NCBI GenBank assembly: GCA_021234155.1
Contig: JAJEKV010000017.1
Location: 61,152 to 125,151, forward strand
Reading direction: 5' to 3'
Origin: Isoetes taiwanensis
Lineage: Eukaryota > Streptophyta > Lycopodiopsida > Isoetales > Isoetaceae
Length of the DNA stretch: 64,000 nt
The translations under genes were made by a program, and so were the position numbers. The notes beneath the pieces were generated by a model, which had not been told where the DNA came from, did no database searches, and was given only the letters and a program-made list of their open reading frames with translations. Positions 1 through 64,000 of this stretch are shown in pieces (the stretch's first letter is position 1; every line of letters begins with the position of its first letter).

Positions 1-930
1 TTTCAGCGACAACGTGGCCCTAACGGAACACGGAGGTGGCCATAAAGGTGCATTTCGGGATTGAGACTAATGGGACTCATCACATTTACGGAAGGCGAGT
101 TCCAATTTATCCAAATGGTCAGCAATGGGCTGTAGGGCAAGAGAAGTCATCTTGAAAAATTTGTAAGAAGGGATTTTCCTTCATGAAATCATGAAAAACT
201 GAGAGCATGATGCGTTGAAACGTGGATGGAGAGTTTGATAAGCCAAAAGGAACTACCTTATAGGCAAAAGTGCCCCACGGGGTGGTGAAGGTAGTCTTGA
301 GTTGATCAGATTCTTTGATTGAGATCTGATTGTAGCCAGAAAAACCATCCATGAAGGAGTACATCTCATGTCAAACAACCTCTTCGAACACAGTGCGTGA
401 AGGGAAGTGGAAAGTGATCACGCTCCGTGGCACGATTGAGTTCCGGTAGTCTCTGTGAGATGCGGATCTTACCATTGTGTTTGAGTGCAATGGCGATGGG
501 GCTCACCCATTCAGAATGTTTAACCTCATAGATCAAACCTTGCAGCAAGGAGTTTGTCAATTTCTGCCTTGACCGAATCACGGTAATTAGGGTTGAGCCG
601 TCTTTGTCGTTGCTAAAGCGGTCGTGCATCAGATTTGGTAGGAATGGTGAGTTCCCCAAGCTTTTGTTGATTCCCGAAGATCTACGTAGCTCAGTGAAAA
701 TGTGTTTGAACTTTTGAAGAGCTTGGCGGCCTGATTACGATAAGGGGCGGAAGATTTGCAACAATGCGGACGGTGATTGTTGCCCGTCCACGATCTCGAC
801 CCGAGGAGTCTAAATATGAGGTAGTACGCCTTACGTGTCTGGACAATATGAGCAACCCGGTTGAAGCATAACGGGATCGTGGCACTCTATGTGGTGAAAA
901 AGAGGTTCTTTGGGTTTCATCAGTGAGAGG
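1..930 (-). pseudogene. Ty3/gypsy retrotransposon pol, reverse transcriptase fragment
   Basis: On the minus strand the translation shows a Ty3/gypsy reverse transcriptase broken into several frames. At about 540-420 it reads EWVSPIAIALKHNGKIRIS followed by PELNRATERDHFPLPF. At 355-323 it reads FMDGFSGYNQI, and at 250-212 PFGLSNSPSTFQR. The catalytic box at about 157-143 reads FQDDF where the family has YxDDF. Farther upstream (about 720-690) ALQKFKHIFTEL-like sequence resembles the linker between protease and RT. The reading frame shifts at about 365 and again just after the catalytic box, so no full protein can be made. RNase H and integrase would lie left of the window. Neither an LTR nor a primer-binding site was found. 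This is a dead element fragment joined to the retro-insert at 1.25 kb. Confidence 0.85.
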
Positions 931-1248
931 TTGCTTCATGACAGCGTGGACATCGACAGGAGTTGCAGGAGGTTCAGCATCTAAAAAGTGATCAACACGT
1001 TGGATTCTATTGCAAGGAGGTCAAGCAAAGCAGCCACAGCCTGGTCCTGATCAAGAGTCATTTCTCCCCAAGGATCAGCATATTCGGGGTAGGATGACAG
1101 AGGCAGACTCGCAGTTGGAGCCTGAACTTGATAGATATTCTGAGCTTCCTCAGAATCTGTGTCTGAGAGAGAGGGTTCAGCATGTTCAGCAGAAATGATC
1201 TTGCCTATTTCCAAGTCCATGGTGGCATTGAGGTGACCATAAAAAAAT
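931..1248. other. Unassigned sequence between gypsy fragment and retro-insert
   Basis: A 114-residue minus-strand frame (1,325-981) crosses this stretch. Its middle part is acidic (SLSDTDSEE) and Q/A/L-rich. It could be upstream gag-pol sequence of the neighbouring gypsy fragment, but no diagnostic motif such as a CCHC knuckle or a protease DSG/DTG is visible. I do not assign a function. Confidence 0.4.
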
Positions 1249-2378
1249 GTTTTGGATGCAAGATGTTTTGATTTTATTAAACATAAAAAAAAGAGGTACA
1301 CGACCTTATTGGAGTGGCTCCACAATAGGCCAGATATTCAAATACAAGCACAATGGTCTACCCAATAGTCCGAGACAGAGGATCCAAGGATAAGTACCAT
1401 TCCTTTCAGCTGGAGGGAAGGTGGAGATTACTCGATGGTCCAAAGTTAAAGCCATCTGAAGCTCATACCCGCAAGATCCAGACAGGTGAAGAGCACCAAG
1501 GAGCAAATATCATCCTGCGCGTTAACTTGGCATGGACCATCTTGCTACCAGCTATACTACAAGTGACTCTCCCTTCCATTACTGTACTATGGGATGTATG
1601 CACCTTCTTCAAGCAAAGTAGCAAATTACACAAACCTGCCCCGGGGGGGTGTCCACTCGCTCTCAAATCTTTGCTTCACTTTTGCATAGACTTCAACCGG
1701 GGAAGATCAACTCACTTAAGGCTCAGGTTGGGTTCCCCTTGGAGCCCAAAGGGACATGGCTCGATGAGTGAGCAAGCTGAAAAGAAATATGGTCTCCGCC
1801 CAAGACTTCCTCCTTTAATCTCCTCCTTTCGCCCATACCATCCTGTCATGAGTTATCCTTCAATCCTAATCTCCCCTAGGCTGGGAAGGGGAAGGACTTG
1901 ATTTTACGCCTACCAAGAAAAGGTGATCGGGCCAGCAGACTGCCTACCAAAAGCGAAGCAACCCACAATGAGTGCGGGCCTTCCCCTCTTTTGCAAGGAG
2001 TGCAGCATTTACCACGGCTTCCTATTATAGCTTTAACCTTTGCAAAGGCCTAAAAATAGGACAAGATTACCTCGGGGGCGACCCACGGCTAGGCCTCAAG
2101 AACTTCGAGAGAGATAGGCGGGCCTCGGATGATGTCCGGGATCTCGGAGAAGATGGGCAAAGTTTAAATGCGCACCCGGATCAAAGGCGCCCAGCCACCA
2201 GAGCTCTTGCCACAACCTAAATCTGGAAAACAAATCAAGAGGTTGGCTAGCAGCAGGCCTGGCCGCCCAGGCCCTTCCAGCCATGATTCTGAAGAGGTCT
2301 GCAAGGGAACGGGCTGCCGCCGCCATAGGCGGCTGCCCTAAGCCGCTCGAACCCTAAACGCCATCGGCTTCCAGGTAG
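1249..2378 (-). mobile_element. Retro-insert body, copy 1 (poly(A)-type, minus orientation)
   Basis: This stretch aligns by eye over its length with 26,344-27,513. Shared landmarks are the minus-strand AATAAA within the segment at 1,262-1,285, the block starting at 1,350 (tggtctacccaatagtccga), and the segment ending in tagatttcgag at 2,376-2,386. The right edge enters the tRNA-array unit at exactly the same target (atttcgag, 2,379-2,386) as copy 2. Unlike copy 2, no poly(A) run follows the 3' end. The sequence continues into gypsy-related DNA instead, so this copy was rearranged or re-invaded. Minus-strand frames of 66-76 codons exist, but copy 2 does not conserve them as one protein. It may be a non-autonomous LINE-like element or a processed transcript of unknown origin. 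Confidence 0.6.
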
Positions 2379-2423
2379 ATTTCGAGTGTTTCAAATATTA
2401 CCTGTTGTTCTATTATAGTATGT

Positions 2424-2494
2424 GCATAGCTGGTGTAGTGGTATCATAGTACCCTCCCACGGTATTGACCAGGGTTCGATTCCCTGGCTATGCA
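2424..2494 (+). tRNA. tRNA-Gly(CCC), array unit 1
   Basis: The gene is 71 nt. The 5' arm GCATAGC pairs with GCTATGC, followed by discriminator A. The anticodon loop is CTCCCAC, giving anticodon CCC. The T arm is CAGGG-TTCGATT-CCCTG. A C-to-T change leaves a G-T wobble at the top of the anticodon stem. Plant tRNA genes do not encode CCA, and none is present. A TTTTT tract lies 11 nt downstream. The fold looks functional; expression cannot be judged from sequence. Confidence 0.93.
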
Positions 2495-2504
2495 ACTGGT
2501 CTTC

Positions 2505-2509
2505 TTTTT
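2505..2509 (+). terminator. Pol III terminator of tRNA-Gly (unit 1)
   Basis: A run of five T residues begins 11 nt after the tRNA-Gly discriminator base, as expected for RNA polymerase III termination. The same cttctttttg context follows the tRNA-Gly in most other units. Confidence 0.75.
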
Positions 2510-2910
2510 GCAGAAGAAAATAGGGGGGAGGAAAATACTTCTATTATTTTATCTTTCTTGAAAATATGAGGCATCTTATCGTAAACTTGGTAAGAAAATC
2601 AATATGCAACCTCTCATATAGTCTCCACAAACAAGAAAAAAATCCATGGTTCAGTTCATGACTATTTAAGTGATAAGCAAAAGGCCATGTTTGCAAGTCA
2701 AGCTTAAATAATGCATGAAATTTGTTAAGTATATTGATAGTTCTTCAATGTCAATAGAAATAAGATCCTGCCATTCATACACAAATGTGATAAAGCAGTT
2801 TATTGCAATTACTGGCAAGACTTAATGTCGTAAATTCTCGTATACTTAAAGATTGGATAAATCCAATTTCTTTGGTAATCGTAGATATTTTTGTGATACG
2901 TTACTTATCA

Positions 2911-2940
2911 CAATAAACAATAATAGATAAATAAAGTATG
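2911..2940 (+). promoter_or_regulatory. A-rich leader with CAA motifs upstream of tRNA-Arg
   Basis: An A/T-rich stretch containing caataaacaataatagataa lies 17-46 bp before the tRNA-Arg 5' end and is conserved in every unit. Plant nuclear tRNA genes typically have an AT-rich TATA-like region and CAA motifs just upstream that aid Pol III initiation. The role here is inferred from that knowledge. Confidence 0.5.
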
Positions 2941-2956
2941 AACTTGGATGTCTTCT

Positions 2957-3029
2957 GACTTCATGGCCCAATGGATAAGGCGCCAGTCTACGAAACTGGA
3001 GATTCCAGGTTCGACCCCTGGTGAAGTCG
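2957..3029 (+). tRNA. tRNA-Arg(ACG), array unit 1
   Basis: The gene is 73 nt. GACTTCA pairs with TGAAGTC, followed by discriminator G. The anticodon arm is CCAGT-CTACGAA-ACTGG, giving anticodon ACG, which is normally edited to ICG. The T arm is CCAGG-TTCGACC-CCTGG. All stems are fully paired. An oligo-T terminator (TTTT) follows at 3,044-3,047. Confidence 0.95.
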
Positions 3030-3043
3030 CCTTGGGATATTGA

Positions 3044-3047
3044 TTTT
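3044..3047 (+). terminator. Pol III terminator of tRNA-Arg (unit 1)
   Basis: Four T residues lie 15 nt downstream of the tRNA-Arg discriminator base. The same position is kept in the other units (gatattgattttcaaa context), consistent with Pol III termination. Confidence 0.65.
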
Positions 3048-3372
3048 CAAATAGGTTACTGGATAGAGTTCAATTTATAGATTTTGAACGAACATTTGCT
3101 TTCTTCTATAGTTCCTTTATAGGTTACGAAACATAGTTCAACTTATAGACTTTGAACAAACATTTTGGTACATCTATACGAAACATAGTTCAACTTATAG
3201 ACTTTGAACAAACATTTTGGTACATCTATAGTTACTTCAGACCTGTTAATGATTGCTAGGAATTTCTGGCTTGATGGACACGACATTTTCTTATGTCATT
3301 TTCCTCGGGAGCTATTAATTAATATAATTGGACATCATGTCTTGCCCGACAAGGGCTTTCTTTATTAGCTCA

Positions 3373-5295
3373 CTAGTAAATGGTACCCAGCGTTGCTGGG
3401 CGTAAGTTGAGAGCTTGTAAATGTTTTGGGCTGCAGTGAGAAAAGCCCTATACCTTTCCCTTTCTGTTTCCTTTTCCCTTTTGCTCTATCCCGTATTTCA
3501 CTTTTTCTTATTTTCTATACACTTTTCTTTTTCTTTTCAGTTTTTTCCCGTTTTTCGCATGTGTTTCCTTATTTCCCCACCTCTTTCCTTCCTTTCCCTC
3601 TTCCCTTTTTCCAATAACCTTTTTCCCTTTCCTTTTCCTCCTTTCCCCACCCTTTCCTTCTTCTCCTTTTTCCATGCCCTTCTCCTTTTCCCTTCACCTT
3701 TTTCCATGCCTTCTCTTTTCCCCACCCTTTTTCCATGCCTTTCCTTTTCCTCAATCTTTTAGCCTTTCGCTTTTTTCCATGCCTATTTTCCCTTATCTTT
3801 TCCTCCATTTCCCAGCCTTTCACTCTTCCCTTTTTTGGATGCCCTTTTGTCCTCCCTTTTTCTTTTTCCCCTCCCGTTTCCCATGCCCTTTTTACCTTCC
3901 CTTTTTCCATCTCCTCACCCTTTCTCCCTTCCCTTTTTCCTTTTCCTATTTTTCTATGTTCCCTTTTTTTCTTCCCTTTTCCTATTTTCCTCTTTTCTTT
4001 TTTCCCGTGCCCTCTCCCCCTTTTCCCCTTTTTCCTCATTTTTTCTTTTCCATTTCTCTTCTCTTACGCCCTTTTTCCCTTCCCTTTTTTTTCACCCCTT
4101 TCTTCTTTCCATTTTTCCTGTGCTTTCCTTTTCCTCCTTTTCCCACCCTTTCCCACTTCTTTTTTTCCCGTGCGATTTTTTCTTCTTTTCCCCCTTCCTT
4201 TTTCTTTTCTCTTTTCCTTTTCCCATGTTTTCTTCCCCTTTTTCCTCTGCTCCCCCGCTTCCCTTCCCTTTTCCCTTTCCTAATGGATTTTTTTTTTTTT
4301 GTTTTTCTACTTTCCCGAACCTTTCCTCGTGCCCTTTTTCCTTCCTTTCCTTTTCCTTTTCCCTTTTCCCAAGCCTTTCCACATTTGTTTTCTTTTCTTA
4401 TTTTCCTATACTCATTTTCCTCTTTTCTCCACCCTTTCTCTCTTTCCCCTTTTTTTTGCCTTTTCTTTTTTCTATTTCTCTGCCATTTTCCTCTTCCCTT
4501 TTATCTCATGCCCTTCCCCCCTTCCTTTTTCTTGTTTCCCTTTTTCCCTTTTTTCTCATGCCTTTTTTTCAGGTTCCCTTTCCCCCTTTTCCCTTTCCTT
4601 TTTCTTTCTTCTCACTTTCCCTTATTTCTTCCTTTCTCCCCATCCTTTTCTTGTTCTCCCTTTTTCTCTCTTCCTCATTTTCCCAATCTTTTTTGCTTCC
4701 ATCCATCTTCCTCTCTCTCTTTTCCTTTTCCTTTTCCTTTTCCTTTTCCTTTTCCTTTTCCTTTTCCTTTTCCATTTTTCCCTTCCTTTTTCCTCTTTCT
4801 TCAACGCTTCTCTTTTTCTCCCTTTTCCCATGCCCTTTTTTTCTTCCATTTTCCATGCTTTTTTTCTCCTCCCTTTTCCCCTTTCTTCAATCTTTCCTTT
4901 TTCCTTTTTTTTTCCCGTGCCCTTTCCTCTTCCTTTTACCACTTTGTCTCGTCCCTTTTCCCTCGTGCCCTTCTTTATGTACACCTTTTCCCCTCCCTTT
5001 TTCTTCTTCTTTTTTTTCATTTTTTCATGCCTTTTTCTCTTCTCTTATCCCCACCCTTTTCCCTTTGCTTTTCTCCCTTTGCAAGTGCCTTTTTGCCCTT
5101 CACATTCTCTCTTGTCTCTTCCTTTTCCTTTGAACCTTTTTTCCCTTTACCCTTTCCCCCCTTAAGAGATCAAAGCACGTACCAATCATGGTGGTGGCTC
5201 TGTTTATGATGCAGAATTTCGGCTTGATGATCTCGACCATTCAAATTAGGGCTTGATCCAATCCAAGAATTACGGTATAACATTATAATATAAGA
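3373..5295 (-). mobile_element. Non-autonomous Helitron 1 with 1.7-kb polypurine tract
   Basis: Read on the minus strand, the element begins TCTTATATTATAATG (5,295 downward) and ends CTAG (3,376-3,373). A 3'-subterminal hairpin GCCCAGC-AAC-GCTGGG lies at 3,401-3,386. The host base before TC is A and the base after CTAG is T, the Helitron A|T target. The interrupted array unit reads gctca|ttcga, and uninterrupted units at about 7,533-7,550 contain the joined sequence, so both ends are fixed by empty sites. No Rep/helicase coding sequence is present. Most of the interior (3,449-5,162) is an almost pure purine tract on the element's sense strand, including a (CCTTTT)n run at about 4,713-4,772 on the plus strand. 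It is closely similar to the element at 34,663. Confidence 0.93.
3449..5162. repeat. Long polypyrimidine tract (plus strand) inside Helitron 1
   Basis: About 1.7 kb is almost only C and T on the plus strand, built from irregular CCCTTTTCC-like words with recurrent catgcc or gtgcc interruptions at a few tens of bp. Long F/S/L/P frames on plus and K/E/G/R frames on minus follow from this composition and are not genes. Such tracts can form intramolecular triplex (H-DNA); that is a general property, not something seen here. Confidence 0.95.
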
Positions 5296-5427
5296 TTCGA
5301 TAGCTTCTGATGATCAATTGGACTAACACAATTAGTGAATTATGAGCACGTGTGATAAATTATTTCGATTGTTTCAAACATTACCTGTTGTTCTATTATA
5401 TGGTTAACTTTATCACTAGCTTTATGT

Positions 5428-5518
5428 GCATAGCTGGTGTAGTGGTATCATAGTACCCTCCCACGGTACTGACCAGGAAAATACGGTACTGACCAGGGTT
5501 CGATTCCCTGGCTATGCA
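5428..5518 (+). pseudogene. tRNA-Gly(CCC) with 20-bp internal duplication, unit 2
   Basis: The gene body is 91 nt instead of 71. The sequence cggtactgaccagg occurs twice (5,464-5,477 and 5,484-5,497), separated by aaaata. The insertion lies between the anticodon and T arms. It does not match the position of a canonical tRNA intron (between nucleotides 37 and 38), so removal by tRNA splicing is unlikely. Both acceptor strands and the T arm remain intact. It could in principle still fold with a very long variable region, but I call it a pseudogene. Confidence 0.8.
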
Positions 5519-5963
5519 ACTGGTCTTCTTTTTGCAGAAGAAAATAGGGGGGAGGAAAATACTTCTTATTTTATCTTTCTTGAAAATATGAGGCATCTTA
5601 TCGTAAACTTGGTAAGAAAATCAATATGCAACCTCTCATATAGTCTCCACAAACAAGAAAATCAACGCAATTCAGTTCATGACTATTTAAGTGATAAGCA
5701 AAAGGCCATGTTTGCAAGTCAAGCTTAAATAATGCATGAAATTTGTTAAGTATATTGATAGTTCTTCAATGTTAATAGAAATAAGATCCTGCCATTCATA
5801 CACAAATGTGATAAAGCACTGGCAAGACTTAATGTCGTAAATTCTCGTATACCTAAAGATTGGATAAATCCAATTTCTTTGGTAATCGTAGATATTTTTG
5901 TGATCCGTTACTTATCACAATAAACAATAATAGATAAATAAAGTATGAACTTGGATGTCTTCT

Positions 5964-6037
5964 GACTTCATGGCCCAACGGATAAGGCGTGATCCACGGG
6001 TTAAACTAGAGATTCCAAGTTGGGACCTTGGTGAAGT
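5964..6037 (+). pseudogene. tRNA-Arg pseudogene, unit 2
   Basis: The 5' half (gacttcatggcccaacggat) is intact. The anticodon arm is replaced by gtgatccacgggttaaacta and no longer pairs or shows ACG. The T arm has become ccaag-ttgggac-cttgg and the 3' discriminator is lost. The flanks within a few bases on each side are nearly identical to those of intact units. Confidence 0.85.
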
Positions 6038-6507
6038 ATAGATTTTTGGGATATTGATTTTCAAATAGGTTACTGGATAGAGTTCAATTTATAGATTTTG
6101 AACGAACATTTGCTTTCTTCTATAGTTCCTTTATAGGTTACGAAATATAGTTCAACTTATAGACTTTGAACAAACTTTTTGGTACATCTATACGAAACAT
6201 AGTTCAACTTATAGACTTTGAACAAACATTTTGGTACATCTATAGTTACTTCAGACCTGTTAATGATTGCTAGGAATTTCTGGCTTGATGGACACGACAT
6301 TTTCTTATGTCATTTTCCTCGGGAGCTATTAATTAATATAATTGGACATCATGTCTTGCCCGACAAGGGCTTTCTTTATTAGCTCATTCGATTCAATTGG
6401 ACTAATACAATTAGTGAATTATGAGGACGTGTGATAAATTATTTCGAGTGTTTCAAACATTACCTGTTGTTCTATTATAGTGGTTAACTTTATCACTAGC
6501 TTTATGT

Positions 6508-6578
6508 GCATAGCTGGTGTAGTGGTATCATAGTACCCTCCCACGGTACTGACTAGGGTTCGATTCCCTGGCTATGTA
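6508..6578 (+). tRNA. tRNA-Gly(CCC), array unit 3
   Basis: The gene is 71 nt with anticodon loop CTCCCAC. Two changes weaken stems to wobble pairs: the first acceptor pair becomes G-T (3' end gctatgt) and the first T-stem pair becomes T-G (tagggttcg). The structure is otherwise normal and probably able to fold. Confidence 0.8.
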
Positions 6579-7038
6579 ACTGCTCTTCTTTTTGCAGAAG
6601 AAAATAGGGGGAGGAAAATACTTCTATTATTTTATCTTTCTTGAAAATATGAGGCATCGTAACGTAAACTTGGTAAGAAAATCAATATGCAACCTCTCAT
6701 ATAATCTCCACAAACAAGAAAATCAACGCAGTTCAGTTCATGACTATTTAAGTGATAAGCAAAAGGCCATGTTTGCAAGTCAAGCTTAAATAATGCATGA
6801 AATTTGTTAAGTATATTGATAGTTCTTCAATGTCAATAGAAATAAGATCCTGCCATTCATACACAAATGTGATAAAGCAGTTTATTGCAATTACTGGCAA
6901 GACTTAATGTCGTAAATTCTGGTATACTTAAAGATTGGATAAATCCAATTTCTTTGGTAATCGTAGATATTTTTGTGATACGTTACTTATCACAATAAAC
7001 AATAATAGATAAATAAAGTATGAACTTGGATGTCTTCT

Positions 7039-7109
7039 GACTTCATGGCCCAATGGATAAGGCGTGATCCTCTGGCCCGGAGATTCAGGTTCGACCCCTG
7101 GTGAAGTCG
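7039..7109 (+). pseudogene. tRNA-Arg pseudogene, unit 3
   Basis: Acceptor strands and T loop are intact. The anticodon arm reads gtgatcctctggcccgg instead of ccagtctacgaaactgg, and two further bases are missing (71 nt). No ACG anticodon remains. Confidence 0.85.
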
Positions 7110-7667
7110 CCTTGGGATATTGATTTTCAAATAGGTTACTGGATAGAGTTCAATTTATAGATTTTGAACGAACATTTGCTTTCTTCTATAGTTCCTTTAT
7201 AGGTTATGAACTATGAGGTTACTGGATAGAGTTCAATTTATAGATTTTGAACGAACATTTGCTTTCTTCTATAGTTCCTTTATAGGTTACGAAACATAGT
7301 TCAACTTATAGACTTTGAACAAACATTTTGGTACATCTATACGAAACATAGTTCAACTTATAGACTTTGAACAAACATTTTGGTACATCTATAGTTACTT
7401 CAGACCTGTTAATGATTGCTAGGAATTTCTGGCTTGATGGACACGACATTTTCTTATGTCATTTTCCTCGGGAGCTATTAATTAATATAATTGGACATCA
7501 TGTCTTGCCCGACAAGGGCTTTCTTTATTAGCTCATTCGATAGCTTCTGATGATCAATTGGACTAACACAATTAGTGAATTATGAGCACGTGTGATAAAT
7601 TATTTCGATTGTTTCAAACATTACCTGTTGTTCTATTATATGGTTAACTTTATCACTAGCTTTATGT

Positions 7668-7738
7668 GCATAGCTGGTGTAGTGGTATCATAGTACCCTC
7701 CCACGGTACTGACCAGGATTCGATTCCCTGGCTATGCA
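7668..7738 (+). tRNA. tRNA-Gly(CCC), array unit 4
   Basis: The gene is 71 nt with a complete acceptor stem and CCC anticodon. One G-to-A change (caggattcg) leaves an A-C mismatch at the base pair next to the T loop. It is probably still foldable, but a reduced-function copy is possible. Confidence 0.75.
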
Positions 7739-8183
7739 ACTGGTCTTCTTTTTGCGGAAGAAAATAGGGGGGAGGAAAATACTTCTTATTTTATCTTTCT
7801 TGAAAATATGAGGCATCTTATCGTAAACTTGGTAAGAAAATCAATATGCAACCTCTCATATAGTCTCCACAAACAAGAAAATCAACGCAATTCAGTTCAT
7901 GACTATTTAAGTGATAAGCAAAAGGCCATGTTTGCAAGTCAAGCTTAAATAATGCATGAAATTTGTTAAGTATATTGATAGTTCTTCAATGTTAATAGAA
8001 ATAAGATCCTGCCATTCATACACAAATGTGATAAAGCACTGGCAAGACTTAATGTCGTAAATTCTCGTATACCTAAAGATTGGATAAATCCAATTTCTTT
8101 GGTAATCGTAGATATTTTTGTGATCCGTTACTTATCACAATAAACAATAATAGATAAATAAAGTATGAACTTGGATGTCTTCT

Positions 8184-8256
8184 GACTTCATGGCCCAACG
8201 GATAAGGCGCCAGTCTACGAAACTGGAGATTCCAGGTTCGACCCCTGGTGAAGTCG
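8184..8256 (+). tRNA. tRNA-Arg(ACG), array unit 4
   Basis: The gene is 73 nt with all stems paired and anticodon ACG. It differs from the unit 1 gene by one base in the D arm (caacgg for caatgg). Confidence 0.93.
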
Positions 8257-8683
8257 CCTTGGGATATTGATTTTCAAATAGGTTACTGGATAGAGTTCAA
8301 TTTATAGATTTTGAACGAACATTTGCTTTCTTCTATAGTTCCTTTATAGGTTACGAAACATAGTTCAACTTATAGACTTTGAACAAACATTTTGGTACAT
8401 CTATACGAAACATAGTTCAACTTATAGACTTTGAACAAACATTTTGGTACATCTATAATGATTGCTAGGAATTTCTGGCTTGATGGACACGACATTTTCT
8501 TATTTCATTTTCCTCGGGAGCTATTAATTAATATAATTGGACATCATGTCTTGCCCGACAAGGGCTTTCTTTATTAGCTCATTCGATACCTTCTAATTAT
8601 CAATTGGACGAACACAATTTCGAGTGTTTCAAACATTACCTGTTGTTCTATTGTAGTGGTTAACTTTATTACTAGCTTTATGT

Positions 8684-8754
8684 GCATAGCTGGTGTAGTG
8701 GTATCATAGTACCCTCCCACGGTACTGACCAGGGTTCGATTCCCTGGCTATGCA
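8684..8754 (+). tRNA. tRNA-Gly(CCC), array unit 5
   Basis: The gene is 71 nt. Acceptor, anticodon (GTACC-CTCCCAC-GGTAC) and T arms are all fully paired. This is the cleanest tRNA-Gly copy, and a TTTTT terminator follows. Confidence 0.95.
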
Positions 8755-9181
8755 ACTGGTCTTCTTTTTGCAGAAGAAAATAGGGGGAGGAAAATACTTC
8801 TATTATTTTATCTTTCTTGAAAAATCAATATGCAACCTCTCATATAGTCTCCACAAACAAGAAAATCAACGCAGTTCAGTTCATGACTATTTAAGTGATA
8901 AGCAAAAGGCCATGTTTGCAAGTCAAGCTTAAATAATGCATGAAATTTGTTAAGTATATTGATAGTTCTTCAATGTCAATAGAAATAAGATCCTGCCATT
9001 CATACACAAATGTGATAAAGCAGTTTATTGCAATTACTGGCAAGACTTAATGTCGTAAATTCTCGTATACTTAAAGATTGGATAAATCCAATTTCTTTGG
9101 TAATCGTAGATATTTTTGTGATACGTTACTTATCACAATAAACAATAATAGATAAATAAAGTATGAACTTGGATGTCTTCT

Positions 9182-9254
9182 GACTTCATGGCCCAATGGA
9201 TAAGGCGCCAGTCTACGAAACTAGAGATTCCAAGTTCGACCCCTGGTAAAGTCG
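9182..9254 (+). pseudogene. tRNA-Arg(ACG), damaged copy, unit 5
   Basis: The anticodon loop CTACGAA is kept, but one mismatch occurs in each of the acceptor stem (taaagtc), the anticodon stem (actag) and the T stem (ccaag). Three broken pairs in three stems make function doubtful, though length and invariant bases are retained. Confidence 0.6.
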
Positions 9255-9718
9255 CCTTGGGATATTGATTTTCAAATAGGTTACTGGATAGAGTTCAATT
9301 TATAGATTTTGAACGAACATTTGCTTTCTTCTATAGTTCCTTTATAGGTTACGAAATATAGTTCAACTTATAGACTTTGAACAAACTTTTTGGTACATCT
9401 ATACGAAACATAGTTCAACTTATAGACTTTGAACAAACATTTTGGTACATCTATAGGTACTTCAGACCTGTTAATGATTGCTAGGAATTTCTGGCTTGAT
9501 GGACACGATATTTTCTTATGTCATTTTCCTCGGGAGCTATTAATTAATATAATTGGACATCATGTCTTGCCCGACAAGGGCTTTCTTTATTAGCTCATTC
9601 GATTCAATTGGACTAATACAATTAGTGAATTATGAGGACGTGTGATAAATTCTTTCGAGTGTTTCAAACATTACATGTTGTTCTATTATAGTGGTTAACT
9701 TTATCACTAGCTTTATGT

Positions 9719-9789
9719 GCATAGCTGGTGTAGTGGTATCATAGTACCCTCCCACGGTACTGACTAGGGTTCGATTCCCTGGCTATGCA
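9719..9789 (+). tRNA. tRNA-Gly(CCC), array unit 6
   Basis: The gene is 71 nt with a complete acceptor stem, CCC anticodon and one T-G wobble at the T-stem base. A TTTTT terminator lies just downstream. Confidence 0.92.
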
Positions 9790-10224
9790 ACTGGTCTTCT
9801 TTTTGCAGAAGAAAATAGGGGGAGGAAAATACTTCTATTATTTTATCTTTCTTGAAAATATGAGGCATCTTATCGTAAACTTGGTAAGAAAATCAATATG
9901 CAACCTCTCATATAGTCTCCACAAACAAGAAAATCAACGCAGTTCAGTTCATGACTATTTAAGTGATAAGCAAAAGGCCATGTTTGCAAGTCAAGCTTAA
10001 ATAATGCATGAAATTTGTTAAGTATATTGATAGTTCTTCAATGTCAATAGAAATAAGATCCTGCCATTCATACACAAATGTGATAAAGCAGTTTGGCAAG
10101 ACTTCTCGTATACTTAAAGATTGGATAAATCCAATTTCTTTGGTAATCGTAGATATTTTTGTGATACGTTACTTATCACAATAAACAATAATAGATAAAT
10201 AAAGTATGAACTTGGATGTCTTCT

Positions 10225-10297
10225 GACTTCATGGCCCAATGGATAAGGCGCCAGTCTACGAAACTGGAGATTCCAGGTTCGACCCCTGGTGAAGTCG
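10225..10297 (+). tRNA. tRNA-Arg(ACG), array unit 6
   Basis: The gene is 73 nt and identical in all stems and loops to the unit 1 copy, with anticodon ACG. Confidence 0.95.
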
Positions 10298-10839
10298 CCT
10301 TGGGATATTGATTTTCAAATAGGTTACTGGATAGAGTTCAATTTATAGATTTTGAACGAACATTTGCTTTCTTCTATAGTTCCTTTATAGGTTATGAACT
10401 ATGAGGTTACTGGATAGAGTTCAATTTATAGATTTTGAACGAACATTTGCTTTCTTCTATAGTTCCTTAATTCAACTTATAGACTTTGAACAAACATTTT
10501 GGTACATCTATACGAAACATAGTTCAACTTATAGACTTTGAACAAACATTTTGGTACATCTATAGTTACTTCAGACCTGTTAATGATTGCTAGGAATTTC
10601 TGGCTTGATGGACACGACATTTTCTTATGTCATTTTCCTCGGGAGCTATTAATTAATATAATTGGACATCATGTCTTGCCCGACAAGGGCTTTCTTTATT
10701 AGCTCATTCGATAGCTTCTAATGATCAATTGGACTAATACAATTAGTGAATTATGAGCACGTGTGATAAATTATTTCGAGTGTTTCAAACATTACCTGTT
10801 GTTCTATTATAGTGGTTAACTTTATCACTAGCTTTATGT

Positions 10840-10860
10840 GCATAGCTGGTGTAGTGGTAT
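10840..10860 (+). pseudogene. Truncated tRNA-Gly, unit 7
   Basis: Only the first 21 nt remain. The sequence jumps from gtagtggtat straight to gaacttggatg, which normally lies just before tRNA-Arg. The two break points share gtat in intact units, so about 470 bp appears to have been deleted between 4-bp microhomologies. Confidence 0.92.
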
Positions 10861-10877
10861 GAACTTGGATGTCTTCT

Positions 10878-10950
10878 GACTTCATGGCCCAATGGATAAG
10901 GCGCCAGTCTACGAAACTGGAGATTCCGGGTTCGACCCCTGGTGAAGTTG
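10878..10950 (+). tRNA. tRNA-Arg(ACG), array unit 7
   Basis: The gene is 73 nt with anticodon ACG. The changes give only wobble pairs (first acceptor pair G-T, and a G-T pair in the T stem), so it probably folds. It sits 17 bp after the truncated tRNA-Gly, so its normal A-rich leader is lost; expression may differ. Confidence 0.82.
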
Positions 10951-11316
10951 CCTTGGGATATTGATTTTCAAATAAGTTACTGGATAGAGTTCAATTTATA
11001 GATTTTGAACGAACATTTGCTTTCTTCTATAGTTCCTTTATAGGTTACGAAACATAGTTCAACTTATAGACTTTGAACAAACATTTTGGTACATCTATAC
11101 GAAACATAGTTAAACTTATAGACTTTGAACAAACATTTTGGTACATCTATAGTTACTTCAGATCTGTTAATGATTGCTAGTAATTTCTGGCTTGATGGAC
11201 ATGACATTTTCTTATGTCATTTTCCTCGGGAGCTATTAATTAAAAATCAAGAAACTTTTCTTTATTAGCTCATTCGATAGCTTCTAATGAATTGGACTAA
11301 CACAATTAGTGAATTA

Positions 11317-13072
11317 CTAGTTAAAAGGTGCCCTTCTTTTTTAGCTAAAATGTAAATGATATCTTTGGAGCAATCATTAAATGGATTCACGCTTTTAAAA
11401 TTAGATAATCAAGAGCATTTGACCACATTTTCCACTTCCCTTACCTTTTCTCTTTCCCTTTTGCCCTTTTTTTTTTTTTTTTTTTTCTATTTTCTATTTT
11501 TTTATTTTTTTCTTTTCCATTATTCCATTTTCCTCATTTCCCTTTTCATTTTTGCTTCCCACTGTTTTTTCCTTTTCTATTTTCCTTCCTTTTCTCAATT
11601 TATGGTTGCCCTTTTTTCGCGTTTCACATTGCCCCCCCTCCCTTTTCCCATTTCCCTCTTCCTCCTTTTCCTTTGGCTTGCCCTTTTTTCCAAGTTTTTC
11701 TTCCCTTTTCCTTTCATTTTCCCTTTCCCTTTCCCTTTTCCCTTTCTTTCTCCCCACCTTTTTTTTTTCCCCTTTTCCCTTCATTTTCCTCCTTTTCCCT
11801 GCCCTTAAGTCTTCCTTTTTTCTAATGCCCTTTTCCTTTTCCTTTCCCCCCCTCTTCCTTTTCCCTTTTTCCATGTCCATTTTCCTTCCTTTTCCCCTTT
11901 CCTCACCTTTTCCCTCTTCACTTTTTTCCCATGTCCCTTTTCTCTTCTATTTTCCCATGCTTTTTTTCGATCCTCTTTTCCCCTTTCTTAACATTTTTCC
12001 TCTTCTTCCTCCTCCCCCCTCCTTTTCCCTCTTTTCCTTCTCTTTTTCTTTTTCTATTTTGCTCTTCCTTTTTGTTCACCTCCCCTTTCTATTTTTCCAT
12101 TTTACCCCCTTTTTGTTCCCCTTTGCCTTTTCTATTTGTTTTTCCATTTTTTTCGTTTGCCTTTCCATTTCCCTCCTGGCTTTTCCCTTTTCTATCTCCC
12201 CTTCATTTTTTTTCCCCTTTTCACATTCCTTTTCCTTTTACCTTTATTTTACTTTTCTCCCATCCCACCCCTTCACTTCCCTTCCCCCCTTCCCCTTTTT
12301 CTTTTTGAATTCTTTTTACCAATGGCCCTTTTCCTTTCTTTTTTCCTCCTCTCCCAACCCTTTCTCTCTTCTTGCTTTTTCCGCCCTTTTTTTCCTTCCA
12401 TTTCCCTCTCGTCGCCTCCTTTTCTTTTATTTTTCCTTTTCTTTTTTTCTCATGTTTTTTTTTTTTTGCTTCCTTTATTTCTCTCCTTTTTTTGATGCCC
12501 TTTCTTCCTTCCCTGTAGTCTTTTTCCTTACCTTTCCTCCATACGTGTTCTTTTTCCTTTTCCCTTTTCTCCTGTCCTCCCCTTTCTCTCTTCCTTTTTA
12601 GCTTCTCTTTTCCTCCTTTTCTCTTTCTCTTTTCCCCATGCCCTTTTCCCTTTTCCCTTTTCCTTCCTTTCCTTCGCTTTTTGCCCTTTTCCTTCGCTTT
12701 TCTACCTTTCATCACCCTTTTTCCTTCCGGTGTCTTTTTTGATCTCCCCCTTCCCCCTTTCTCTTCCCTTTACCTTTTCCATGCCCTTTGCTTTTCCTTT
12801 CCATTTTCCCTTTCCCTTTTTCCTCCCTTTTCTTTTTCTAGGTTTTTCCCCTCTCTTTTCCTTTTTTCCTTTTCCCTTCCCTTTCCTTTTCCTTTTCCCT
12901 TCAACCCCTTTAAATCATCGGATTTGCGCCGTCGTATTGAAGCAGCGATCAAGATTAAATTTTGGTTGAAAACACGCACACGTCATCTTCAAGTTGATCC
13001 ATCAAATCCTCAACCGTCCGTCTAGGGCTGCCATTCACAACAGGACATCTGGTATAATTTTATAATATAAGA
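11317..13072 (-). mobile_element. Non-autonomous Helitron 2 with polypurine tract
   Basis: On the minus strand the element starts TCTTATATTATAAAATTATACC (13,072 downward) and ends CTAG (11,320-11,317), flanked by A and T. The array reads gtgaatta|tgagcacg across the gap, and the joined form exists in other units (for example about 7,577-7,592). The 5' region contains the family-like segment CGGACGGTTGAGGATTTGA (about 13,020). Only a weak AAGG-CCTT hairpin and the palindrome TTTTAGCTAAAA (11,339-11,350) are seen near the 3' end. The interior 11,440-12,903 is pyrimidine-rich on plus. No transposase is encoded. Its sequence is clearly distinct from Helitron 1. Confidence 0.9.
11440..12903. repeat. 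Polypyrimidine tract (plus strand) inside Helitron 2
   Basis: About 1.46 kb of CT-rich sequence with longer pure-T runs than Helitron 1, for example about 20 T near 11,468-11,487. Words are of the CCCTTTTCC type. Open frames here are composition artefacts. Confidence 0.93.
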
Positions 13073-13128
13073 TGAGCACGTGTGATAAATTATTTCAGCG
13101 TTTTATTATAGTGGTTAACTTTTTGTGT

Positions 13129-13201
13129 GCATAGCTGGTGTAGTGGTATCATAGTACCCTCCTACCAGTCTTGACCAAGGTTCGATTCACAGCTGTAATG
13201 C
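13129..13201 (+). pseudogene. tRNA-Gly pseudogene, unit 8
   Basis: The first 38 nt match the intact gene. After accctcc the sequence becomes taccagtcttgaccaaggtt, and the 3' acceptor strand is lost (cagctgtaatgca). The unit then continues recognisably to about 13,320 before jumping from ctctcata to agcagttt. Confidence 0.85.
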
Positions 13202-13339
13202 AGTCTTTTTTTTGCGGGGAAAGAAAATAGGGGAAAAAATACTTATTATTTTATCTTTCTTGAAAATATGAGGCATCTTATCATAAACTTGGTAAAAAAA
13301 TCAATATGCAACCTCTCATAAGCAGTTTCATTAAATATG

Positions 13340-16300
13340 GACAATACTGAATTGTGGACTTTTTATAAAAAGAGGCGGCCGATACACTAACATATCCCAC
13401 TTTCACATAAAGCAACAAGTGTAGGAATCTTGATAGTGTTTGGTAGCTTCTTCTTATTGAAGGACTCCAAGCGTGAGTCGATACTCTCTATCTCAATGCG
13501 GTCACTAATCGGCCTCCATCTCTTCTTCCAACAATTTGACATAGTTGGTGGGAACACACAGTTCCCTAGCGTGGATGAAGCTCCCACCAAGTGACTCGAT
13601 AATCTCGAAGTTGTCTTTCTTATCATCCATTTGGGGTTCCTCATGGCATACCCTAGCCATGTTGGGCACAAGACATCATCGGTGGCGCCAATACAAACAT
13701 GCCCTTCTTCAAATCCTTGAAGGATTGAATTAGAATGCAGGGCTTATCCTTCAATGGACCAACATAAGCGGGGTGATGGTTACCCAATTGGCTCCACCCG
13801 CGGCCACCACATCCGAATGCGTCAAGTCTATCACGCCTGGTGCGACGAAAGTCTCGTGGGACCTTCCACGTTGGTGATGTTACGGATGCTCCAATAGTCC
13901 CATCAATATTCAATTATCGCGTAGTAGAATTCTTAACGTATATTTGGCGTCTACGGTGTGCCCTTCTTGTTCGTCGAGCATGCGACCAATGGAGGATATG
14001 CTTATGGATCTTGTTTGGGCTGACCAATGTCTTTCCCCAGGAGCTCTTAGGTGCTAGCATCTTGATTTCGGATGGCATTGGGGTTTTCCATCCTCCTTCT
14101 TTTCCACATTCTTATTCCACCAGCGGGTAGCCTATCCGCGAGCGTGGGGCAGGCCTTATGGTACATGGCCGAGGCTTGTCACCATTCATAGCAAACATAA
14201 AGGTTGATTTTATCAATGTATCTTCCCATCATGGGATATGCCCTTCTATGAAACCTTTCCAACGGAACCTTATGAACAAGATATGGCGGCGGCTTGTTGA
14301 GATTGCACGTATGAAATTCATACCAACTTCGGGCATGGTTAGCGCCGGCTTTCCTCAAGGTAGATGAAAAATTACCAAACATAGCATCTATATCATCATG
14401 TATGGCGGGCATCATAAAACCTAACTCAATCTCCTCGAAAACACCCGGATATACAAGGTATGAAAGATATGAGAATACATACCTATTTTTGTTTTGTCAG
14501 GATGCATTGTCTAGTTGCAACATCAATTTGCGAGGGAGGCGCTTCAATGAGGGTCCCTCGGGTTGAGGGATGGCAAGCGGGGATGCTCTTCCCGCGGCGA
14601 CAACTTGGATGCTAAGCTTGATGGTGTCACGTGAAGGCCCTTGCCCAATCTGGGTCAAGGATCGGACTATGCAAGATGGCCTCCCGCAAACTCATTAGTG
14701 ACTCCAACCTTTTTCGAATACTATTCAAGGAACCTACGTGGAAGTTGGAGCTGAGTCGACCACGAATCAAAGCAAAATTTCCATAGCACCTCTCCCATGG
14801 TAGGTAGGTGAGTGCAAGTGGGCCAACTTGAAGTTTTAGCTTATCTAGTCTCCAAAGAGACTTCGCGGAATCGAACAACTTTGGAATCATAGTCTTTGCC
14901 TCGATCCATTTTGTCGTGAATGATACATACATAGTCTCGGAGGATGCCCTGTGGGATAACATATCCATGACCCGATCTTCAAGTGGTCGATTGTCGCTCT
15001 AGTCGATGTGCCCTTCTCTCGATCATGCAATATTCTCCTTCAAATTTCATCCTTAGTCTTCAAGCGGCCTGATGCGGATAACCTCCCAAGTGTCACTTGG
15101 AGAATGCATTCTTCTTAGCAAGCGACGTCCTTGACTCTACGTCTCCATCGCCCTATGAAACACATCTGAGATACCGCCTCTTGCTTTGTGGAGTGCCATG
15201 GCTTCCTTCGAGAATGCGTGTACCGTAAACATAGTGCAACTTCCTCCACGTTTTTCTAATCCCATCATCATTCCTTTACTTGAGGTAAGGATTCAATTTT
15301 CCTTCACAAACATGGAAAAAATAGGCCTCCGAGACCAAGGTCTGCAGACGTTTCATACTGAATTGCCATGCTCGACCTTCGAGCACAAAGCCGGAATTCC
15401 GCCTTCCACTTGAGATATCAGGCTTTGAAACCCAAGACCAAGGTACCAAGTTCTCTCCCCTTTCGACGCGCTTTGCAGCGGTGTTGCAAAAATTTCGTAT
15501 TTTGAAAAAGGATCCATTCGCATCGCATTTCTTTATCGCACGTATTTTAAAAATACTCCTAACGCTTTTTTTAAATACTACTTGTTTTTCCCATTAGTAA
15601 ACTTGCACTTACCAAGAATCAAGAACGGGCCTCTTAGATAGCAAACTAACATGCTAACCAACTTCCCTACAGGAGTTTTATGTTTTTATTTCATCGCTTT
15701 ATTCTATTTAAACACATTTTTTTTATTTTAAAAAATACTCCAAACGTCTTAATACGATGGCTGAAAAAAAAAACATATTTTTAAAAATACGCATCAAAGA
15801 CGCGATTTGCATTTGCAGATGCATCGTCGACAACACCGCTTGCAAGAGCCGATGTGCCTTTTACCCTTTGATTGTTGCCTAACATATCATACACAAAAGT
15901 GGTCTGTCACTCGATTTCATGGCGAAGGCATGTTTATAGCTTTGATCCCACCGGATTTCTCACAACATCTCTGCTTATAACACATGGTCTTCCTATACCT
16001 CAAGATGGCTTTATTGGTTGTTGGCCAGATCTATCTTTGGAGGCCTTGATGCTTTTCTTTGGCTGACGGAATGGAAGGTGTATTTCGCTTCTCAGATCTG
16101 AGGATGCTTCTCAAGCTCCGAGCCCCGGCCGGATGTGGTGTCATGTTGTTCCAATCGTGCTACACTAAAATTTCCGATACCTTCACCCCACAAACACTAA
16201 CTAAATCATTATTCCACCTCAAAAGCATGCCCTTTTTAGGTATTGTCAAACATGCCCGACACCGAAGTTCACACCTACGGGGGGGGAAATCAAGAATCGT

Positions 16301-16757
16301 GACACTCCTACGGTCTTCATACCCAAGAAGGTCACATTGCATACGTCACGGACCAGGTGAAGGATATAAATCCCTTGACTGCGGGGATGGCAAAGACAAG
16401 AGTGATAAATGGCCTCTCAATAGTGTGTACCTAGTTAGCGACATAGTGTCCGGCTCTTGCTTCCCACTTTCGTTGTCTTTGATGCTGATGGCACGCCCGC
16501 GACATTGGAGTCCCGAACATCACTTTCCTCCAGAGAATGAAGGTGATACCACCTAAGGTTCTCTTGGATCCGAGTAGGCCAACAGAGAACATGATGGCCC
16601 TCAAACCTATGAACACCAACACTCACAAGTCCATTTGGGATGTCTTTGAAGTGGCATCTCTCCATGGCTCCTATGGCTCCTTTGGCAATAGGCCATCTTT
16701 GAATAGGTACACCTCACTGCACAAAGAAGAAATGAATTCGTTGATCGCCAAAGTTTT
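13340..16757. other. Unrecognised decayed coding-like sequence
   Basis: The tRNA-array unit ends near 13,340 and foreign DNA begins. The minus strand shows coding-like stretches broken by shifts. One frame starting near 13,662 (reverse) reads MARVCHEEPQMDDKK, continues through GGSFIHARELCVPTNYVK, and stops at about 13,500. Another at 13,913-13,653 includes HHPAYVGPLKDKPCILIQSF. I do not recognise the family. A large DNA transposon or retroelement interior is plausible because the same ~11-kb insert carries subterminal-type repeats farther right. The segment around 15,500-15,830 is AT-rich with no visible gene. Confidence 0.4.
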
Positions 16758-16758
16758 A

Positions 16759-17250
16759 GCGAGATGGTCCTTACCTTAAATTGGGCACTACCAATTTCCT
16801 CCTATTATGTCGAGAAAGATAACTATGTATCATTTATGAAAGCACCATGTGATGGCAAATTGGTAGGGTGCCCATTACAACTGCTATGGAGCACTACAAG
16901 AAGGAGAAATTGGGCCCAATTTCACCTAAGAACAAAGATGCAACGGTAGCAAATTGGAGCCCAATTTCACCTCCTTCGAGACCAGGAGGGAAGCCCACCC
17001 AATTTCACCTACTAAGGAACACCGCAACAGCCGACATTTCCAGTTGTTCCTTGGCGATTGAAATTGGGCTACCAATTGAAAAGTGGTGTCCTAGGAGTTG
17101 AAATTGGGCGCAACAACTTGCTATGGATCTTTCTATAGTGAAAGTGGCCAATTTCATGCTCCTTGTAGTGCTCCATAGCCCAATTTGCCATCACATGGTG
17201 CTTTACAAATGATACATGGTTAGTCTTTTCATGTATGGGTCTATCTCGCC
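16759..17250. repeat. Imperfect inverted repeat with CACTACAAGAAG at inner arm
   Basis: The left arm (16,759-16,905) and right arm (17,155-17,250) are inverse copies. The left runs gcgagatgg...atgtatcattta...gcaccatgtgatggcaaatt...ctatggagcactacaag. The right reads this back from ccttgtagtgctccatag to ctatctcgcc. The left arm carries extra bases. The 250-bp centre contains several aaattgggcccaatttc-type words. The inner CACTACAAGAAGGAG and CTCCTTGTAGTG look like CACTA-transposon termini, but the symmetry extends outward past them, so a fold-back structure is an alternative. Confidence 0.6.
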
Positions 17251-17726
17251 CATACATAGTTTCCTAGGAATCAAACTACCCTACTTGGCCCAGACATCTA
17301 CACGGGTATGAAATCGATTTGCTAACCTTATTTTGGAATAAAATATGGCCATTCGTGATCTACAGGATGTATAATTGGGTTGTAACGGGGCCCGGCTTCC
17401 ATGCTACCCAACATAGAATGTAGGCTCACGCCGGTTATGTTGGGGACCGGACATACATCTCAAATCTTCTATTTATTTCTCAAATCTCATCAATAATGTT
17501 CTATACCTATCCGGGCATCTTAAAATCACATGCAACCTACGGTGGCAAATAATAAACGTAAAACCAAAAGAAATTTACCTTTGGTGAATCGTGACGCCAT
17601 CCATTTGGAGAAGTAGCCAAGAATGTGGGAGAACGAAAAACTTGTCACCCGCTAAAGCCGGGGAGAGTATTTCAAAGTTCAATTCTCCAACTAAAGTTTG
17701 ATTGGTGGGTGGAGCGCGTAATATAT

Positions 17727-17930
17727 ATTCAAATTCAAATTGGAGGGGCGGGCCGTGATTTCAAATCAAATTGTGGCGGGCGGGCGTGATTTGAAATTCA
17801 AATTAAGCAAGGGCCCGTATTCTTTAATTCAAATTGGAAGCAAGGGCCCATATTTTTAAATTCAAATTGGGGCGAGGAAGGGGGGCGTATTTTTAAATTC
17901 AAATTAGGCGAGGCGGGCATTTAATGTTTG
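17727..17930 (+). repeat. Short tandem repeat, ~42-45 bp unit, about five copies
   Basis: Each copy combines an attcaaattgg-type word with a GC-rich ggcgggcgt or aagggcccgt word and a tatttttaa or tgatttgaa word. Copies are imperfect. It lies 0.8 kb left of the 125-131-bp array. Confidence 0.75.
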
Positions 17931-18559
17931 GGTCATTTAAAGTCTCTTTTTATTGTTATTTCTTTTGGTCTATATATAGTTCAAACGGTCTATTTTAAGA
18001 CACTTCATTTGCATGGCTGCCACTTGTCATTCATTAGTTGTTCAATCTCATCACCCATTCCTAACCGCTTGCTCATTCATTTGAGATTCTTCTTTGCACC
18101 TATCGACTTGAGAGTGATTGCGCACGCGCCTATCGACTTCAAAGTGATTGACGCGCAACTATCGCCTCTCTTGTGATTGCGCCTGTGTTTCGATTCTTCT
18201 AAGCTGACCAGCCCGAAGCCAGCCCCACTTGGTTTCATGGAAAACGACCCTTGAAGGAAGGAAAAGGTAGTGCTTTTATGTTTAAGTTTAGTTTATTATA
18301 TTATTGCATTTGAGCCATCGGCCATAAGCGGTCCACCTAAATGAAATTCTCGGCTATCCTACATCCATCGGGTTTTGGTTTCTATGCTTGTAAACCTTCC
18401 GGGCGGGCTTGGCCTCTTTGTTTGTGACTTAGTACATCGAAATTTGTGTCCTCTGCACCAAATAACCCTCTACATCCACACCTCTTCCGCTTCCATGCTT
18501 ATAAACCTACTCACGGGTGTCTCCAAACCGGCCTGACCGGTTCGCGGGTCTTTGCTTTG

Positions 18560-19230
18560 CTAACCTCCTGCAGTGCAGCAAATTGGGCCAAATTGTCTCC
18601 TCATGCCTCTGTTGCTCCATCCAAACCTCCTCAAGGGTGCCAAACGGGCGGGCGCCCAATTTGGAACCCCTCCGCCCGTCCTGGCAAGCTCAGGTATGGC
18701 AAATTCCCGGCAGCCCCAATTTGTCTCCTCATGCCTCTATTCCTCCATCCAAACCTCCTCCAGGGGTCTCCAACGGGCGGGCACCCAATTTGGACCCTCC
18801 GCCCATCTCAGGTTTTGCTAACCTCCTGCTCTCGCAAACAGCGGCGCTCAATTTGTCTTCTCTTGCCTACCTGTTCCTCCAGTAATCCTCCCTAGGGTGC
18901 CAAATTGGCAGCGCCCAATTTGGGACCTCCGCCCGCCATCTGTGCTTTTACTTTAACCTCCCTGCTCACGGCCAAATAAATTGGCGCCCAATTTGTCTTC
19001 GCCCAATCCTCCACGGAGTGCCAAATTGGGCGGGCCCATTTGAACCCTCCGCCCGGCGTGTAGCTTGTTATCCTCCTGCTCACGGCCGTGGTGGCGCCCA
19101 ATTTGTCTGCCTCTGTTCCTCTTGCCTCTTCTTTCCTCCGTTCACGCATGCAAACCTCCTCACGGGGTGGTGGCAAATGTCGAGGCACTAATTTGGCACC
19201 CTCTTTGCCTCTATTCTTGCCTTTAAAACC
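18560..19230 (+). repeat. Tandem repeat, ~122-131 bp unit, 4-5 copies
   Basis: The phrase cccaatttgg...ccctccgccc recurs at about 18,653, 18,784, 18,913 and 19,034 (steps 131, 129, 121). Between them lie a second cgcccaatttgtct word and cctccatccaaacctcct. Several overlapping open frames of 60-149 codons run through it in all plus frames, which is expected of a repeat and is not evidence for a protein. Confidence 0.82.
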
Positions 19231-20930
19231 CTCCGTTTCTCCCTACCTTGTTTCAATGCTTGCATACACTACTAATGGGATTAATGAATGATGTTATGCG
19301 GCACCCATGGCGAGAACTAAACAACCGTGACGGTAGGCCTCAGATTGCCTCCGATGGCATTTCATTTGCGGCAAAGGAAACAGAGGCGGGCATTGATTCA
19401 ATGGTATTGAAGTCGTCCCGAGCTAATGACTAATGTAGCCGACAAGTTTTCATGGTGCATAGAGGTAGGCCCAATCCACCGGCTCGCTAATAAATCATCT
19501 CAAGGATCGCGGCTTATACTTTGGCCGAGCGGGATTAGGAAGACACGGAATCTTGGTATCGCGAATTGACATGGAGCACCGAGGTTTGGCGAGATAGATC
19601 TTGTCGTGGAAGGCGTGTTTGATAAGTCATTCCGGGGATACAGTTACCCTTTTGAGACTTACGATCTCCTTTAATGCATGCAAGCATCAGCATCGAGGCT
19701 CCACATTCGCGGTGGGTCCAAGGGTCGGGTCCGCTTCTACGAAAAGCCTTGAAAGATCCTGGACTCACCAAGCGGGGAGACATTGTAGATAGGTTTAACA
19801 CGGTTAGGCGGTGCATACTAGATCATAAACGAATCGATCAAAGGCCCTTTTTACGAATATCATGGGAAGAACCAACCAAAGGTCTATGACGCTTTGGTTG
19901 AGGTCGCTAAGTATGGAGTTCCTAGGAAGAATGATTCGACGGAAGGGCGCGAGAGAAGCCAACATCTGCGGTCCTCAAAAAAAAGATGTTCTTAAAAGAA
20001 AGATCGTAAACAACAACCAGCAAATTGATGCTTGGTGGTATCGCGGGAACATCCGTAGTTCGGGACCTGCTGCGTTCGATCACGTGGAGGTATTATCGGC
20101 GGTCCCACAAACGCAAGCAAGAAAACGAAATTGACCTTACGAGGCTATAGCTTCCTCGTCGAAGAAAAAGAAGAGATTCGACTCCTCCATCCACGCCAGA
20201 TGGATCCAGATGGGGAGTTCGGCAGGGGACGAACTCGGAGGAAGATGACCAGGCAAATTGTTAAGTGCTTTCGACATCTGGCGGGCCTTGACCCAGAAAG
20301 CAGAGACGTGGAGCTGTCACAAAGTGCATTGATCAACATTAAGCACGGGGAAAGGATCTATCCTCTTGGAATTGATTTTCAAATAGAGGTGGATATATTT
20401 AAAATGCATCAAACACCTGAAATATGACCTGCAGGGGTCATCGGCCCTGAACATGTGGATACACTCTCATTTAATCGTTTGTTAATGTCGATGCATCCAC
20501 CTTCAGCGATGTTGTACCCTTTGACCCGCATTAATCAACGTGCCGGTGGAAGAAGGGCGGCGATTTGGAAAATGCACGAATGCGGATTGTAAATGGCAAT
20601 CACACCCATCAGTTGCCCAAATTCTGTTAATCGTGCCCCCGATCGGCCCCGCGTAAAGGGCTCATCGAAAGATCTCATCTTTTCTTCTATGCTAAAAGAA
20701 AATGTCGCGTCTTTGGCGTGGAACCTCACTCCCATCGAATATGAAGGTTAGCCGGAGAGCAACGATATCACAAAGAATACCATCCATCGGGATGTTTGTT
20801 TGAAAGCAAATCAAAGAACTAAGAAATCAATGGGCAATCTATGGAAGTCAAGAAGGGGGAAAGCGTGGACTATCCCAAGATAGCATATTCGATATTCGAT
20901 TGAAGTTCTAATTGTTTTGTAGTTTTTTTT
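19231..20930. other. Coding-like but unrecognised stretch
   Basis: Between two repeat arrays, plus-strand frames look partly coding. One segment near 19,840-20,000 reads KGPFYEYHGKNQPKVYDALV then EVAKYGVPRKNDSTEGRE across what are now different frames. A 98-codon frame at 20,131-20,427 includes MTRQIVKCFRHLAGLDPESR. No family is recognised, and stops and shifts separate the pieces. Its position between motif-sharing arrays suggests the interior of a decayed mobile element. Confidence 0.35.
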
Positions 20931-21300
20931 TTCTCATCAAATTGGCGCCAATTTGGGAGCCTCATGTGTATATGCATGTTAAATTGCACCCCCTTGGCCA
21001 TCAAATTCAAGGCCCAATTTGAGAGACCTTGTGCATTCACCCCTAATTTGGACCCCATTGGCCATCAAATTTGGCGCCAATTTGAGAGGCCTCCTGTGCA
21101 TTCACCATGTTAACTTGCGTCCCCTTGGTCATCAAATTGGGCGGGCCCAATTTGGGAAGGCCTGTGCACTCACATACTTAAATTGCACCCCTAGCCCATC
21201 AAATTGGGTGGCGCCCAATTTGAGAGACCTCTGTGCACTCACCCTGTTAAATTGCACCCCCTTGGCCCCATGTGCATCTCATGTTAGCTTGTGCATTTCT
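20930..21300 (+). repeat. Tandem repeat, ~66 bp unit, five copies
   Basis: The word catcaaatt(g)ggc starts copies at about 20,935, 21,000, 21,063, 21,131 and 21,199. Each copy continues with (g)cccaatttgrgag, then cctgtgcattcac and gttaaattgcaccccc. Together the first two words approximate the palindrome CAAATTGGGCGCCCAATTTG, also seen in the array at 18.56-19.23 kb. Confidence 0.82.
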
Positions 21301-24300
21301 CAAATTTGAGAGCATATATTTCAAAATGCTAAGTTTACTATAACGTCAGCAGGATTGGCTCGCTATAGCCGAAACAGTACATTGAAGAAACTTAGCATCT
21401 TGAGATTCACGATTGCCATTATTACTTGGATGTTAAACTTGGAATATGTGCCTACAAGTGGCTCAGTTGTTCTATATGAAGACCAACTAAAAGATGAATT
21501 CGGGTGAGACGATAGTGGTTAAGGACCTACTGAGAATGTTCACGAATAACAAGTGGAACCCTTAAAGTCCATGCATCCAAAGGATTTGCAAAAGATTGCT
21601 GGCGGAGATCATGACAAAGGGCACCACTTACATCAAGACCACAAAAAATTACACGTAGGCGTGTCATGAAAAATCGTCGGAGAATCGAAGAAGATTGCTA
21701 ATCTGCCGAGCGTGCACTCCTTAAGTACACGAAAGATGTAAAGAAGGTCAAAGTTGAGAACATGGTAGATTTGAGGAAGATTCATCCCATATTCACGGAA
21801 AATTTGATGTTAATGTTAAGCTAATAGTGGTAGGTGAATGGGTTGATAGCCGCAAGGAGGCAAGAGAAGCCCAACTTTCCAAAGGCTCTTATCCTTAAGG
21901 TTGATGAGTAATCTCTGCTTAGCCGGACCGATGGAAGAGGGATATAAATCGATTTCAAATGCTACAGATGTCATCCCTCTGGGGATGTCGGTTGATGTGG
22001 TCAATACCTCTACCGCTTCGGTTTATCGGATGTGATTTCAGAAATATCGTGAAATGGAGCAAGGAGGATTACAGTTCTTGGACCGATTAGTGTGCTAACG
22101 GATCAGCAACTATATTGATCCACGATCTTTATCAGTCGAATCGCTTGAGGAATGCTTGTCCGGGCCATGAAGACTATAGACGGAGGTAGAGCGTACCAGG
22201 ATCCTAAAAGAAAAACCCTTCCTTGCGTTGAGCCGCTAGAACTGTTCCGGGTAATGTATGTGGCCAGAGACCATTTACCCTCGCTATGAATGACCCGAAT
22301 ATATGCTTCCAACGACCTGGACCATCCTCAAGAGTATTGAAGTTTCCGCAAGACTTGAAAGAAGAGGAGGGACATAGAGAAGAACCTCCCCGATCATGAG
22401 GTACGCGGTAACATGATTTTTAACTTGTGTCTGCTCATTTTCAATACCACCTATAACGATTGTCTACATTCCTTCAAAGATAACGGTTGTATCGCTTCGG
22501 GGTGATAAGAGTGTGTGATAAGGGGTGCTCTTTTGCCACATCAATTAGATTCCGGGACATGCACGTGCCTTAGCGGAAATTTATGCTATGGAGGGTTGCG
22601 TTGTAACTTGACTTCTTCTCAGGAGGAGCCTTTTAGCCGCATTTGTGTGTGAAGGGTATAAATCCAATCGTGATTTGAAATTGATGAGAATATACAAATT
22701 TAAACTTGTTCAGATATTTGATCAACCTCGACGCTATCTTTGGGCCCTAAAAGAAATCGAGAGCCCGTGCATTGCAAAAAGAGAGCCGAGGGAAAAAGAA
22801 AGCAAGCGGCCCAATGTACCCACAAATGCTGACCCTCCTCCACCTCCTTGTCCATTTCAAGCACAAACGGGTGCAAGAGTTAAAATCCTCTTCTGGATGT
22901 CTAAGGATTCTCTCAATGCACTATTTAAGAAAGTTTGGATTTAAGGAGCAAAAGGACATGTCTTTCTTTTAGAAAGAAGAAGGATAACATTAATGCTTTG
23001 CAGCACTACACTAGTGTCCACCCAAGATGTGATCGAGGGTAGCTCGTTTACGCGAGAGCTACTCCTCAAGGATCAAGACCATTCTGTTGTCTTGAGACAC
23101 AAGAAGCTCAAGCCGTGGACCCCTTACCATCGAGGAGCAAGAAAAGGATGTCAAAATGAGAAGGAGGATGAGGAAGTTGAGAGGAGGACGAGGAAGATGA
23201 GGAGGAGGGACGAGAAAGGCAGGAGGATGATGTTGAAATGGAAATTGAGAAGGATGCTCCGACGCTACACTAACCTCTCCTCAAGAATTCCTCGCCCCGG
23301 ATGATGGAACTCCTTAAGCAAAAGCGGCAGTGGGGAGGAAGAGCTTAAGCTGCTCACAATAACTGGACCAGCAAGCCACCTAACGGGTGGACCCCTACAC
23401 AAGGAGTATGTTTTGGTTAGTTATTGGGTGCAAATTTTGCCGCCCACCTAATAGATCTCCGATACTGTCTATAGCTTTAGAGAAATAAGCACGGGTGCAA
23501 ATTTTGGTTGTTTGGTATTATTCCTAGCCCACATAGGTCGCACCATTCAACACAAACATATACCATAATAGATATATGTTTTATAATGAAATATGAGTGA
23601 AAAACTTATGTACATTGACAAAGAAAATAAATACATGTCTAAAAATTTTTGGTATTATTTTTCCAATGTTTGCATTCTTTAGATAAAGAAAATACATAGG
23701 TCTTATAGGACACGTCGCTAATCCAACACAAACATACTAGATAATAGACAACATGTAATAGAAAAGACCAAAGCTTCACTCTATGCCCACTTCAACCTCA
23801 ATAAGATCCTCCGATAGAATCAAACTCATCAATATGACTTCGACCGAAATTATGGCTCCTTTTTGATCCATCCAAATTGAAATCCAAGATTGATTGAGCC
23901 AGGACCATCACGACGATGAGCTTGGTTATCAAAATCCTATATTCTGATTGTAATTTTTTTTGGACTTGTAAAGTCCATTAAACAGAGGCTTTCATAACGT
24001 GTTGTGGATCCAAACGCCCTCCATTTTCAGCAAAGTTTCTTTCATGATCTGGCTCTTTGCCCTCAGAATAAAGCTGCTGGTCAAGATATGAGGCAGTCTT
24101 TGGAGGACCCTCCACGCCATCGTCCACCCGAGGTGTCTTTGTTGCTTTTCCTCGCCGCCATTCCTTATCAACCCATGCCCCCTTCCGAGGAGCTTCGAAT
24201 TAGGCATATTTAACTTCGGTTGTAGGTTAAACCTCTTTTGGTTGCATCTGGCTTGTTTTTGTACCTCCATCTTCGGGTTGAATCGATGTTGCCTGCCTAA

Positions 24301-24796
24301 GATTGCCCTCACTAATATGAGACTACGCATTTTGATGGTGTGTCCTAGCCTGCAGCCGGTGTTTTGCGGCTTTCCAGGCGGCTCATTTTGGAGTGTCCCG
24401 CGGATGATCTTTGGTGAGAGTTAAGTTGTGAAGGATGCTTTCACGGCTAATTTAAGAGATAGAATGAAGAGACGGGCATGAAGAGACTTCTGGATGAAGG
24501 GAGGTCCTACCTCACCCACTTGCACGCCATTCCAAATTATGGTATTTTTTATTCAACAAGAAATGACGGTGATGAGAAAATCTAAAAATAGGAGGACTTT
24601 GAATAGGGTTCCACGACCGCCATGCCAGCATTACCCCGCATGGAATCCGAAGTTCATTTTTAAGCACAACCCTATATTTTGAAGAAAATCCTATATTCTT
24701 CAAAGCCCCATCTTGGGCGCTAATTTGAGCTTATATTTATGGACTTGTGGAAAGTCCATAAATAATGAAATGTTGGTGATACTTCTTTCTATAATG
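21301..24796. other. No recognisable gene; decayed sequence to edge of array block 2
   Basis: Only short frames are present. A plus-strand segment at 23,100-23,260 is rich in GAGGAAG-type codons (K/E/R-rich). The motif ggactt...aagtcca occurs at 23,971-23,989 and 24,744-24,762 and may be a local inverted repeat. No diagnostic protein motif was found. The tRNA-array unit resumes at about 24,797. Confidence 0.5.
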
Positions 24797-25223
24797 AAAC
24801 ATTTGATCTTTTCTTCTATAGCCCTTTATAGGTTACAATAATAAAAACATAGTTCAACTTATAGACTTTGAACAAACATTTTGGTACATCTATAAAAACA
24901 AAGTTCAACTTTATAGACTTTGAACAAACATTTTGGTACATCTATAGTTACTTCCGATGACTAAGTAATGATTGCTAGAATTTCGCTTGATGGACAATGA
25001 CATTTTCTTATGTCATTTTCCTCGGGATCTATTAATTAATATAATTGGACATCATGTCTTTTCCGACAAGGGCTTTCTTTATTGGCTCATTCGATAGCTT
25101 CTAATGATCAATTGGACTAATACAATTAGTGAATTATGAGCACGCAGATAAATTATTTCGAGTGTTTCCAAACATTACCCCGTTGTTCTATTATAGTGGT
25201 TAACTTTATCACTAGCTTTATGT

Positions 25224-25292
25224 GCATAGCTAGTGTAGTGGTATCATAGTACCCTCCTGAATGACTTGACGAGGTCGATTCCCCGCTATAAC
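25224..25292 (+). pseudogene. tRNA-Gly pseudogene, block 2
   Basis: The D-arm region has one change (tagtgtagtgg). From the anticodon on it reads cctgaatgacttgacgaggt and the 3' acceptor strand is only gctata, so no cloverleaf forms. Confidence 0.85.
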
Positions 25293-25745
25293 CGGGTCTT
25301 TCTTTTAAGAAAATAGGGGAGGAAAATACTTCATTATTTTATCTTTCTTGAAAATAGGAGGCATCTTATCGTAAAATTGGTAAGAAAATCAATATGCAAC
25401 CTCTCATATAGTCTCCACAAACAAGAAAATCAATCAAGTTGGTTCATGACTATTTAAGGATAAGCAAAAGGCCATGTTTGCAAGTCAAGCTTAAATAATG
25501 CATGAAATTTGTTAAGTATATTGATAGTTCTTCAATGTCAATAGAAATAAGATCCCGCCCATTCATACACAAAATGTGATAAAAGCACTTTATTGCAACC
25601 TTGGCAAGACTTAAATGTAAGAATTCTCAGATACTTAAAGATTGGATAAATCCAATTTCTTTGGTAATCGTAGATATTTTTGTGATATCGCTACTTATCA
25701 CAATAAACAATAATAGATAAATAAAGTATGAACTTGGATGTCTTT

Positions 25746-25816
25746 GACTTCATGGCTCAATGGATAAGGCTTACCACTCTAAACTCGGAGATTCCGTGTT
25801 CGACCCCGTGAAGTCG
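25746..25816 (+). pseudogene. tRNA-Arg pseudogene, block 2
   Basis: The acceptor strands are intact. The anticodon arm reads ttaccactctaaactcgg with no ACG loop, and the T arm is shortened (cgtgttcgaccccg). Confidence 0.85.
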
Positions 25817-26308
25817 CTTTTGGGATATTGATTTTCAAATAGGTTCTTGGATAGAGTTCAATTTATAGATTTTGAACAAACATTTGCTTTCTTATATAGT
25901 TTCTTTAGAACGTTATAGAACTATGAGGTTACCGGATCGAAGTTCAATTTATAGATTTTGAAACTAACATTTGCTTTTTCTATAGTTCCTTTAGTTAATA
26001 AACATAGTTCAACTTATAGACTTTGAACAAACATTTTGGTACATCTATATCTAAACATAGTTCAACTTATAGACTTTGAACAAACATTTTGGTACATCTA
26101 TAGTTACTTCAGACCTGTTAATGATTAATAGTAATTTCGGCTTGATGGACACATTTTCTTATGTCATTTTCCTGAGCTATTAATTAATATAATTGACATC
26201 ATGTCTTGCCCGACAAGGGCTTTCTTTTATTAGCTCATTCGATAGCTTCTAATGATCAATTGGACTAATACAATTAGTGAATTATGAGCACGTGTGATAA
26301 ATTATTTT

Positions 26309-26311
<3 letters not shown>

Positions 26312-26344
<33 letters not shown>

Positions 26345-27513
26345 ATGCAAGATGTTTTGATTTTATTAAACATAGTGGGGTAAGGGGTACACTCACTTTA
26401 CGGGAGTGGCTCCACAATAGGGCCAGATATTCAAATACAAGCACAATGGTCTACCCAATAGTCCGAGACAGAGGATCCAAGGATAAGTACCATTCCTTTC
26501 AGATTGAGGGAAGGTGGAGATTACTCGATGGTCCAAAGTTAAAGCCATCAAGCTCATACCAAGCAAGATCCGCGACAGGTGAAGAGCACCAAGGAGCAAA
26601 TATCATCATGCTGCTAACTTGGCATGGACCATCTTGCTACCAAATTATACTACAAGTGACTCTCCTTCCATTACCTGTCTTATGGGATGTATGCACCTTC
26701 TTCCACAAAGTAGCAATTACACAAACCTGCGCCCGGGGGTGTCCACTGCTTCCTCAAATGCCGCTCACCCTTCTCGCATAGACTTCAACTTCAGGAAGAT
26801 CAACTCACTTAAGGCTCCAGGTTCAGGTTCCCCTTGGAACGCAAGGGACATGGCTCGATGAGTGAGCAACTGTTAAAGAAATCTGGTCTCCCGCCCAAGA
26901 CTTCCTCCTTTAATCTCCTCCGCCCATACCATCTGTCATGAGTTATCCTTCAATCCTAATCTCCCCTAGCCGGGAAAGGGGAAGGACTTGATTTTCGCCC
27001 CCAATGGCAATCATGTCAAGTAGCACAAAAACAGCCGATATGCAAAGCGGGCCAGCCAAACTTGACCAACCGGCCACCAAGAGCGGCTGGATCGGAGCAT
27101 CTGCTTAAAGCGAGCAACCCACAATGAGTGCAGGCCTTCCCACCGCAAGGAGGCAAACATTTACCCCGGCTTCCTATTATAGCTTTAACCTTTGCAAAGG
27201 CCTAAAAATAGGACAAGATTACCTCCGGGCGACCCAATTTAGGCCTCAAGAACTTCGAGGAGATAGGCTGGGCCCCCGATGATGTCCGGGATCTCGAAGA
27301 TGGGCAAAGTTTCGTGCACGGGGATCAAAGGCCGACCACGAAAGCTCTTGCCACAACCTAAATCTGGAAAACAAATCAAGAGGTTGGCTAGCAGCAGGCC
27401 CGGCGCCTGTGCCCTTCCAGCCATGATTTCAAGAGGTTCCGCAGGAACGGGGCCGCCGCCATAAAGTGACGGGGCCCTAAGCGCTTCGAACCTAAACGCC
27501 ATGGCTTCCGTAG
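26312..27513 (-). mobile_element. Retro-insert, copy 2, with 32-nt poly(A) tail
   Basis: The plus strand shows 32 T (26,312-26,343), equal to a poly(A) tail on minus. About 20 nt before it on minus is AATAAA, the canonical polyadenylation signal. The insert is flanked by attttgag (26,304-26,311) and atttcgag (27,514-27,521), an 8-bp target-site duplication with one mismatch. All three features are typical of target-primed reverse transcription by LINE machinery. The 5' end on minus contains an open stretch beginning MAFRFEALRAPSLYGGGPV (about 27,502), not recognised. Copy 1 (1,249-2,378) shares this end and the same target. It may be a processed transcript or a non-autonomous LINE-like element. 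Confidence 0.82.
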
Positions 27514-27579
27514 ATTTCGAGTGTTTCAAACATTACTGTTGTTCTATTATAGTGGTTAACTTTATCACTAGCTTTATGT

Positions 27580-27642
27580 GCATAGCTGGTGTAGTGGTAT
27601 CATAGTACCCTCCAGTGCCGACGGGGTTCGACCGGCTATGTG
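27580..27642 (+). pseudogene. tRNA-Gly pseudogene, block 2
   Basis: The sequence is intact to tagtaccctcc, then reads agtgccgacggggttcgacc. It loses several bases of the anticodon stem and T arm (about 63 nt total). The flanks are nearly identical to intact units. Confidence 0.85.
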
Positions 27643-28086
27643 CTGTTCTTCTTCTTTTAAGAAAAATAGGGGAGGAAAATACTTCTATTATTTTATCTTT
27701 CTTGAAAATATGAGGCATCTTATCGTAAACTTGGTAAGAAAATCAATATGCAACCTCTCATATAGTCTCCACAAACAAGAAAATCAACGCAGTTCAGTTC
27801 ATGACTATTTAAGTGATAAGCAAAAGGCCATGTTTGCAAGTCAAGCTTAAATAATGCATGAAATTTGTTAAGTATATTGATAGTTCTTCAATGTCAATAG
27901 AAATAAGATCCTGCCATTCATACACAAATGTGATAAAGCAGTTTATTGCACTTAATGTCGTAAATTCTCGTATACTTAAAGATTGGATAAATCCAATTTC
28001 TTTGGTAATCGTAGATATTTTTGTGATACGTTACTTATCACAATAAACAATAATAGATAAATAAAGTATGAACTTGGATGTCTTCT

Positions 28087-28159
28087 GACTTCATGGCCCA
28101 ATGGATAAGGCGCCAGTCTACGAAACTGGAGATTCCAGGTTCGACCCCTGGTGAAGTCG
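28087..28159 (+). tRNA. tRNA-Arg(ACG), block 2
   Basis: The gene is 73 nt and matches the block 1 consensus gene in every stem, with anticodon ACG. It is the only clearly intact tRNA in block 2. Confidence 0.94.
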
Positions 28160-28704
28160 CCATGGGATATTGATTTTCAAATAGGTTACTGGATAGAGTT
28201 CAATTTATAGATTTTGAACAAACATTTGCTTTCTTCTATAGTTCCTTTATAGGTTATGAACTATGAGGTTACTGGATCGAGTTCAATTTATAGATTTTGA
28301 ACGAAGATTTGCTTTCTTCTATAGTTCCTTTATAGGTTACGAAACATAGTTCAACTTATAGACTTTGAACAAACATTTTGGTACATCTATACGAAACATA
28401 GTTCAACTTATAGACTTTGAACAAACATTTTGGTACATCTATAGTTACTTCAGACCTGTTAATGATTGCTAGTAATTTCTGGCTTGATGGACACGACATT
28501 TTCTTATGTCATTTTCCTCGGGAGCTATTAATTAATATAATTGGACATCATGTCTTGCCCGACAAGGGCTTTCTTTATTGGCTCATTCGATAGCTTCTAA
28601 TGATCAATTGGACTAATACAATTAGTGAATTATGAGCACGTGTGATAAATTATTTCGAGTGTTTCAAACATTACCTGTTGTTCTATTATAGTGGTTAACT
28701 TTAT

Positions 28705-28774
28705 CACTAGCTGGTGTAGTGGTATCATAGTACCCTCCCACGCAGACGACGGGGTTTGATTCCCCGGCTATGCA
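28705..28774 (+). pseudogene. tRNA-Gly pseudogene lacking 5' acceptor strand
   Basis: The 14 bp between two tagct words are deleted, so cactagctggtg replaces cactagctttatgtgcatagctggtg and the 5' acceptor strand is gone. The anticodon-variable region is altered (cacgcagacgac). The T arm changed to CGGGG-TTTGATT-CCCCG, in which a changed pair remains complementary on both sides. Confidence 0.85.
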
Positions 28775-29234
28775 ACCGGTCTTCTTTTGCGTGAAGAAAA
28801 TAGGGGGAGGAAAATACTTCTATTATTTTATCTTTCTTGAAAATATGAGGCATCTTATCGTAAACTTGGTAAGAAAATCAATATGCAACCTCTCATATAG
28901 TCTCCACAAACAAGAAAATCAACGCAGTTCAGTTCATGACTATTTAAGTGATAAGCAAAAGGCCATGTTTGCAAGTCAAGCTCAAATAATGCATGAAATT
29001 TGTTAAGTATATTGATAGTTCTTCAATGTCAATAGAAATAAGATCCTGCCATTCATACACAAATGTGATAAAGCAGTTTATTGCAATTACTGGCAAGACT
29101 TAATGTCGTAAATTCTGGTATACTTAAAGATTGGATAAATCCAATTTCTTTGGTAATCGTAGATATTTTTGTGATACGTTACTTATCACAATAAACAATA
29201 ATAGATAAATAAAGTATGAACTTGGATATCTTCT

Positions 29235-29307
29235 GCCTTCATGGCCCAATGGATAAGGCGCCAGTCTACGAAACTGGAGATTCCAGGTTTGACCCCTGGT
29301 GAAGTCG
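29235..29307 (+). pseudogene. tRNA-Arg(ACG), probably damaged, block 2
   Basis: The gene is 73 nt with CTACGAA loop and ACG anticodon. The second acceptor position is C instead of A (mismatch), and the nearly invariant TTC of the T loop is changed (ttTgacc). Loss of the T-loop C, part of the internal Pol III B box, argues against expression. Confidence 0.6.
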
Positions 29308-29504
29308 CCTTGGGATATTGATTTTCAAATAGGTTACTGGATAGAGTTCAATTTATAGATTTTGAACGAACATTTGCTTTCTTCTATCTTCTTATCTTAT
29401 ATTATAATGTTTTAGTGCAAGTAATGGACCACGCCCTAAATCTGACGGCCTGGATTTGATCAATGGTGGAGATGATGCCACGTCCTCAATTTTTTCCTTA
29501 GCCT

Positions 29505-29915
29505 CACGGGTTAGGGTTTTGTGGAGCAGCTCAGGCATGGGTACTCCGGCGTTGAAGTATGTGAGCTTTCTTTTATGGAAAAAAAAAAACTTAGTGCTTT
29601 TACCATTGCTCAGGTGAGAAGGACCGACCGATCAGAGAAAACAGGTTTAGCTTTCTTGAAAACTCTGAGGCTTTCGCTCAAGGGCAACCATGGCTTCTGC
29701 TAGCTTCACCGGTTAGGGTTTTGTGGAGCGGCTCAGGGTTCTAATCATATTGCAGTGCTGAAGGTGGGTACTCTGCCGTGAAGTATGTGAGCTTTCTTTT
29801 TATGGAAAAACAAAAACTTAGGGTTTTACCATTGCTTCGGTGGAGAAGGACCCGACCGATCGAGAAAACAGGTGTAGCTTTCTTGAAAAACTCGAGGCTT
29901 TCGGCTCAAGGGCAA
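29505..29915 (+). repeat. Two tandem copies of a ~200-bp segment in Helitron 4
   Basis: The segments 29,505-29,700 and 29,705-29,915 both run from ggttagggttttgtggagc through agtatgtgagctttctttt, gaccgatcgagaaaacagg and tttc(g)gctcaagggcaacc, with small indels. A further ~100-bp segment (gctccattatcttccca... tgaatgttttcc) is also repeated at about 29,950-30,015 and 30,065-30,130. Confidence 0.8.
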
Positions 29916-30506
29916 CCATAACCGCTAGCATTGCCTCCGGCTACTACAAATGAGCTGCTCCATTATCTTCCCAACTTGCTATTAAGGTCCTATGAATGTT
30001 TTCCAAAAAAAATGCAAGGCCATGGCTTTTGCTAGCATTTTCCTCCCCGGCTACCATAGTCGGGAGTTGCTCCATTGTCTTCCCAAATTGCTATTAAGAA
30101 GGTCCTATGACCGTTTTCTACTGAAAAAAATGCAAGAATGTTTTCTGCAATGTCATTTAGAGAGTTTGTCAAATACTGGCACTTGCCAGGCCATGGTTGC
30201 TCTGGGCATATACAGTGTATTGCCAACACAAAGGCATAGGAGCTGGAGCAGAGGACAATGCGGTTGTGCTGGGTAAGTTGATAAGCAATTTTTTTTTTGT
30301 TTTTGAGCTTTGTCTATTTGTTGTCTCCACAAAAACCAAGCCGAAAGTGATTAGGTTGGGGAGATAAGCCGCTTCTCCATTATGTGCATTGCTTGATGTG
30401 TTGTCATGTTGTGAGGACAATTTAAAGTTTTGACTCCCAAGTAATTTGTTTATACTAAGAATGATATTGAACTAACTGATATTCTTTATGTGAAAAGGGG
30501 GAGAGA

Positions 30507-30850
30507 AATAGTCCGCAGAGTGAATCTGCGCAGAAGCTTTTGCAGAAACTGAAGCCTATCTATTGGTTTTCAGTTCACTTACATACAAAGTTTGCCGCCT
30601 TAGTTGAACAAGGCAGTAATCAAGTGACAAAGCTTATTGCCTTGAACAAATGTCTGCCTGGAAAGTCGTTTTACAGGTGTGTTTTGCATCATTTTCATTA
30701 GCTTAGGATATATGTGAAATGTGGACCTCCTTTTTCATAATGAACAACACTATTAGTAAATCAAAGCTTTAACCCATACCTAAGTTTATTTTCTTCTTTG
30801 GACAGGTCATTGGTATCCCCTCACCAGCAACCGGGCTCCTTGAGCTTTCT
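30507..30850 (+). pseudogene. Captured fragment of RNA lariat debranching enzyme (DBR1)
   Basis: An open exon at 30,507-30,676 translates to ESAQKLLQKLKPIYWFSVHL, then HTKFAALVEQG and KLIALNKCLPGKSF. This matches the conserved C-terminal catalytic-domain segment of DBR1, including the WFSAHLH metal-binding region, here WFSVHLH. DBR1 cleaves the 2'-5' bond of intron lariats in the nucleus. The exon ends at ACAG|GTGTGT, an intron of about 129 bp follows, and a second exon starts after ggacag at 30,806 and reads VIGIPSPATGLLEL before similarity stops. The preserved intron indicates DNA-level capture. One base appears missing at the exon 1 end (frame break before the splice site). Start, N-terminal metallophosphatase motifs and C-terminus are absent, so it cannot encode the enzyme. 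Confidence 0.85.
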
Positions 30851-33234
30851 AGGTTTTATCTTTTTCACGTAACTTGGATGCTAAACCATGGCAAAAATGC
30901 GTTCAAGGTAGCTAATCTACCGTGGATTAATATTTTACTTATTCTTCTCTTGCTAGACTCATGTGCATGGCTTTTCTTTCTTGCGACTTATGATTTGGGG
31001 AACCATGCTAGAAACAATGTCGAGATGTGCAAAGTGCACAAAATATATGAGAATGTCATGAATAGATGGTGTAGCGAGGTGCTTTGGATTGGAAGGCTGA
31101 GATAAGACACAAAATAAGGATCCCATTCCCCACTTACTTTCTATATTGAGTTGCGGTTGATATCCTTTGGAAAAGCAGATTATAGCGGATGATTGTAGAG
31201 CAGTTGCATCGGATATGAATAGATAGCATTGGATATGAACAGATTTCATCAAATTGTAGCGGATAGATTGAGCAGTTAGCGGCCGGACCTACCTTTGTCA
31301 AAGCAGGAGCATATTAGCTAAAATCTTGAGCTTGGCTATGGCGTCTTTTGGCAAGCTATGGGAAAAGGATTTAGAAAGATCGTAACACTCTTTTCTTAAG
31401 CCCATAGCGGGGTTAGAATCATTCAGCTTTAAGAAAGATATATGGTGTTATCACGATTTGGAAGGCCTGTCGTATTTGAAGGCATGATTTAAGCTCTTTG
31501 CAATTTGGAAGGCCTATGGTATTTGTTGGTGTGATTTAAACACACTTCCAATAGGTCCTAAACAAGTTCTGACTACATATCAAAAATTTTGAATAAACAC
31601 TCTACGTATTTTTTTTGTCCTGTCTGATCTAGCATATTGCAAATAAAAGGTGAGTCTGGGGCAAACAATATGGACATCAAATTGCTTATCATGGATGAAT
31701 ACCTTTGGCGAAATGAGCAAGCGGCAAAAATATGCCATTATGTGAGCAAGTCATTCTTTGGGCGTGAGATGGAAGAGAATATCGGTATCAAGCTCTAAGA
31801 CTTGGCTATGGCATTACCGACCTTTTGGCAATCGGATATTCTAACACCTGCTTGTCGGCATAAAGATTTCTTACGCCATATAGAGAAAGCGAGAAAGCTC
31901 TATGAACTTTAGGGTGCTAAGACTGGCGGGGGTATGGCTCAAATGCCAAGGTTTTCTGCTATTGCGAGGTTTAAGTTGGGTCGGTAGCAGGGAGTATTCG
32001 AGGCAAGCATGAATATAAGCTTTGGACGGCATGAGAGCAGGCGGGGTTACCTCTTCTTTGCTCTTAAGGTAAATTTCCACTTTGTACCATGTTGGCCAAT
32101 GCCAAACTAATAGGGTAGTATGCATATTGGTTGCACTGATGTAACTTCTTGCAATCAACTTACCTGCAATGTGAGTATTTATATTTATTCAATGAATTCC
32201 CTTCTCTACCATTACTCAATGGGATATGTTCCAAGTTTTCAAATAACATATTGCTTGATGAAGTCTTTGTATTTGGAAATGTCCAAGGCATTAAAGCTTG
32301 AATCTGTGACATCTGATGCCAGTTGCATATGGTTTGTTCGAATTTCACTTACATCATGCATGACTCCACCCACCACATCGAATTTCACTTACATTCTGTA
32401 GTCAATGTGGAATTCAACTAAAATGCGCCTCAAATGTTGGATTACATGTAAAAATGCTTAAGTATTAACATGTGCATGGGCCTCAAATATTGGACCATCA
32501 TTTGGGTTAAATAAATAAGAAATAGACATTAAGTTTGCATAAACATTAAACACCCTCATATCTCGATTAAGGGTTTGGAAATAAACAATTGTTTCCAATA
32601 TCCTTTATAAAATAGACGTGGCCATCGTGAAGCAAGTCTTGAATGGAAAGAGAAAGCCATTGTTTCATGAACAAAAAGCCTAGAGACATTGGGCACTTTT
32701 TCTATTGTTTATACCTACCCCAACCCCCCCCCCCCTTGGGGGCATTTTTTTGTTTATACGGTGAGTTCAATGATTCATGGGTTTAATGCTGAGATATTGA
32801 AACCAAATATATAGAGCAATATTTTATGTATGGCATGTTATTTACATTTAGGAAGCTCAGAATTTGTGCATGCCATGTACAATTGCAGCATGAGGGGGAA
32901 TGCTTTTTACATGCAATTGCTAGGTCAGACAATTGCAAACAGTTGCTAGGGCAGACAACAACATGACCGTGGAAAGCAAAAGGGGACATGCTCTACACAA
33001 CAATGAAAACAACAACAATGTATCTCTCTAGCATGATCTTCTAATTGTAAAAAGGGTACTTTACTTCAATATGGAGGAAGATTATTGTTATTAATTTTTG
33101 AGAGATTAAAGACTAAACCAAAAGGAAAGTGCCTTAGAACATGCTATGTTTTTAGAACAGAATACTGAGCTAATACCAATCCATTAGGGCATCTCATCGT
33201 TCTCTTGAACATCATTTATACATACTTAACTTAT
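30851..33234 (+). other. Helitron 4 interior without recognised gene
   Basis: The interior is AT-rich. Repeated phrases such as ttggaaggcct...gtatttg occur at 31,460 and 31,507. A 12-C homopolymer lies at 32,724-32,735. No motif-bearing frame was found. Parts may be introns or UTRs of captured genes, but I cannot name a source. Confidence 0.5.
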
Positions 33235-33260
33235 GCCCAGCAACGCTGGGCACCATTACT

Positions 33261-34662
33261 TATTATAATGTTGTGTAATGGACCACGCCCTAAATCGGAC
33301 GGCTGAGATCGTTCAATCAAATCGGACGGCTTAGATGTTACATTTTGACTTGCTTTAGGTTTCTTCTAACCCGCTCGAAACCATGGATTTAACTCCTCCT
33401 CGACACATTCTTCCCATAGCATCCGCTTTCTTGGATCATGTTTTCTGATCTTCGCTTTTTTTTTCGATTGACGTTTGATTCATTCGTCGCCGTTGGATCT
33501 ATTTTACGGAGAGCTTTGATGGTCTCTTGGCGAGGAAGATTTATGTGAGGGAGTTAGTTCACGGGCATGGGTTGGTTAAGTTCGAATCGAAGATGGCAAT
33601 GCTTCTTACGTCAGGATGATGATGTTGGTTTACAAAATATGATGGGCCTTGATAAGGGTTCTGTTGGAAGGGCTCGGTGAAGACTTGATCACGGGAAGGA
33701 CTTCTCAGACTCCTCTCTGAGTAGCTCGAGCTCGAAGTGCAACCAAAGGTATTTAACGCCTTTCCAAATTTGGATCAAGTTATTTCATGAATGATATGGC
33801 ATTCTATTCATCTCATTTTATACATATTGTTATATCCTTTTATAGATCGATTGAAAATGGTGGATTGGGTTATCAACATCTTGCTCAAGATATTATTGGC
33901 GGGGCTCTTTTTCAGAATCGGACGGATAATAATGCTTTGGATTTGGTGGAGGTTGGGAGGAATGGTAGTGGTGCAGAATATTGATTGTTATGCGATTTGT
34001 GAAGCTTGCCTCTTGCCATTTCAAAGTATGTTGCCATATTGCTTATATTCCTTGCGACCAGCAGGTTGTAGGTTTGAAAACTACCTAGGATTTGCGAGTT
34101 GTTTGCAAAATAGATTGCGGTCTCGAGAGAGGTTTGCAAATGAAGTTGCCGATGCTCACATTTGAAACTTTTAAGCCATTAGGGAATTGGCGGTTCTTTG
34201 CTCAATGGAGATCATTTTCAATTATGCAGGAATATTTGAAAGTTGCGACATGCCAAAGTTTATACTCAAAAAGTCTTGGCTAGCACGGGTTCAAGCTCAA
34301 TATTGCGAGGGGAAGGAGTAAATTTGGGAGCGCGGGCTCACGAATTATGGAGTGAGTTCATGGCCATCTTGCATTTAGCAGGCATTGAGCTACAGTTACC
34401 TTGCATGAATAGCTCCACTGATAATAGTTTTTGTCCTTCTCTTTGCTTGATGGCAAACCGGTGTCCCCTTTTAATGGATTCAACTTCGGTGCTCGCTTGC
34501 GCTGGTCTTCTGGACTGAAAGGGACAGCTTGGTTATTTTAAGGAAAAGCTGCTAAGTCTCTCCTAAAAAGAGCTGCATTTAGACAGACAAAAACATATAC
34601 TTCGGGCATGGTGGCGGTGTGGAATCATTGATCCGGTCTTTTGGTGAAGATCCCAATAGAGA
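33261..34662 (+). mobile_element. Helitron 5, 5' part, fused tail-to-head to Helitron 4
   Basis: Immediately after the Helitron 4 3' hairpin the sequence restarts with TATTATAATG and aatggaccacgccctaaatc, the family 5' end minus its first few bases. It then continues with two cggacggct words. The element is interrupted at 34,662 by Helitron 3 and presumably continues after 36,580; its own 3' end was not found. Frames here (for example MNDMAFYSSHFIHIVISFY at 33,787) are unrecognised. Confidence 0.65.
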
Positions 34663-36579
34663 CTAGTAAATGGTACCCAGTTCTTTGGGTAAGTTGAAAA
34701 GGCTTTATTAAATGTTTTGGGCTGCGATGAGAAAAGCCCTATACCTTTTCCCTTTCTTTTCCTTTTCCCTTTTTGCTCTATCCCGTATTTTTTTTCTTTT
34801 TTCTATACACTTTTTTCTTTTCAGTTTTTTCCGTTTTTTAGCATGTGTTTCCTTATTTCCCCCCTCTTTCCTTCCTTTCCCTCTTCCCTTTTTTCCAATA
34901 ACCTTTTCCCTTTCCTTTTCCTCCTTTTCCCCACCCTTTCCTTTTCCTCCTTTTCCCCACCCTTTCCTTCTTCTCCTTTTTTTCCATGCCTTCTCCTTTT
35001 CCCTTCCCTTTTTCATACCTTCTCTTTTCCCCACCCTTTTTCCATGCCTTTTCCTTTTCCTCAATCTTTTAGCCTTTAGCTTTTTTTCCATGCCTATTTT
35101 CCTTATCTTTCCTCCATTTCGACCTTTCCTCTTCCCTTTTGGATGCCCTTTTGTCCTCCCTTTTTTTTTTCCCTCCAGTTTCCCATGCCTTTGCCTTCCC
35201 TTTTCCATCTCCTCACCCTTTCTCCCTTCCCTTTTTCCTTTTCCTGTTTTTCTATGTTTCCCTTTTTTTCTTCCCTTTTCCTATTTTCCTCTTTTCTTTT
35301 TCAGTGCCCTCTCCCCTACCCCCTTTTCCTCATTTTTTTCTTTTCCATTTCTCTTCTCTTCGCCCTTTTCCCTTCCCTTGCACCCCTTTCTTCTTTCCAT
35401 TTTCTGTGCTTTCCTTTTCCTCCTTTTCCCACCCCTTTTCCCCCTTTTTTTTTTTTTCCGTCACGATTTTTCTTCTTCTTTTCCCCCTTCCTTTTTCTTT
35501 TCTCTTTTCCTTTTCCATGTTTTCTTCCCTTTTTCCTCTGCTCCCCACTTCCCTTCCTTTTCCCTTTCCTAATGGATTTTTTTTTTGTTTTTCTACTTTC
35601 CCGAACCTTTCCTCGTGCCCTTTTTCCTTCCTTTCCTTTTCCTTTTCCCTTTTCCCAAGCCTTTCCACATTTGTTTTCTTTTCTTATTTTCCTATACTCC
35701 ATTTTCCTCTTTTCTCCACCCTTTCTCTCTTTCCCCTTTTTTTTTTGCCTTTTCTTTTTTCTATTTCTGCCATTTTCCTCTTCCTTTTATCTCATGCCCT
35801 TCCCCCTTCCTTTTTCCTTGTTTCCCTTTTTCCCTTTTTCCTCATACCTTTTTTGGGTTCCTTTCCCCTTTTTCCCTTTCTTTTCTTTCTTCTCACACTT
35901 TCCCTTATTTCTTCCTTTCTCCCCATCCTTTTCTTGTTCTCCCTTTTTCTCTCTTCCTCATTTTTCCCAATCTTTTGCTCTTCCCTTTTTTTCGATGTCG
36001 CTTTCCTTCCATCTCCTCTCCCTCTTTCCTTTTCCTTTTCCTTTTCCTTTTCCTTTTCCTTTTCCTTTTCCTTTTTCCTTTTTCCATTTTCCCTTCCTTT
36101 TTTCCTCTTTCTTTAGCTTCTCTTTTTCTCCCTTTTTTCCATGCCTTTTTTTTCTTCCATTTCCATGCTTTTTCTCCTCCTTTTCCCCTTTCTTCAATCT
36201 TTCCTTTTCCTTTTTTTTTTTTCCGTGCCCTTTCCTCTTCCTTTTTACCACTTTGTCTCGTCCTTTTTCCTCGTACCTTTCCCCGGGTGCCTTTTCCCCT
36301 CCCTTTTCTTCTTCTTTCCTTTTTCATTTTTGCCTTTTCTCTTCTCTTATCCCCACCCTTTTCCCTTTGCTTTTCTCCCTTTTCGGGTGCCTTTTTGCCC
36401 TTCACATTCTCTCTTGTCTCTTCCTTTCCTTTCCCCTTTTCCTTTACCCTTTCCCTTAAGAGATCAAAGTCACGACCAATCATGGTGGTGGCTCGACGGC
36501 GGATGCACTGGATGATCTTTCGACCATTCAAATTAGACTTGAGTCAATCCAAATTACGGTATAACGTTATAATATAAGA
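34663..36579 (-). mobile_element. Non-autonomous Helitron 3 with polypurine tract
   Basis: Minus-strand 5' end TCTTATATTATAACGTTATACC (36,579 downward) and 3' end CTAG (34,666-34,663), with A and T flanking. The 3' hairpin differs from Helitron 1 but stays paired: TACCCA (34,674-34,679) with TGGGTA (34,686-34,691). Both termini and the order of words inside the tract match Helitron 1 closely (for example gatgcccttttgtcctccct and aagagatcaaag), so the two are recent copies. The insertion lies in Helitron 5. There is no coding capacity apart from composition-driven frames. Confidence 0.9.
34739..36453. repeat. Polypyrimidine tract (plus strand) inside Helitron 3
   Basis: About 1.7 kb of CT-rich sequence is collinear with 3,449-5,162. 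It includes a (CCTTTT)n hexamer run at about 36,025-36,075 matching the one at 4,713-4,772. Differences are mostly small indels in homopolymers and loss of GC-containing words. Confidence 0.93.
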
Positions 36580-39500
36580 TGGGTGAAGCTCACACCATTG
36601 CGGTTTGTTCTTTACCATGTTAGCCTCAACACAAGGTAGCGGGGCATCTGATTTTATGCACCATTGTGGTATATCTAATTCAATAGTGGATGTAATGAAT
36701 AAACCCAACTTAGTGTTCCCTTTGTTTCCAGTGTGTGAACACCATTTTGTCACATCGGGCTGTTCATGTTGGAGTTACCCACTACAAGGTGGTCAACATA
36801 CTAGATGTTACCTTGACCTGCTTTGAGGCTCCCCTTCCCAATAGCAAAAGCGATGGGCCTGCATGTCCTGATCCCCGACTCCCAGCCTGCGGGAGATGGA
36901 CCGCACCGCCATGTCTCAACGTGGCCATGGCTGGAAGCCAAGCCCGGTGTAACCATTGCTAATTCCCCTGTCGAATCCCAAGTGGAGGCCTTAAAGTGCC
37001 TGCATGTTGGCTAAACCCTCAGAGATCCTTAGAGATCCCTGTCTTTGTTAGCGTGAGAAAAACCCCAACAAATTGATGCGCCAGGGCTATCCGGTGGCAT
37101 GTCCCGATGTAGAAATTGCAGCGTGACAAAGCAAAAAATGTATTGAGGGTAATAACCATACGCATCATCTCCTGGCGTGGACGGCATTCTTGAAACTTCT
37201 AGGATCCGGCCAAAGGTTACCTTATTTACGATCAAAGCTATGGCCAAAAACCTTTGACAATCACTTCTTGCCAAGGGCGTCAAGATATGAACCTAAATAC
37301 GGAACACGGGGTTATTCTCAAACGATCTCTAAATTTTATTTGTGTTTGCATGGCTTTTCTTACGAGGGTAGATCAACAGCAAGAATACCATGTCCACTGG
37401 CTTTTGCCCTTGGCTTTTTCTTCTCTGATCGTTTATTTAAGTGTTTGGTAAAAAAAATTTTCTTTTATCAAATTATATTTCTTGGGCATATCATATACGG
37501 TGTTGTTAGTGTAAAATAATTTTTTTTCTTTATATTTGAAGTGGGCCTCCTCAATGCGGTATACAAAGGTTGCTTTTTTTTGGAGTTGTCCTCTCCCACA
37601 TAATGTAGCACTCTCATTTCCAGTCCATTTATTTATTACATAATCTGCGGCAATACCACGTTAATGGTTATTGTATTCATAATGCCACCATAGATAGAAT
37701 CAAATAAGATAGCTAAGCTGAAGCGGTGAGTATGTGGATTGATAAGCGCCAAATTAGTGAGAACCTTTAGCGGAAAATTTAGAGCTTGGAACTGAAATCA
37801 ATAACTAATGTAATATATCATAGCTAAAATGGATTGTGATTTTGGAAGGCTAAATGGGAGGGATCACAGGATTTTAAATGGAAATATAGCAAAATTGATG
37901 CATTGTTTGGTGAGCTTCTTCATTATTCCGCTACATTACGCACATAGAGAGGAGAACCCTATTGTATGTTCATAAATTAATCAATCCCGGGCATTGGCAA
38001 TGGTGGAACTATCATTTGTTGAAGACCGTTGCAGGACTATCGAGCTTGATGAATGGCTACAAAAGCGAGAGACAACACCTTTAATTGTTCCTCAAAAAGT
38101 TGGCATTTCTTTGGCAATTTTGAATCAAATATTACATAAGCTTTAGTGCCGTCGTGTTGGTGTTTAGAAAGCAATGCCATACATTTTGAATTCAAAATTA
38201 TAGTATGCAATATTGGCAATCATGTTCCCTCATATATTTTACAAATTTAGTATCATAAGCGTTTGTTGACCCTTCCTGGTTGTAGGATCAACAAGACAAT
38301 AATGTATCTGGGACCTCGATTAAGTGAGGGAGAATCACTCCTTCTTGTACAACTAAAATATAAATAAATAATATCTGGTGAATTTGGTGTCGAGGATGAC
38401 ATAATGCCACGGTGGGAATGGACAATCATACTAAAAAAAATACAATTGAGCACACAATCAAATTCTTTAGATTCTCTAAACAAGGCAAGGTACAACATAT
38501 GCTTCAGATTATCTGAGCTGTTCCTGAATGTATACGAAGATATTCAACAACAACTAGATTCCTGAACCCTTTTTATATGCACTGCAGTTCTACCAGAAGA
38601 GCTTCATCCATCAACTAGTTTGAATATATCCGAACCAGTCTGGCAACCTGTATTATCATATCCAATGCTGAAAGTATTCCTGTAATTTCAGAGCATGTTT
38701 GGCTTCAATGGTGTATTCTGTGCAATTCATACCCTGCTGCAATCCCCAAATGAACCTCTGCCCAGTGAGAAATGCTGCCCTTAGAAGAAAAGAGAGATTA
38801 TCTCCTTGCTTCAAGTAATCAAAACGTGACTGCCCCTCGTTCTTGATTCATTGCTACTTATCTTCACCATCCTCCCTTTTTTTATTGAATTTGCTGCTAA
38901 GAATGAAATGAACTGCTGAAAAATGATTCAAGATCTGACCTGCAAGAAGCCCGATGCCCTTTGTTTTTTCTTCTGCCCCTTTATGTAATTCGTCTTCTCC
39001 TTTCATTTCTCCTATTAGATTGGGATCTCTGCCACAAGGGTAAGGTTGTGGAGGCAAGATCGGGATGGATGACAACAGGAACAAGCAAATTTGAAATACG
39101 GTAAGGCATGATTCCACGATTGGAAAGGTGGAAGTGACTGATGTCGATTCTTTTAGGGTTCTTCTATGCCTTAGAAAAAAAACGCCATGGCTTCTTCTCC
39201 CTTTTTTTTTTTTTTTTTTTGTATAGTCCATGAACCTTAATGGCAAGCCTTCGTTTCTTTCTTTTTTTTTATTTTCGCACCTATATTCACAATGGGTCTT
39301 ACAGACAACTGCATACCATTGCCAACTGCATACCATTGCCATGAAGCTCAATGAACTCAGAATGGGCTTGCATAATCATGGAAATTGGAACGAGGGAACA
39401 ACGTTAATTGAAGGATGTCAAATGACCGTGTGATGAAGGATGGCTGATGAAACAGTACAAGAATAACATGTTGTATGACTGAATGGTTTATTAGGATGCA

Positions 39501-41040
39501 AATGTATAATGGGCAAAATGGAAATGGATGCATCTTAGTTACTGTGTCCCAATATATAATAAGAGAAATGTAAACATCTGAGACTCTAAGTGGCCACTCC
39601 AATCCGCCGATGATGTGACCGCTCTTCTTTATCGCCACACCGCCTCTCCTTGCTAGCACATGTTTTAGTCCCTCCCTATTTCCCACTTTTAAGACATATA
39701 CCTACAAATGTTGCCAAAGGCAACATTTATGCCCAAAGAAGAGAAAGGCTGGTCCCCTCAGCCCCTTGTGGTTCGTCCTCATTCATTCCATATGAACTAC
39801 ACATAGCTGTGAAAATACTGCATTGAATGGACGCCAGAAACTACATAAGAGCATTCCTGCCTTGTTTCAAGAATATGTCAATTGTGTGTGCCTTTAAGTA
39901 GAAAATCGATCATAAAGTCTGGCAATTGAAGAAAATGTTCTGATATAAAAGCTCCTTAAAGAGTGCCGTATAATCGTAATCAAAAGGGTGCTGAAGTGGA
40001 AAATGAAACACCGGCCTTGAAGTGATAGGAAAGCATGGGGAGTCTGCAAGTCCGCGGAGCACTCATGTAACCACCTGTACGTTTGCATAGAAGAGCACCA
40101 TGACTGGATCATAACATCAGGATGCGCTTGGCGCGAATGATGGTGATTTATGAACCAGCGACACAATAAGGACGGAGATGGTTGGTACGTGATTGCGATC
40201 CTGGTAGATGGAAAAGTGATGAAATGGAAAAATATGAGTATAAGAAGGATGTTCCTGCATGGCCCGAATAGAGTTAGCATGATCATGTTCCCAACAGTAA
40301 ATAGAGCAGTTTTTCATGGACCAATCACATGCCAAGATGGAAGGGCGATTGACATGTTGAGGTGACCTGCATATGGTAAGTGGAGATGAAGTGGGAAGAT
40401 GAAGGTAAAACAGATGTTCCGTTATGCATGGCCCGGTGAATAGAGTTAGCACGATAATCGCCCACAGTAATATGTTCTTTTCATGATTCAATAACCACAT
40501 GCCAGATGGAGAAGCAAGATTACATGTTGAGGTGACCTGTGATATGGAGAAGTGGATGAAGCGGAAGATGAAGAGAAAGGTTAGCATATTATCTTTGTGA
40601 GTAATATGCCTCTGCTTCATCAGTAAGACGTGCTCTTGTAGATGAAAGTAAGTAATCCAACTGCATTTTCTACAAACCAATATGGAGAAAATATGAGTGT
40701 ACATCAATGGTTCCTGCACAAATTTGGGAGTAAAAATAGATTAACATGAACCTGGAACTTTAAAATACTGAATCCACATCGCACTTATCTTTACTTTCCT
40801 GCACCCAAAAATCCGAATGCTTAATAATATCTGCAGACACATAAGGATCAGAAAATAAAGGGTAAATAATATGCACCAAAGTTATTAGTATTTGTTGCAG
40901 ATCAAGTTAACACTAGATTACCAATATAATTTGGGCATGACAGTGATAATGCTAAACTATTGCAACTAATCTATACTATCGCACAAATACCTTTATATAC
41001 CCTACTTCATATAATGCACTTCCCTTAGCTACCCAGCATA
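36580..41040. other. AT-rich DNA without recognised gene
   Basis: There are no frames with known motifs. Visible structures are a 19-T run at 39,202-39,220, a 17-bp tandem duplication around actgcataccattgcca at about 39,308-39,341, and a ~170-bp imperfect direct repeat (about 40,210-40,375 and 40,385-40,560). The repeat contains gttagcatgatcatg, ccaatcacatgccaagatgg and ttgaggtgacctg words. A more GC-rich patch (36,830-36,990) has short overlapping frames but no recognisable domain. Confidence 0.5.
40210..40560 (+). repeat. Imperfect direct duplication, ~170 bp
   Basis: Both halves contain gatgttcc, gcatggcccg, aatagagttagcay, a catgccaagatgg-type word and catgttgaggtgacctg, in the same order with scattered changes. 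Its origin is unknown. Confidence 0.7.
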
Positions 41041-41389
41041 ATACCCAAAACCACCGTGAATCTATCTTACCAATCCAGCCACGGCGCTAATATTCTTTCT
41101 CAAGCGTTGTGTGGATTTGCAAGTCTACCATATTCAGTAGTTTGGTAACGCATGAATGTGTTCCAACAACTCCTGTCAAGCAATAAACGGACCTTCCCAA
41201 AGGTGAGATCGAACTTGAAGCTACTCTCTCCTTTTTGACATTCCATTTTAAAACCAAATCCCCAAGTTTAAAGTTACCCTAGAATCTCTGCTTTCCGAGC
41301 TTGTTGCTACATCTTTGCCTTTAAAAGCAATTCACTTGCTCAGAATCTATCCCTTCTGTAACTTAAGGAGCTGGTTCAATCTGTCTTCC

Positions 41390-43340
41390 AGAGCTTCCTT
41401 TAAAACCGTATACAAGCTACCTTAGAGTAGGTATAATCATGTTCATTGGCATGGCTTCTGGTTCCATATACTAACCTATAGGGGCGAAACCAGTAGCCGC
41501 TTAATAGGTGGTTCTATATGCCCAAAGGGCAATGTTAGATAACAATCGGCTTGAAGTTGATAGATTTAAGTACCTTATTAGTGGATTGCCCATTACCTTG
41601 GGGGTGAAACAGCACTGCTTTTGACATGTCATAAGCTCAACCTGGAAGTAAGCTCACGAACGAATGATAAGGAATGGAGACCCACGATCTGCAGTATTTT
41701 CTTTGGTACACTGATATCTCGGCAGCAAATTTCTGTATAAATGAACTTGTTGTTGTGTCAGCATTAGCATTCCTGAGCCGCATAGCTCTGCCCATTTCGT
41801 AAAAGGTCCGTGAGCTACCAGCACAACCACAAATTAGATGACGGTGGCCGGAGTAGGGGTCCAATGAACCAAACCCCAAGTCCTCTCAAAAAGGCTGAGA
41901 TAAAATTGAACCAAATGCTGGGTTAACAACTTTTTCTTCCCATATACCTGACATTGGTGACATCGCTTTGACGATTCATGACAGCTGTCAGCAAATATAG
42001 AGCTGGCCAGTACTCCTCACCAAGTACAGTAGCCCTCTAGCTAAAATGCCCCCACAGATGCCTGCATGACACTGCTAAGCACAACAAGTTGTTCTCCTCG
42101 CCTATACACCTTAATAGGATTCCATCCTCGTTAATCCTGCAAAAGGCACCCTCCAACCATCACATAGTTGCTTAATCCATCTTAAATTTCTTTTGCTGCT
42201 GCTGCAGACATCTCAGTTGAAAGGATTGGCGCTATTAGATAGTTTTTAATAAAGCCATCCAAGAATCTCCCACCAACAGAAAAATGTTCCTCCTCGTAAT
42301 ATTGTTGGTTGTATTTCGCTAGAAACCTGCTCCTCATGATCGGTTAGGCATGCAAATAAGAACGTTAGGATCTAACCAGAGTTTGAATTTTCATATCATA
42401 TTCCTGTAATTTAACAGCCCACTATGCCACTTGGCTTTTTCACATCTCTGCTAAAAGCAAAGGCAAAGGATTATGTCTCATATGCAACCACATTATTTCC
42501 TGCCCATGCAAACATGTACCTGCTTATCAATTAGAAACACCAAGGTTGCGTATAGCTTTTCCAACTTATGATACCTTTCCTCTTGCTCTGACCACTGCTT
42601 ACCCGTGATAGCCAACGGCATTTTTCGTTTGAATAATGGCAATTCCTGTAGCTGTCTTTTTGTTGCAGTAACATACACATCGAAAGTTACCTCTTTGGGC
42701 TAATCAAATTATGGGCTGGCTCAGAACACTATTACATGTTCAACATAAAGCTTGACAATCAGTTGTCCAATCGATCATCACATTCTTTGCTTTGTCTTTA
42801 GGATATAGGCCCTATTCGTGTCAACTCAACAATCGGCCCATGGGAGTAATTGGGAACATAAATTCGAGGCAACTCAACATCCCCATTAACTTCTTGACAT
42901 CTTTAAGATTCCTTGAGAAGGTGCAGCTGTTTTAACGCCAGGATTTTATCTTCTGAAACTGAAGGCCCAAAGCGTAGAAAATGGTATGTCTAGTAATTCC
43001 CTCAAAATTCATAAAAACGAAAGATTTTTTTGATTCAAACAGATCCCTGATTGCTGACAGAGCTCCAGCAAAGTTTGCTTTATTAACTCTGAAATGCTCT
43101 GTTCTGCTAGAAGCTAGGCAAAGGTCATCCAAAAACTTTGAAAGAGTTAGAGGGCAAACTAAATGCATAGCTCAGGCCTGAAAGGTAGAGGGCTGCTAGT
43201 AAGACCCCAAACTGTGACATTCTTCTCATAGCAAATGTGCCCCAGGGAGTAATGAATGCAGTTTTGTCTTGATCTTCTTCCTTGATTGCCACCTGATTGA
43301 ATCCAGAAAAACCATCTAGAAAGGAGTAGAATTCCTTACC
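41390..43340 (-). pseudogene. Ty3/gypsy retrotransposon pol (RT, RNase H, integrase), decayed
   Basis: Read on minus, domains occur in gypsy order. At about 43,334-43,228 RT reads SFLDGFSGFNQVAIKEEDQD then KTAFITPWGTFA. At about 43,140-43,050 DDLCLASSRTEHFRV is the segment after the catalytic box. At about 42,600-42,540 YHKLEKLYATLVFLIDKQ is RNase H-like. At about 41,980-41,940 CHQCQVYGK is the integrase zinc finger. At about 41,800-41,740 MRLRNANADTTTSSFIQK is in the integrase core, and at about 41,510-41,420 ALWAYRTTY...ATGFAP and YMEPEAMPM is the integrase C-terminal part. Frameshifts and stops separate all pieces. LTRs were not identified. The element is not related closely enough to the fragment at 1-930 to be its other half. 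Confidence 0.83.
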
Positions 43341-46300
43341 TGTAGAGACCCAGATCCTCCCCTTGAACGTCTTTCTCCTTTATTTATACAGCTAGCTCCC
43401 TTTTTTGCCCTTTCCTCCTGAGACCTTTCAGAAAGGCGCTTGGCATATAAGGCTTGCTCTTTATATGGTCTTTTACCCTTTTATGGCTCTTATGGCTGCG
43501 CAAGGCCTCACCAATCAATAGCTGCGGATTCACAAGTTCCAAGTGATAAACGTAACAGCCCACGGGGTAAAATACAACTATCCTCAGTTGTGCTTCCCAA
43601 TGCCAGAAATCATACAAGAAATCTATCTCTAAGTTCCCTGAACTTAGGCAAACTGCAAAGGCAAAGGAATGCGCCTTAGAAGGCCTCACTAATCAACGGA
43701 TGCGGATTCACAAGTTCCAAGTCATAATCATAATACAATCTGTGTCAATCTTATGCCCTATGCACTGGTTGCATATGCTCTTAGGTTTCTAGTGACTTAC
43801 CATTGAAATGAGGCACCATAACCATTGTAGTTTATGTACATCTGTTCCATATTTGAACGAAGTCAAGGAAGTAAAGTGATTTGGGAATCACAACATCTAG
43901 AAACGTAAGAACTTCTAGACACAAAAATTAGATATGAAAATATGACAAGCAGAACCTGTCAATTAAAGAGCAGCACATGTTGTGAATAGTGAGATAAGCA
44001 GTTGTCATGTCAGCATATGCTAAGGACTCAAGTACCACAATACCGGCTCGCTTCAACCTGAATGTTGCAAAGGAAAGTTAAGAAGAAATAGTTGTGGTTC
44101 CAAGCCCATAAATCTTATCATTTTTCAAATTCTCCTTGCACCTACCTACCTTGTATCTAGCAATTTCATCCTTCTTTACCACGTCAGATTTGTTTTACAA
44201 ACGCGGAACTCTATAATACATCCCAAGACAAAGATGGATATGTAATGTATCTGATGGCTCCATTACATGCTAAAGTATACAAAGCAGCCTGAACCAGTGA
44301 CAACATATGAAGCTTAAAACATAAGATAGCGGCTCGAACTATTGAAAAAATCCCACAGTAAGTTGCAGCCAAGAAGGAATTGAAGATGGCCATTATGCCA
44401 TTGTTTTGCAAATACAAGGGGACTTCAAATACAAGTGCTATGTTCTTCCACCAGAAATTGCTGTAACCAATTAGCATCTATATATGTTCTTCCACCAGAA
44501 ATTGTTGTCAACCAATTAATCAGCTCCTATAATTAAGGATGCAGCATAACCTTGTTGCAAACTAAATGCTTCAACATTTTATCCATCTTTCGCAAATGTG
44601 CCTTACAGCGTAATTCTTACTGATCATCCCAGATCACACTGAAGGAGTTTCAGGATTGCATATTACAAGGCAAGCTATAGCTCAACTGGTATTGTTACTA
44701 AGCAACTACTGCCATGAATCAGAATCTGATATCCTCCTGTAGTGCATCCATATTGTCCACATAAAGAGTATCTCACTTCTAGAGGATATATGCGACAAGA
44801 TTGTAAAGAGCAGAAAAGAAGTTGAAAATCTAAGCACGCATGATCTAGAACAATCACCATCCCGCGGCCTGCGTCGTAAATGTGGATAAAAAAACATCAC
44901 AAATATAAAACAGATGATAAGATACAGCTATGTCGCGGGTTGAACACACAAACCTGTGGTGCATACTTCATGCATCTGTCCATCATTCAGAAGACATATC
45001 TGGACCATGGAATTCATTTCATTCCGGCTCATTTGCCTATGGATTGCAAATTTGACTATTGCAGAACTGGTAGGCTGCTGCAAACGAACTGTGAATCTGT
45101 AATTCCTCTTCTACTCTGGCAGCTGGTATATGTCGTCAAAGTGTGGGCAGAATGTTGGTCAGGATGTAGCACAACTACAAGCTCCTCCAGTAAATCCATC
45201 CTGAGCACCTCCTAGGAGCTCTCTCAAAGGAGGAATTCCATTGTTTTCTAATACTTTGATAGCAGAACTAAGTGTGGCCACTATCCAACAAAAATTCCTT
45301 ATTCCACACAATGCACCAGCGTCCACCAACTGCTTTGTGAAACATATCTCTCAATCCTCGCTAAAAGAATGCAGCCAGAACCTCATCATGGCTTCTGGAG
45401 TTTCTTTTGTACTAAGATCTCTTGAAAAACAGGCTAGGAATTTGTGCCATTAAAACTTATGGAAGTCTCTGCATGCATTATCAACGTATATATAACAATT
45501 GGCATCAAAAACTTGACCAGCATTTCTTTGCCAGCTTTAATAAAACCCATGTCATCGTTTCCCGTGCTTTTGCCTTGATCTTTGGCGCGTCCCATACCTA
45601 TGTTAAATCCTAAGATTACATTATCAAATTTCTGATTCTAAATTTGAAGAGTCTTAAGGATCCTCAAATTTGGAATCAAGATAAAGGGCAACCATATCAT
45701 GCAGAACATAGGTGTATCCATCCAAAAGACCCCATCTTGTTTGCACGTAATGATCTAAATTGCAATTATTACGACTGCAATGCAATGCAAAGCTATAGCA
45801 AATCAACACTTTTGCCCAAAACCCAGTACAGATTGTTATGCACAAATAAGCCAAAGCATGAACATGCTACTCTAAGTAGCTTTACAGATTAAAAATGCAA
45901 CATTACATACTTCAGAACATGGCTTTCGAGACTTTCAGTAGCCAATAAAATCTTCAGAAAGACCTCAAAGCGGCAAAAACTCATTGCCCTTTCCAGATGC
46001 TTTGTCACAAACTTATTTAACATGACATTGTGGAAGCAAAGAATCAACATTAGCAAAATGCCCATTTCAATAAATGAGAGCATCAGGTAAGGTTAAAAAT
46101 CGTTTCACCTTCTTCAAGATGTTGATTTTGTTGGTTCCGGTGTCGTTCTTCCAAACAAGCGATGGAACACTGCTCTTTTGTAGATGGGTCTTCACCGTCA
46201 GAAGTAGCAACAAAATTGCCAAAACATCTCAAGCCAAAACGTGGATCAGATTGACCCATGATAGGATCACAATGGAGCTTCTTAAAACAATAATTTCTAT

Positions 46301-47322
46301 TCAAAGAGCTCGATCCAACTATGGCGACTTGAGAGACAACATTATAATGTGAAATGGGTCAGATTATGATATAAATATGGAGGCGAGAAATAGAAGAAGC
46401 AACGCATAGAGAGCTCATGCTACAGCAAAAAATGGCTCCGGCAAAGTTGTCGGAGGGATATTTTGGCTCTTGAAGATCTCAAGAGGCTAAGGTACTGCCG
46501 CGGGCAAGGAAAACCGTAAATCTAAGGGATGAAAATAAGCTTAAAAAAACCAAGGGCCCAAAATTCGCGCACAGATTATCCCAAAACTCCTTTATTACTA
46601 CAAGAGACCATACTTTGGTCAGTAAACATTTCTTCCTACCGTATCACTTAATCCAAGAATTTTGACTGCCCTTTTGTCACGACAGCAACTAGTGAATGTG
46701 TTTTCCTAAACCATTGGGATTTTCAAGAAGGAAAAATTTCAACAAACAAAGCCACAACATGTTGGGCAGAATATTATTTAATGTGTCGAAGGAAAAATAT
46801 TTATGCCCCTCAAGCATACTGATCGTGGGCATAAAGAACATGTACAAAGGATTTTCAACATTAGTTCGAGGTAACCCTTTAGAAGTGTTTCCAAGAATGC
46901 CATAGTTCCTTCACGAGATTCTAAAATGGTGGTGTAGAGAAATTTCATATGGGGTGGATAGTTAGGGTGAATTCTCACGACAATGTGGAACACTACACAT
47001 CACCATTAAATACCAAAACACTTGCGCTAGTAACTAAAGAATGAACACATTACACCCATAATGCAGATTTTGTAGCAAATTAGTCTTGAAACAGTTGGTC
47101 GTGGTGGTGAATTAGATGAAAAATAAAATGTATAAGGGATGTAGTCCATTTCTAAAGTGAATATTCAATTAGTAAATGTGTGAGGAGGGATGGTCCAGAT
47201 TTAGTCCATTCACCTAGCTAAGACCATCTAAAATAGATTAATGAAAATTCTTCACGCCTCGATAAATGGCACGATTGCCGAGGTACTACTAATGTTGCCT
47301 TCTCTAATCTTGTCTCGACTGA

Positions 47323-47706
47323 ATGTGTGTTTTACTTTGCTTAGATTTATTATTTGAAGATATTCTCGGGTTCATGGGAGTGAGGGAAAGAGGGTTAGGT
47401 TCACATTCCCAGGCAGTGGCTTCATGGACTGCTGGGCCAGCCGGGCGGGGGTTCCATCGGGTCCACACCCCATCGTGGTCCCTGGGTGGCCATGCCACCA
47501 CAACATGGAAATGGGGAGCTTCATTTTTTTCTCGGGTCTCGGGCGATGGCGGTGATGGTCTCCGCGATGGCAATGTGCGCCTGCGCTATGCGGCTCCTGC
47601 CACTCAGGCTCAGACTCCGGCCATGGCGCCGCAGATTTCCGTCACGAAGCCATTTTCTTGGTCAGGTTTCTTCATGAAGATTTATTTCATTGTATTTTTC
47701 TTCTGA
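47323..47706 (+). other. Orphan open frame in GC-rich island
   Basis: This 127-codon frame starts MCVLLCLDLLFEDILGFMGV and is rich in G, R, A and W in the middle. A minus-strand frame of 89 codons overlaps it. No family, signal peptide or membrane pattern is convincing. The island is clearly more GC-rich than its surroundings, which could mark a gene 5' end or an inserted fragment. I would not call it a gene on this evidence. Confidence 0.25.
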
Positions 47707-48978
47707 GGAAAAGCCATTTTCATGATGGGTATGTTCTGAGGAAAAGCGAGCAGATAGTAGCAGATCTTTAAAGCCCAATGTATTTTTCTTCTTCTTTATG
47801 GTTTCAAACTATTTTGATGCTTTTTCTTCCTTGCATGCGGTGTCCTAGATGTTGTTTCGCACGCAGAGCGGGGATATGTCATGCAAAGATTCTAAAGTGC
47901 GTCTGGGTGGTTTTGTTCACGATTCTCTTCTTATTTTGTTTCCTCCGTGTCTTTTCTTGTATCCTCTACATTGTGTCCTACCATTTATGCTTGCTTTTGT
48001 TCTTTTCTATGTGCAAGTATATGCATTTACAGTCATAGAAATTGCATATAGTCTTTGATTTTGGTTCAAATTGAACATAGTTATCTCTGCAACCGCCTCC
48101 TCGTAGGATTCTTATAATGCTATGAATAGTTTTTCGCTTTACTATCTGCTTTAACGCCTATTTGGTTGCATGAAATCCTTGTCAAATTTTTCTCAAGAAA
48201 CAAGAGGACTATTGTTAGTCAGATTACAACCGATCAGAGGCCTCGTCAATTTTGTACGCCTAATTGGTTTCCCACTTTCCATTCCCGGGATTGTAGGATG
48301 TGCCAGATGGCAAGATGTGTTCATCTTCCGACCAAACTAATCTAATTTAATACCATGTTTTTTGCAATGCAAAAGGAGTGATGAAGAATTCTGATTTTCG
48401 ATTTCTAATTTATTCTTGATCTAGAGCTATTCCATTTGTTTAAATCATTCTCGAAGTTGGCCCTTATTGGCATTCTCAAAGTTGGCCCTTATTTGGCAGT
48501 AGATTTATTTTCAGTAGATTGCACTTGTAAACATGGATGGGAAAAAGCAAGGGAGGTGTTTAATCCATGCTTCTCTAAACGTTGATAAAATAAGAGGCAT
48601 GTTTGCTTGTGTTGTCTGTGATTGAACTAAGTGGTGGCTTCTAGAATTATTCTACAATTGGAAACATAGAGGTTTTATAAAGTGTTGTCATTTTATGCAA
48701 GTCAAAATAATGAGCCTTGTATCATTACCACGTTGACTTTAAAGCAACTTGGTTTTTGTTATGGAAACTTGTCTTACATTTGCATACCTAGATGTTTCAC
48801 TTTCATACTTGTTGCCACTTGTTTTCACTTGCGTACTTTCATTTGCATAGATAGATGTTTCACTTTCACTTCATACATACTTTAGCTTGCTTTTTATGTT
48901 TTTTTCTTTTTCAAGTATAATAGAGCTATGCTTTTTCAATCCTCTGGCTGGCTGATGATGGGATGCGATATTATGTCT

Positions 48979-49200
48979 TAGGGCTTATAATTTTTCAAAA
49001 CCTAGGGGAAGGAACATTCTTATATAAAATTGAAAACCTGAGCTTAAATCTCATAAACATGAAGCTTTAAGTATTACCATGTCTTTTTAGGCTTATAATT
49101 TTCAAACCTAGGGTGAAGCAACATTCTTATCTATATAAAAATTGAAACTGAGCTAAATCTCAGAGGCAAACATGAAGCTTTAAGCATAGCGTATCATGAA
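48979..49200 (+). repeat. Tandem duplication, ~110 bp
   Basis: The copies 48,979-49,083 and 49,091-49,200 share ggcttataatttt...caaacctagg, aacattcttat, tgagct(t)aaatctca and aaacatgaagctttaag in order, with small indels. Confidence 0.8.
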
Positions 49201-51961
49201 ACTTGCTTCAACGATAGCATAAGGCTGGATTTGGCTGCTGGAGCCTTTGAATTTATTGAAAGATCCCCAATATCTTATGTCTTATTGATAAGGGTTTTTT
49301 AAGCATTGTTTGTAGAAATTGGACCACCTGGAAAAAAGGAATACAGAAGCAAACTATCTACTCAAATCGACCTAGAAAGCCCATCTCTATTCTTCATTAG
49401 CAATTTCAGCCGTATGATTACCCAGCAACTCAGCTGTCGATTTCTGGCCATTCAGACCTGGTATGGAAGGTTCTTGCATTTCCATGCCAAGCTGGTGAAC
49501 AGTGCTTTTATAAATCTATCACCAAAAATCACACCATAAAATCTTCTGTAGTTTTTTATTGCATACAAAACCCGGCCTGGCATAAATATAGACACTGTAA
49601 TCCTGATCTGCAATGCCCTGAAATAATATATGCCTGAATCAAAAGTTCCACATCAGTAATGCATGAAAGCAGTTAGGAAATTTAAAACAGCATCTCAACA
49701 TGTCAATAGTTTTCTAAACAGCAGTACTACTTTAGAACAAATCTGAAAGCCTGTCTCCTTTTCTGCCTGAAAAGAATCTAGTTCCATGAGGCCAAGGAAA
49801 AATACCTAGGTATGCTCCTACCTAGTAGTCTCTGTCAATTACGGACCAATAAACTCAGTGTAACTGGAAATAATCGAGAGGGCAAGTAGCTAACACCCCT
49901 GAAGCTGCAAAAAGGGTCGCCAAGATGCAAGAAACCAGTAAGATGACAGATTCTAAAACCAGCTTTCCAATTATTGAATGGGTCCAAGGAGGAGAAATAG
50001 TGGGCTTGCATTATTCGAGAATTCGACCTCACAAATCATAGTCTGGTCAGATTAACGATTTATAGATTGAGGACGGGTTCGACCGGAGTCATTGTCTCAA
50101 ATGATAGTATGAATCCATGGCCGGCAATATCTTGGAACCCCAGAAAACCAAATGAAAAAATGTAGATTAATTCAACTAAAGAGACGAACTTGTGTTCGAA
50201 TTAGACATAGCAGATAGCAGGACTGAAGCAGATAGCAGGACTGAAACACAAAGTGGTCGGAACAATATTGAAACACAAATACTCACTGAATTTATCCTTG
50301 GAAAAGGAAAATTCGATTTTGTTGATTCTGCCCAGCCCCGAGGTGCATCCAGACCTATACATACGATTCTGAAAAAGTCATACCCTAAATCGTCACAAGC
50401 CTTTAAATCGTCGTCACAAGCCTTCCGGTGGCTCGGCACATGCTGCGCCAACAAAAGCTCCCAGCTGCCCAGTTACAGATAACGGTTAGTTCCCACCTAT
50501 AACGCGTTATCCGTGATTAAAATGTAACGAGAAATAACGTGCAGAGTTTCTGCCAGAAAAACAGACCCATTTTTCCCCCAAAAAATTCCTGCCCGCGTCT
50601 GTCTGGCCTGCAAACTGGTTATCGTCTTCTGAGCATCAATCCGGTCGTTTTGGTCAGAAGATCACCAGCCCAGGTGTGGAGAACCGGTTTGCCTATTTCT
50701 GGTTTCAGCGGTCTCTTGAAGCTAAATCGATCTTGTTTCTGGTTTTGGGTTCATCCAATCCATTCCGGTTGCACAGTCATTTGATTTGATGGTTCGGCCT
50801 TCCCTCTTTGCTTGATTACCTGGCATTCATCTGACGGATTTCCATATCCATCTGAGCGGCCACTGCTGCATGAGCCGCGTCAGCTTTGCCACAGGGAGTC
50901 CAACATTCTTCCAGATCGATTTCTTATAACTTGTTCCAGGGTGAGTTACCAGGTCTCAAATTCAGCTTGGTTTGATTTCTTTTTCTTCGTCGCGAGTTCT
51001 AGGTAGAGTGCTGGGGTTGGTGTAATCTGCTGCATACTTTATGGCCTTAACGCTGACTGATTTTAGAAGCTTTTCCGTAGTTCTGGAAGCCCGAACAAGG
51101 GCAGGCAGCAGATTAGAAAAATAATCCTCCATGGCCAAATTCATAAATTTCCTGGGTTTATATTGATGTTGATTCTTCACAATGAGCAGATTAATGTTTT
51201 GAATTTGTTATAGTAATGTTTACTGTTTCCTTGTACTCAATGTGGTAACATATAATCTCAAAATAGCATGTAACTTTTGATTGTTAATGTAAGAATTGGA
51301 AGTTTTTGCTGGAAGGAATGCTGCTCCTTTAAGTAAACATAAGCTATAGATGTGGGCCCATTGCAGAAAATATTCTATTAAAGACCTGACCAAAGGCATA
51401 ATACAGTATGGGCATTATTGTCAAGTTTTAGTAGGTTAGAGTAGGTGTTTGAGAATTCCGATCGCATATTTGAATTCGGGCCAGCCGCCGAAAGTTAGTA
51501 AAAACAAGTTTCAAATTGTTAAAATTGAATGTTTTTTTGTGGGAATAGATAACTCGCGTTATCACCTCCTCGGGTGATAACTCCTCGTTATATCGTTATT
51601 CCCTGCTAGCTAGCCAACTACTAACGCTAACCCCAACTATGCTGTAAATAACAAACTTCAATCCTGCTTTTACAATTCAATAATGCGCCTCCTCTTCTTC
51701 TTAGATGCAAGGAGAACCTCGAGGATTCTAGAACCCCAGAGCCCAGAGGTTTTTAGCATCTTCTTCACATCGTGCAAAGAAACTTCTAGAACAAACTACT
51801 TTCTCCTTTCGCAAAATGCAGAAGAGAACAAACTGCTTCCTTCTAAAAATTTTAAGACCTTACACGCGGTATATGTTTCCAACGGTCATTATTTAAAACA
51901 ATTAGCTATCTTAAACCGGCCTCTTATCCTCTTATATTACAATTATAGTATTATTGAGCAG

Positions 51962-52090
51962 ATTATTGTTTATTGTGAGTGGAAGTCAAGTAAAAAATAT
52001 TCATTTATTACCAAAAGAAATTGGATTTATCCAATCTTTAAGTATAGTTTCAGAATTTACGATATTAAGTCTCACACACTGCAATAAACT
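51962..52090 (-). repeat. Diverged fragment of the tRNA-array unit (minus)
   Basis: The reverse complement matches the segment between the two tRNAs of the array unit: taccaaaagaaattggattt, atccaatctttaagtata, cagaatttacgatattaagt and gcaataaac. The tRNA genes themselves are absent. This shows that the unit, or part of it, also exists outside the array. Confidence 0.8.
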
Positions 52091-55000
52091 CATGGCAAAA
52101 TCTAGACTGGTAGCGTAATCATCATCTCGGACGGCCATAAGTGCTTAAAATCTGTAATAAACACGACGCAGATTGAAGTATTTATTGCGCTACTCCGTCA
52201 AATGACGTTGAGAGAATCATGAACATGTTTGCGCCTAAACATGACAACAAATTAAGCCCTACATATTCTCGATGGCGTATCTCTTGAATTCAAGCAAAAT
52301 GGAGGGACTAATTGTTTCCAGAATTGCCCCGAACCGACCAACAATTTGCTCCTCACCAATTCAATAATACAATATAAATCCGTGATGAAGTTCAATTCCT
52401 CCCAGCTCAATTTACGTGAGCCATTGATGCAGCAAGGAAGAGAGATCGTGAGGCGAGATTGTATGCAAAAAGAAGAAATGAAGAAGAATTTTCTAAAGAT
52501 TCACGCCAAAGACTTAATAAGAAATTGAGACCCGAGTGATCAAGTATCAAGAGAATTCTCAGAAATTTATGAAGCATTCAACCAACCAGACAAATGTTGA
52601 TGACAATGACAAAGGGCCGCATCCCTGACGCCTCCTCTTGAGGGCAAGGACTTCCACCAACTGCTTCTATAAAGAAATCCGCAAGGTGTCAGCTATACTT
52701 TAAATGGTGAAGAATTTGAAGGAAATAATGCAAGAACATAAGTTTGAGAGGAATTACAGGATACAAGCTGCGGGAAGTCCACCCGAGCACGGCAAAGCAG
52801 TAGTACAAATGAGCTAAGCCATTGAATCAAGCAGGCTAATGTCAAGATCCCCGAAAAACAATTTCAAATGCTTTTCAAAGAAGGGTGTTACAATAAAGGG
52901 GAAGGACCTTTTGGTCAATGTTCAGAGGAGGAAGAATAGAAAAGAGATCACAATAGAGAAGTCAAGTAACAAGTTCGGGATGTAAAATGTATGCGAGTTT
53001 TCCATACAAGAAAGACGTGAGGGTAAGTATATCGTAGATGTGAATAAAAGATGGAAAACATCCAATTCACTCTTTCTAAGTCGCCCAAGTAAGTATTCAA
53101 TTCTATATTGTAGGGTTCATTATATGAAAATTTATTTGGCATTCACACGATTGTGGCATCAATTCCCCACTGTGTGAGAGGAGAACCTTGCTATCAAAAT
53201 TGCATTGACTTTGAGAGGTTGAAACCTAGTTTTGTAAGCAGGATGTGCGTGAGAGGCATACATGCCGCTGCATTTACCACTTGGAAATTTGAATACATCA
53301 TGCAAGGATTGAACAGTCGAGAAATCTGGGTGGAGTTCATGACAATTAACTAATTAGGAGATTTGCGTAGGCTCTGGCCTGAATGTGCAGCCAAGGAGCA
53401 TAAGCAACTTAGGCGGGGCCAAAGTGATTTATGGAGACAAGTGGTCTCATAAAAGAAAGGTGATGATGAGAGTGGTTTGATCGTAATCGCTTGATGTTGG
53501 CAAAAGGGTTGGATAGAATTAGAAAATGTCCACGGTGAAATGGATGGCAAACGTTCGTGATTAGTTAATTGGAAGACATTTGAAAAGCAACCTGTGGGAC
53601 CAGAGAATTCAGGATCCAAGAAAGTTTTGAGGTACAAACCCGCCTGAGATTAGTGGCCGTATGACGTAAGTCCCAAAGAATTTCAAGAGGGTGAAGAAGG
53701 TAATACGATTTTGTTCCATGCCATAATTATACAGCACATTGGCAGCTAACTTTAAACAAAGGTGTGTCAATACTCAAGATACACTGTATCTCGCGTATTG
53801 ACTTTGCGTAAAATACAAGATCAAGATCCGAATGAGCCCCAAATAATGCAGACCGGCATACGTACCAAGTTTCTATACTTGTTCACATAACATATAGGCA
53901 TGACAAAGTGCCGGAGCATTCGCCCCGTGCGTGCATGTAAGAAGATCGCCCAAAGAAGAGAAAAGAACAAGGTTGGAGCAGACAAAGAAAATAGACTCAA
54001 CAACTAGAAGATCATAAAGAGACTACTTTTACATTTCTCGATGATAAAGTGCATGACTCATTATTTGTGGAACACCGCCTACAAAAGCATGTTGCATGGC
54101 TTAAGGAATGTGAAATAGAGTATGAGAAGCATTGGTTTTGGAGTGATGGCCGCCCATCACACCAAGTCGAAAACCTTTTTTCAGCAGTATCGCACAATCA
54201 ATGACAAGGAAATAGTGTGGAACTACTTTGCCACCGGCCATGGTAAAGGTGAACATGATGGTGCAGTGTCATATCAAAAGGTCGCGTAAGTAAGGAACAA
54301 CTCAAACCTAATGGTGTGCAATCGAGGCATGCTAAAGATATTGTAAAATTTCGTACATATTTCAGTTAGCTCACGATGAAATGTATGGAGATCAAAAGAT
54401 ATTTTTGGGAAATTGAACCCGCCGTTGTGGCAAACATGGAAGAATATGAAATTGAAAACACTAAAGGCACAAAGAAGATTCAATCGTGATCGTGACCTGC
54501 CAACAGGATTAGACCAAACAGCTTGCTCGCTCATAGATGCCTCGCCATGTTTCCGCCTCGCTTTGCATGGATCATAATCGGACCCCGCATCATCATTGCA
54601 GATTTGGAAAGTGGGAGGTAACCCGACTTAAACCAGAGTTGAGAAGAAAAAAAGGAGACTTTGTCACAATGAATGGACCGAGAATTTGGTAGAGTAGGTG
54701 ACAATTTTGCGTGAATGCCAGGGTAGACAAATCTCGTAGGGTGTGTGAATTTCTACATCCTCAAGTGCACAGTAACCCAAATGCACACTTGGATTCATAC
54801 AAAGTGCTTGGATGGGGCAAAATTTATGCATGAGGTTATCTTTAAGTGGATTGTATTATCAATTTGCAGCCCTTGGTATATGTTGCTCACATTAAACAAC
54901 CCGAAGCCTCCAAAGGTCAAACATGTGGTAAGATATCCTAAAATTGATATGGAAAAGTAGAAGGCAATACATGTACAGAATTTCACAGAGACCCATGAAA

Positions 55001-57240
55001 TTACAGGTTGTATCTCAATAACAATGTAATTGTTTGACACTTAACGAAATTGATGTTATCTTTCTGGGCGATTTTGTTCCAAGACACCTGGAAGCATATA
55101 AAGGTCATTTTTATATATATTAACAATAGTGAGGATGCACAAGGGTGGTGTGCATGGACACGATCAATTAAAGATTGAATTGTTGTTTACAAGAAACGTA
55201 GATTTGTGATACTGGAATGTCCAATTATTATTTTGGTACCATCACTATCCCAACATTCTGGCAAAATTATATTGTCAAGGCGCCTCGATGTGACATGTGT
55301 CAACTGAAAATAGTCAGGCCAAATATTGCAGCCCGGTTACGGGGCCTGTTCTGCCCGGCTGGTGGTGAGGCTTTATCGCACACCCACGCTACTGCTACTG
55401 TGACTTGGGCAAGAGGCTCACAAGCTCACGCCCGCCTACAAGCTTCCTCACTAATTCATCCACTGGCTTTGATTCTCTCAAGAGACTCCGGGCCAATCCT
55501 CCCAATCTCTCCCAATCCTCCCAAGATGAAGTAGCACATAACAGGGAGTTTGAGGTCACCTCAAAGCTGGCCATTAAGCGGCCAAGAGGCTCCCTCTACC
55601 TTCCCGCCGGTGCTTGGCCGCCTCCACTGGCCGCCTCCCACTGGCCGGGCCTCCTCTCCCGCCCCACTCCCCACGCCTCCCGCTTGAGGGAGCTTGATCA
55701 TTTTCTTCCCATCTTCGATTCCTATGAGGAATCAATGTAAAATGAGGAATCGAAATGAATTCATAGAATATGTCAACAACAGATGCGGTGGATGGATAGG
55801 GCGAAGAAGAAGAAGAGGAAGAGGAAGAGGAAGAGGAGGAAGAGGAAGAGGAAGAGGAAGAGGAAGAGAAGAAGAGAAGAGGAAGAGGAAGAGAAGACGA
55901 GGGTGCTTAATACTTGAGGAGCTCAGGCTTTCCCCAGTTGTACATGCAAATTTTCATTTGTTTTCCGTTGGCCGCTTTTGTTTAATCTTCGCTTGTTTAA
56001 TTTTTCGCTTGTTTCATTTGTTGCAGATGGAGAATGTGAATGCGTGAGCGTATGAAGCGATGGAAGACACCCTTGGAAGAAGGAGGCACAATTTCTGAAG
56101 AAGAGTTAATTTCTTGATGAAGAAGACAACCCCTTGAAATAAAGACACTTTTGAAGAATGGTTATTAACGCCTGTAATAAAATTTTAAAATTTTGTAAAA
56201 ATTTCGTACATTGGCCTAATGGCCTTTTTTGAATAAAAAATCTTGTTTACCATCAAACTTTGTTGTAACTTTGTTTCTTGTTTCATTGAGATCTCTTCTT
56301 CTTCATCTATGAAATGTTATTTTGTTCATCTATCAAATTCTAGTGAAGTTCGACTGTAAACCATTCACAGATCAGTTGAATGTAACAGTTGTTCTAAAGC
56401 TCTTTCATTAGTTTCCAAACACCAAGATTTTAATCACTAGCATGCTGAGTGCTAATCGAAACACACGAGACTTATGCAATAAAAAGAAATACTACCTTAA
56501 ATGCTTATATGGTATTTAACAATAAGTTAATTCCAGAATTATCCTTTCGCATGACAAGTATAGCACACATTAAGCAACCAGCAGGGTGTATCCGTCAAGA
56601 CAAGCAGATTCGCCAGTTAAGACTCAAACCATAGCACTTGCGGTGCAATTTTTTAAGATTTTGGGTGCTAAGACTTTAACAAGATTGAAGTATATATATA
56701 AAACAATATAGCAAAACTTATAGACAAGTCTCGATTGAACTATATAAAGAAGATAGCAAAAACATTCTTAATTAAGATAAAGATGGTACATGAAAAGGGA
56801 GGATTCCTTGGCTCTAAATAAATGACAAATGTACTATATCATGGAGAATGACAAGCTGCCATCACCATAAACCTCCAGTTCCTCCTTCACAAACCCGGGC
56901 AGTAATCAAGAATCAAGCTTCCGTAAAGCTCTTCAAGCATAGCTTCATAATCTTTCTATCTCGCTCAGAAGCCAAGGCTTGTATCTATGTGTATTCTTTC
57001 ACCAAGAATTTCATTTCTTCCTCGGGCCTTGGCCCCTAGTAGAGCTTCTATCTTTGGGGTGAGTACCGGTAGCACTCATCACACATCTGAATGATGTACC
57101 GTAATTTGTGGTTTGCTAAGGTAAGACTTGTACACAATGAATCATCAAGAAGGCAAAGTCTTACCTGAATCTCTTGGGTATGACTCATATATTTCCCAAG
57201 TGGTTTTGATCATGATCGATGTACCAGTTTGAGTTAGGTG
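52091..57240. other. No recognised gene
   Basis: Only short frames are present. A 55,330-55,740 stretch is GC-rich, with a 111-codon frame containing KLAIKRPRGSLYLPAGAWPP followed by the purine microsatellite. It could be a gene fragment but has no known motif. AATAAA-type words at 56,172 and 56,232 are not tied to a gene. Confidence 0.45.
55806..55900 (+). repeat. Purine microsatellite (GGAAGA)n
   Basis: Imperfect repeats of gaagag and gaggaa cover about 95 bp on the plus strand. A 117-codon frame crossing it encodes a run of R, G and E residues, a composition effect. It resembles in kind, but not in sequence, the GGGAAAA tracts of the Helitrons. Confidence 0.9.
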
Positions 57241-57241
57241 G

Positions 57242-57580
57242 TGAAAATCGTCTCAGACACATTTTTCCCCGGCCCCATAACTAAATCGGTTCTCAAATTG
57301 ACATAAGATTTGCAAAGACATCTTCCACATTGGTAGTTGCATTGATGACCATATATCAAACACAACACTGTAATGAAAGTCTTCAAGAAGAACAATCGCC
57401 TTCGTCCGACGATTACTTTCTTTTCTCGCTGAAGGTATGTCATTAAGCCAATCCTCGCTCTGTTGTGATGTGTTCATTTGCACCAAAATGTTTTTACCAA
57501 CACACCATTTAAATCCAAGACAATGAGTTTATCTTTTACCGGCAACCGAATATTTAGTACTGCTAGAACATCCCAATACC
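57242..57580 (-). pseudogene. Fragment of FCP1/NIF-type HAD phosphatase-like gene
   Basis: On minus, a frame at about 57,560-57,475 reads PVKDKLIVLDLNGVLVKTF, resembling the phosphatase motif of plant FCP1-like proteins, in which LDLNGxL replaces the catalytic DxDxT. After a frame change, 57,480-57,256 continues EDWLNDIPSARKESNRR and later YSVVFDIWSSMQLP, which resembles the conserved xxIWSSMQ segment of the same families. Order and spacing are as expected, but N- and C-terminal parts are absent. The stop and frame change make it a pseudogene or a fragment with missed introns. No Helitron ends were found around it. The family assignment is moderate only. Confidence 0.5.
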
Positions 57581-59585
57581 TACACAACAGAATTACTATA
57601 CATGAATAAATAGATGAAGATGAAATGAAAAAATGGGTTGAATGTGGAAACCTTTCTCTCGTATCAACAATGCCAGATTCTCCTGACTCCAACAGAACAG
57701 AACTGGTAATCCCATGAATGCACAAAAGAAATCAATAATATTCAATGTTTTGACCAACACTAAGTTGTGGCTCTCACTGGTCAATGCCCATACCCCTCTC
57801 TGTGGTTATTAATGGCAAAGTAATCATTGCTAGCACTGCCACCACCGAAAAAGTTCTGAGGGCCCGATTCTCAGATTTTCTTCGCAACACACTGATATGT
57901 GTGGTGTCACGAATAGAGACCGCTTCCTCGCATCTTTGCATAGCTACTTGCTCCTCTTCTTGTAACCGAACAACTACTTAAGGTCCTCCAGCTCACCCTC
58001 TTGTTCTTCCAGCCTTTCCTTTCTAGAAATATTCAGCCAGTTGCCTCATCCGCTGGAATACCCTCAACTCCTTAGGTGTCAAAGAACGGTCCTGTTGTTT
58101 TTCCACAACCGGTGCCGTATTTACAGCCTTCTATAGCTTCTTGGACAAGTTTGACCGGTGGTGGTGGTTCTGTCACAATCAAATCAGTCACAATTGAATG
58201 TACTCCAGGACTTGTAGGTGTTGTGTGCATCTCAGCCCAGCACCATTAACCTTCTTTTGAACCTCAACTAGTGAGACCCTCAATTCAAGACTATTAACAG
58301 CCATCCTTTTTGTACTATTTAAAGGCAATCAAAGAATGGGCGGTAGCCAAAACCTATTCACAAATACACCCTCTCTCGCACCTTCTCCAGTAAGCAACCA
58401 TGGTTATAATGTCCTCCTCTCAATAATGTGAACAACAAGCTATATGATACCTATGTTGGCAATTCAAGCAACTTAACTCCGTAAGTTTTCAGTGAATTTG
58501 CACTGATGATGCCGTAATATGTATAAAATGAATCTTCCACCAGCAACTTATCTCTCGATAATAGTAGAGATGCCAAATGTTGGTGAGTATCCATTTTCAG
58601 CTTCCACAAATTGTTTATGTAGAAATGCAGTAAGTCTCTGCTCTTTCTAGAACTTTTAACTCCTCCTCAAGTTTGAGCTTACGCCGACCTGCCCATTAAT
58701 GTATGTAGGGGTTCATTGCTTTTTGTGTACCTTGTTCCCGCAAGCAAAGGTGCTTCCATCCGGGACCTGCCCAAATCTTTAATTTCGCCTCCAACCTACA
58801 TGTTGGATTAAGTTTCAACTCCTCCTCGCTTTGTAGCCAAATCATTTGTGCCCAGCCTTAAACTGCTTTTCACTTCTTCCAACATCAGCTCTTTCTCTAA
58901 CGTAGGGCCTTCCTCTCATTGCCTTTCAGCCACTTCTCATCGGCTTCCGTGACTTTTGTGATAAGTAAAACATCTTCAACTCGCATCGCATTCTCTAAGG
59001 TTTTATGTTTTCATCAAAGCGACCTAATTTCATTTATCTAGTCACCTTGGCTTTGCCTTCATTTCGCTTCCTAACATGTGCTAGCAACATCCATTTTACT
59101 TGTTATTGTTAGAGAGCCTTGACATTGCACAAAGAAATGCAGCCCACATTTCAGGCCCTCAGTAAGTATTGATCTAGTGCACTTTTCAACGCAAAAGCAA
59201 GGGCCAAATGGTTTTACTTTGTTTAGACAATTTTGTAGATTTTCCTACAGAAAGTGCTTCCAACTTCTCTGAAGATGCTCCTTTGCACAAAGGTTATTTT
59301 ATCTTTCCCTGTTCAACTTTGTCCAGCAGAATCCCAAATCTCTAACCGCATTATTTTCCAACCAAGTTTCCTCGTGGGGGCTTCACCGACTGCATGGTGA
59401 CCATGGTGTGAAAATCATCTCAAGGCCTCCATGCTCGCATCACGTGAAACACCGGGATCTCGAAGCTGCTACCAGGAAAAGGGGAGGGAGAAGGGCGGAT
59501 TTGCTCGACGTCTCATGAAGTTTCGTTAAAGAGACTTAAAGTGTCAACGCCGCCAAAAGTTGTACCCTCACTAGCTATTTTACAC
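57581..59585. other. No recognised gene
   Basis: Short frames only, with no known motifs and no clear repeats. The sequence may be intronic or decayed. Confidence 0.5.
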
Positions 59586-60315
59586 CCTTTATCACATTTG
59601 TGTATGAATGGCGTGATCTTAGTTTCTATTGACATTGAAGAACTATCAATATATACTCTAACAAATTCCATGTGATTATTTCTAAGCCGAATTAAACATG
59701 GTACTTTGTTTATCAATTATATGAGAGGCTGTGCATATTGATTTTCCTTTCTTACCAAGTTTTCACGTATAAGATGCCCTATATTTTCAAGAAAGATAAA
59801 ATATTAGAAGTATTTTTCTTCCCCTATTTTCTTTCTCGCAGGTAAGAAGACCAGCCTGTACAGCCGTGAAATCAACCCCGTCAAGACTGCGGGAGGTACT
59901 ATGATACCACTACACGCCTATGCACATAAACCTAGTGATAAAGTTAACCATCATAATAGAACAACAAAAATGTTTGAAACACTCGAAATAATTTATCACA
60001 CGTGTTTCATAATTCACCACAATTGTATGAATAGTCCACATCATTAGCCATTGAATGAGTATTAAAGTGTGCCCTCACGGCAAGACATGATGTCCAATTA
60101 TATTAATTAATAGCTCCCGAGGAAAATGACATATAAAATCGTCAGTCCATCAGCCGTAAATTCTAGCAATCATTAATGTGTCTCATAACTATATGTACCA
60201 AAATGTTTCACACCAAAGTCTATAAGCTGGAAACTATGTCAGACAGATGTACCAAAATGCTACACCAAAGTCTATGTTGAACCAGTCAGAACCTATAGGA
60301 ACTATAGAATAGAAG
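59586..60315 (-). repeat. Diverged copy of the tRNA-array unit (minus)
   Basis: The reverse complement follows the array unit from the ctatagttccta segment at about 60,310, through attaattaatagctcccgag, the tRNA-Gly remnant and ttttcaagaaagataaaat, to the atttgtgtatgaatgg segment at 59,590. Many substitutions and indels occur, and the tRNA-Arg end is missing. It is older than the block 1 units. Confidence 0.88.
59857..59923 (-). pseudogene. tRNA-Gly pseudogene in the inverted unit copy
   Basis: Read on minus it starts gcataggcgtgtagtggtat and keeps catagtacctccc. The anticodon and T arms then decay (gcagtcttgacggggttgat) and the 3' acceptor strand is altered. Confidence 0.85.
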
Positions 60316-60329
60316 TGAATAGAAATATG

Positions 60330-63290
60330 ATTTTATCGGGTCTACCTGAGACCAACCGGCCTAGCGGGGACCCAAGACAAGAGAGAGAGCAAAGCAGCGA
60401 CACAATGATTAAAATCCCTCATCAAGGGTTTTAAAGCCACCTTAGTAGCAATAAGGATGCTGACATATAACGACGCTTATACAATTAATGAGGTTAATGT
60501 TGGGACAACTCCAGTCCGGCTGTGATTCATTACCTCCCTCGGAGTGGCCATCCCAACAAGCCCACAGAGGCCGTGGCTCAGCTCATGCAAGGCCTCGGGG
60601 CACACCAACTAAAGCATACGACCGATATGCTCGCACGCCGACAAAGCCCGAGGGCGTGACTTTCATCCTCACGGCGCCTGCTGACAAAGATTAGATGTAC
60701 CGCCCTCACGCTACCCCGAATCCATCTCCCCGCCTCAATGCGAGGTGGTGCACTGCGCGAATGGAAGCAATCACCTCGCGCTTTTCATGGGTAGATGGCA
60801 GCTGTGTAGCGGGGTGTGGCCCCTCGTGAGCATGGATTAACCTCGGCTGCTGATAATTTGCCTTGACATGTGACAAGGCCTTTGTATCCAAAAGCTTGGC
60901 CATGAAGCGGGGCATCCAAGTATCGCCTGCGCGCTGCTGCTCTTCATGGCGGTATGGACCGGTTCACATCCGGTGGTGCTCGCACATTCATGTAGTTTGA
61001 GGTAACCACTGGCTTCGCTTTGTCTTTCCAAAGAAAGCTTGAGTCGCCGCGGCCAGCAAGGTCAGCCTAAGCCATCCATAGCCAGCTCACCTTCCGGAAG
61101 TAAATAATGTGACGCTCCAGCAGCCTCCTCAGAATGGAAGGAAGCCCACCTGAGTAAGATCCGATATGGGGGACCTGTGATTTCCACTCCCAGTTCGGCC
61201 AAGAAGGCCTCTCAGACTGCCTAGATCATTCCAAGTGGTGAGGACACCACCGCCCCCACACTCTCTCGCCTTCTACAGGGAGACCGGCTCAACCAAGGCT
61301 CCCTCGAACAAGTGTGTGCCCGGTGACCCCATGCACAATACCGCTTTGAAAGACTCCAGTTAGTTTTGTATCAGGCTGTATTTTCCAATTAGACCAGGTA
61401 GAACCGATGATGCATCCCAAAGGTGGTAGTAGAAACTCAATGCCCAAATACTTATAAGACCGAGCTACCTCCACTACCTACCGCAGGAACTAGGAAGGCG
61501 TGGTGTTTAGGATGATAGACCAAAGAAGACTCCTTGTCTTGCCATGTTAACTCTCACATGTCGTTGAATTGGCGTAGTGTCCAAAGCATCTAGGTATGCT
61601 GCATGTCCTCCTGGGTATATGCGAGCAGGTCACGAACACGCGATATGAGTTGCCTTGGACAGGTGCATCAACCAGCCCCCATGCTCATACTAGCCATTCT
61701 TCTAGCTGGTCAATGTACAAGCCACGAAGAGTGCTCAGAGCAGAGGGGCATGCCCGGGCGCACTCCCTAATGTTGCTAACAATCTGCCCCCGACAAGGTG
61801 GAGACTCACCCGAGCAAGCCTCCTCAGATAATCAGAGCATAGCATTCCTGAAGTCGACGGGTCCCTAGCTATCTCAATCTAGTCCCACAACTTATCCCTG
61901 AAATTATGTCAGAAAGCTCATAAATCCACAAAGCAACAAGATGATTCGCGCCGATTCCTAACATCCCTCTACAGAGGTTCGGGTAGAAAGTGAAGATGGG
62001 CGTGGTCAATAGTAGAATGTCAAAGGTAAGCCCCACTGCTGAGAGCCCGCACTTCCATCCTCTCGCCTAGTGTCAATCGCCACCAAGAACTCTTAAGCAA
62101 CTTGGCAAAGACAACCCACCATAATGGTAGTCGATAGTTGGTCAGGGTCATGGGGGGTCCCCGCTTTGTATAAGTGGGCGTCAACTCTACCGGGCAACGC
62201 CAAAGGCGTGGGGGAAGCCTTCTTGCAATGCTCCCAAGAAGAGGGCCGTGAGAATCGGCACCACGGGCCCACTCTAAGAAGCTCACTGCGATACCATCTA
62301 AATCGGGCCGCTTCCCGTTAGCGAGGGCGCGGCAGCCCATTATGACATCCCTTCAAAGAATAATGACACTGGGGTTACAGACCTGCTCCCATGAGGTACT
62401 GGGGTGCCCGGCTCCCATTGGGTCATATCTCACCCATGCCCGGTAATATTTGGGCACAGGCAGCTTACTCAAGACCTTCCGTGGCCCCAGGTGGCGGTCT
62501 AGAAGACCAAAACCATCCTGCTGGGTTGGTGCCTGCAAGGTACTTGGCTTTCTTGGTCTCTGGGAGGAAGGAGCTTTTATTGACGGACGGCTCGCTGCCA
62601 TCGGTAGTGGGATTCAAAGACTTGGCTGAGCCATCAAGCCACTCACATTCGGCCATCGTAATCCAAAGGATTACAGGAAGGTGATTGCAGCCCTCGCGGA
62701 TCGCCGAGCGCCTCCCAAAGCATCTCGCCCCTACCCGGCGAGCCGTTCACCGGGCCCGCTGAAGTGTGAGTCGCAAAGATCTCCAAGTACCATGTCACCA
62801 AGCATCCCTAGCAGACAGATCGGGCCGGATGATCGATAGTCCGCATTTCACAACCGCGGGTACATGGGGTGTTGGGGCAATGGTGTCGTTATTCCCGCCA
62901 ATCTATCTCGTGGTGAAGAACAAACATGGTTCGAGTCTACTTCCTCGCCCGGCCACCGCCCCTATACTAAGCGAAAGACTCAAGTGTAGTATTGCTCGGT
63001 CGCTAGCACGAACCACCACACCGTGCTACTCTCTCTCGTTCTCTGCCTACAAGTGAAGTACCGGAGGATTGCCATCAGCCACGCATTGCAAATGACAAAG
63101 TCAAAGATATCGCGACAGTACAGCCTGCCGGCCACATGTCACATATCTGACGCTCCTTGGCCAAAACATTCAGGGTCCATTTGCAACACATCGTCAGCTA
63201 GAGGTGTTAGAATTTGGGATCTGCCTGTCCCTGTGCGCGCATTGAAGTCTCCAAGCAACAGACCTGCCCAATTGTCCGATCACAGAGTGT
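60330..63290 (-). mobile_element. Degraded LINE (non-LTR retrotransposon)
   Basis: Minus-strand translation gives LINE landmarks in order. At about 63,265-63,205 GLLLGDFNARTGTGR is the apurinic-type endonuclease GDFNAR box, followed at about 63,110-63,070 by CRDIFDFVICNAW. At 62,340-62,020 RT reads ALANGKRPDLDGI, then PTYTKRGPPMTLTNYRLP and VFAKLL. At about 61,460-61,430 RSYKYLGIEF is the C-terminal RT motif. The frames are separate and stops intervene, so the element is inactive. Its total of about 3 kb is shorter than a usual LINE. The YxDD active site was not located. Neither a poly(A) tail nor target duplications were identified at the left end. Confidence 0.8.
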
Positions 63291-63292
63291 CA

Positions 63293-64000
63293 TCTCTATA
63301 TTATAATGTTAGTAATGGACCCACCCCAACTCCACTTCTGTCGAGGATTTGATCGACCAATGGTGATGATGTGTGCGCGTTCAACTAAAAATTTTCACCT
63401 TGACTATGCAGCTTCAATATGAAAGAAAAGGAAAAGGAAAAGGAAAAGGGAGGGAAAGGGAAAGGGAAAGGGAAAGGGAAAGGAAAGGGCAAAAGGAAAA
63501 GGGAAAAGGGGAAGGGAAGGGAAAAGGAAAACGAAGCGAAAGGGAAAAAGGGAAAAGGAAACTAAAAGGGAAGGGAAAGGTGGAAAACGATGAAAGGGAA
63601 AGGGAAAAGGAAAACGATGAAATAGGAAAAGGTAAAAGGAAAGGGAAGGGAAAAGAAAAAAGATGAAAGTGGTGCGAAAACTAAAAGGAAAATAGGGAAA
63701 AGGAAAAGGAAAAGGACTGAAAAGGAAAACGAAGGAAAGGGAAACTAAAAGGAAGTCTGAAAAGGGAAGGAAAAGGAAAATGATGAAAGGGAAAAGGAAA
63801 AGGGAAAAGGGAAAGGAAAAGGGAAGGGGAAAAGGAAAACGATGAAAGGGAAAAAGGAAAAGGAAAAGGAAAAAGGAAAAGGGGAAGGGAAAAGGAAAAA
63901 CTATGAAAGGGAAAAGGGAAAAGGGAAGAGGAGAAGGAAAAGGAACAACGATGAAAGGGAAAAAGGGAAAAGCAATACGTAAATTGAACGGAAGTAATAT
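63293..64000 (+). mobile_element. Helitron 6, 5' part with polypurine tract (runs off window)
   Basis: The sequence A|TCTCTATATTATAATG at 63,292-63,308 is followed by agtaatggaccc and tgatcgaccaatggtgatga, matching the 5' region of Helitrons 4 and 5. From 63,419 to the window edge the plus strand is almost only G and A (gggaaaaggaaaacgatgaa words). This is the same polarity relative to the element as the tracts in Helitrons 1-3, which lie in the opposite orientation. The 3' end is outside the window. Confidence 0.85.
63419..63995 (+). repeat. Polypurine tract inside Helitron 6
   Basis: About 580 bp of G/A-rich sequence with irregular words gggaaaagg and the recurrent interruption aacgatgaaaggg about every 40-70 bp. 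The K/G/R/E-rich open frame through it is an artefact. Confidence 0.93.

Follow-up and report, generated by a model that had tools for sequence, protein, structure and literature searches.

A stretch of 64,000 nucleotides on contig JAJEKV010000017.1 of Isoetes taiwanensis (hereafter, the window) contains four Helitron-like elements filled largely with polypurine DNA. The question raised by this locus is how such a tract came to be part of a Helitron, and why its purines should always lie on the same strand of the element. The first-pass annotation of the window had assigned all four elements standard Helitron ends and a tract of constant polarity. We examined the anatomy of these elements, their relatives in the genome and the coding partners that could move them.

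Tract-bearing Helitrons in the window

The elements, their tracts and two related features are as follows.

3373..5295, minus strand: E1, a complete tract-bearing Helitron (TC...CCCAGCAACGCTGGG...CTAG) with both canonical ends and A / T flanks
3437..5172, minus strand: E1 polypurine tract, 1,736 bp, 89.3% purine on the element sense strand
7456..7615, plus strand: empty target site of E1, a sister unit of the tRNA array, 160/160 identity
11317..13072, minus strand: E2, a tract-bearing Helitron with 5' TCTTATATTATAAAATT and a CTAG end, 3' hairpin unrecognisable
11401..12946, minus strand: E2 polypurine tract, 1,546 bp, 88.7% purine on the sense strand
29395..33259, plus strand: putative related tract-less Helitron, exact family 5' motif at 29395 and hairpin CCCAGCAACGCTGGG at 33236-33250
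34663..36579, minus strand: E3, a tract-bearing Helitron of the tract lineage of E1, with an imperfect 3' hairpin
34722..36473, minus strand: E3 polypurine tract, 1,752 bp, 89.2% purine on the sense strand
63293..64000, plus strand: E4, the 5' part of a lineage B tract-bearing Helitron that leaves the window
63386..64000, plus strand: E4 polypurine tract, 615 bp, ended by the window edge, 89.1% purine

Tracts were delimited in the window by a threshold of at least 80% in sliding 100-bp windows. All four elements were indeed found to carry one, with 88.7-89.3% purine, and in each case the purines were on the sense strand: E1-E3 lie on the minus strand and their tracts are pyrimidine-rich on the plus strand, and E4 and its purines are both on the plus strand. 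Only two other tracts, of 143 and 199 bp, were detected in the window.

The attribution of standard ends to all four elements held in full for E1, whose layout is A|TC...CCCAGCAACGCTGGG TACCATTTACTAG|T. The 3' hairpin is intact in E1 only; E3 has the imperfect form CCCAAAGAACTGGG and E2 lacks a clear hairpin, although the CTAG terminus is present in both, and the 3' end of E4 lies outside the window. At the 5' end, the motif was exact in E1, had one mismatch in E3 and two in E2, and E4 starts with TCTCTATATTATAATG, preceded by A. When the flanks of E1 were joined, they matched a unit of a tRNA-bearing tandem array (7456-7615) at 160 of 160 positions without a gap. This exact A|T empty site was obtained for E1 only: the joined flanks of E2 matched array units at 72.5-93.2% identity with gaps, and those of E3 gave no match spanning the junction.

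With up to three mismatches allowed, the 15-base 5' motif had 18 matches in the window (4.2 +/- 1.9 expected), two of them exact; six of the 18 were a single word of the tRNA array and not Helitron ends. The exact motif at 29395 and the hairpin at 33236-33250, which is followed by CTTA in place of CTAG, may in our reading of the sequence delimit one tract-less Helitron. E3 was 87% identical to E1 over about 2.0 kb, and E4 was 81% identical to a lineage B element, L020, over 698 bases.

Tandem units within the tracts are weak: most are 25-45 bp in E1, and E4 has several sizes that include about 49-55 bp. Long open reading frames (up to 511 aa) run across the tracts and were rejected as genes, because a stop codon requires T plus a purine and DNA made purely of purines or of pyrimidines is therefore free of stops. 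An LTR polypurine tract and captured coding cargo were likewise rejected from anatomy and copy number.

Abundance, polarity and subfamilies

In the genome (1,658,258,908 bases in 1,110 contigs), the exact 17-base 5' motif TCTTATATTATAATGTT occurred 3,212 times, compared to once for the reversed pattern. We analyzed the first 100 of these in contig order, a sample from low-numbered contigs and not a random draw, and scored an end as tract-bearing if at least one 100-bp window within its initial 450 bp was at least 80% purine (at most 20% for a pyrimidine tract). Forty-six of the 100 ends had a purine tract, none had a pyrimidine tract and 54 had neither; when the first 60 were scored over 600 bp, the counts were 23, 0 and 37, respectively. 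The base preceding TC was A in 91 of the 100 ends, T in five and G in four. The 450-bp rule misses tracts that lie deeper inside an element; when ten tract-less copies were examined at 2.6 kb, nine had no tract anywhere, and L014 contained a tract of about 180 bp at 1.2 kb, again with purines on the sense strand.

Extrapolation from the 100 ends gives roughly 1,500 exact-motif copies with a tract. Two 5'-flank searches returned 1,543 and 1,026 candidates, which is of the same order, as a rough comparison. In addition, 117 exact head-to-tail TTACTAG|TC junctions were found in the genome, and one examined locus (L097) was a head-to-tail dimer in which CTAG is fused directly to TC and both units carry the tract.

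These data agree with two proposals of the first-pass annotation, that tract polarity is constant (46 of 46 carriers among the first 100 of the 3,212 ends, with none of the 100 opposite) and that the tract belongs to the family instead of being a product of local slippage. The start TCTTATATTATAATG, however, does not define a tract family, in that 54 of the 100 such ends had no tract in their first 450 bp.

We then asked how carriers are distributed among 5' flanks, using a tree of 99 flanks of 110 bases (L019 was excluded since its tract begins inside the flank). This tree is built on a small number of columns, and many of its forks are open. Clade A comprised 34 rows, of which 33 were tract-bearing, and all 11 rows of clade B (99% SH-aLRT) were tract-bearing; L128 was the lone tract-bearing row outside these clades. 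A minimum of four changes accounted for tract gain and loss on this tree, two of them forced by the starred branches, whereas shuffles averaged 32. The tract is thus a feature of certain subfamilies within a larger group of Helitrons. Among 1,026 lineage B candidates, the 40 scored 5' ends were all identical at 135 of 135 bases, which points to recent spread.

Tract anatomy was compared in 20 additional A1 copies, picked by 5' similarity, and in lineage B places drawn from the 40 identical matches. Nineteen of the 20 A1 copies had a tract of 1.2-1.8 kb (88.6-89.6% purine) that started 121-130 bp from the 5' end; the other, L067, was truncated and had a 375-bp tract with 86.1% purine. In lineage B (14 places, 15 elements), the tract was longer, from 1.77 kb to at least 2.13 kb, contained 90.4-91.9% purine and started at 106-108 bp in all 15 elements. 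The tract had been described as adjoining the 5' end, and it does begin about 125 bp in; however, in the A1 alignment it occupies positions 125-1863 of 1,929 bases and so stops only 66 bp short of the 3' end. A scripted search found CTAG plus a hairpin at the 3' end of 14 of the 20 A1 copies (L068 among them is likely a chance match) and of six of the 15 lineage B elements, the remaining copies being truncated, degenerate or extending beyond the analysed stretch. The hairpin CCCAGCAACGCTGGG was exact or had one or two changes in 13 of the 20 A1 copies, and the corresponding hairpin of lineage B is CCCAGCAAGGCTGGG.

If microsatellites had come to lie by chance near Helitron ends, or if the assembly were at fault, the same polarity would have to arise in every sampled carrier together with these narrow ranges of tract start, over 79 loci in total; we regard this as a negligible prospect, refuted for the main observation. 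Long-read errors may nevertheless inflate small tract indels, as pairwise comparison of 16 lineage B elements gave 10,098 gaps, 5,189 of them of 1 bp.

Tract origin and coding partners

Homology between tracts was assessed by scoring each alignment against 12 Markov shuffles per pair. Tracts within A1 and within lineage B aligned far above the shuffled controls, whereas A1 and B tracts were weakly related to each other (z 1.1-4.7). Such weak homology, together with the two separate 5'-flank clades, the lone L128 and the at least two changes forced by the starred branches, would be expected if two or more purine microsatellites had been captured independently, with polarity forced by the mode of Helitron capture. 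Two loci speak against this. Both L005 and L016 combine an A-type 5' flank with a tract related to those of lineage B (z 5.6-10.6). For L005 the z values were 5.4-7.9 to A1 and 7.1-10.6 to B, and the L016 tract was weakly related to A1 (z 2.0-3.3). Such mixed elements are explained more simply if a single tract was exchanged between ends, and we consider independent captures unlikely, if worth keeping in view.

L019, 82.8% identical to L020 over 1,463 bases, resembles a B tract that begins at an internal point and has a different short 5' end. The E2 tract (z 1.7-4.9) had no strong match to any sampled lineage. On these comparisons, one origin with exchange of ends and two origins would both fit, and tract polarity would be inherited under either, because Helitron ends are asymmetric.

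The first-pass annotation had further suggested that autonomous RepHel partners share the ends of the tract elements. RepHel genes are plentiful, with 1,813 candidates, of which 150 were scored. Six Rep loci picked by ORF length (L061-L066) had no clear family 5' or 3' end; one of them, L062, had a single 5' match with four mismatches, which is at chance level, and a terminus, GCCCGGCAACGCCGGGC...CTAG, whose hairpin is akin to that of the family but distinct from it. In L061 and L065, stretches of N that had been scored as pyrimidine tract were disregarded.

A closer partner was found at L101 (the C23 locus, upstream of L038). It contains a 994-aa frame with matches to PIF1 (PF05970, 4.8e-57) and Helitron_like_N (PF14214, 4.1e-30); the frame covers positions 109-191 of the 191 positions of the latter, and the full domain match contains a stop. 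Its 3' end, AATGCCCAGCAACGCTGGGTACCGTTACTAG, consists of the family hairpin and CTAG, with the next Helitron 5' end directly adjoining. A lineage B tract element adjoins the RepHel coding sequence at this locus, where the sibling copies continue uninterrupted, as expected for insertion of a tract element.

Over the 700 bases examined in each of nine L101 siblings, four showed the family 3' end, as such or altered at one or a few positions, and the other five lacked it there. A clear family-like 5' end was detected in just one of the nine. This RepHel element (C1026:13952600-13959629) starts with TCCTATATTATAAAGTT after A, with two mismatches, and has a family-like 3' end as well; its first 64 bases matched the sampled family 5' ends at 79% at best (E 4e-9). 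No tract was present within its first 3.2 kb, nor in the 3.2-3.4 kb upstream in any of the nine siblings, where purine content reached a maximum of 72% in non-overlapping 100-bp windows. Sharing of ends thus applies to the 3' end, in L101 and four of its nine siblings, and to the 5' end in a single case. Since RepHel elements share ends without having the tract, the tract elements are probably non-autonomous and mobilised in trans, a conclusion for which these ends are supportive and not proof.

Taken together, the reading that we favor, and hold to be reasonably probable, is that these elements belong to a large Helitron family, are non-autonomous and depend on RepHel in trans for movement, with an interior array inherited from one or two captures. 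RepHel transposases recognising similar ends would mobilise the tract elements. The array would have arisen once or twice, when a purine seed was captured and then expanded in a non-autonomous copy. In at least two 5'-flank lineages, almost all of the interior, from a 5' end of roughly 105-130 bp to a 3' end of 30-135 bp, consists of such a purine-rich simple-sequence array. Each copy would be made by strand transfer from the 5' TC to the 3' CTAG, passing on polarity, and slippage and indel turnover may alter the tract sequence with purine richness retained. The strand of the tract would be fixed because the ends are asymmetric and copying is directional. Polarity is therefore explained most simply by one or two acquisitions plus descent, and, because descent explains it, does not by itself imply a function.

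Purine content, strand structure and related elements

We next asked whether purine content is selected. Among A1 copies, purine-to-pyrimidine changes occurred at 1.07% per site and the reverse at 2.6%, giving an equilibrium near 71% purine; the corresponding equilibrium for lineage B, based on the 10 of 16 elements with a readable 3' end, was 88%. Measured tracts contained 86-92% purine, suggesting that something beyond passive decay may act. High purine content could reflect a decaying, nearly pure founder, slippage that preserves purines, or selection. Insertions of at least 4 bases were richer in purine than deletions in lineage B only (97.2% compared to 91.6%; in A1, 89.7% and 90.0%). Divergence from the consensus was alike in tract and flank in A1 (4.7% and 4.6% per base); in lineage B it was 7.1% in the tract and 1.3% in the flanks, a contrast affected by the selection of identical flanks and by a loosely aligned tract.

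Selection was further assessed in an alignment of 22 A1 copies, in which changes seen in one copy (singletons) were set against those shared between copies. Seven of 29 rows were left out, six from other sublineages (L001, L002, L005, L012, L016 and L017) and the truncated L067 with its 375-bp tract. At purine sites, singletons comprised 354 transitions and 207 transversions, and shared changes 215 and 35, respectively (p 1e-11), with flanks showing the same direction. The contrast in transversions between tract and flank gave p values of 0.016, 0.21 and 0.68 when 3, 6 and 10 gap-free neighbours were required in all 22 rows, and 0.33, 0.83 and 0.82 without the three most divergent rows. The transversion deficit could also come from alignment ambiguity and recurrent A<->G changes. 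The interior of L004 was rejected as a neutral control family, since besides the query only one of the 41 listed matches covered the full 800 bases.

Predicted folding suggests a possible mechanism. The sense strands of five tracts had predicted single-stranded folding energies of -0.5 to -1.4 kcal/mol per 150 nt, compared to -11.7 to -14.3 kcal/mol per 150 nt for five tract-less Helitrons of similar GC content. In the Helraiser system, the transposase cleaves the top strand and joins it into junctions (PMC5876387), and the 3' hairpin is a terminator, the deletion of which raises truncations and read-through (PMC4778049). By analogy, the purine strand, from 5' TC to 3' CTAG, would correspond to the Helraiser top strand, and a strand with only a terminal hairpin would, in such a model, make a clean transfer substrate.

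The tract might then be a selected cis element: an unfoldable purine strand would leave the 3' hairpin as the sole stop and reduce internal mis-termination. Besides the folding contrast and the Helraiser precedent, such a role is consistent with the high purine content of lineages whose tracts can barely be aligned, with retention of the tract in 44 of the 45 rows of the two tract clades, and with the smaller share of transversions among shared changes at purine sites (35 of 250) than among singletons (207 of 561). However, the antisense strand is predicted to be equally unstructured, so that folding leaves polarity unexplained; the transversion deficit is non-specific, fading under stricter gap filters and trending alike in flanks; and tract-less subfamilies, with 54 of the 100 sampled ends, are also abundant. 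We give such a cis element only a minor chance, and the same holds for the broader idea of a selected strand-specific passenger, structure-free or R-loop-forming, that aids strand transfer and stays near 90% purine despite sequence turnover.

Polarity would matter if the tract acted through transcription, with an R-loop formed by sense RNA, or a DNA triplex, making the sense strand accessible to the HUH nuclease. G4 motifs were indeed present on the sense strand only, 1-3 in each of three tracts compared to 0.5-0.7 in shuffles and none on the antisense strand, and mirror repeats in five tracts (3-18) exceeded those in shuffles (1.3-2.7). Yet G4 motifs are low in number, only L020 has more than a few mirror repeats, and we judge this mechanism improbable, well behind a selected cis element.

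The closest known system is the Helitron superfamily in its plant-type, non-autonomous form, with Helraiser as the studied model. Shared features are the 5' TC, the GC-rich hairpin followed by a 3' CTAG, A|T insertion without target duplication, head-to-tail junctions, and a RepHel partner (HUH Rep plus PIF1 helicase) with similar ends. Of the features by which Helitrons are recognized, a CTRR-type 3' end, a hairpin about 10-12 nt before it and A|T insertion were all found, the exact empty site in E1 only. The difference lies in the interior, which in plant-type Helitrons consists of gene fragments or mixed sequence and here is one fixed-strand purine array of 1.2-2.1 kb.

Helentrons have Helentron-type ends and insert at T|T, and the repeat units of DINE-TR1 are of mixed sequence. 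As described in PMC9957191, DINE-TR1 Helentrons of Drosophila are non-autonomous rolling-circle elements in which central tandem repeats of about 150-bp units lie between two conserved blocks, and have more than 1000 copies. The tract family, probably non-autonomous and of a comparable estimated copy number, has a similar layout in outline, with weak tandem units, and it differs in its A|T insertion, CTAG end and imperfect purine-rich array. The ISX Helitron of Drosophila miranda carries, according to PMC6417741, a GA-rich motif of 21 bp with an MSL binding function. It too is a Helitron with GA-rich content, but has one short motif where the present family has a kilobase tract. To our knowledge, no comparable function is known in plants. 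The internal tandem repeats described in PMC12273906 belong to a Copia element.

No description of a Helitron type with a kilobase purine-tract interior was found in the open-licence literature, judged mostly by titles and abstract openings, and the word Helitron is absent from the main texts of the I. taiwanensis (PMC8566536) and I. sinensis genome papers. Helitrons with internal tandem repeats and a Helitron with a functional GA-rich motif are already known, and the tract-filled interior is a new variation on them.

If the tract is merely inherited, it marks an abundant Helitron type that could pass in repeat annotation as a simple repeat. The family also provides a natural series in which to study slippage within rolling-circle elements. 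Should the tract prove to be selected, it would give a direct handle on how the sequence or structure of the transferred strand limits Helitron replication, a question that the constant polarity and the coding partners make testable.

Head-to-tail junctions

Genome-wide, exact junctions in which the terminal CTAG of one Helitron is followed by the TC start of another number 117. In the window, one site is likely to be a tandem Helitron junction, since only a few bases separate a 3′ hairpin of the family type from a truncated 5′ start of the family:

33,236-33,290: family-type 3′ hairpin, then truncated family 5′ start (TTATAATGTTGTGTAATGGACC)

A head-to-tail dimer of tract Helitrons, i.e., elements with a purine-rich interior run, was observed outside the window at L097 (G000:C550:69800-74034), where CTAG abuts TC directly.

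The tRNA array

Two tract-bearing Helitrons, E1 and E2, are associated with a tandem array of tRNA gene units, for which ARAGORN gave 13 tRNA calls (at 2423-10952 and 28087-29309). An array unit encloses E1, and E2 adjoins array sequence.

about 2,400-11,000 and 24,800-29,400: tandem array of tRNA-Gly(CCC) + tRNA-Arg(ACG) gene units
3373-5295, minus strand: E1
11317-13072, minus strand: E2

Purine and pyrimidine stretches beyond the main tracts

Three Rep loci of another Helitron lineage (L064, L065 and L061) adjoin stretches, 100-480 bp long, of purine or pyrimidine; N runs at these loci were not counted as tracts. L014 carries a short sense-strand purine stretch deep in the element, about 1,170-1,350 bp from its start. 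This locus was classified as a tract-less Helitron under the rule that a tract is called if any 100-bp window in the first 450 bp of the element is at least 80% purine. In L148 and L152, short CCTTTTCC-like pyrimidine inserts are present in the 5′ flank (the first 80 bases of the element), directly preceding the purine tract. These inserts resemble tract fragments copied off the opposite strand, and could fold back onto the purine tract.

Common ends and differing cargo

Among the matches listed for the L004-type 5′ end, 26 of 41 were identical to the query over its initial 84-92 bases, after which matching ceases. These 26 are Helitrons that have ends in common and differ in cargo.
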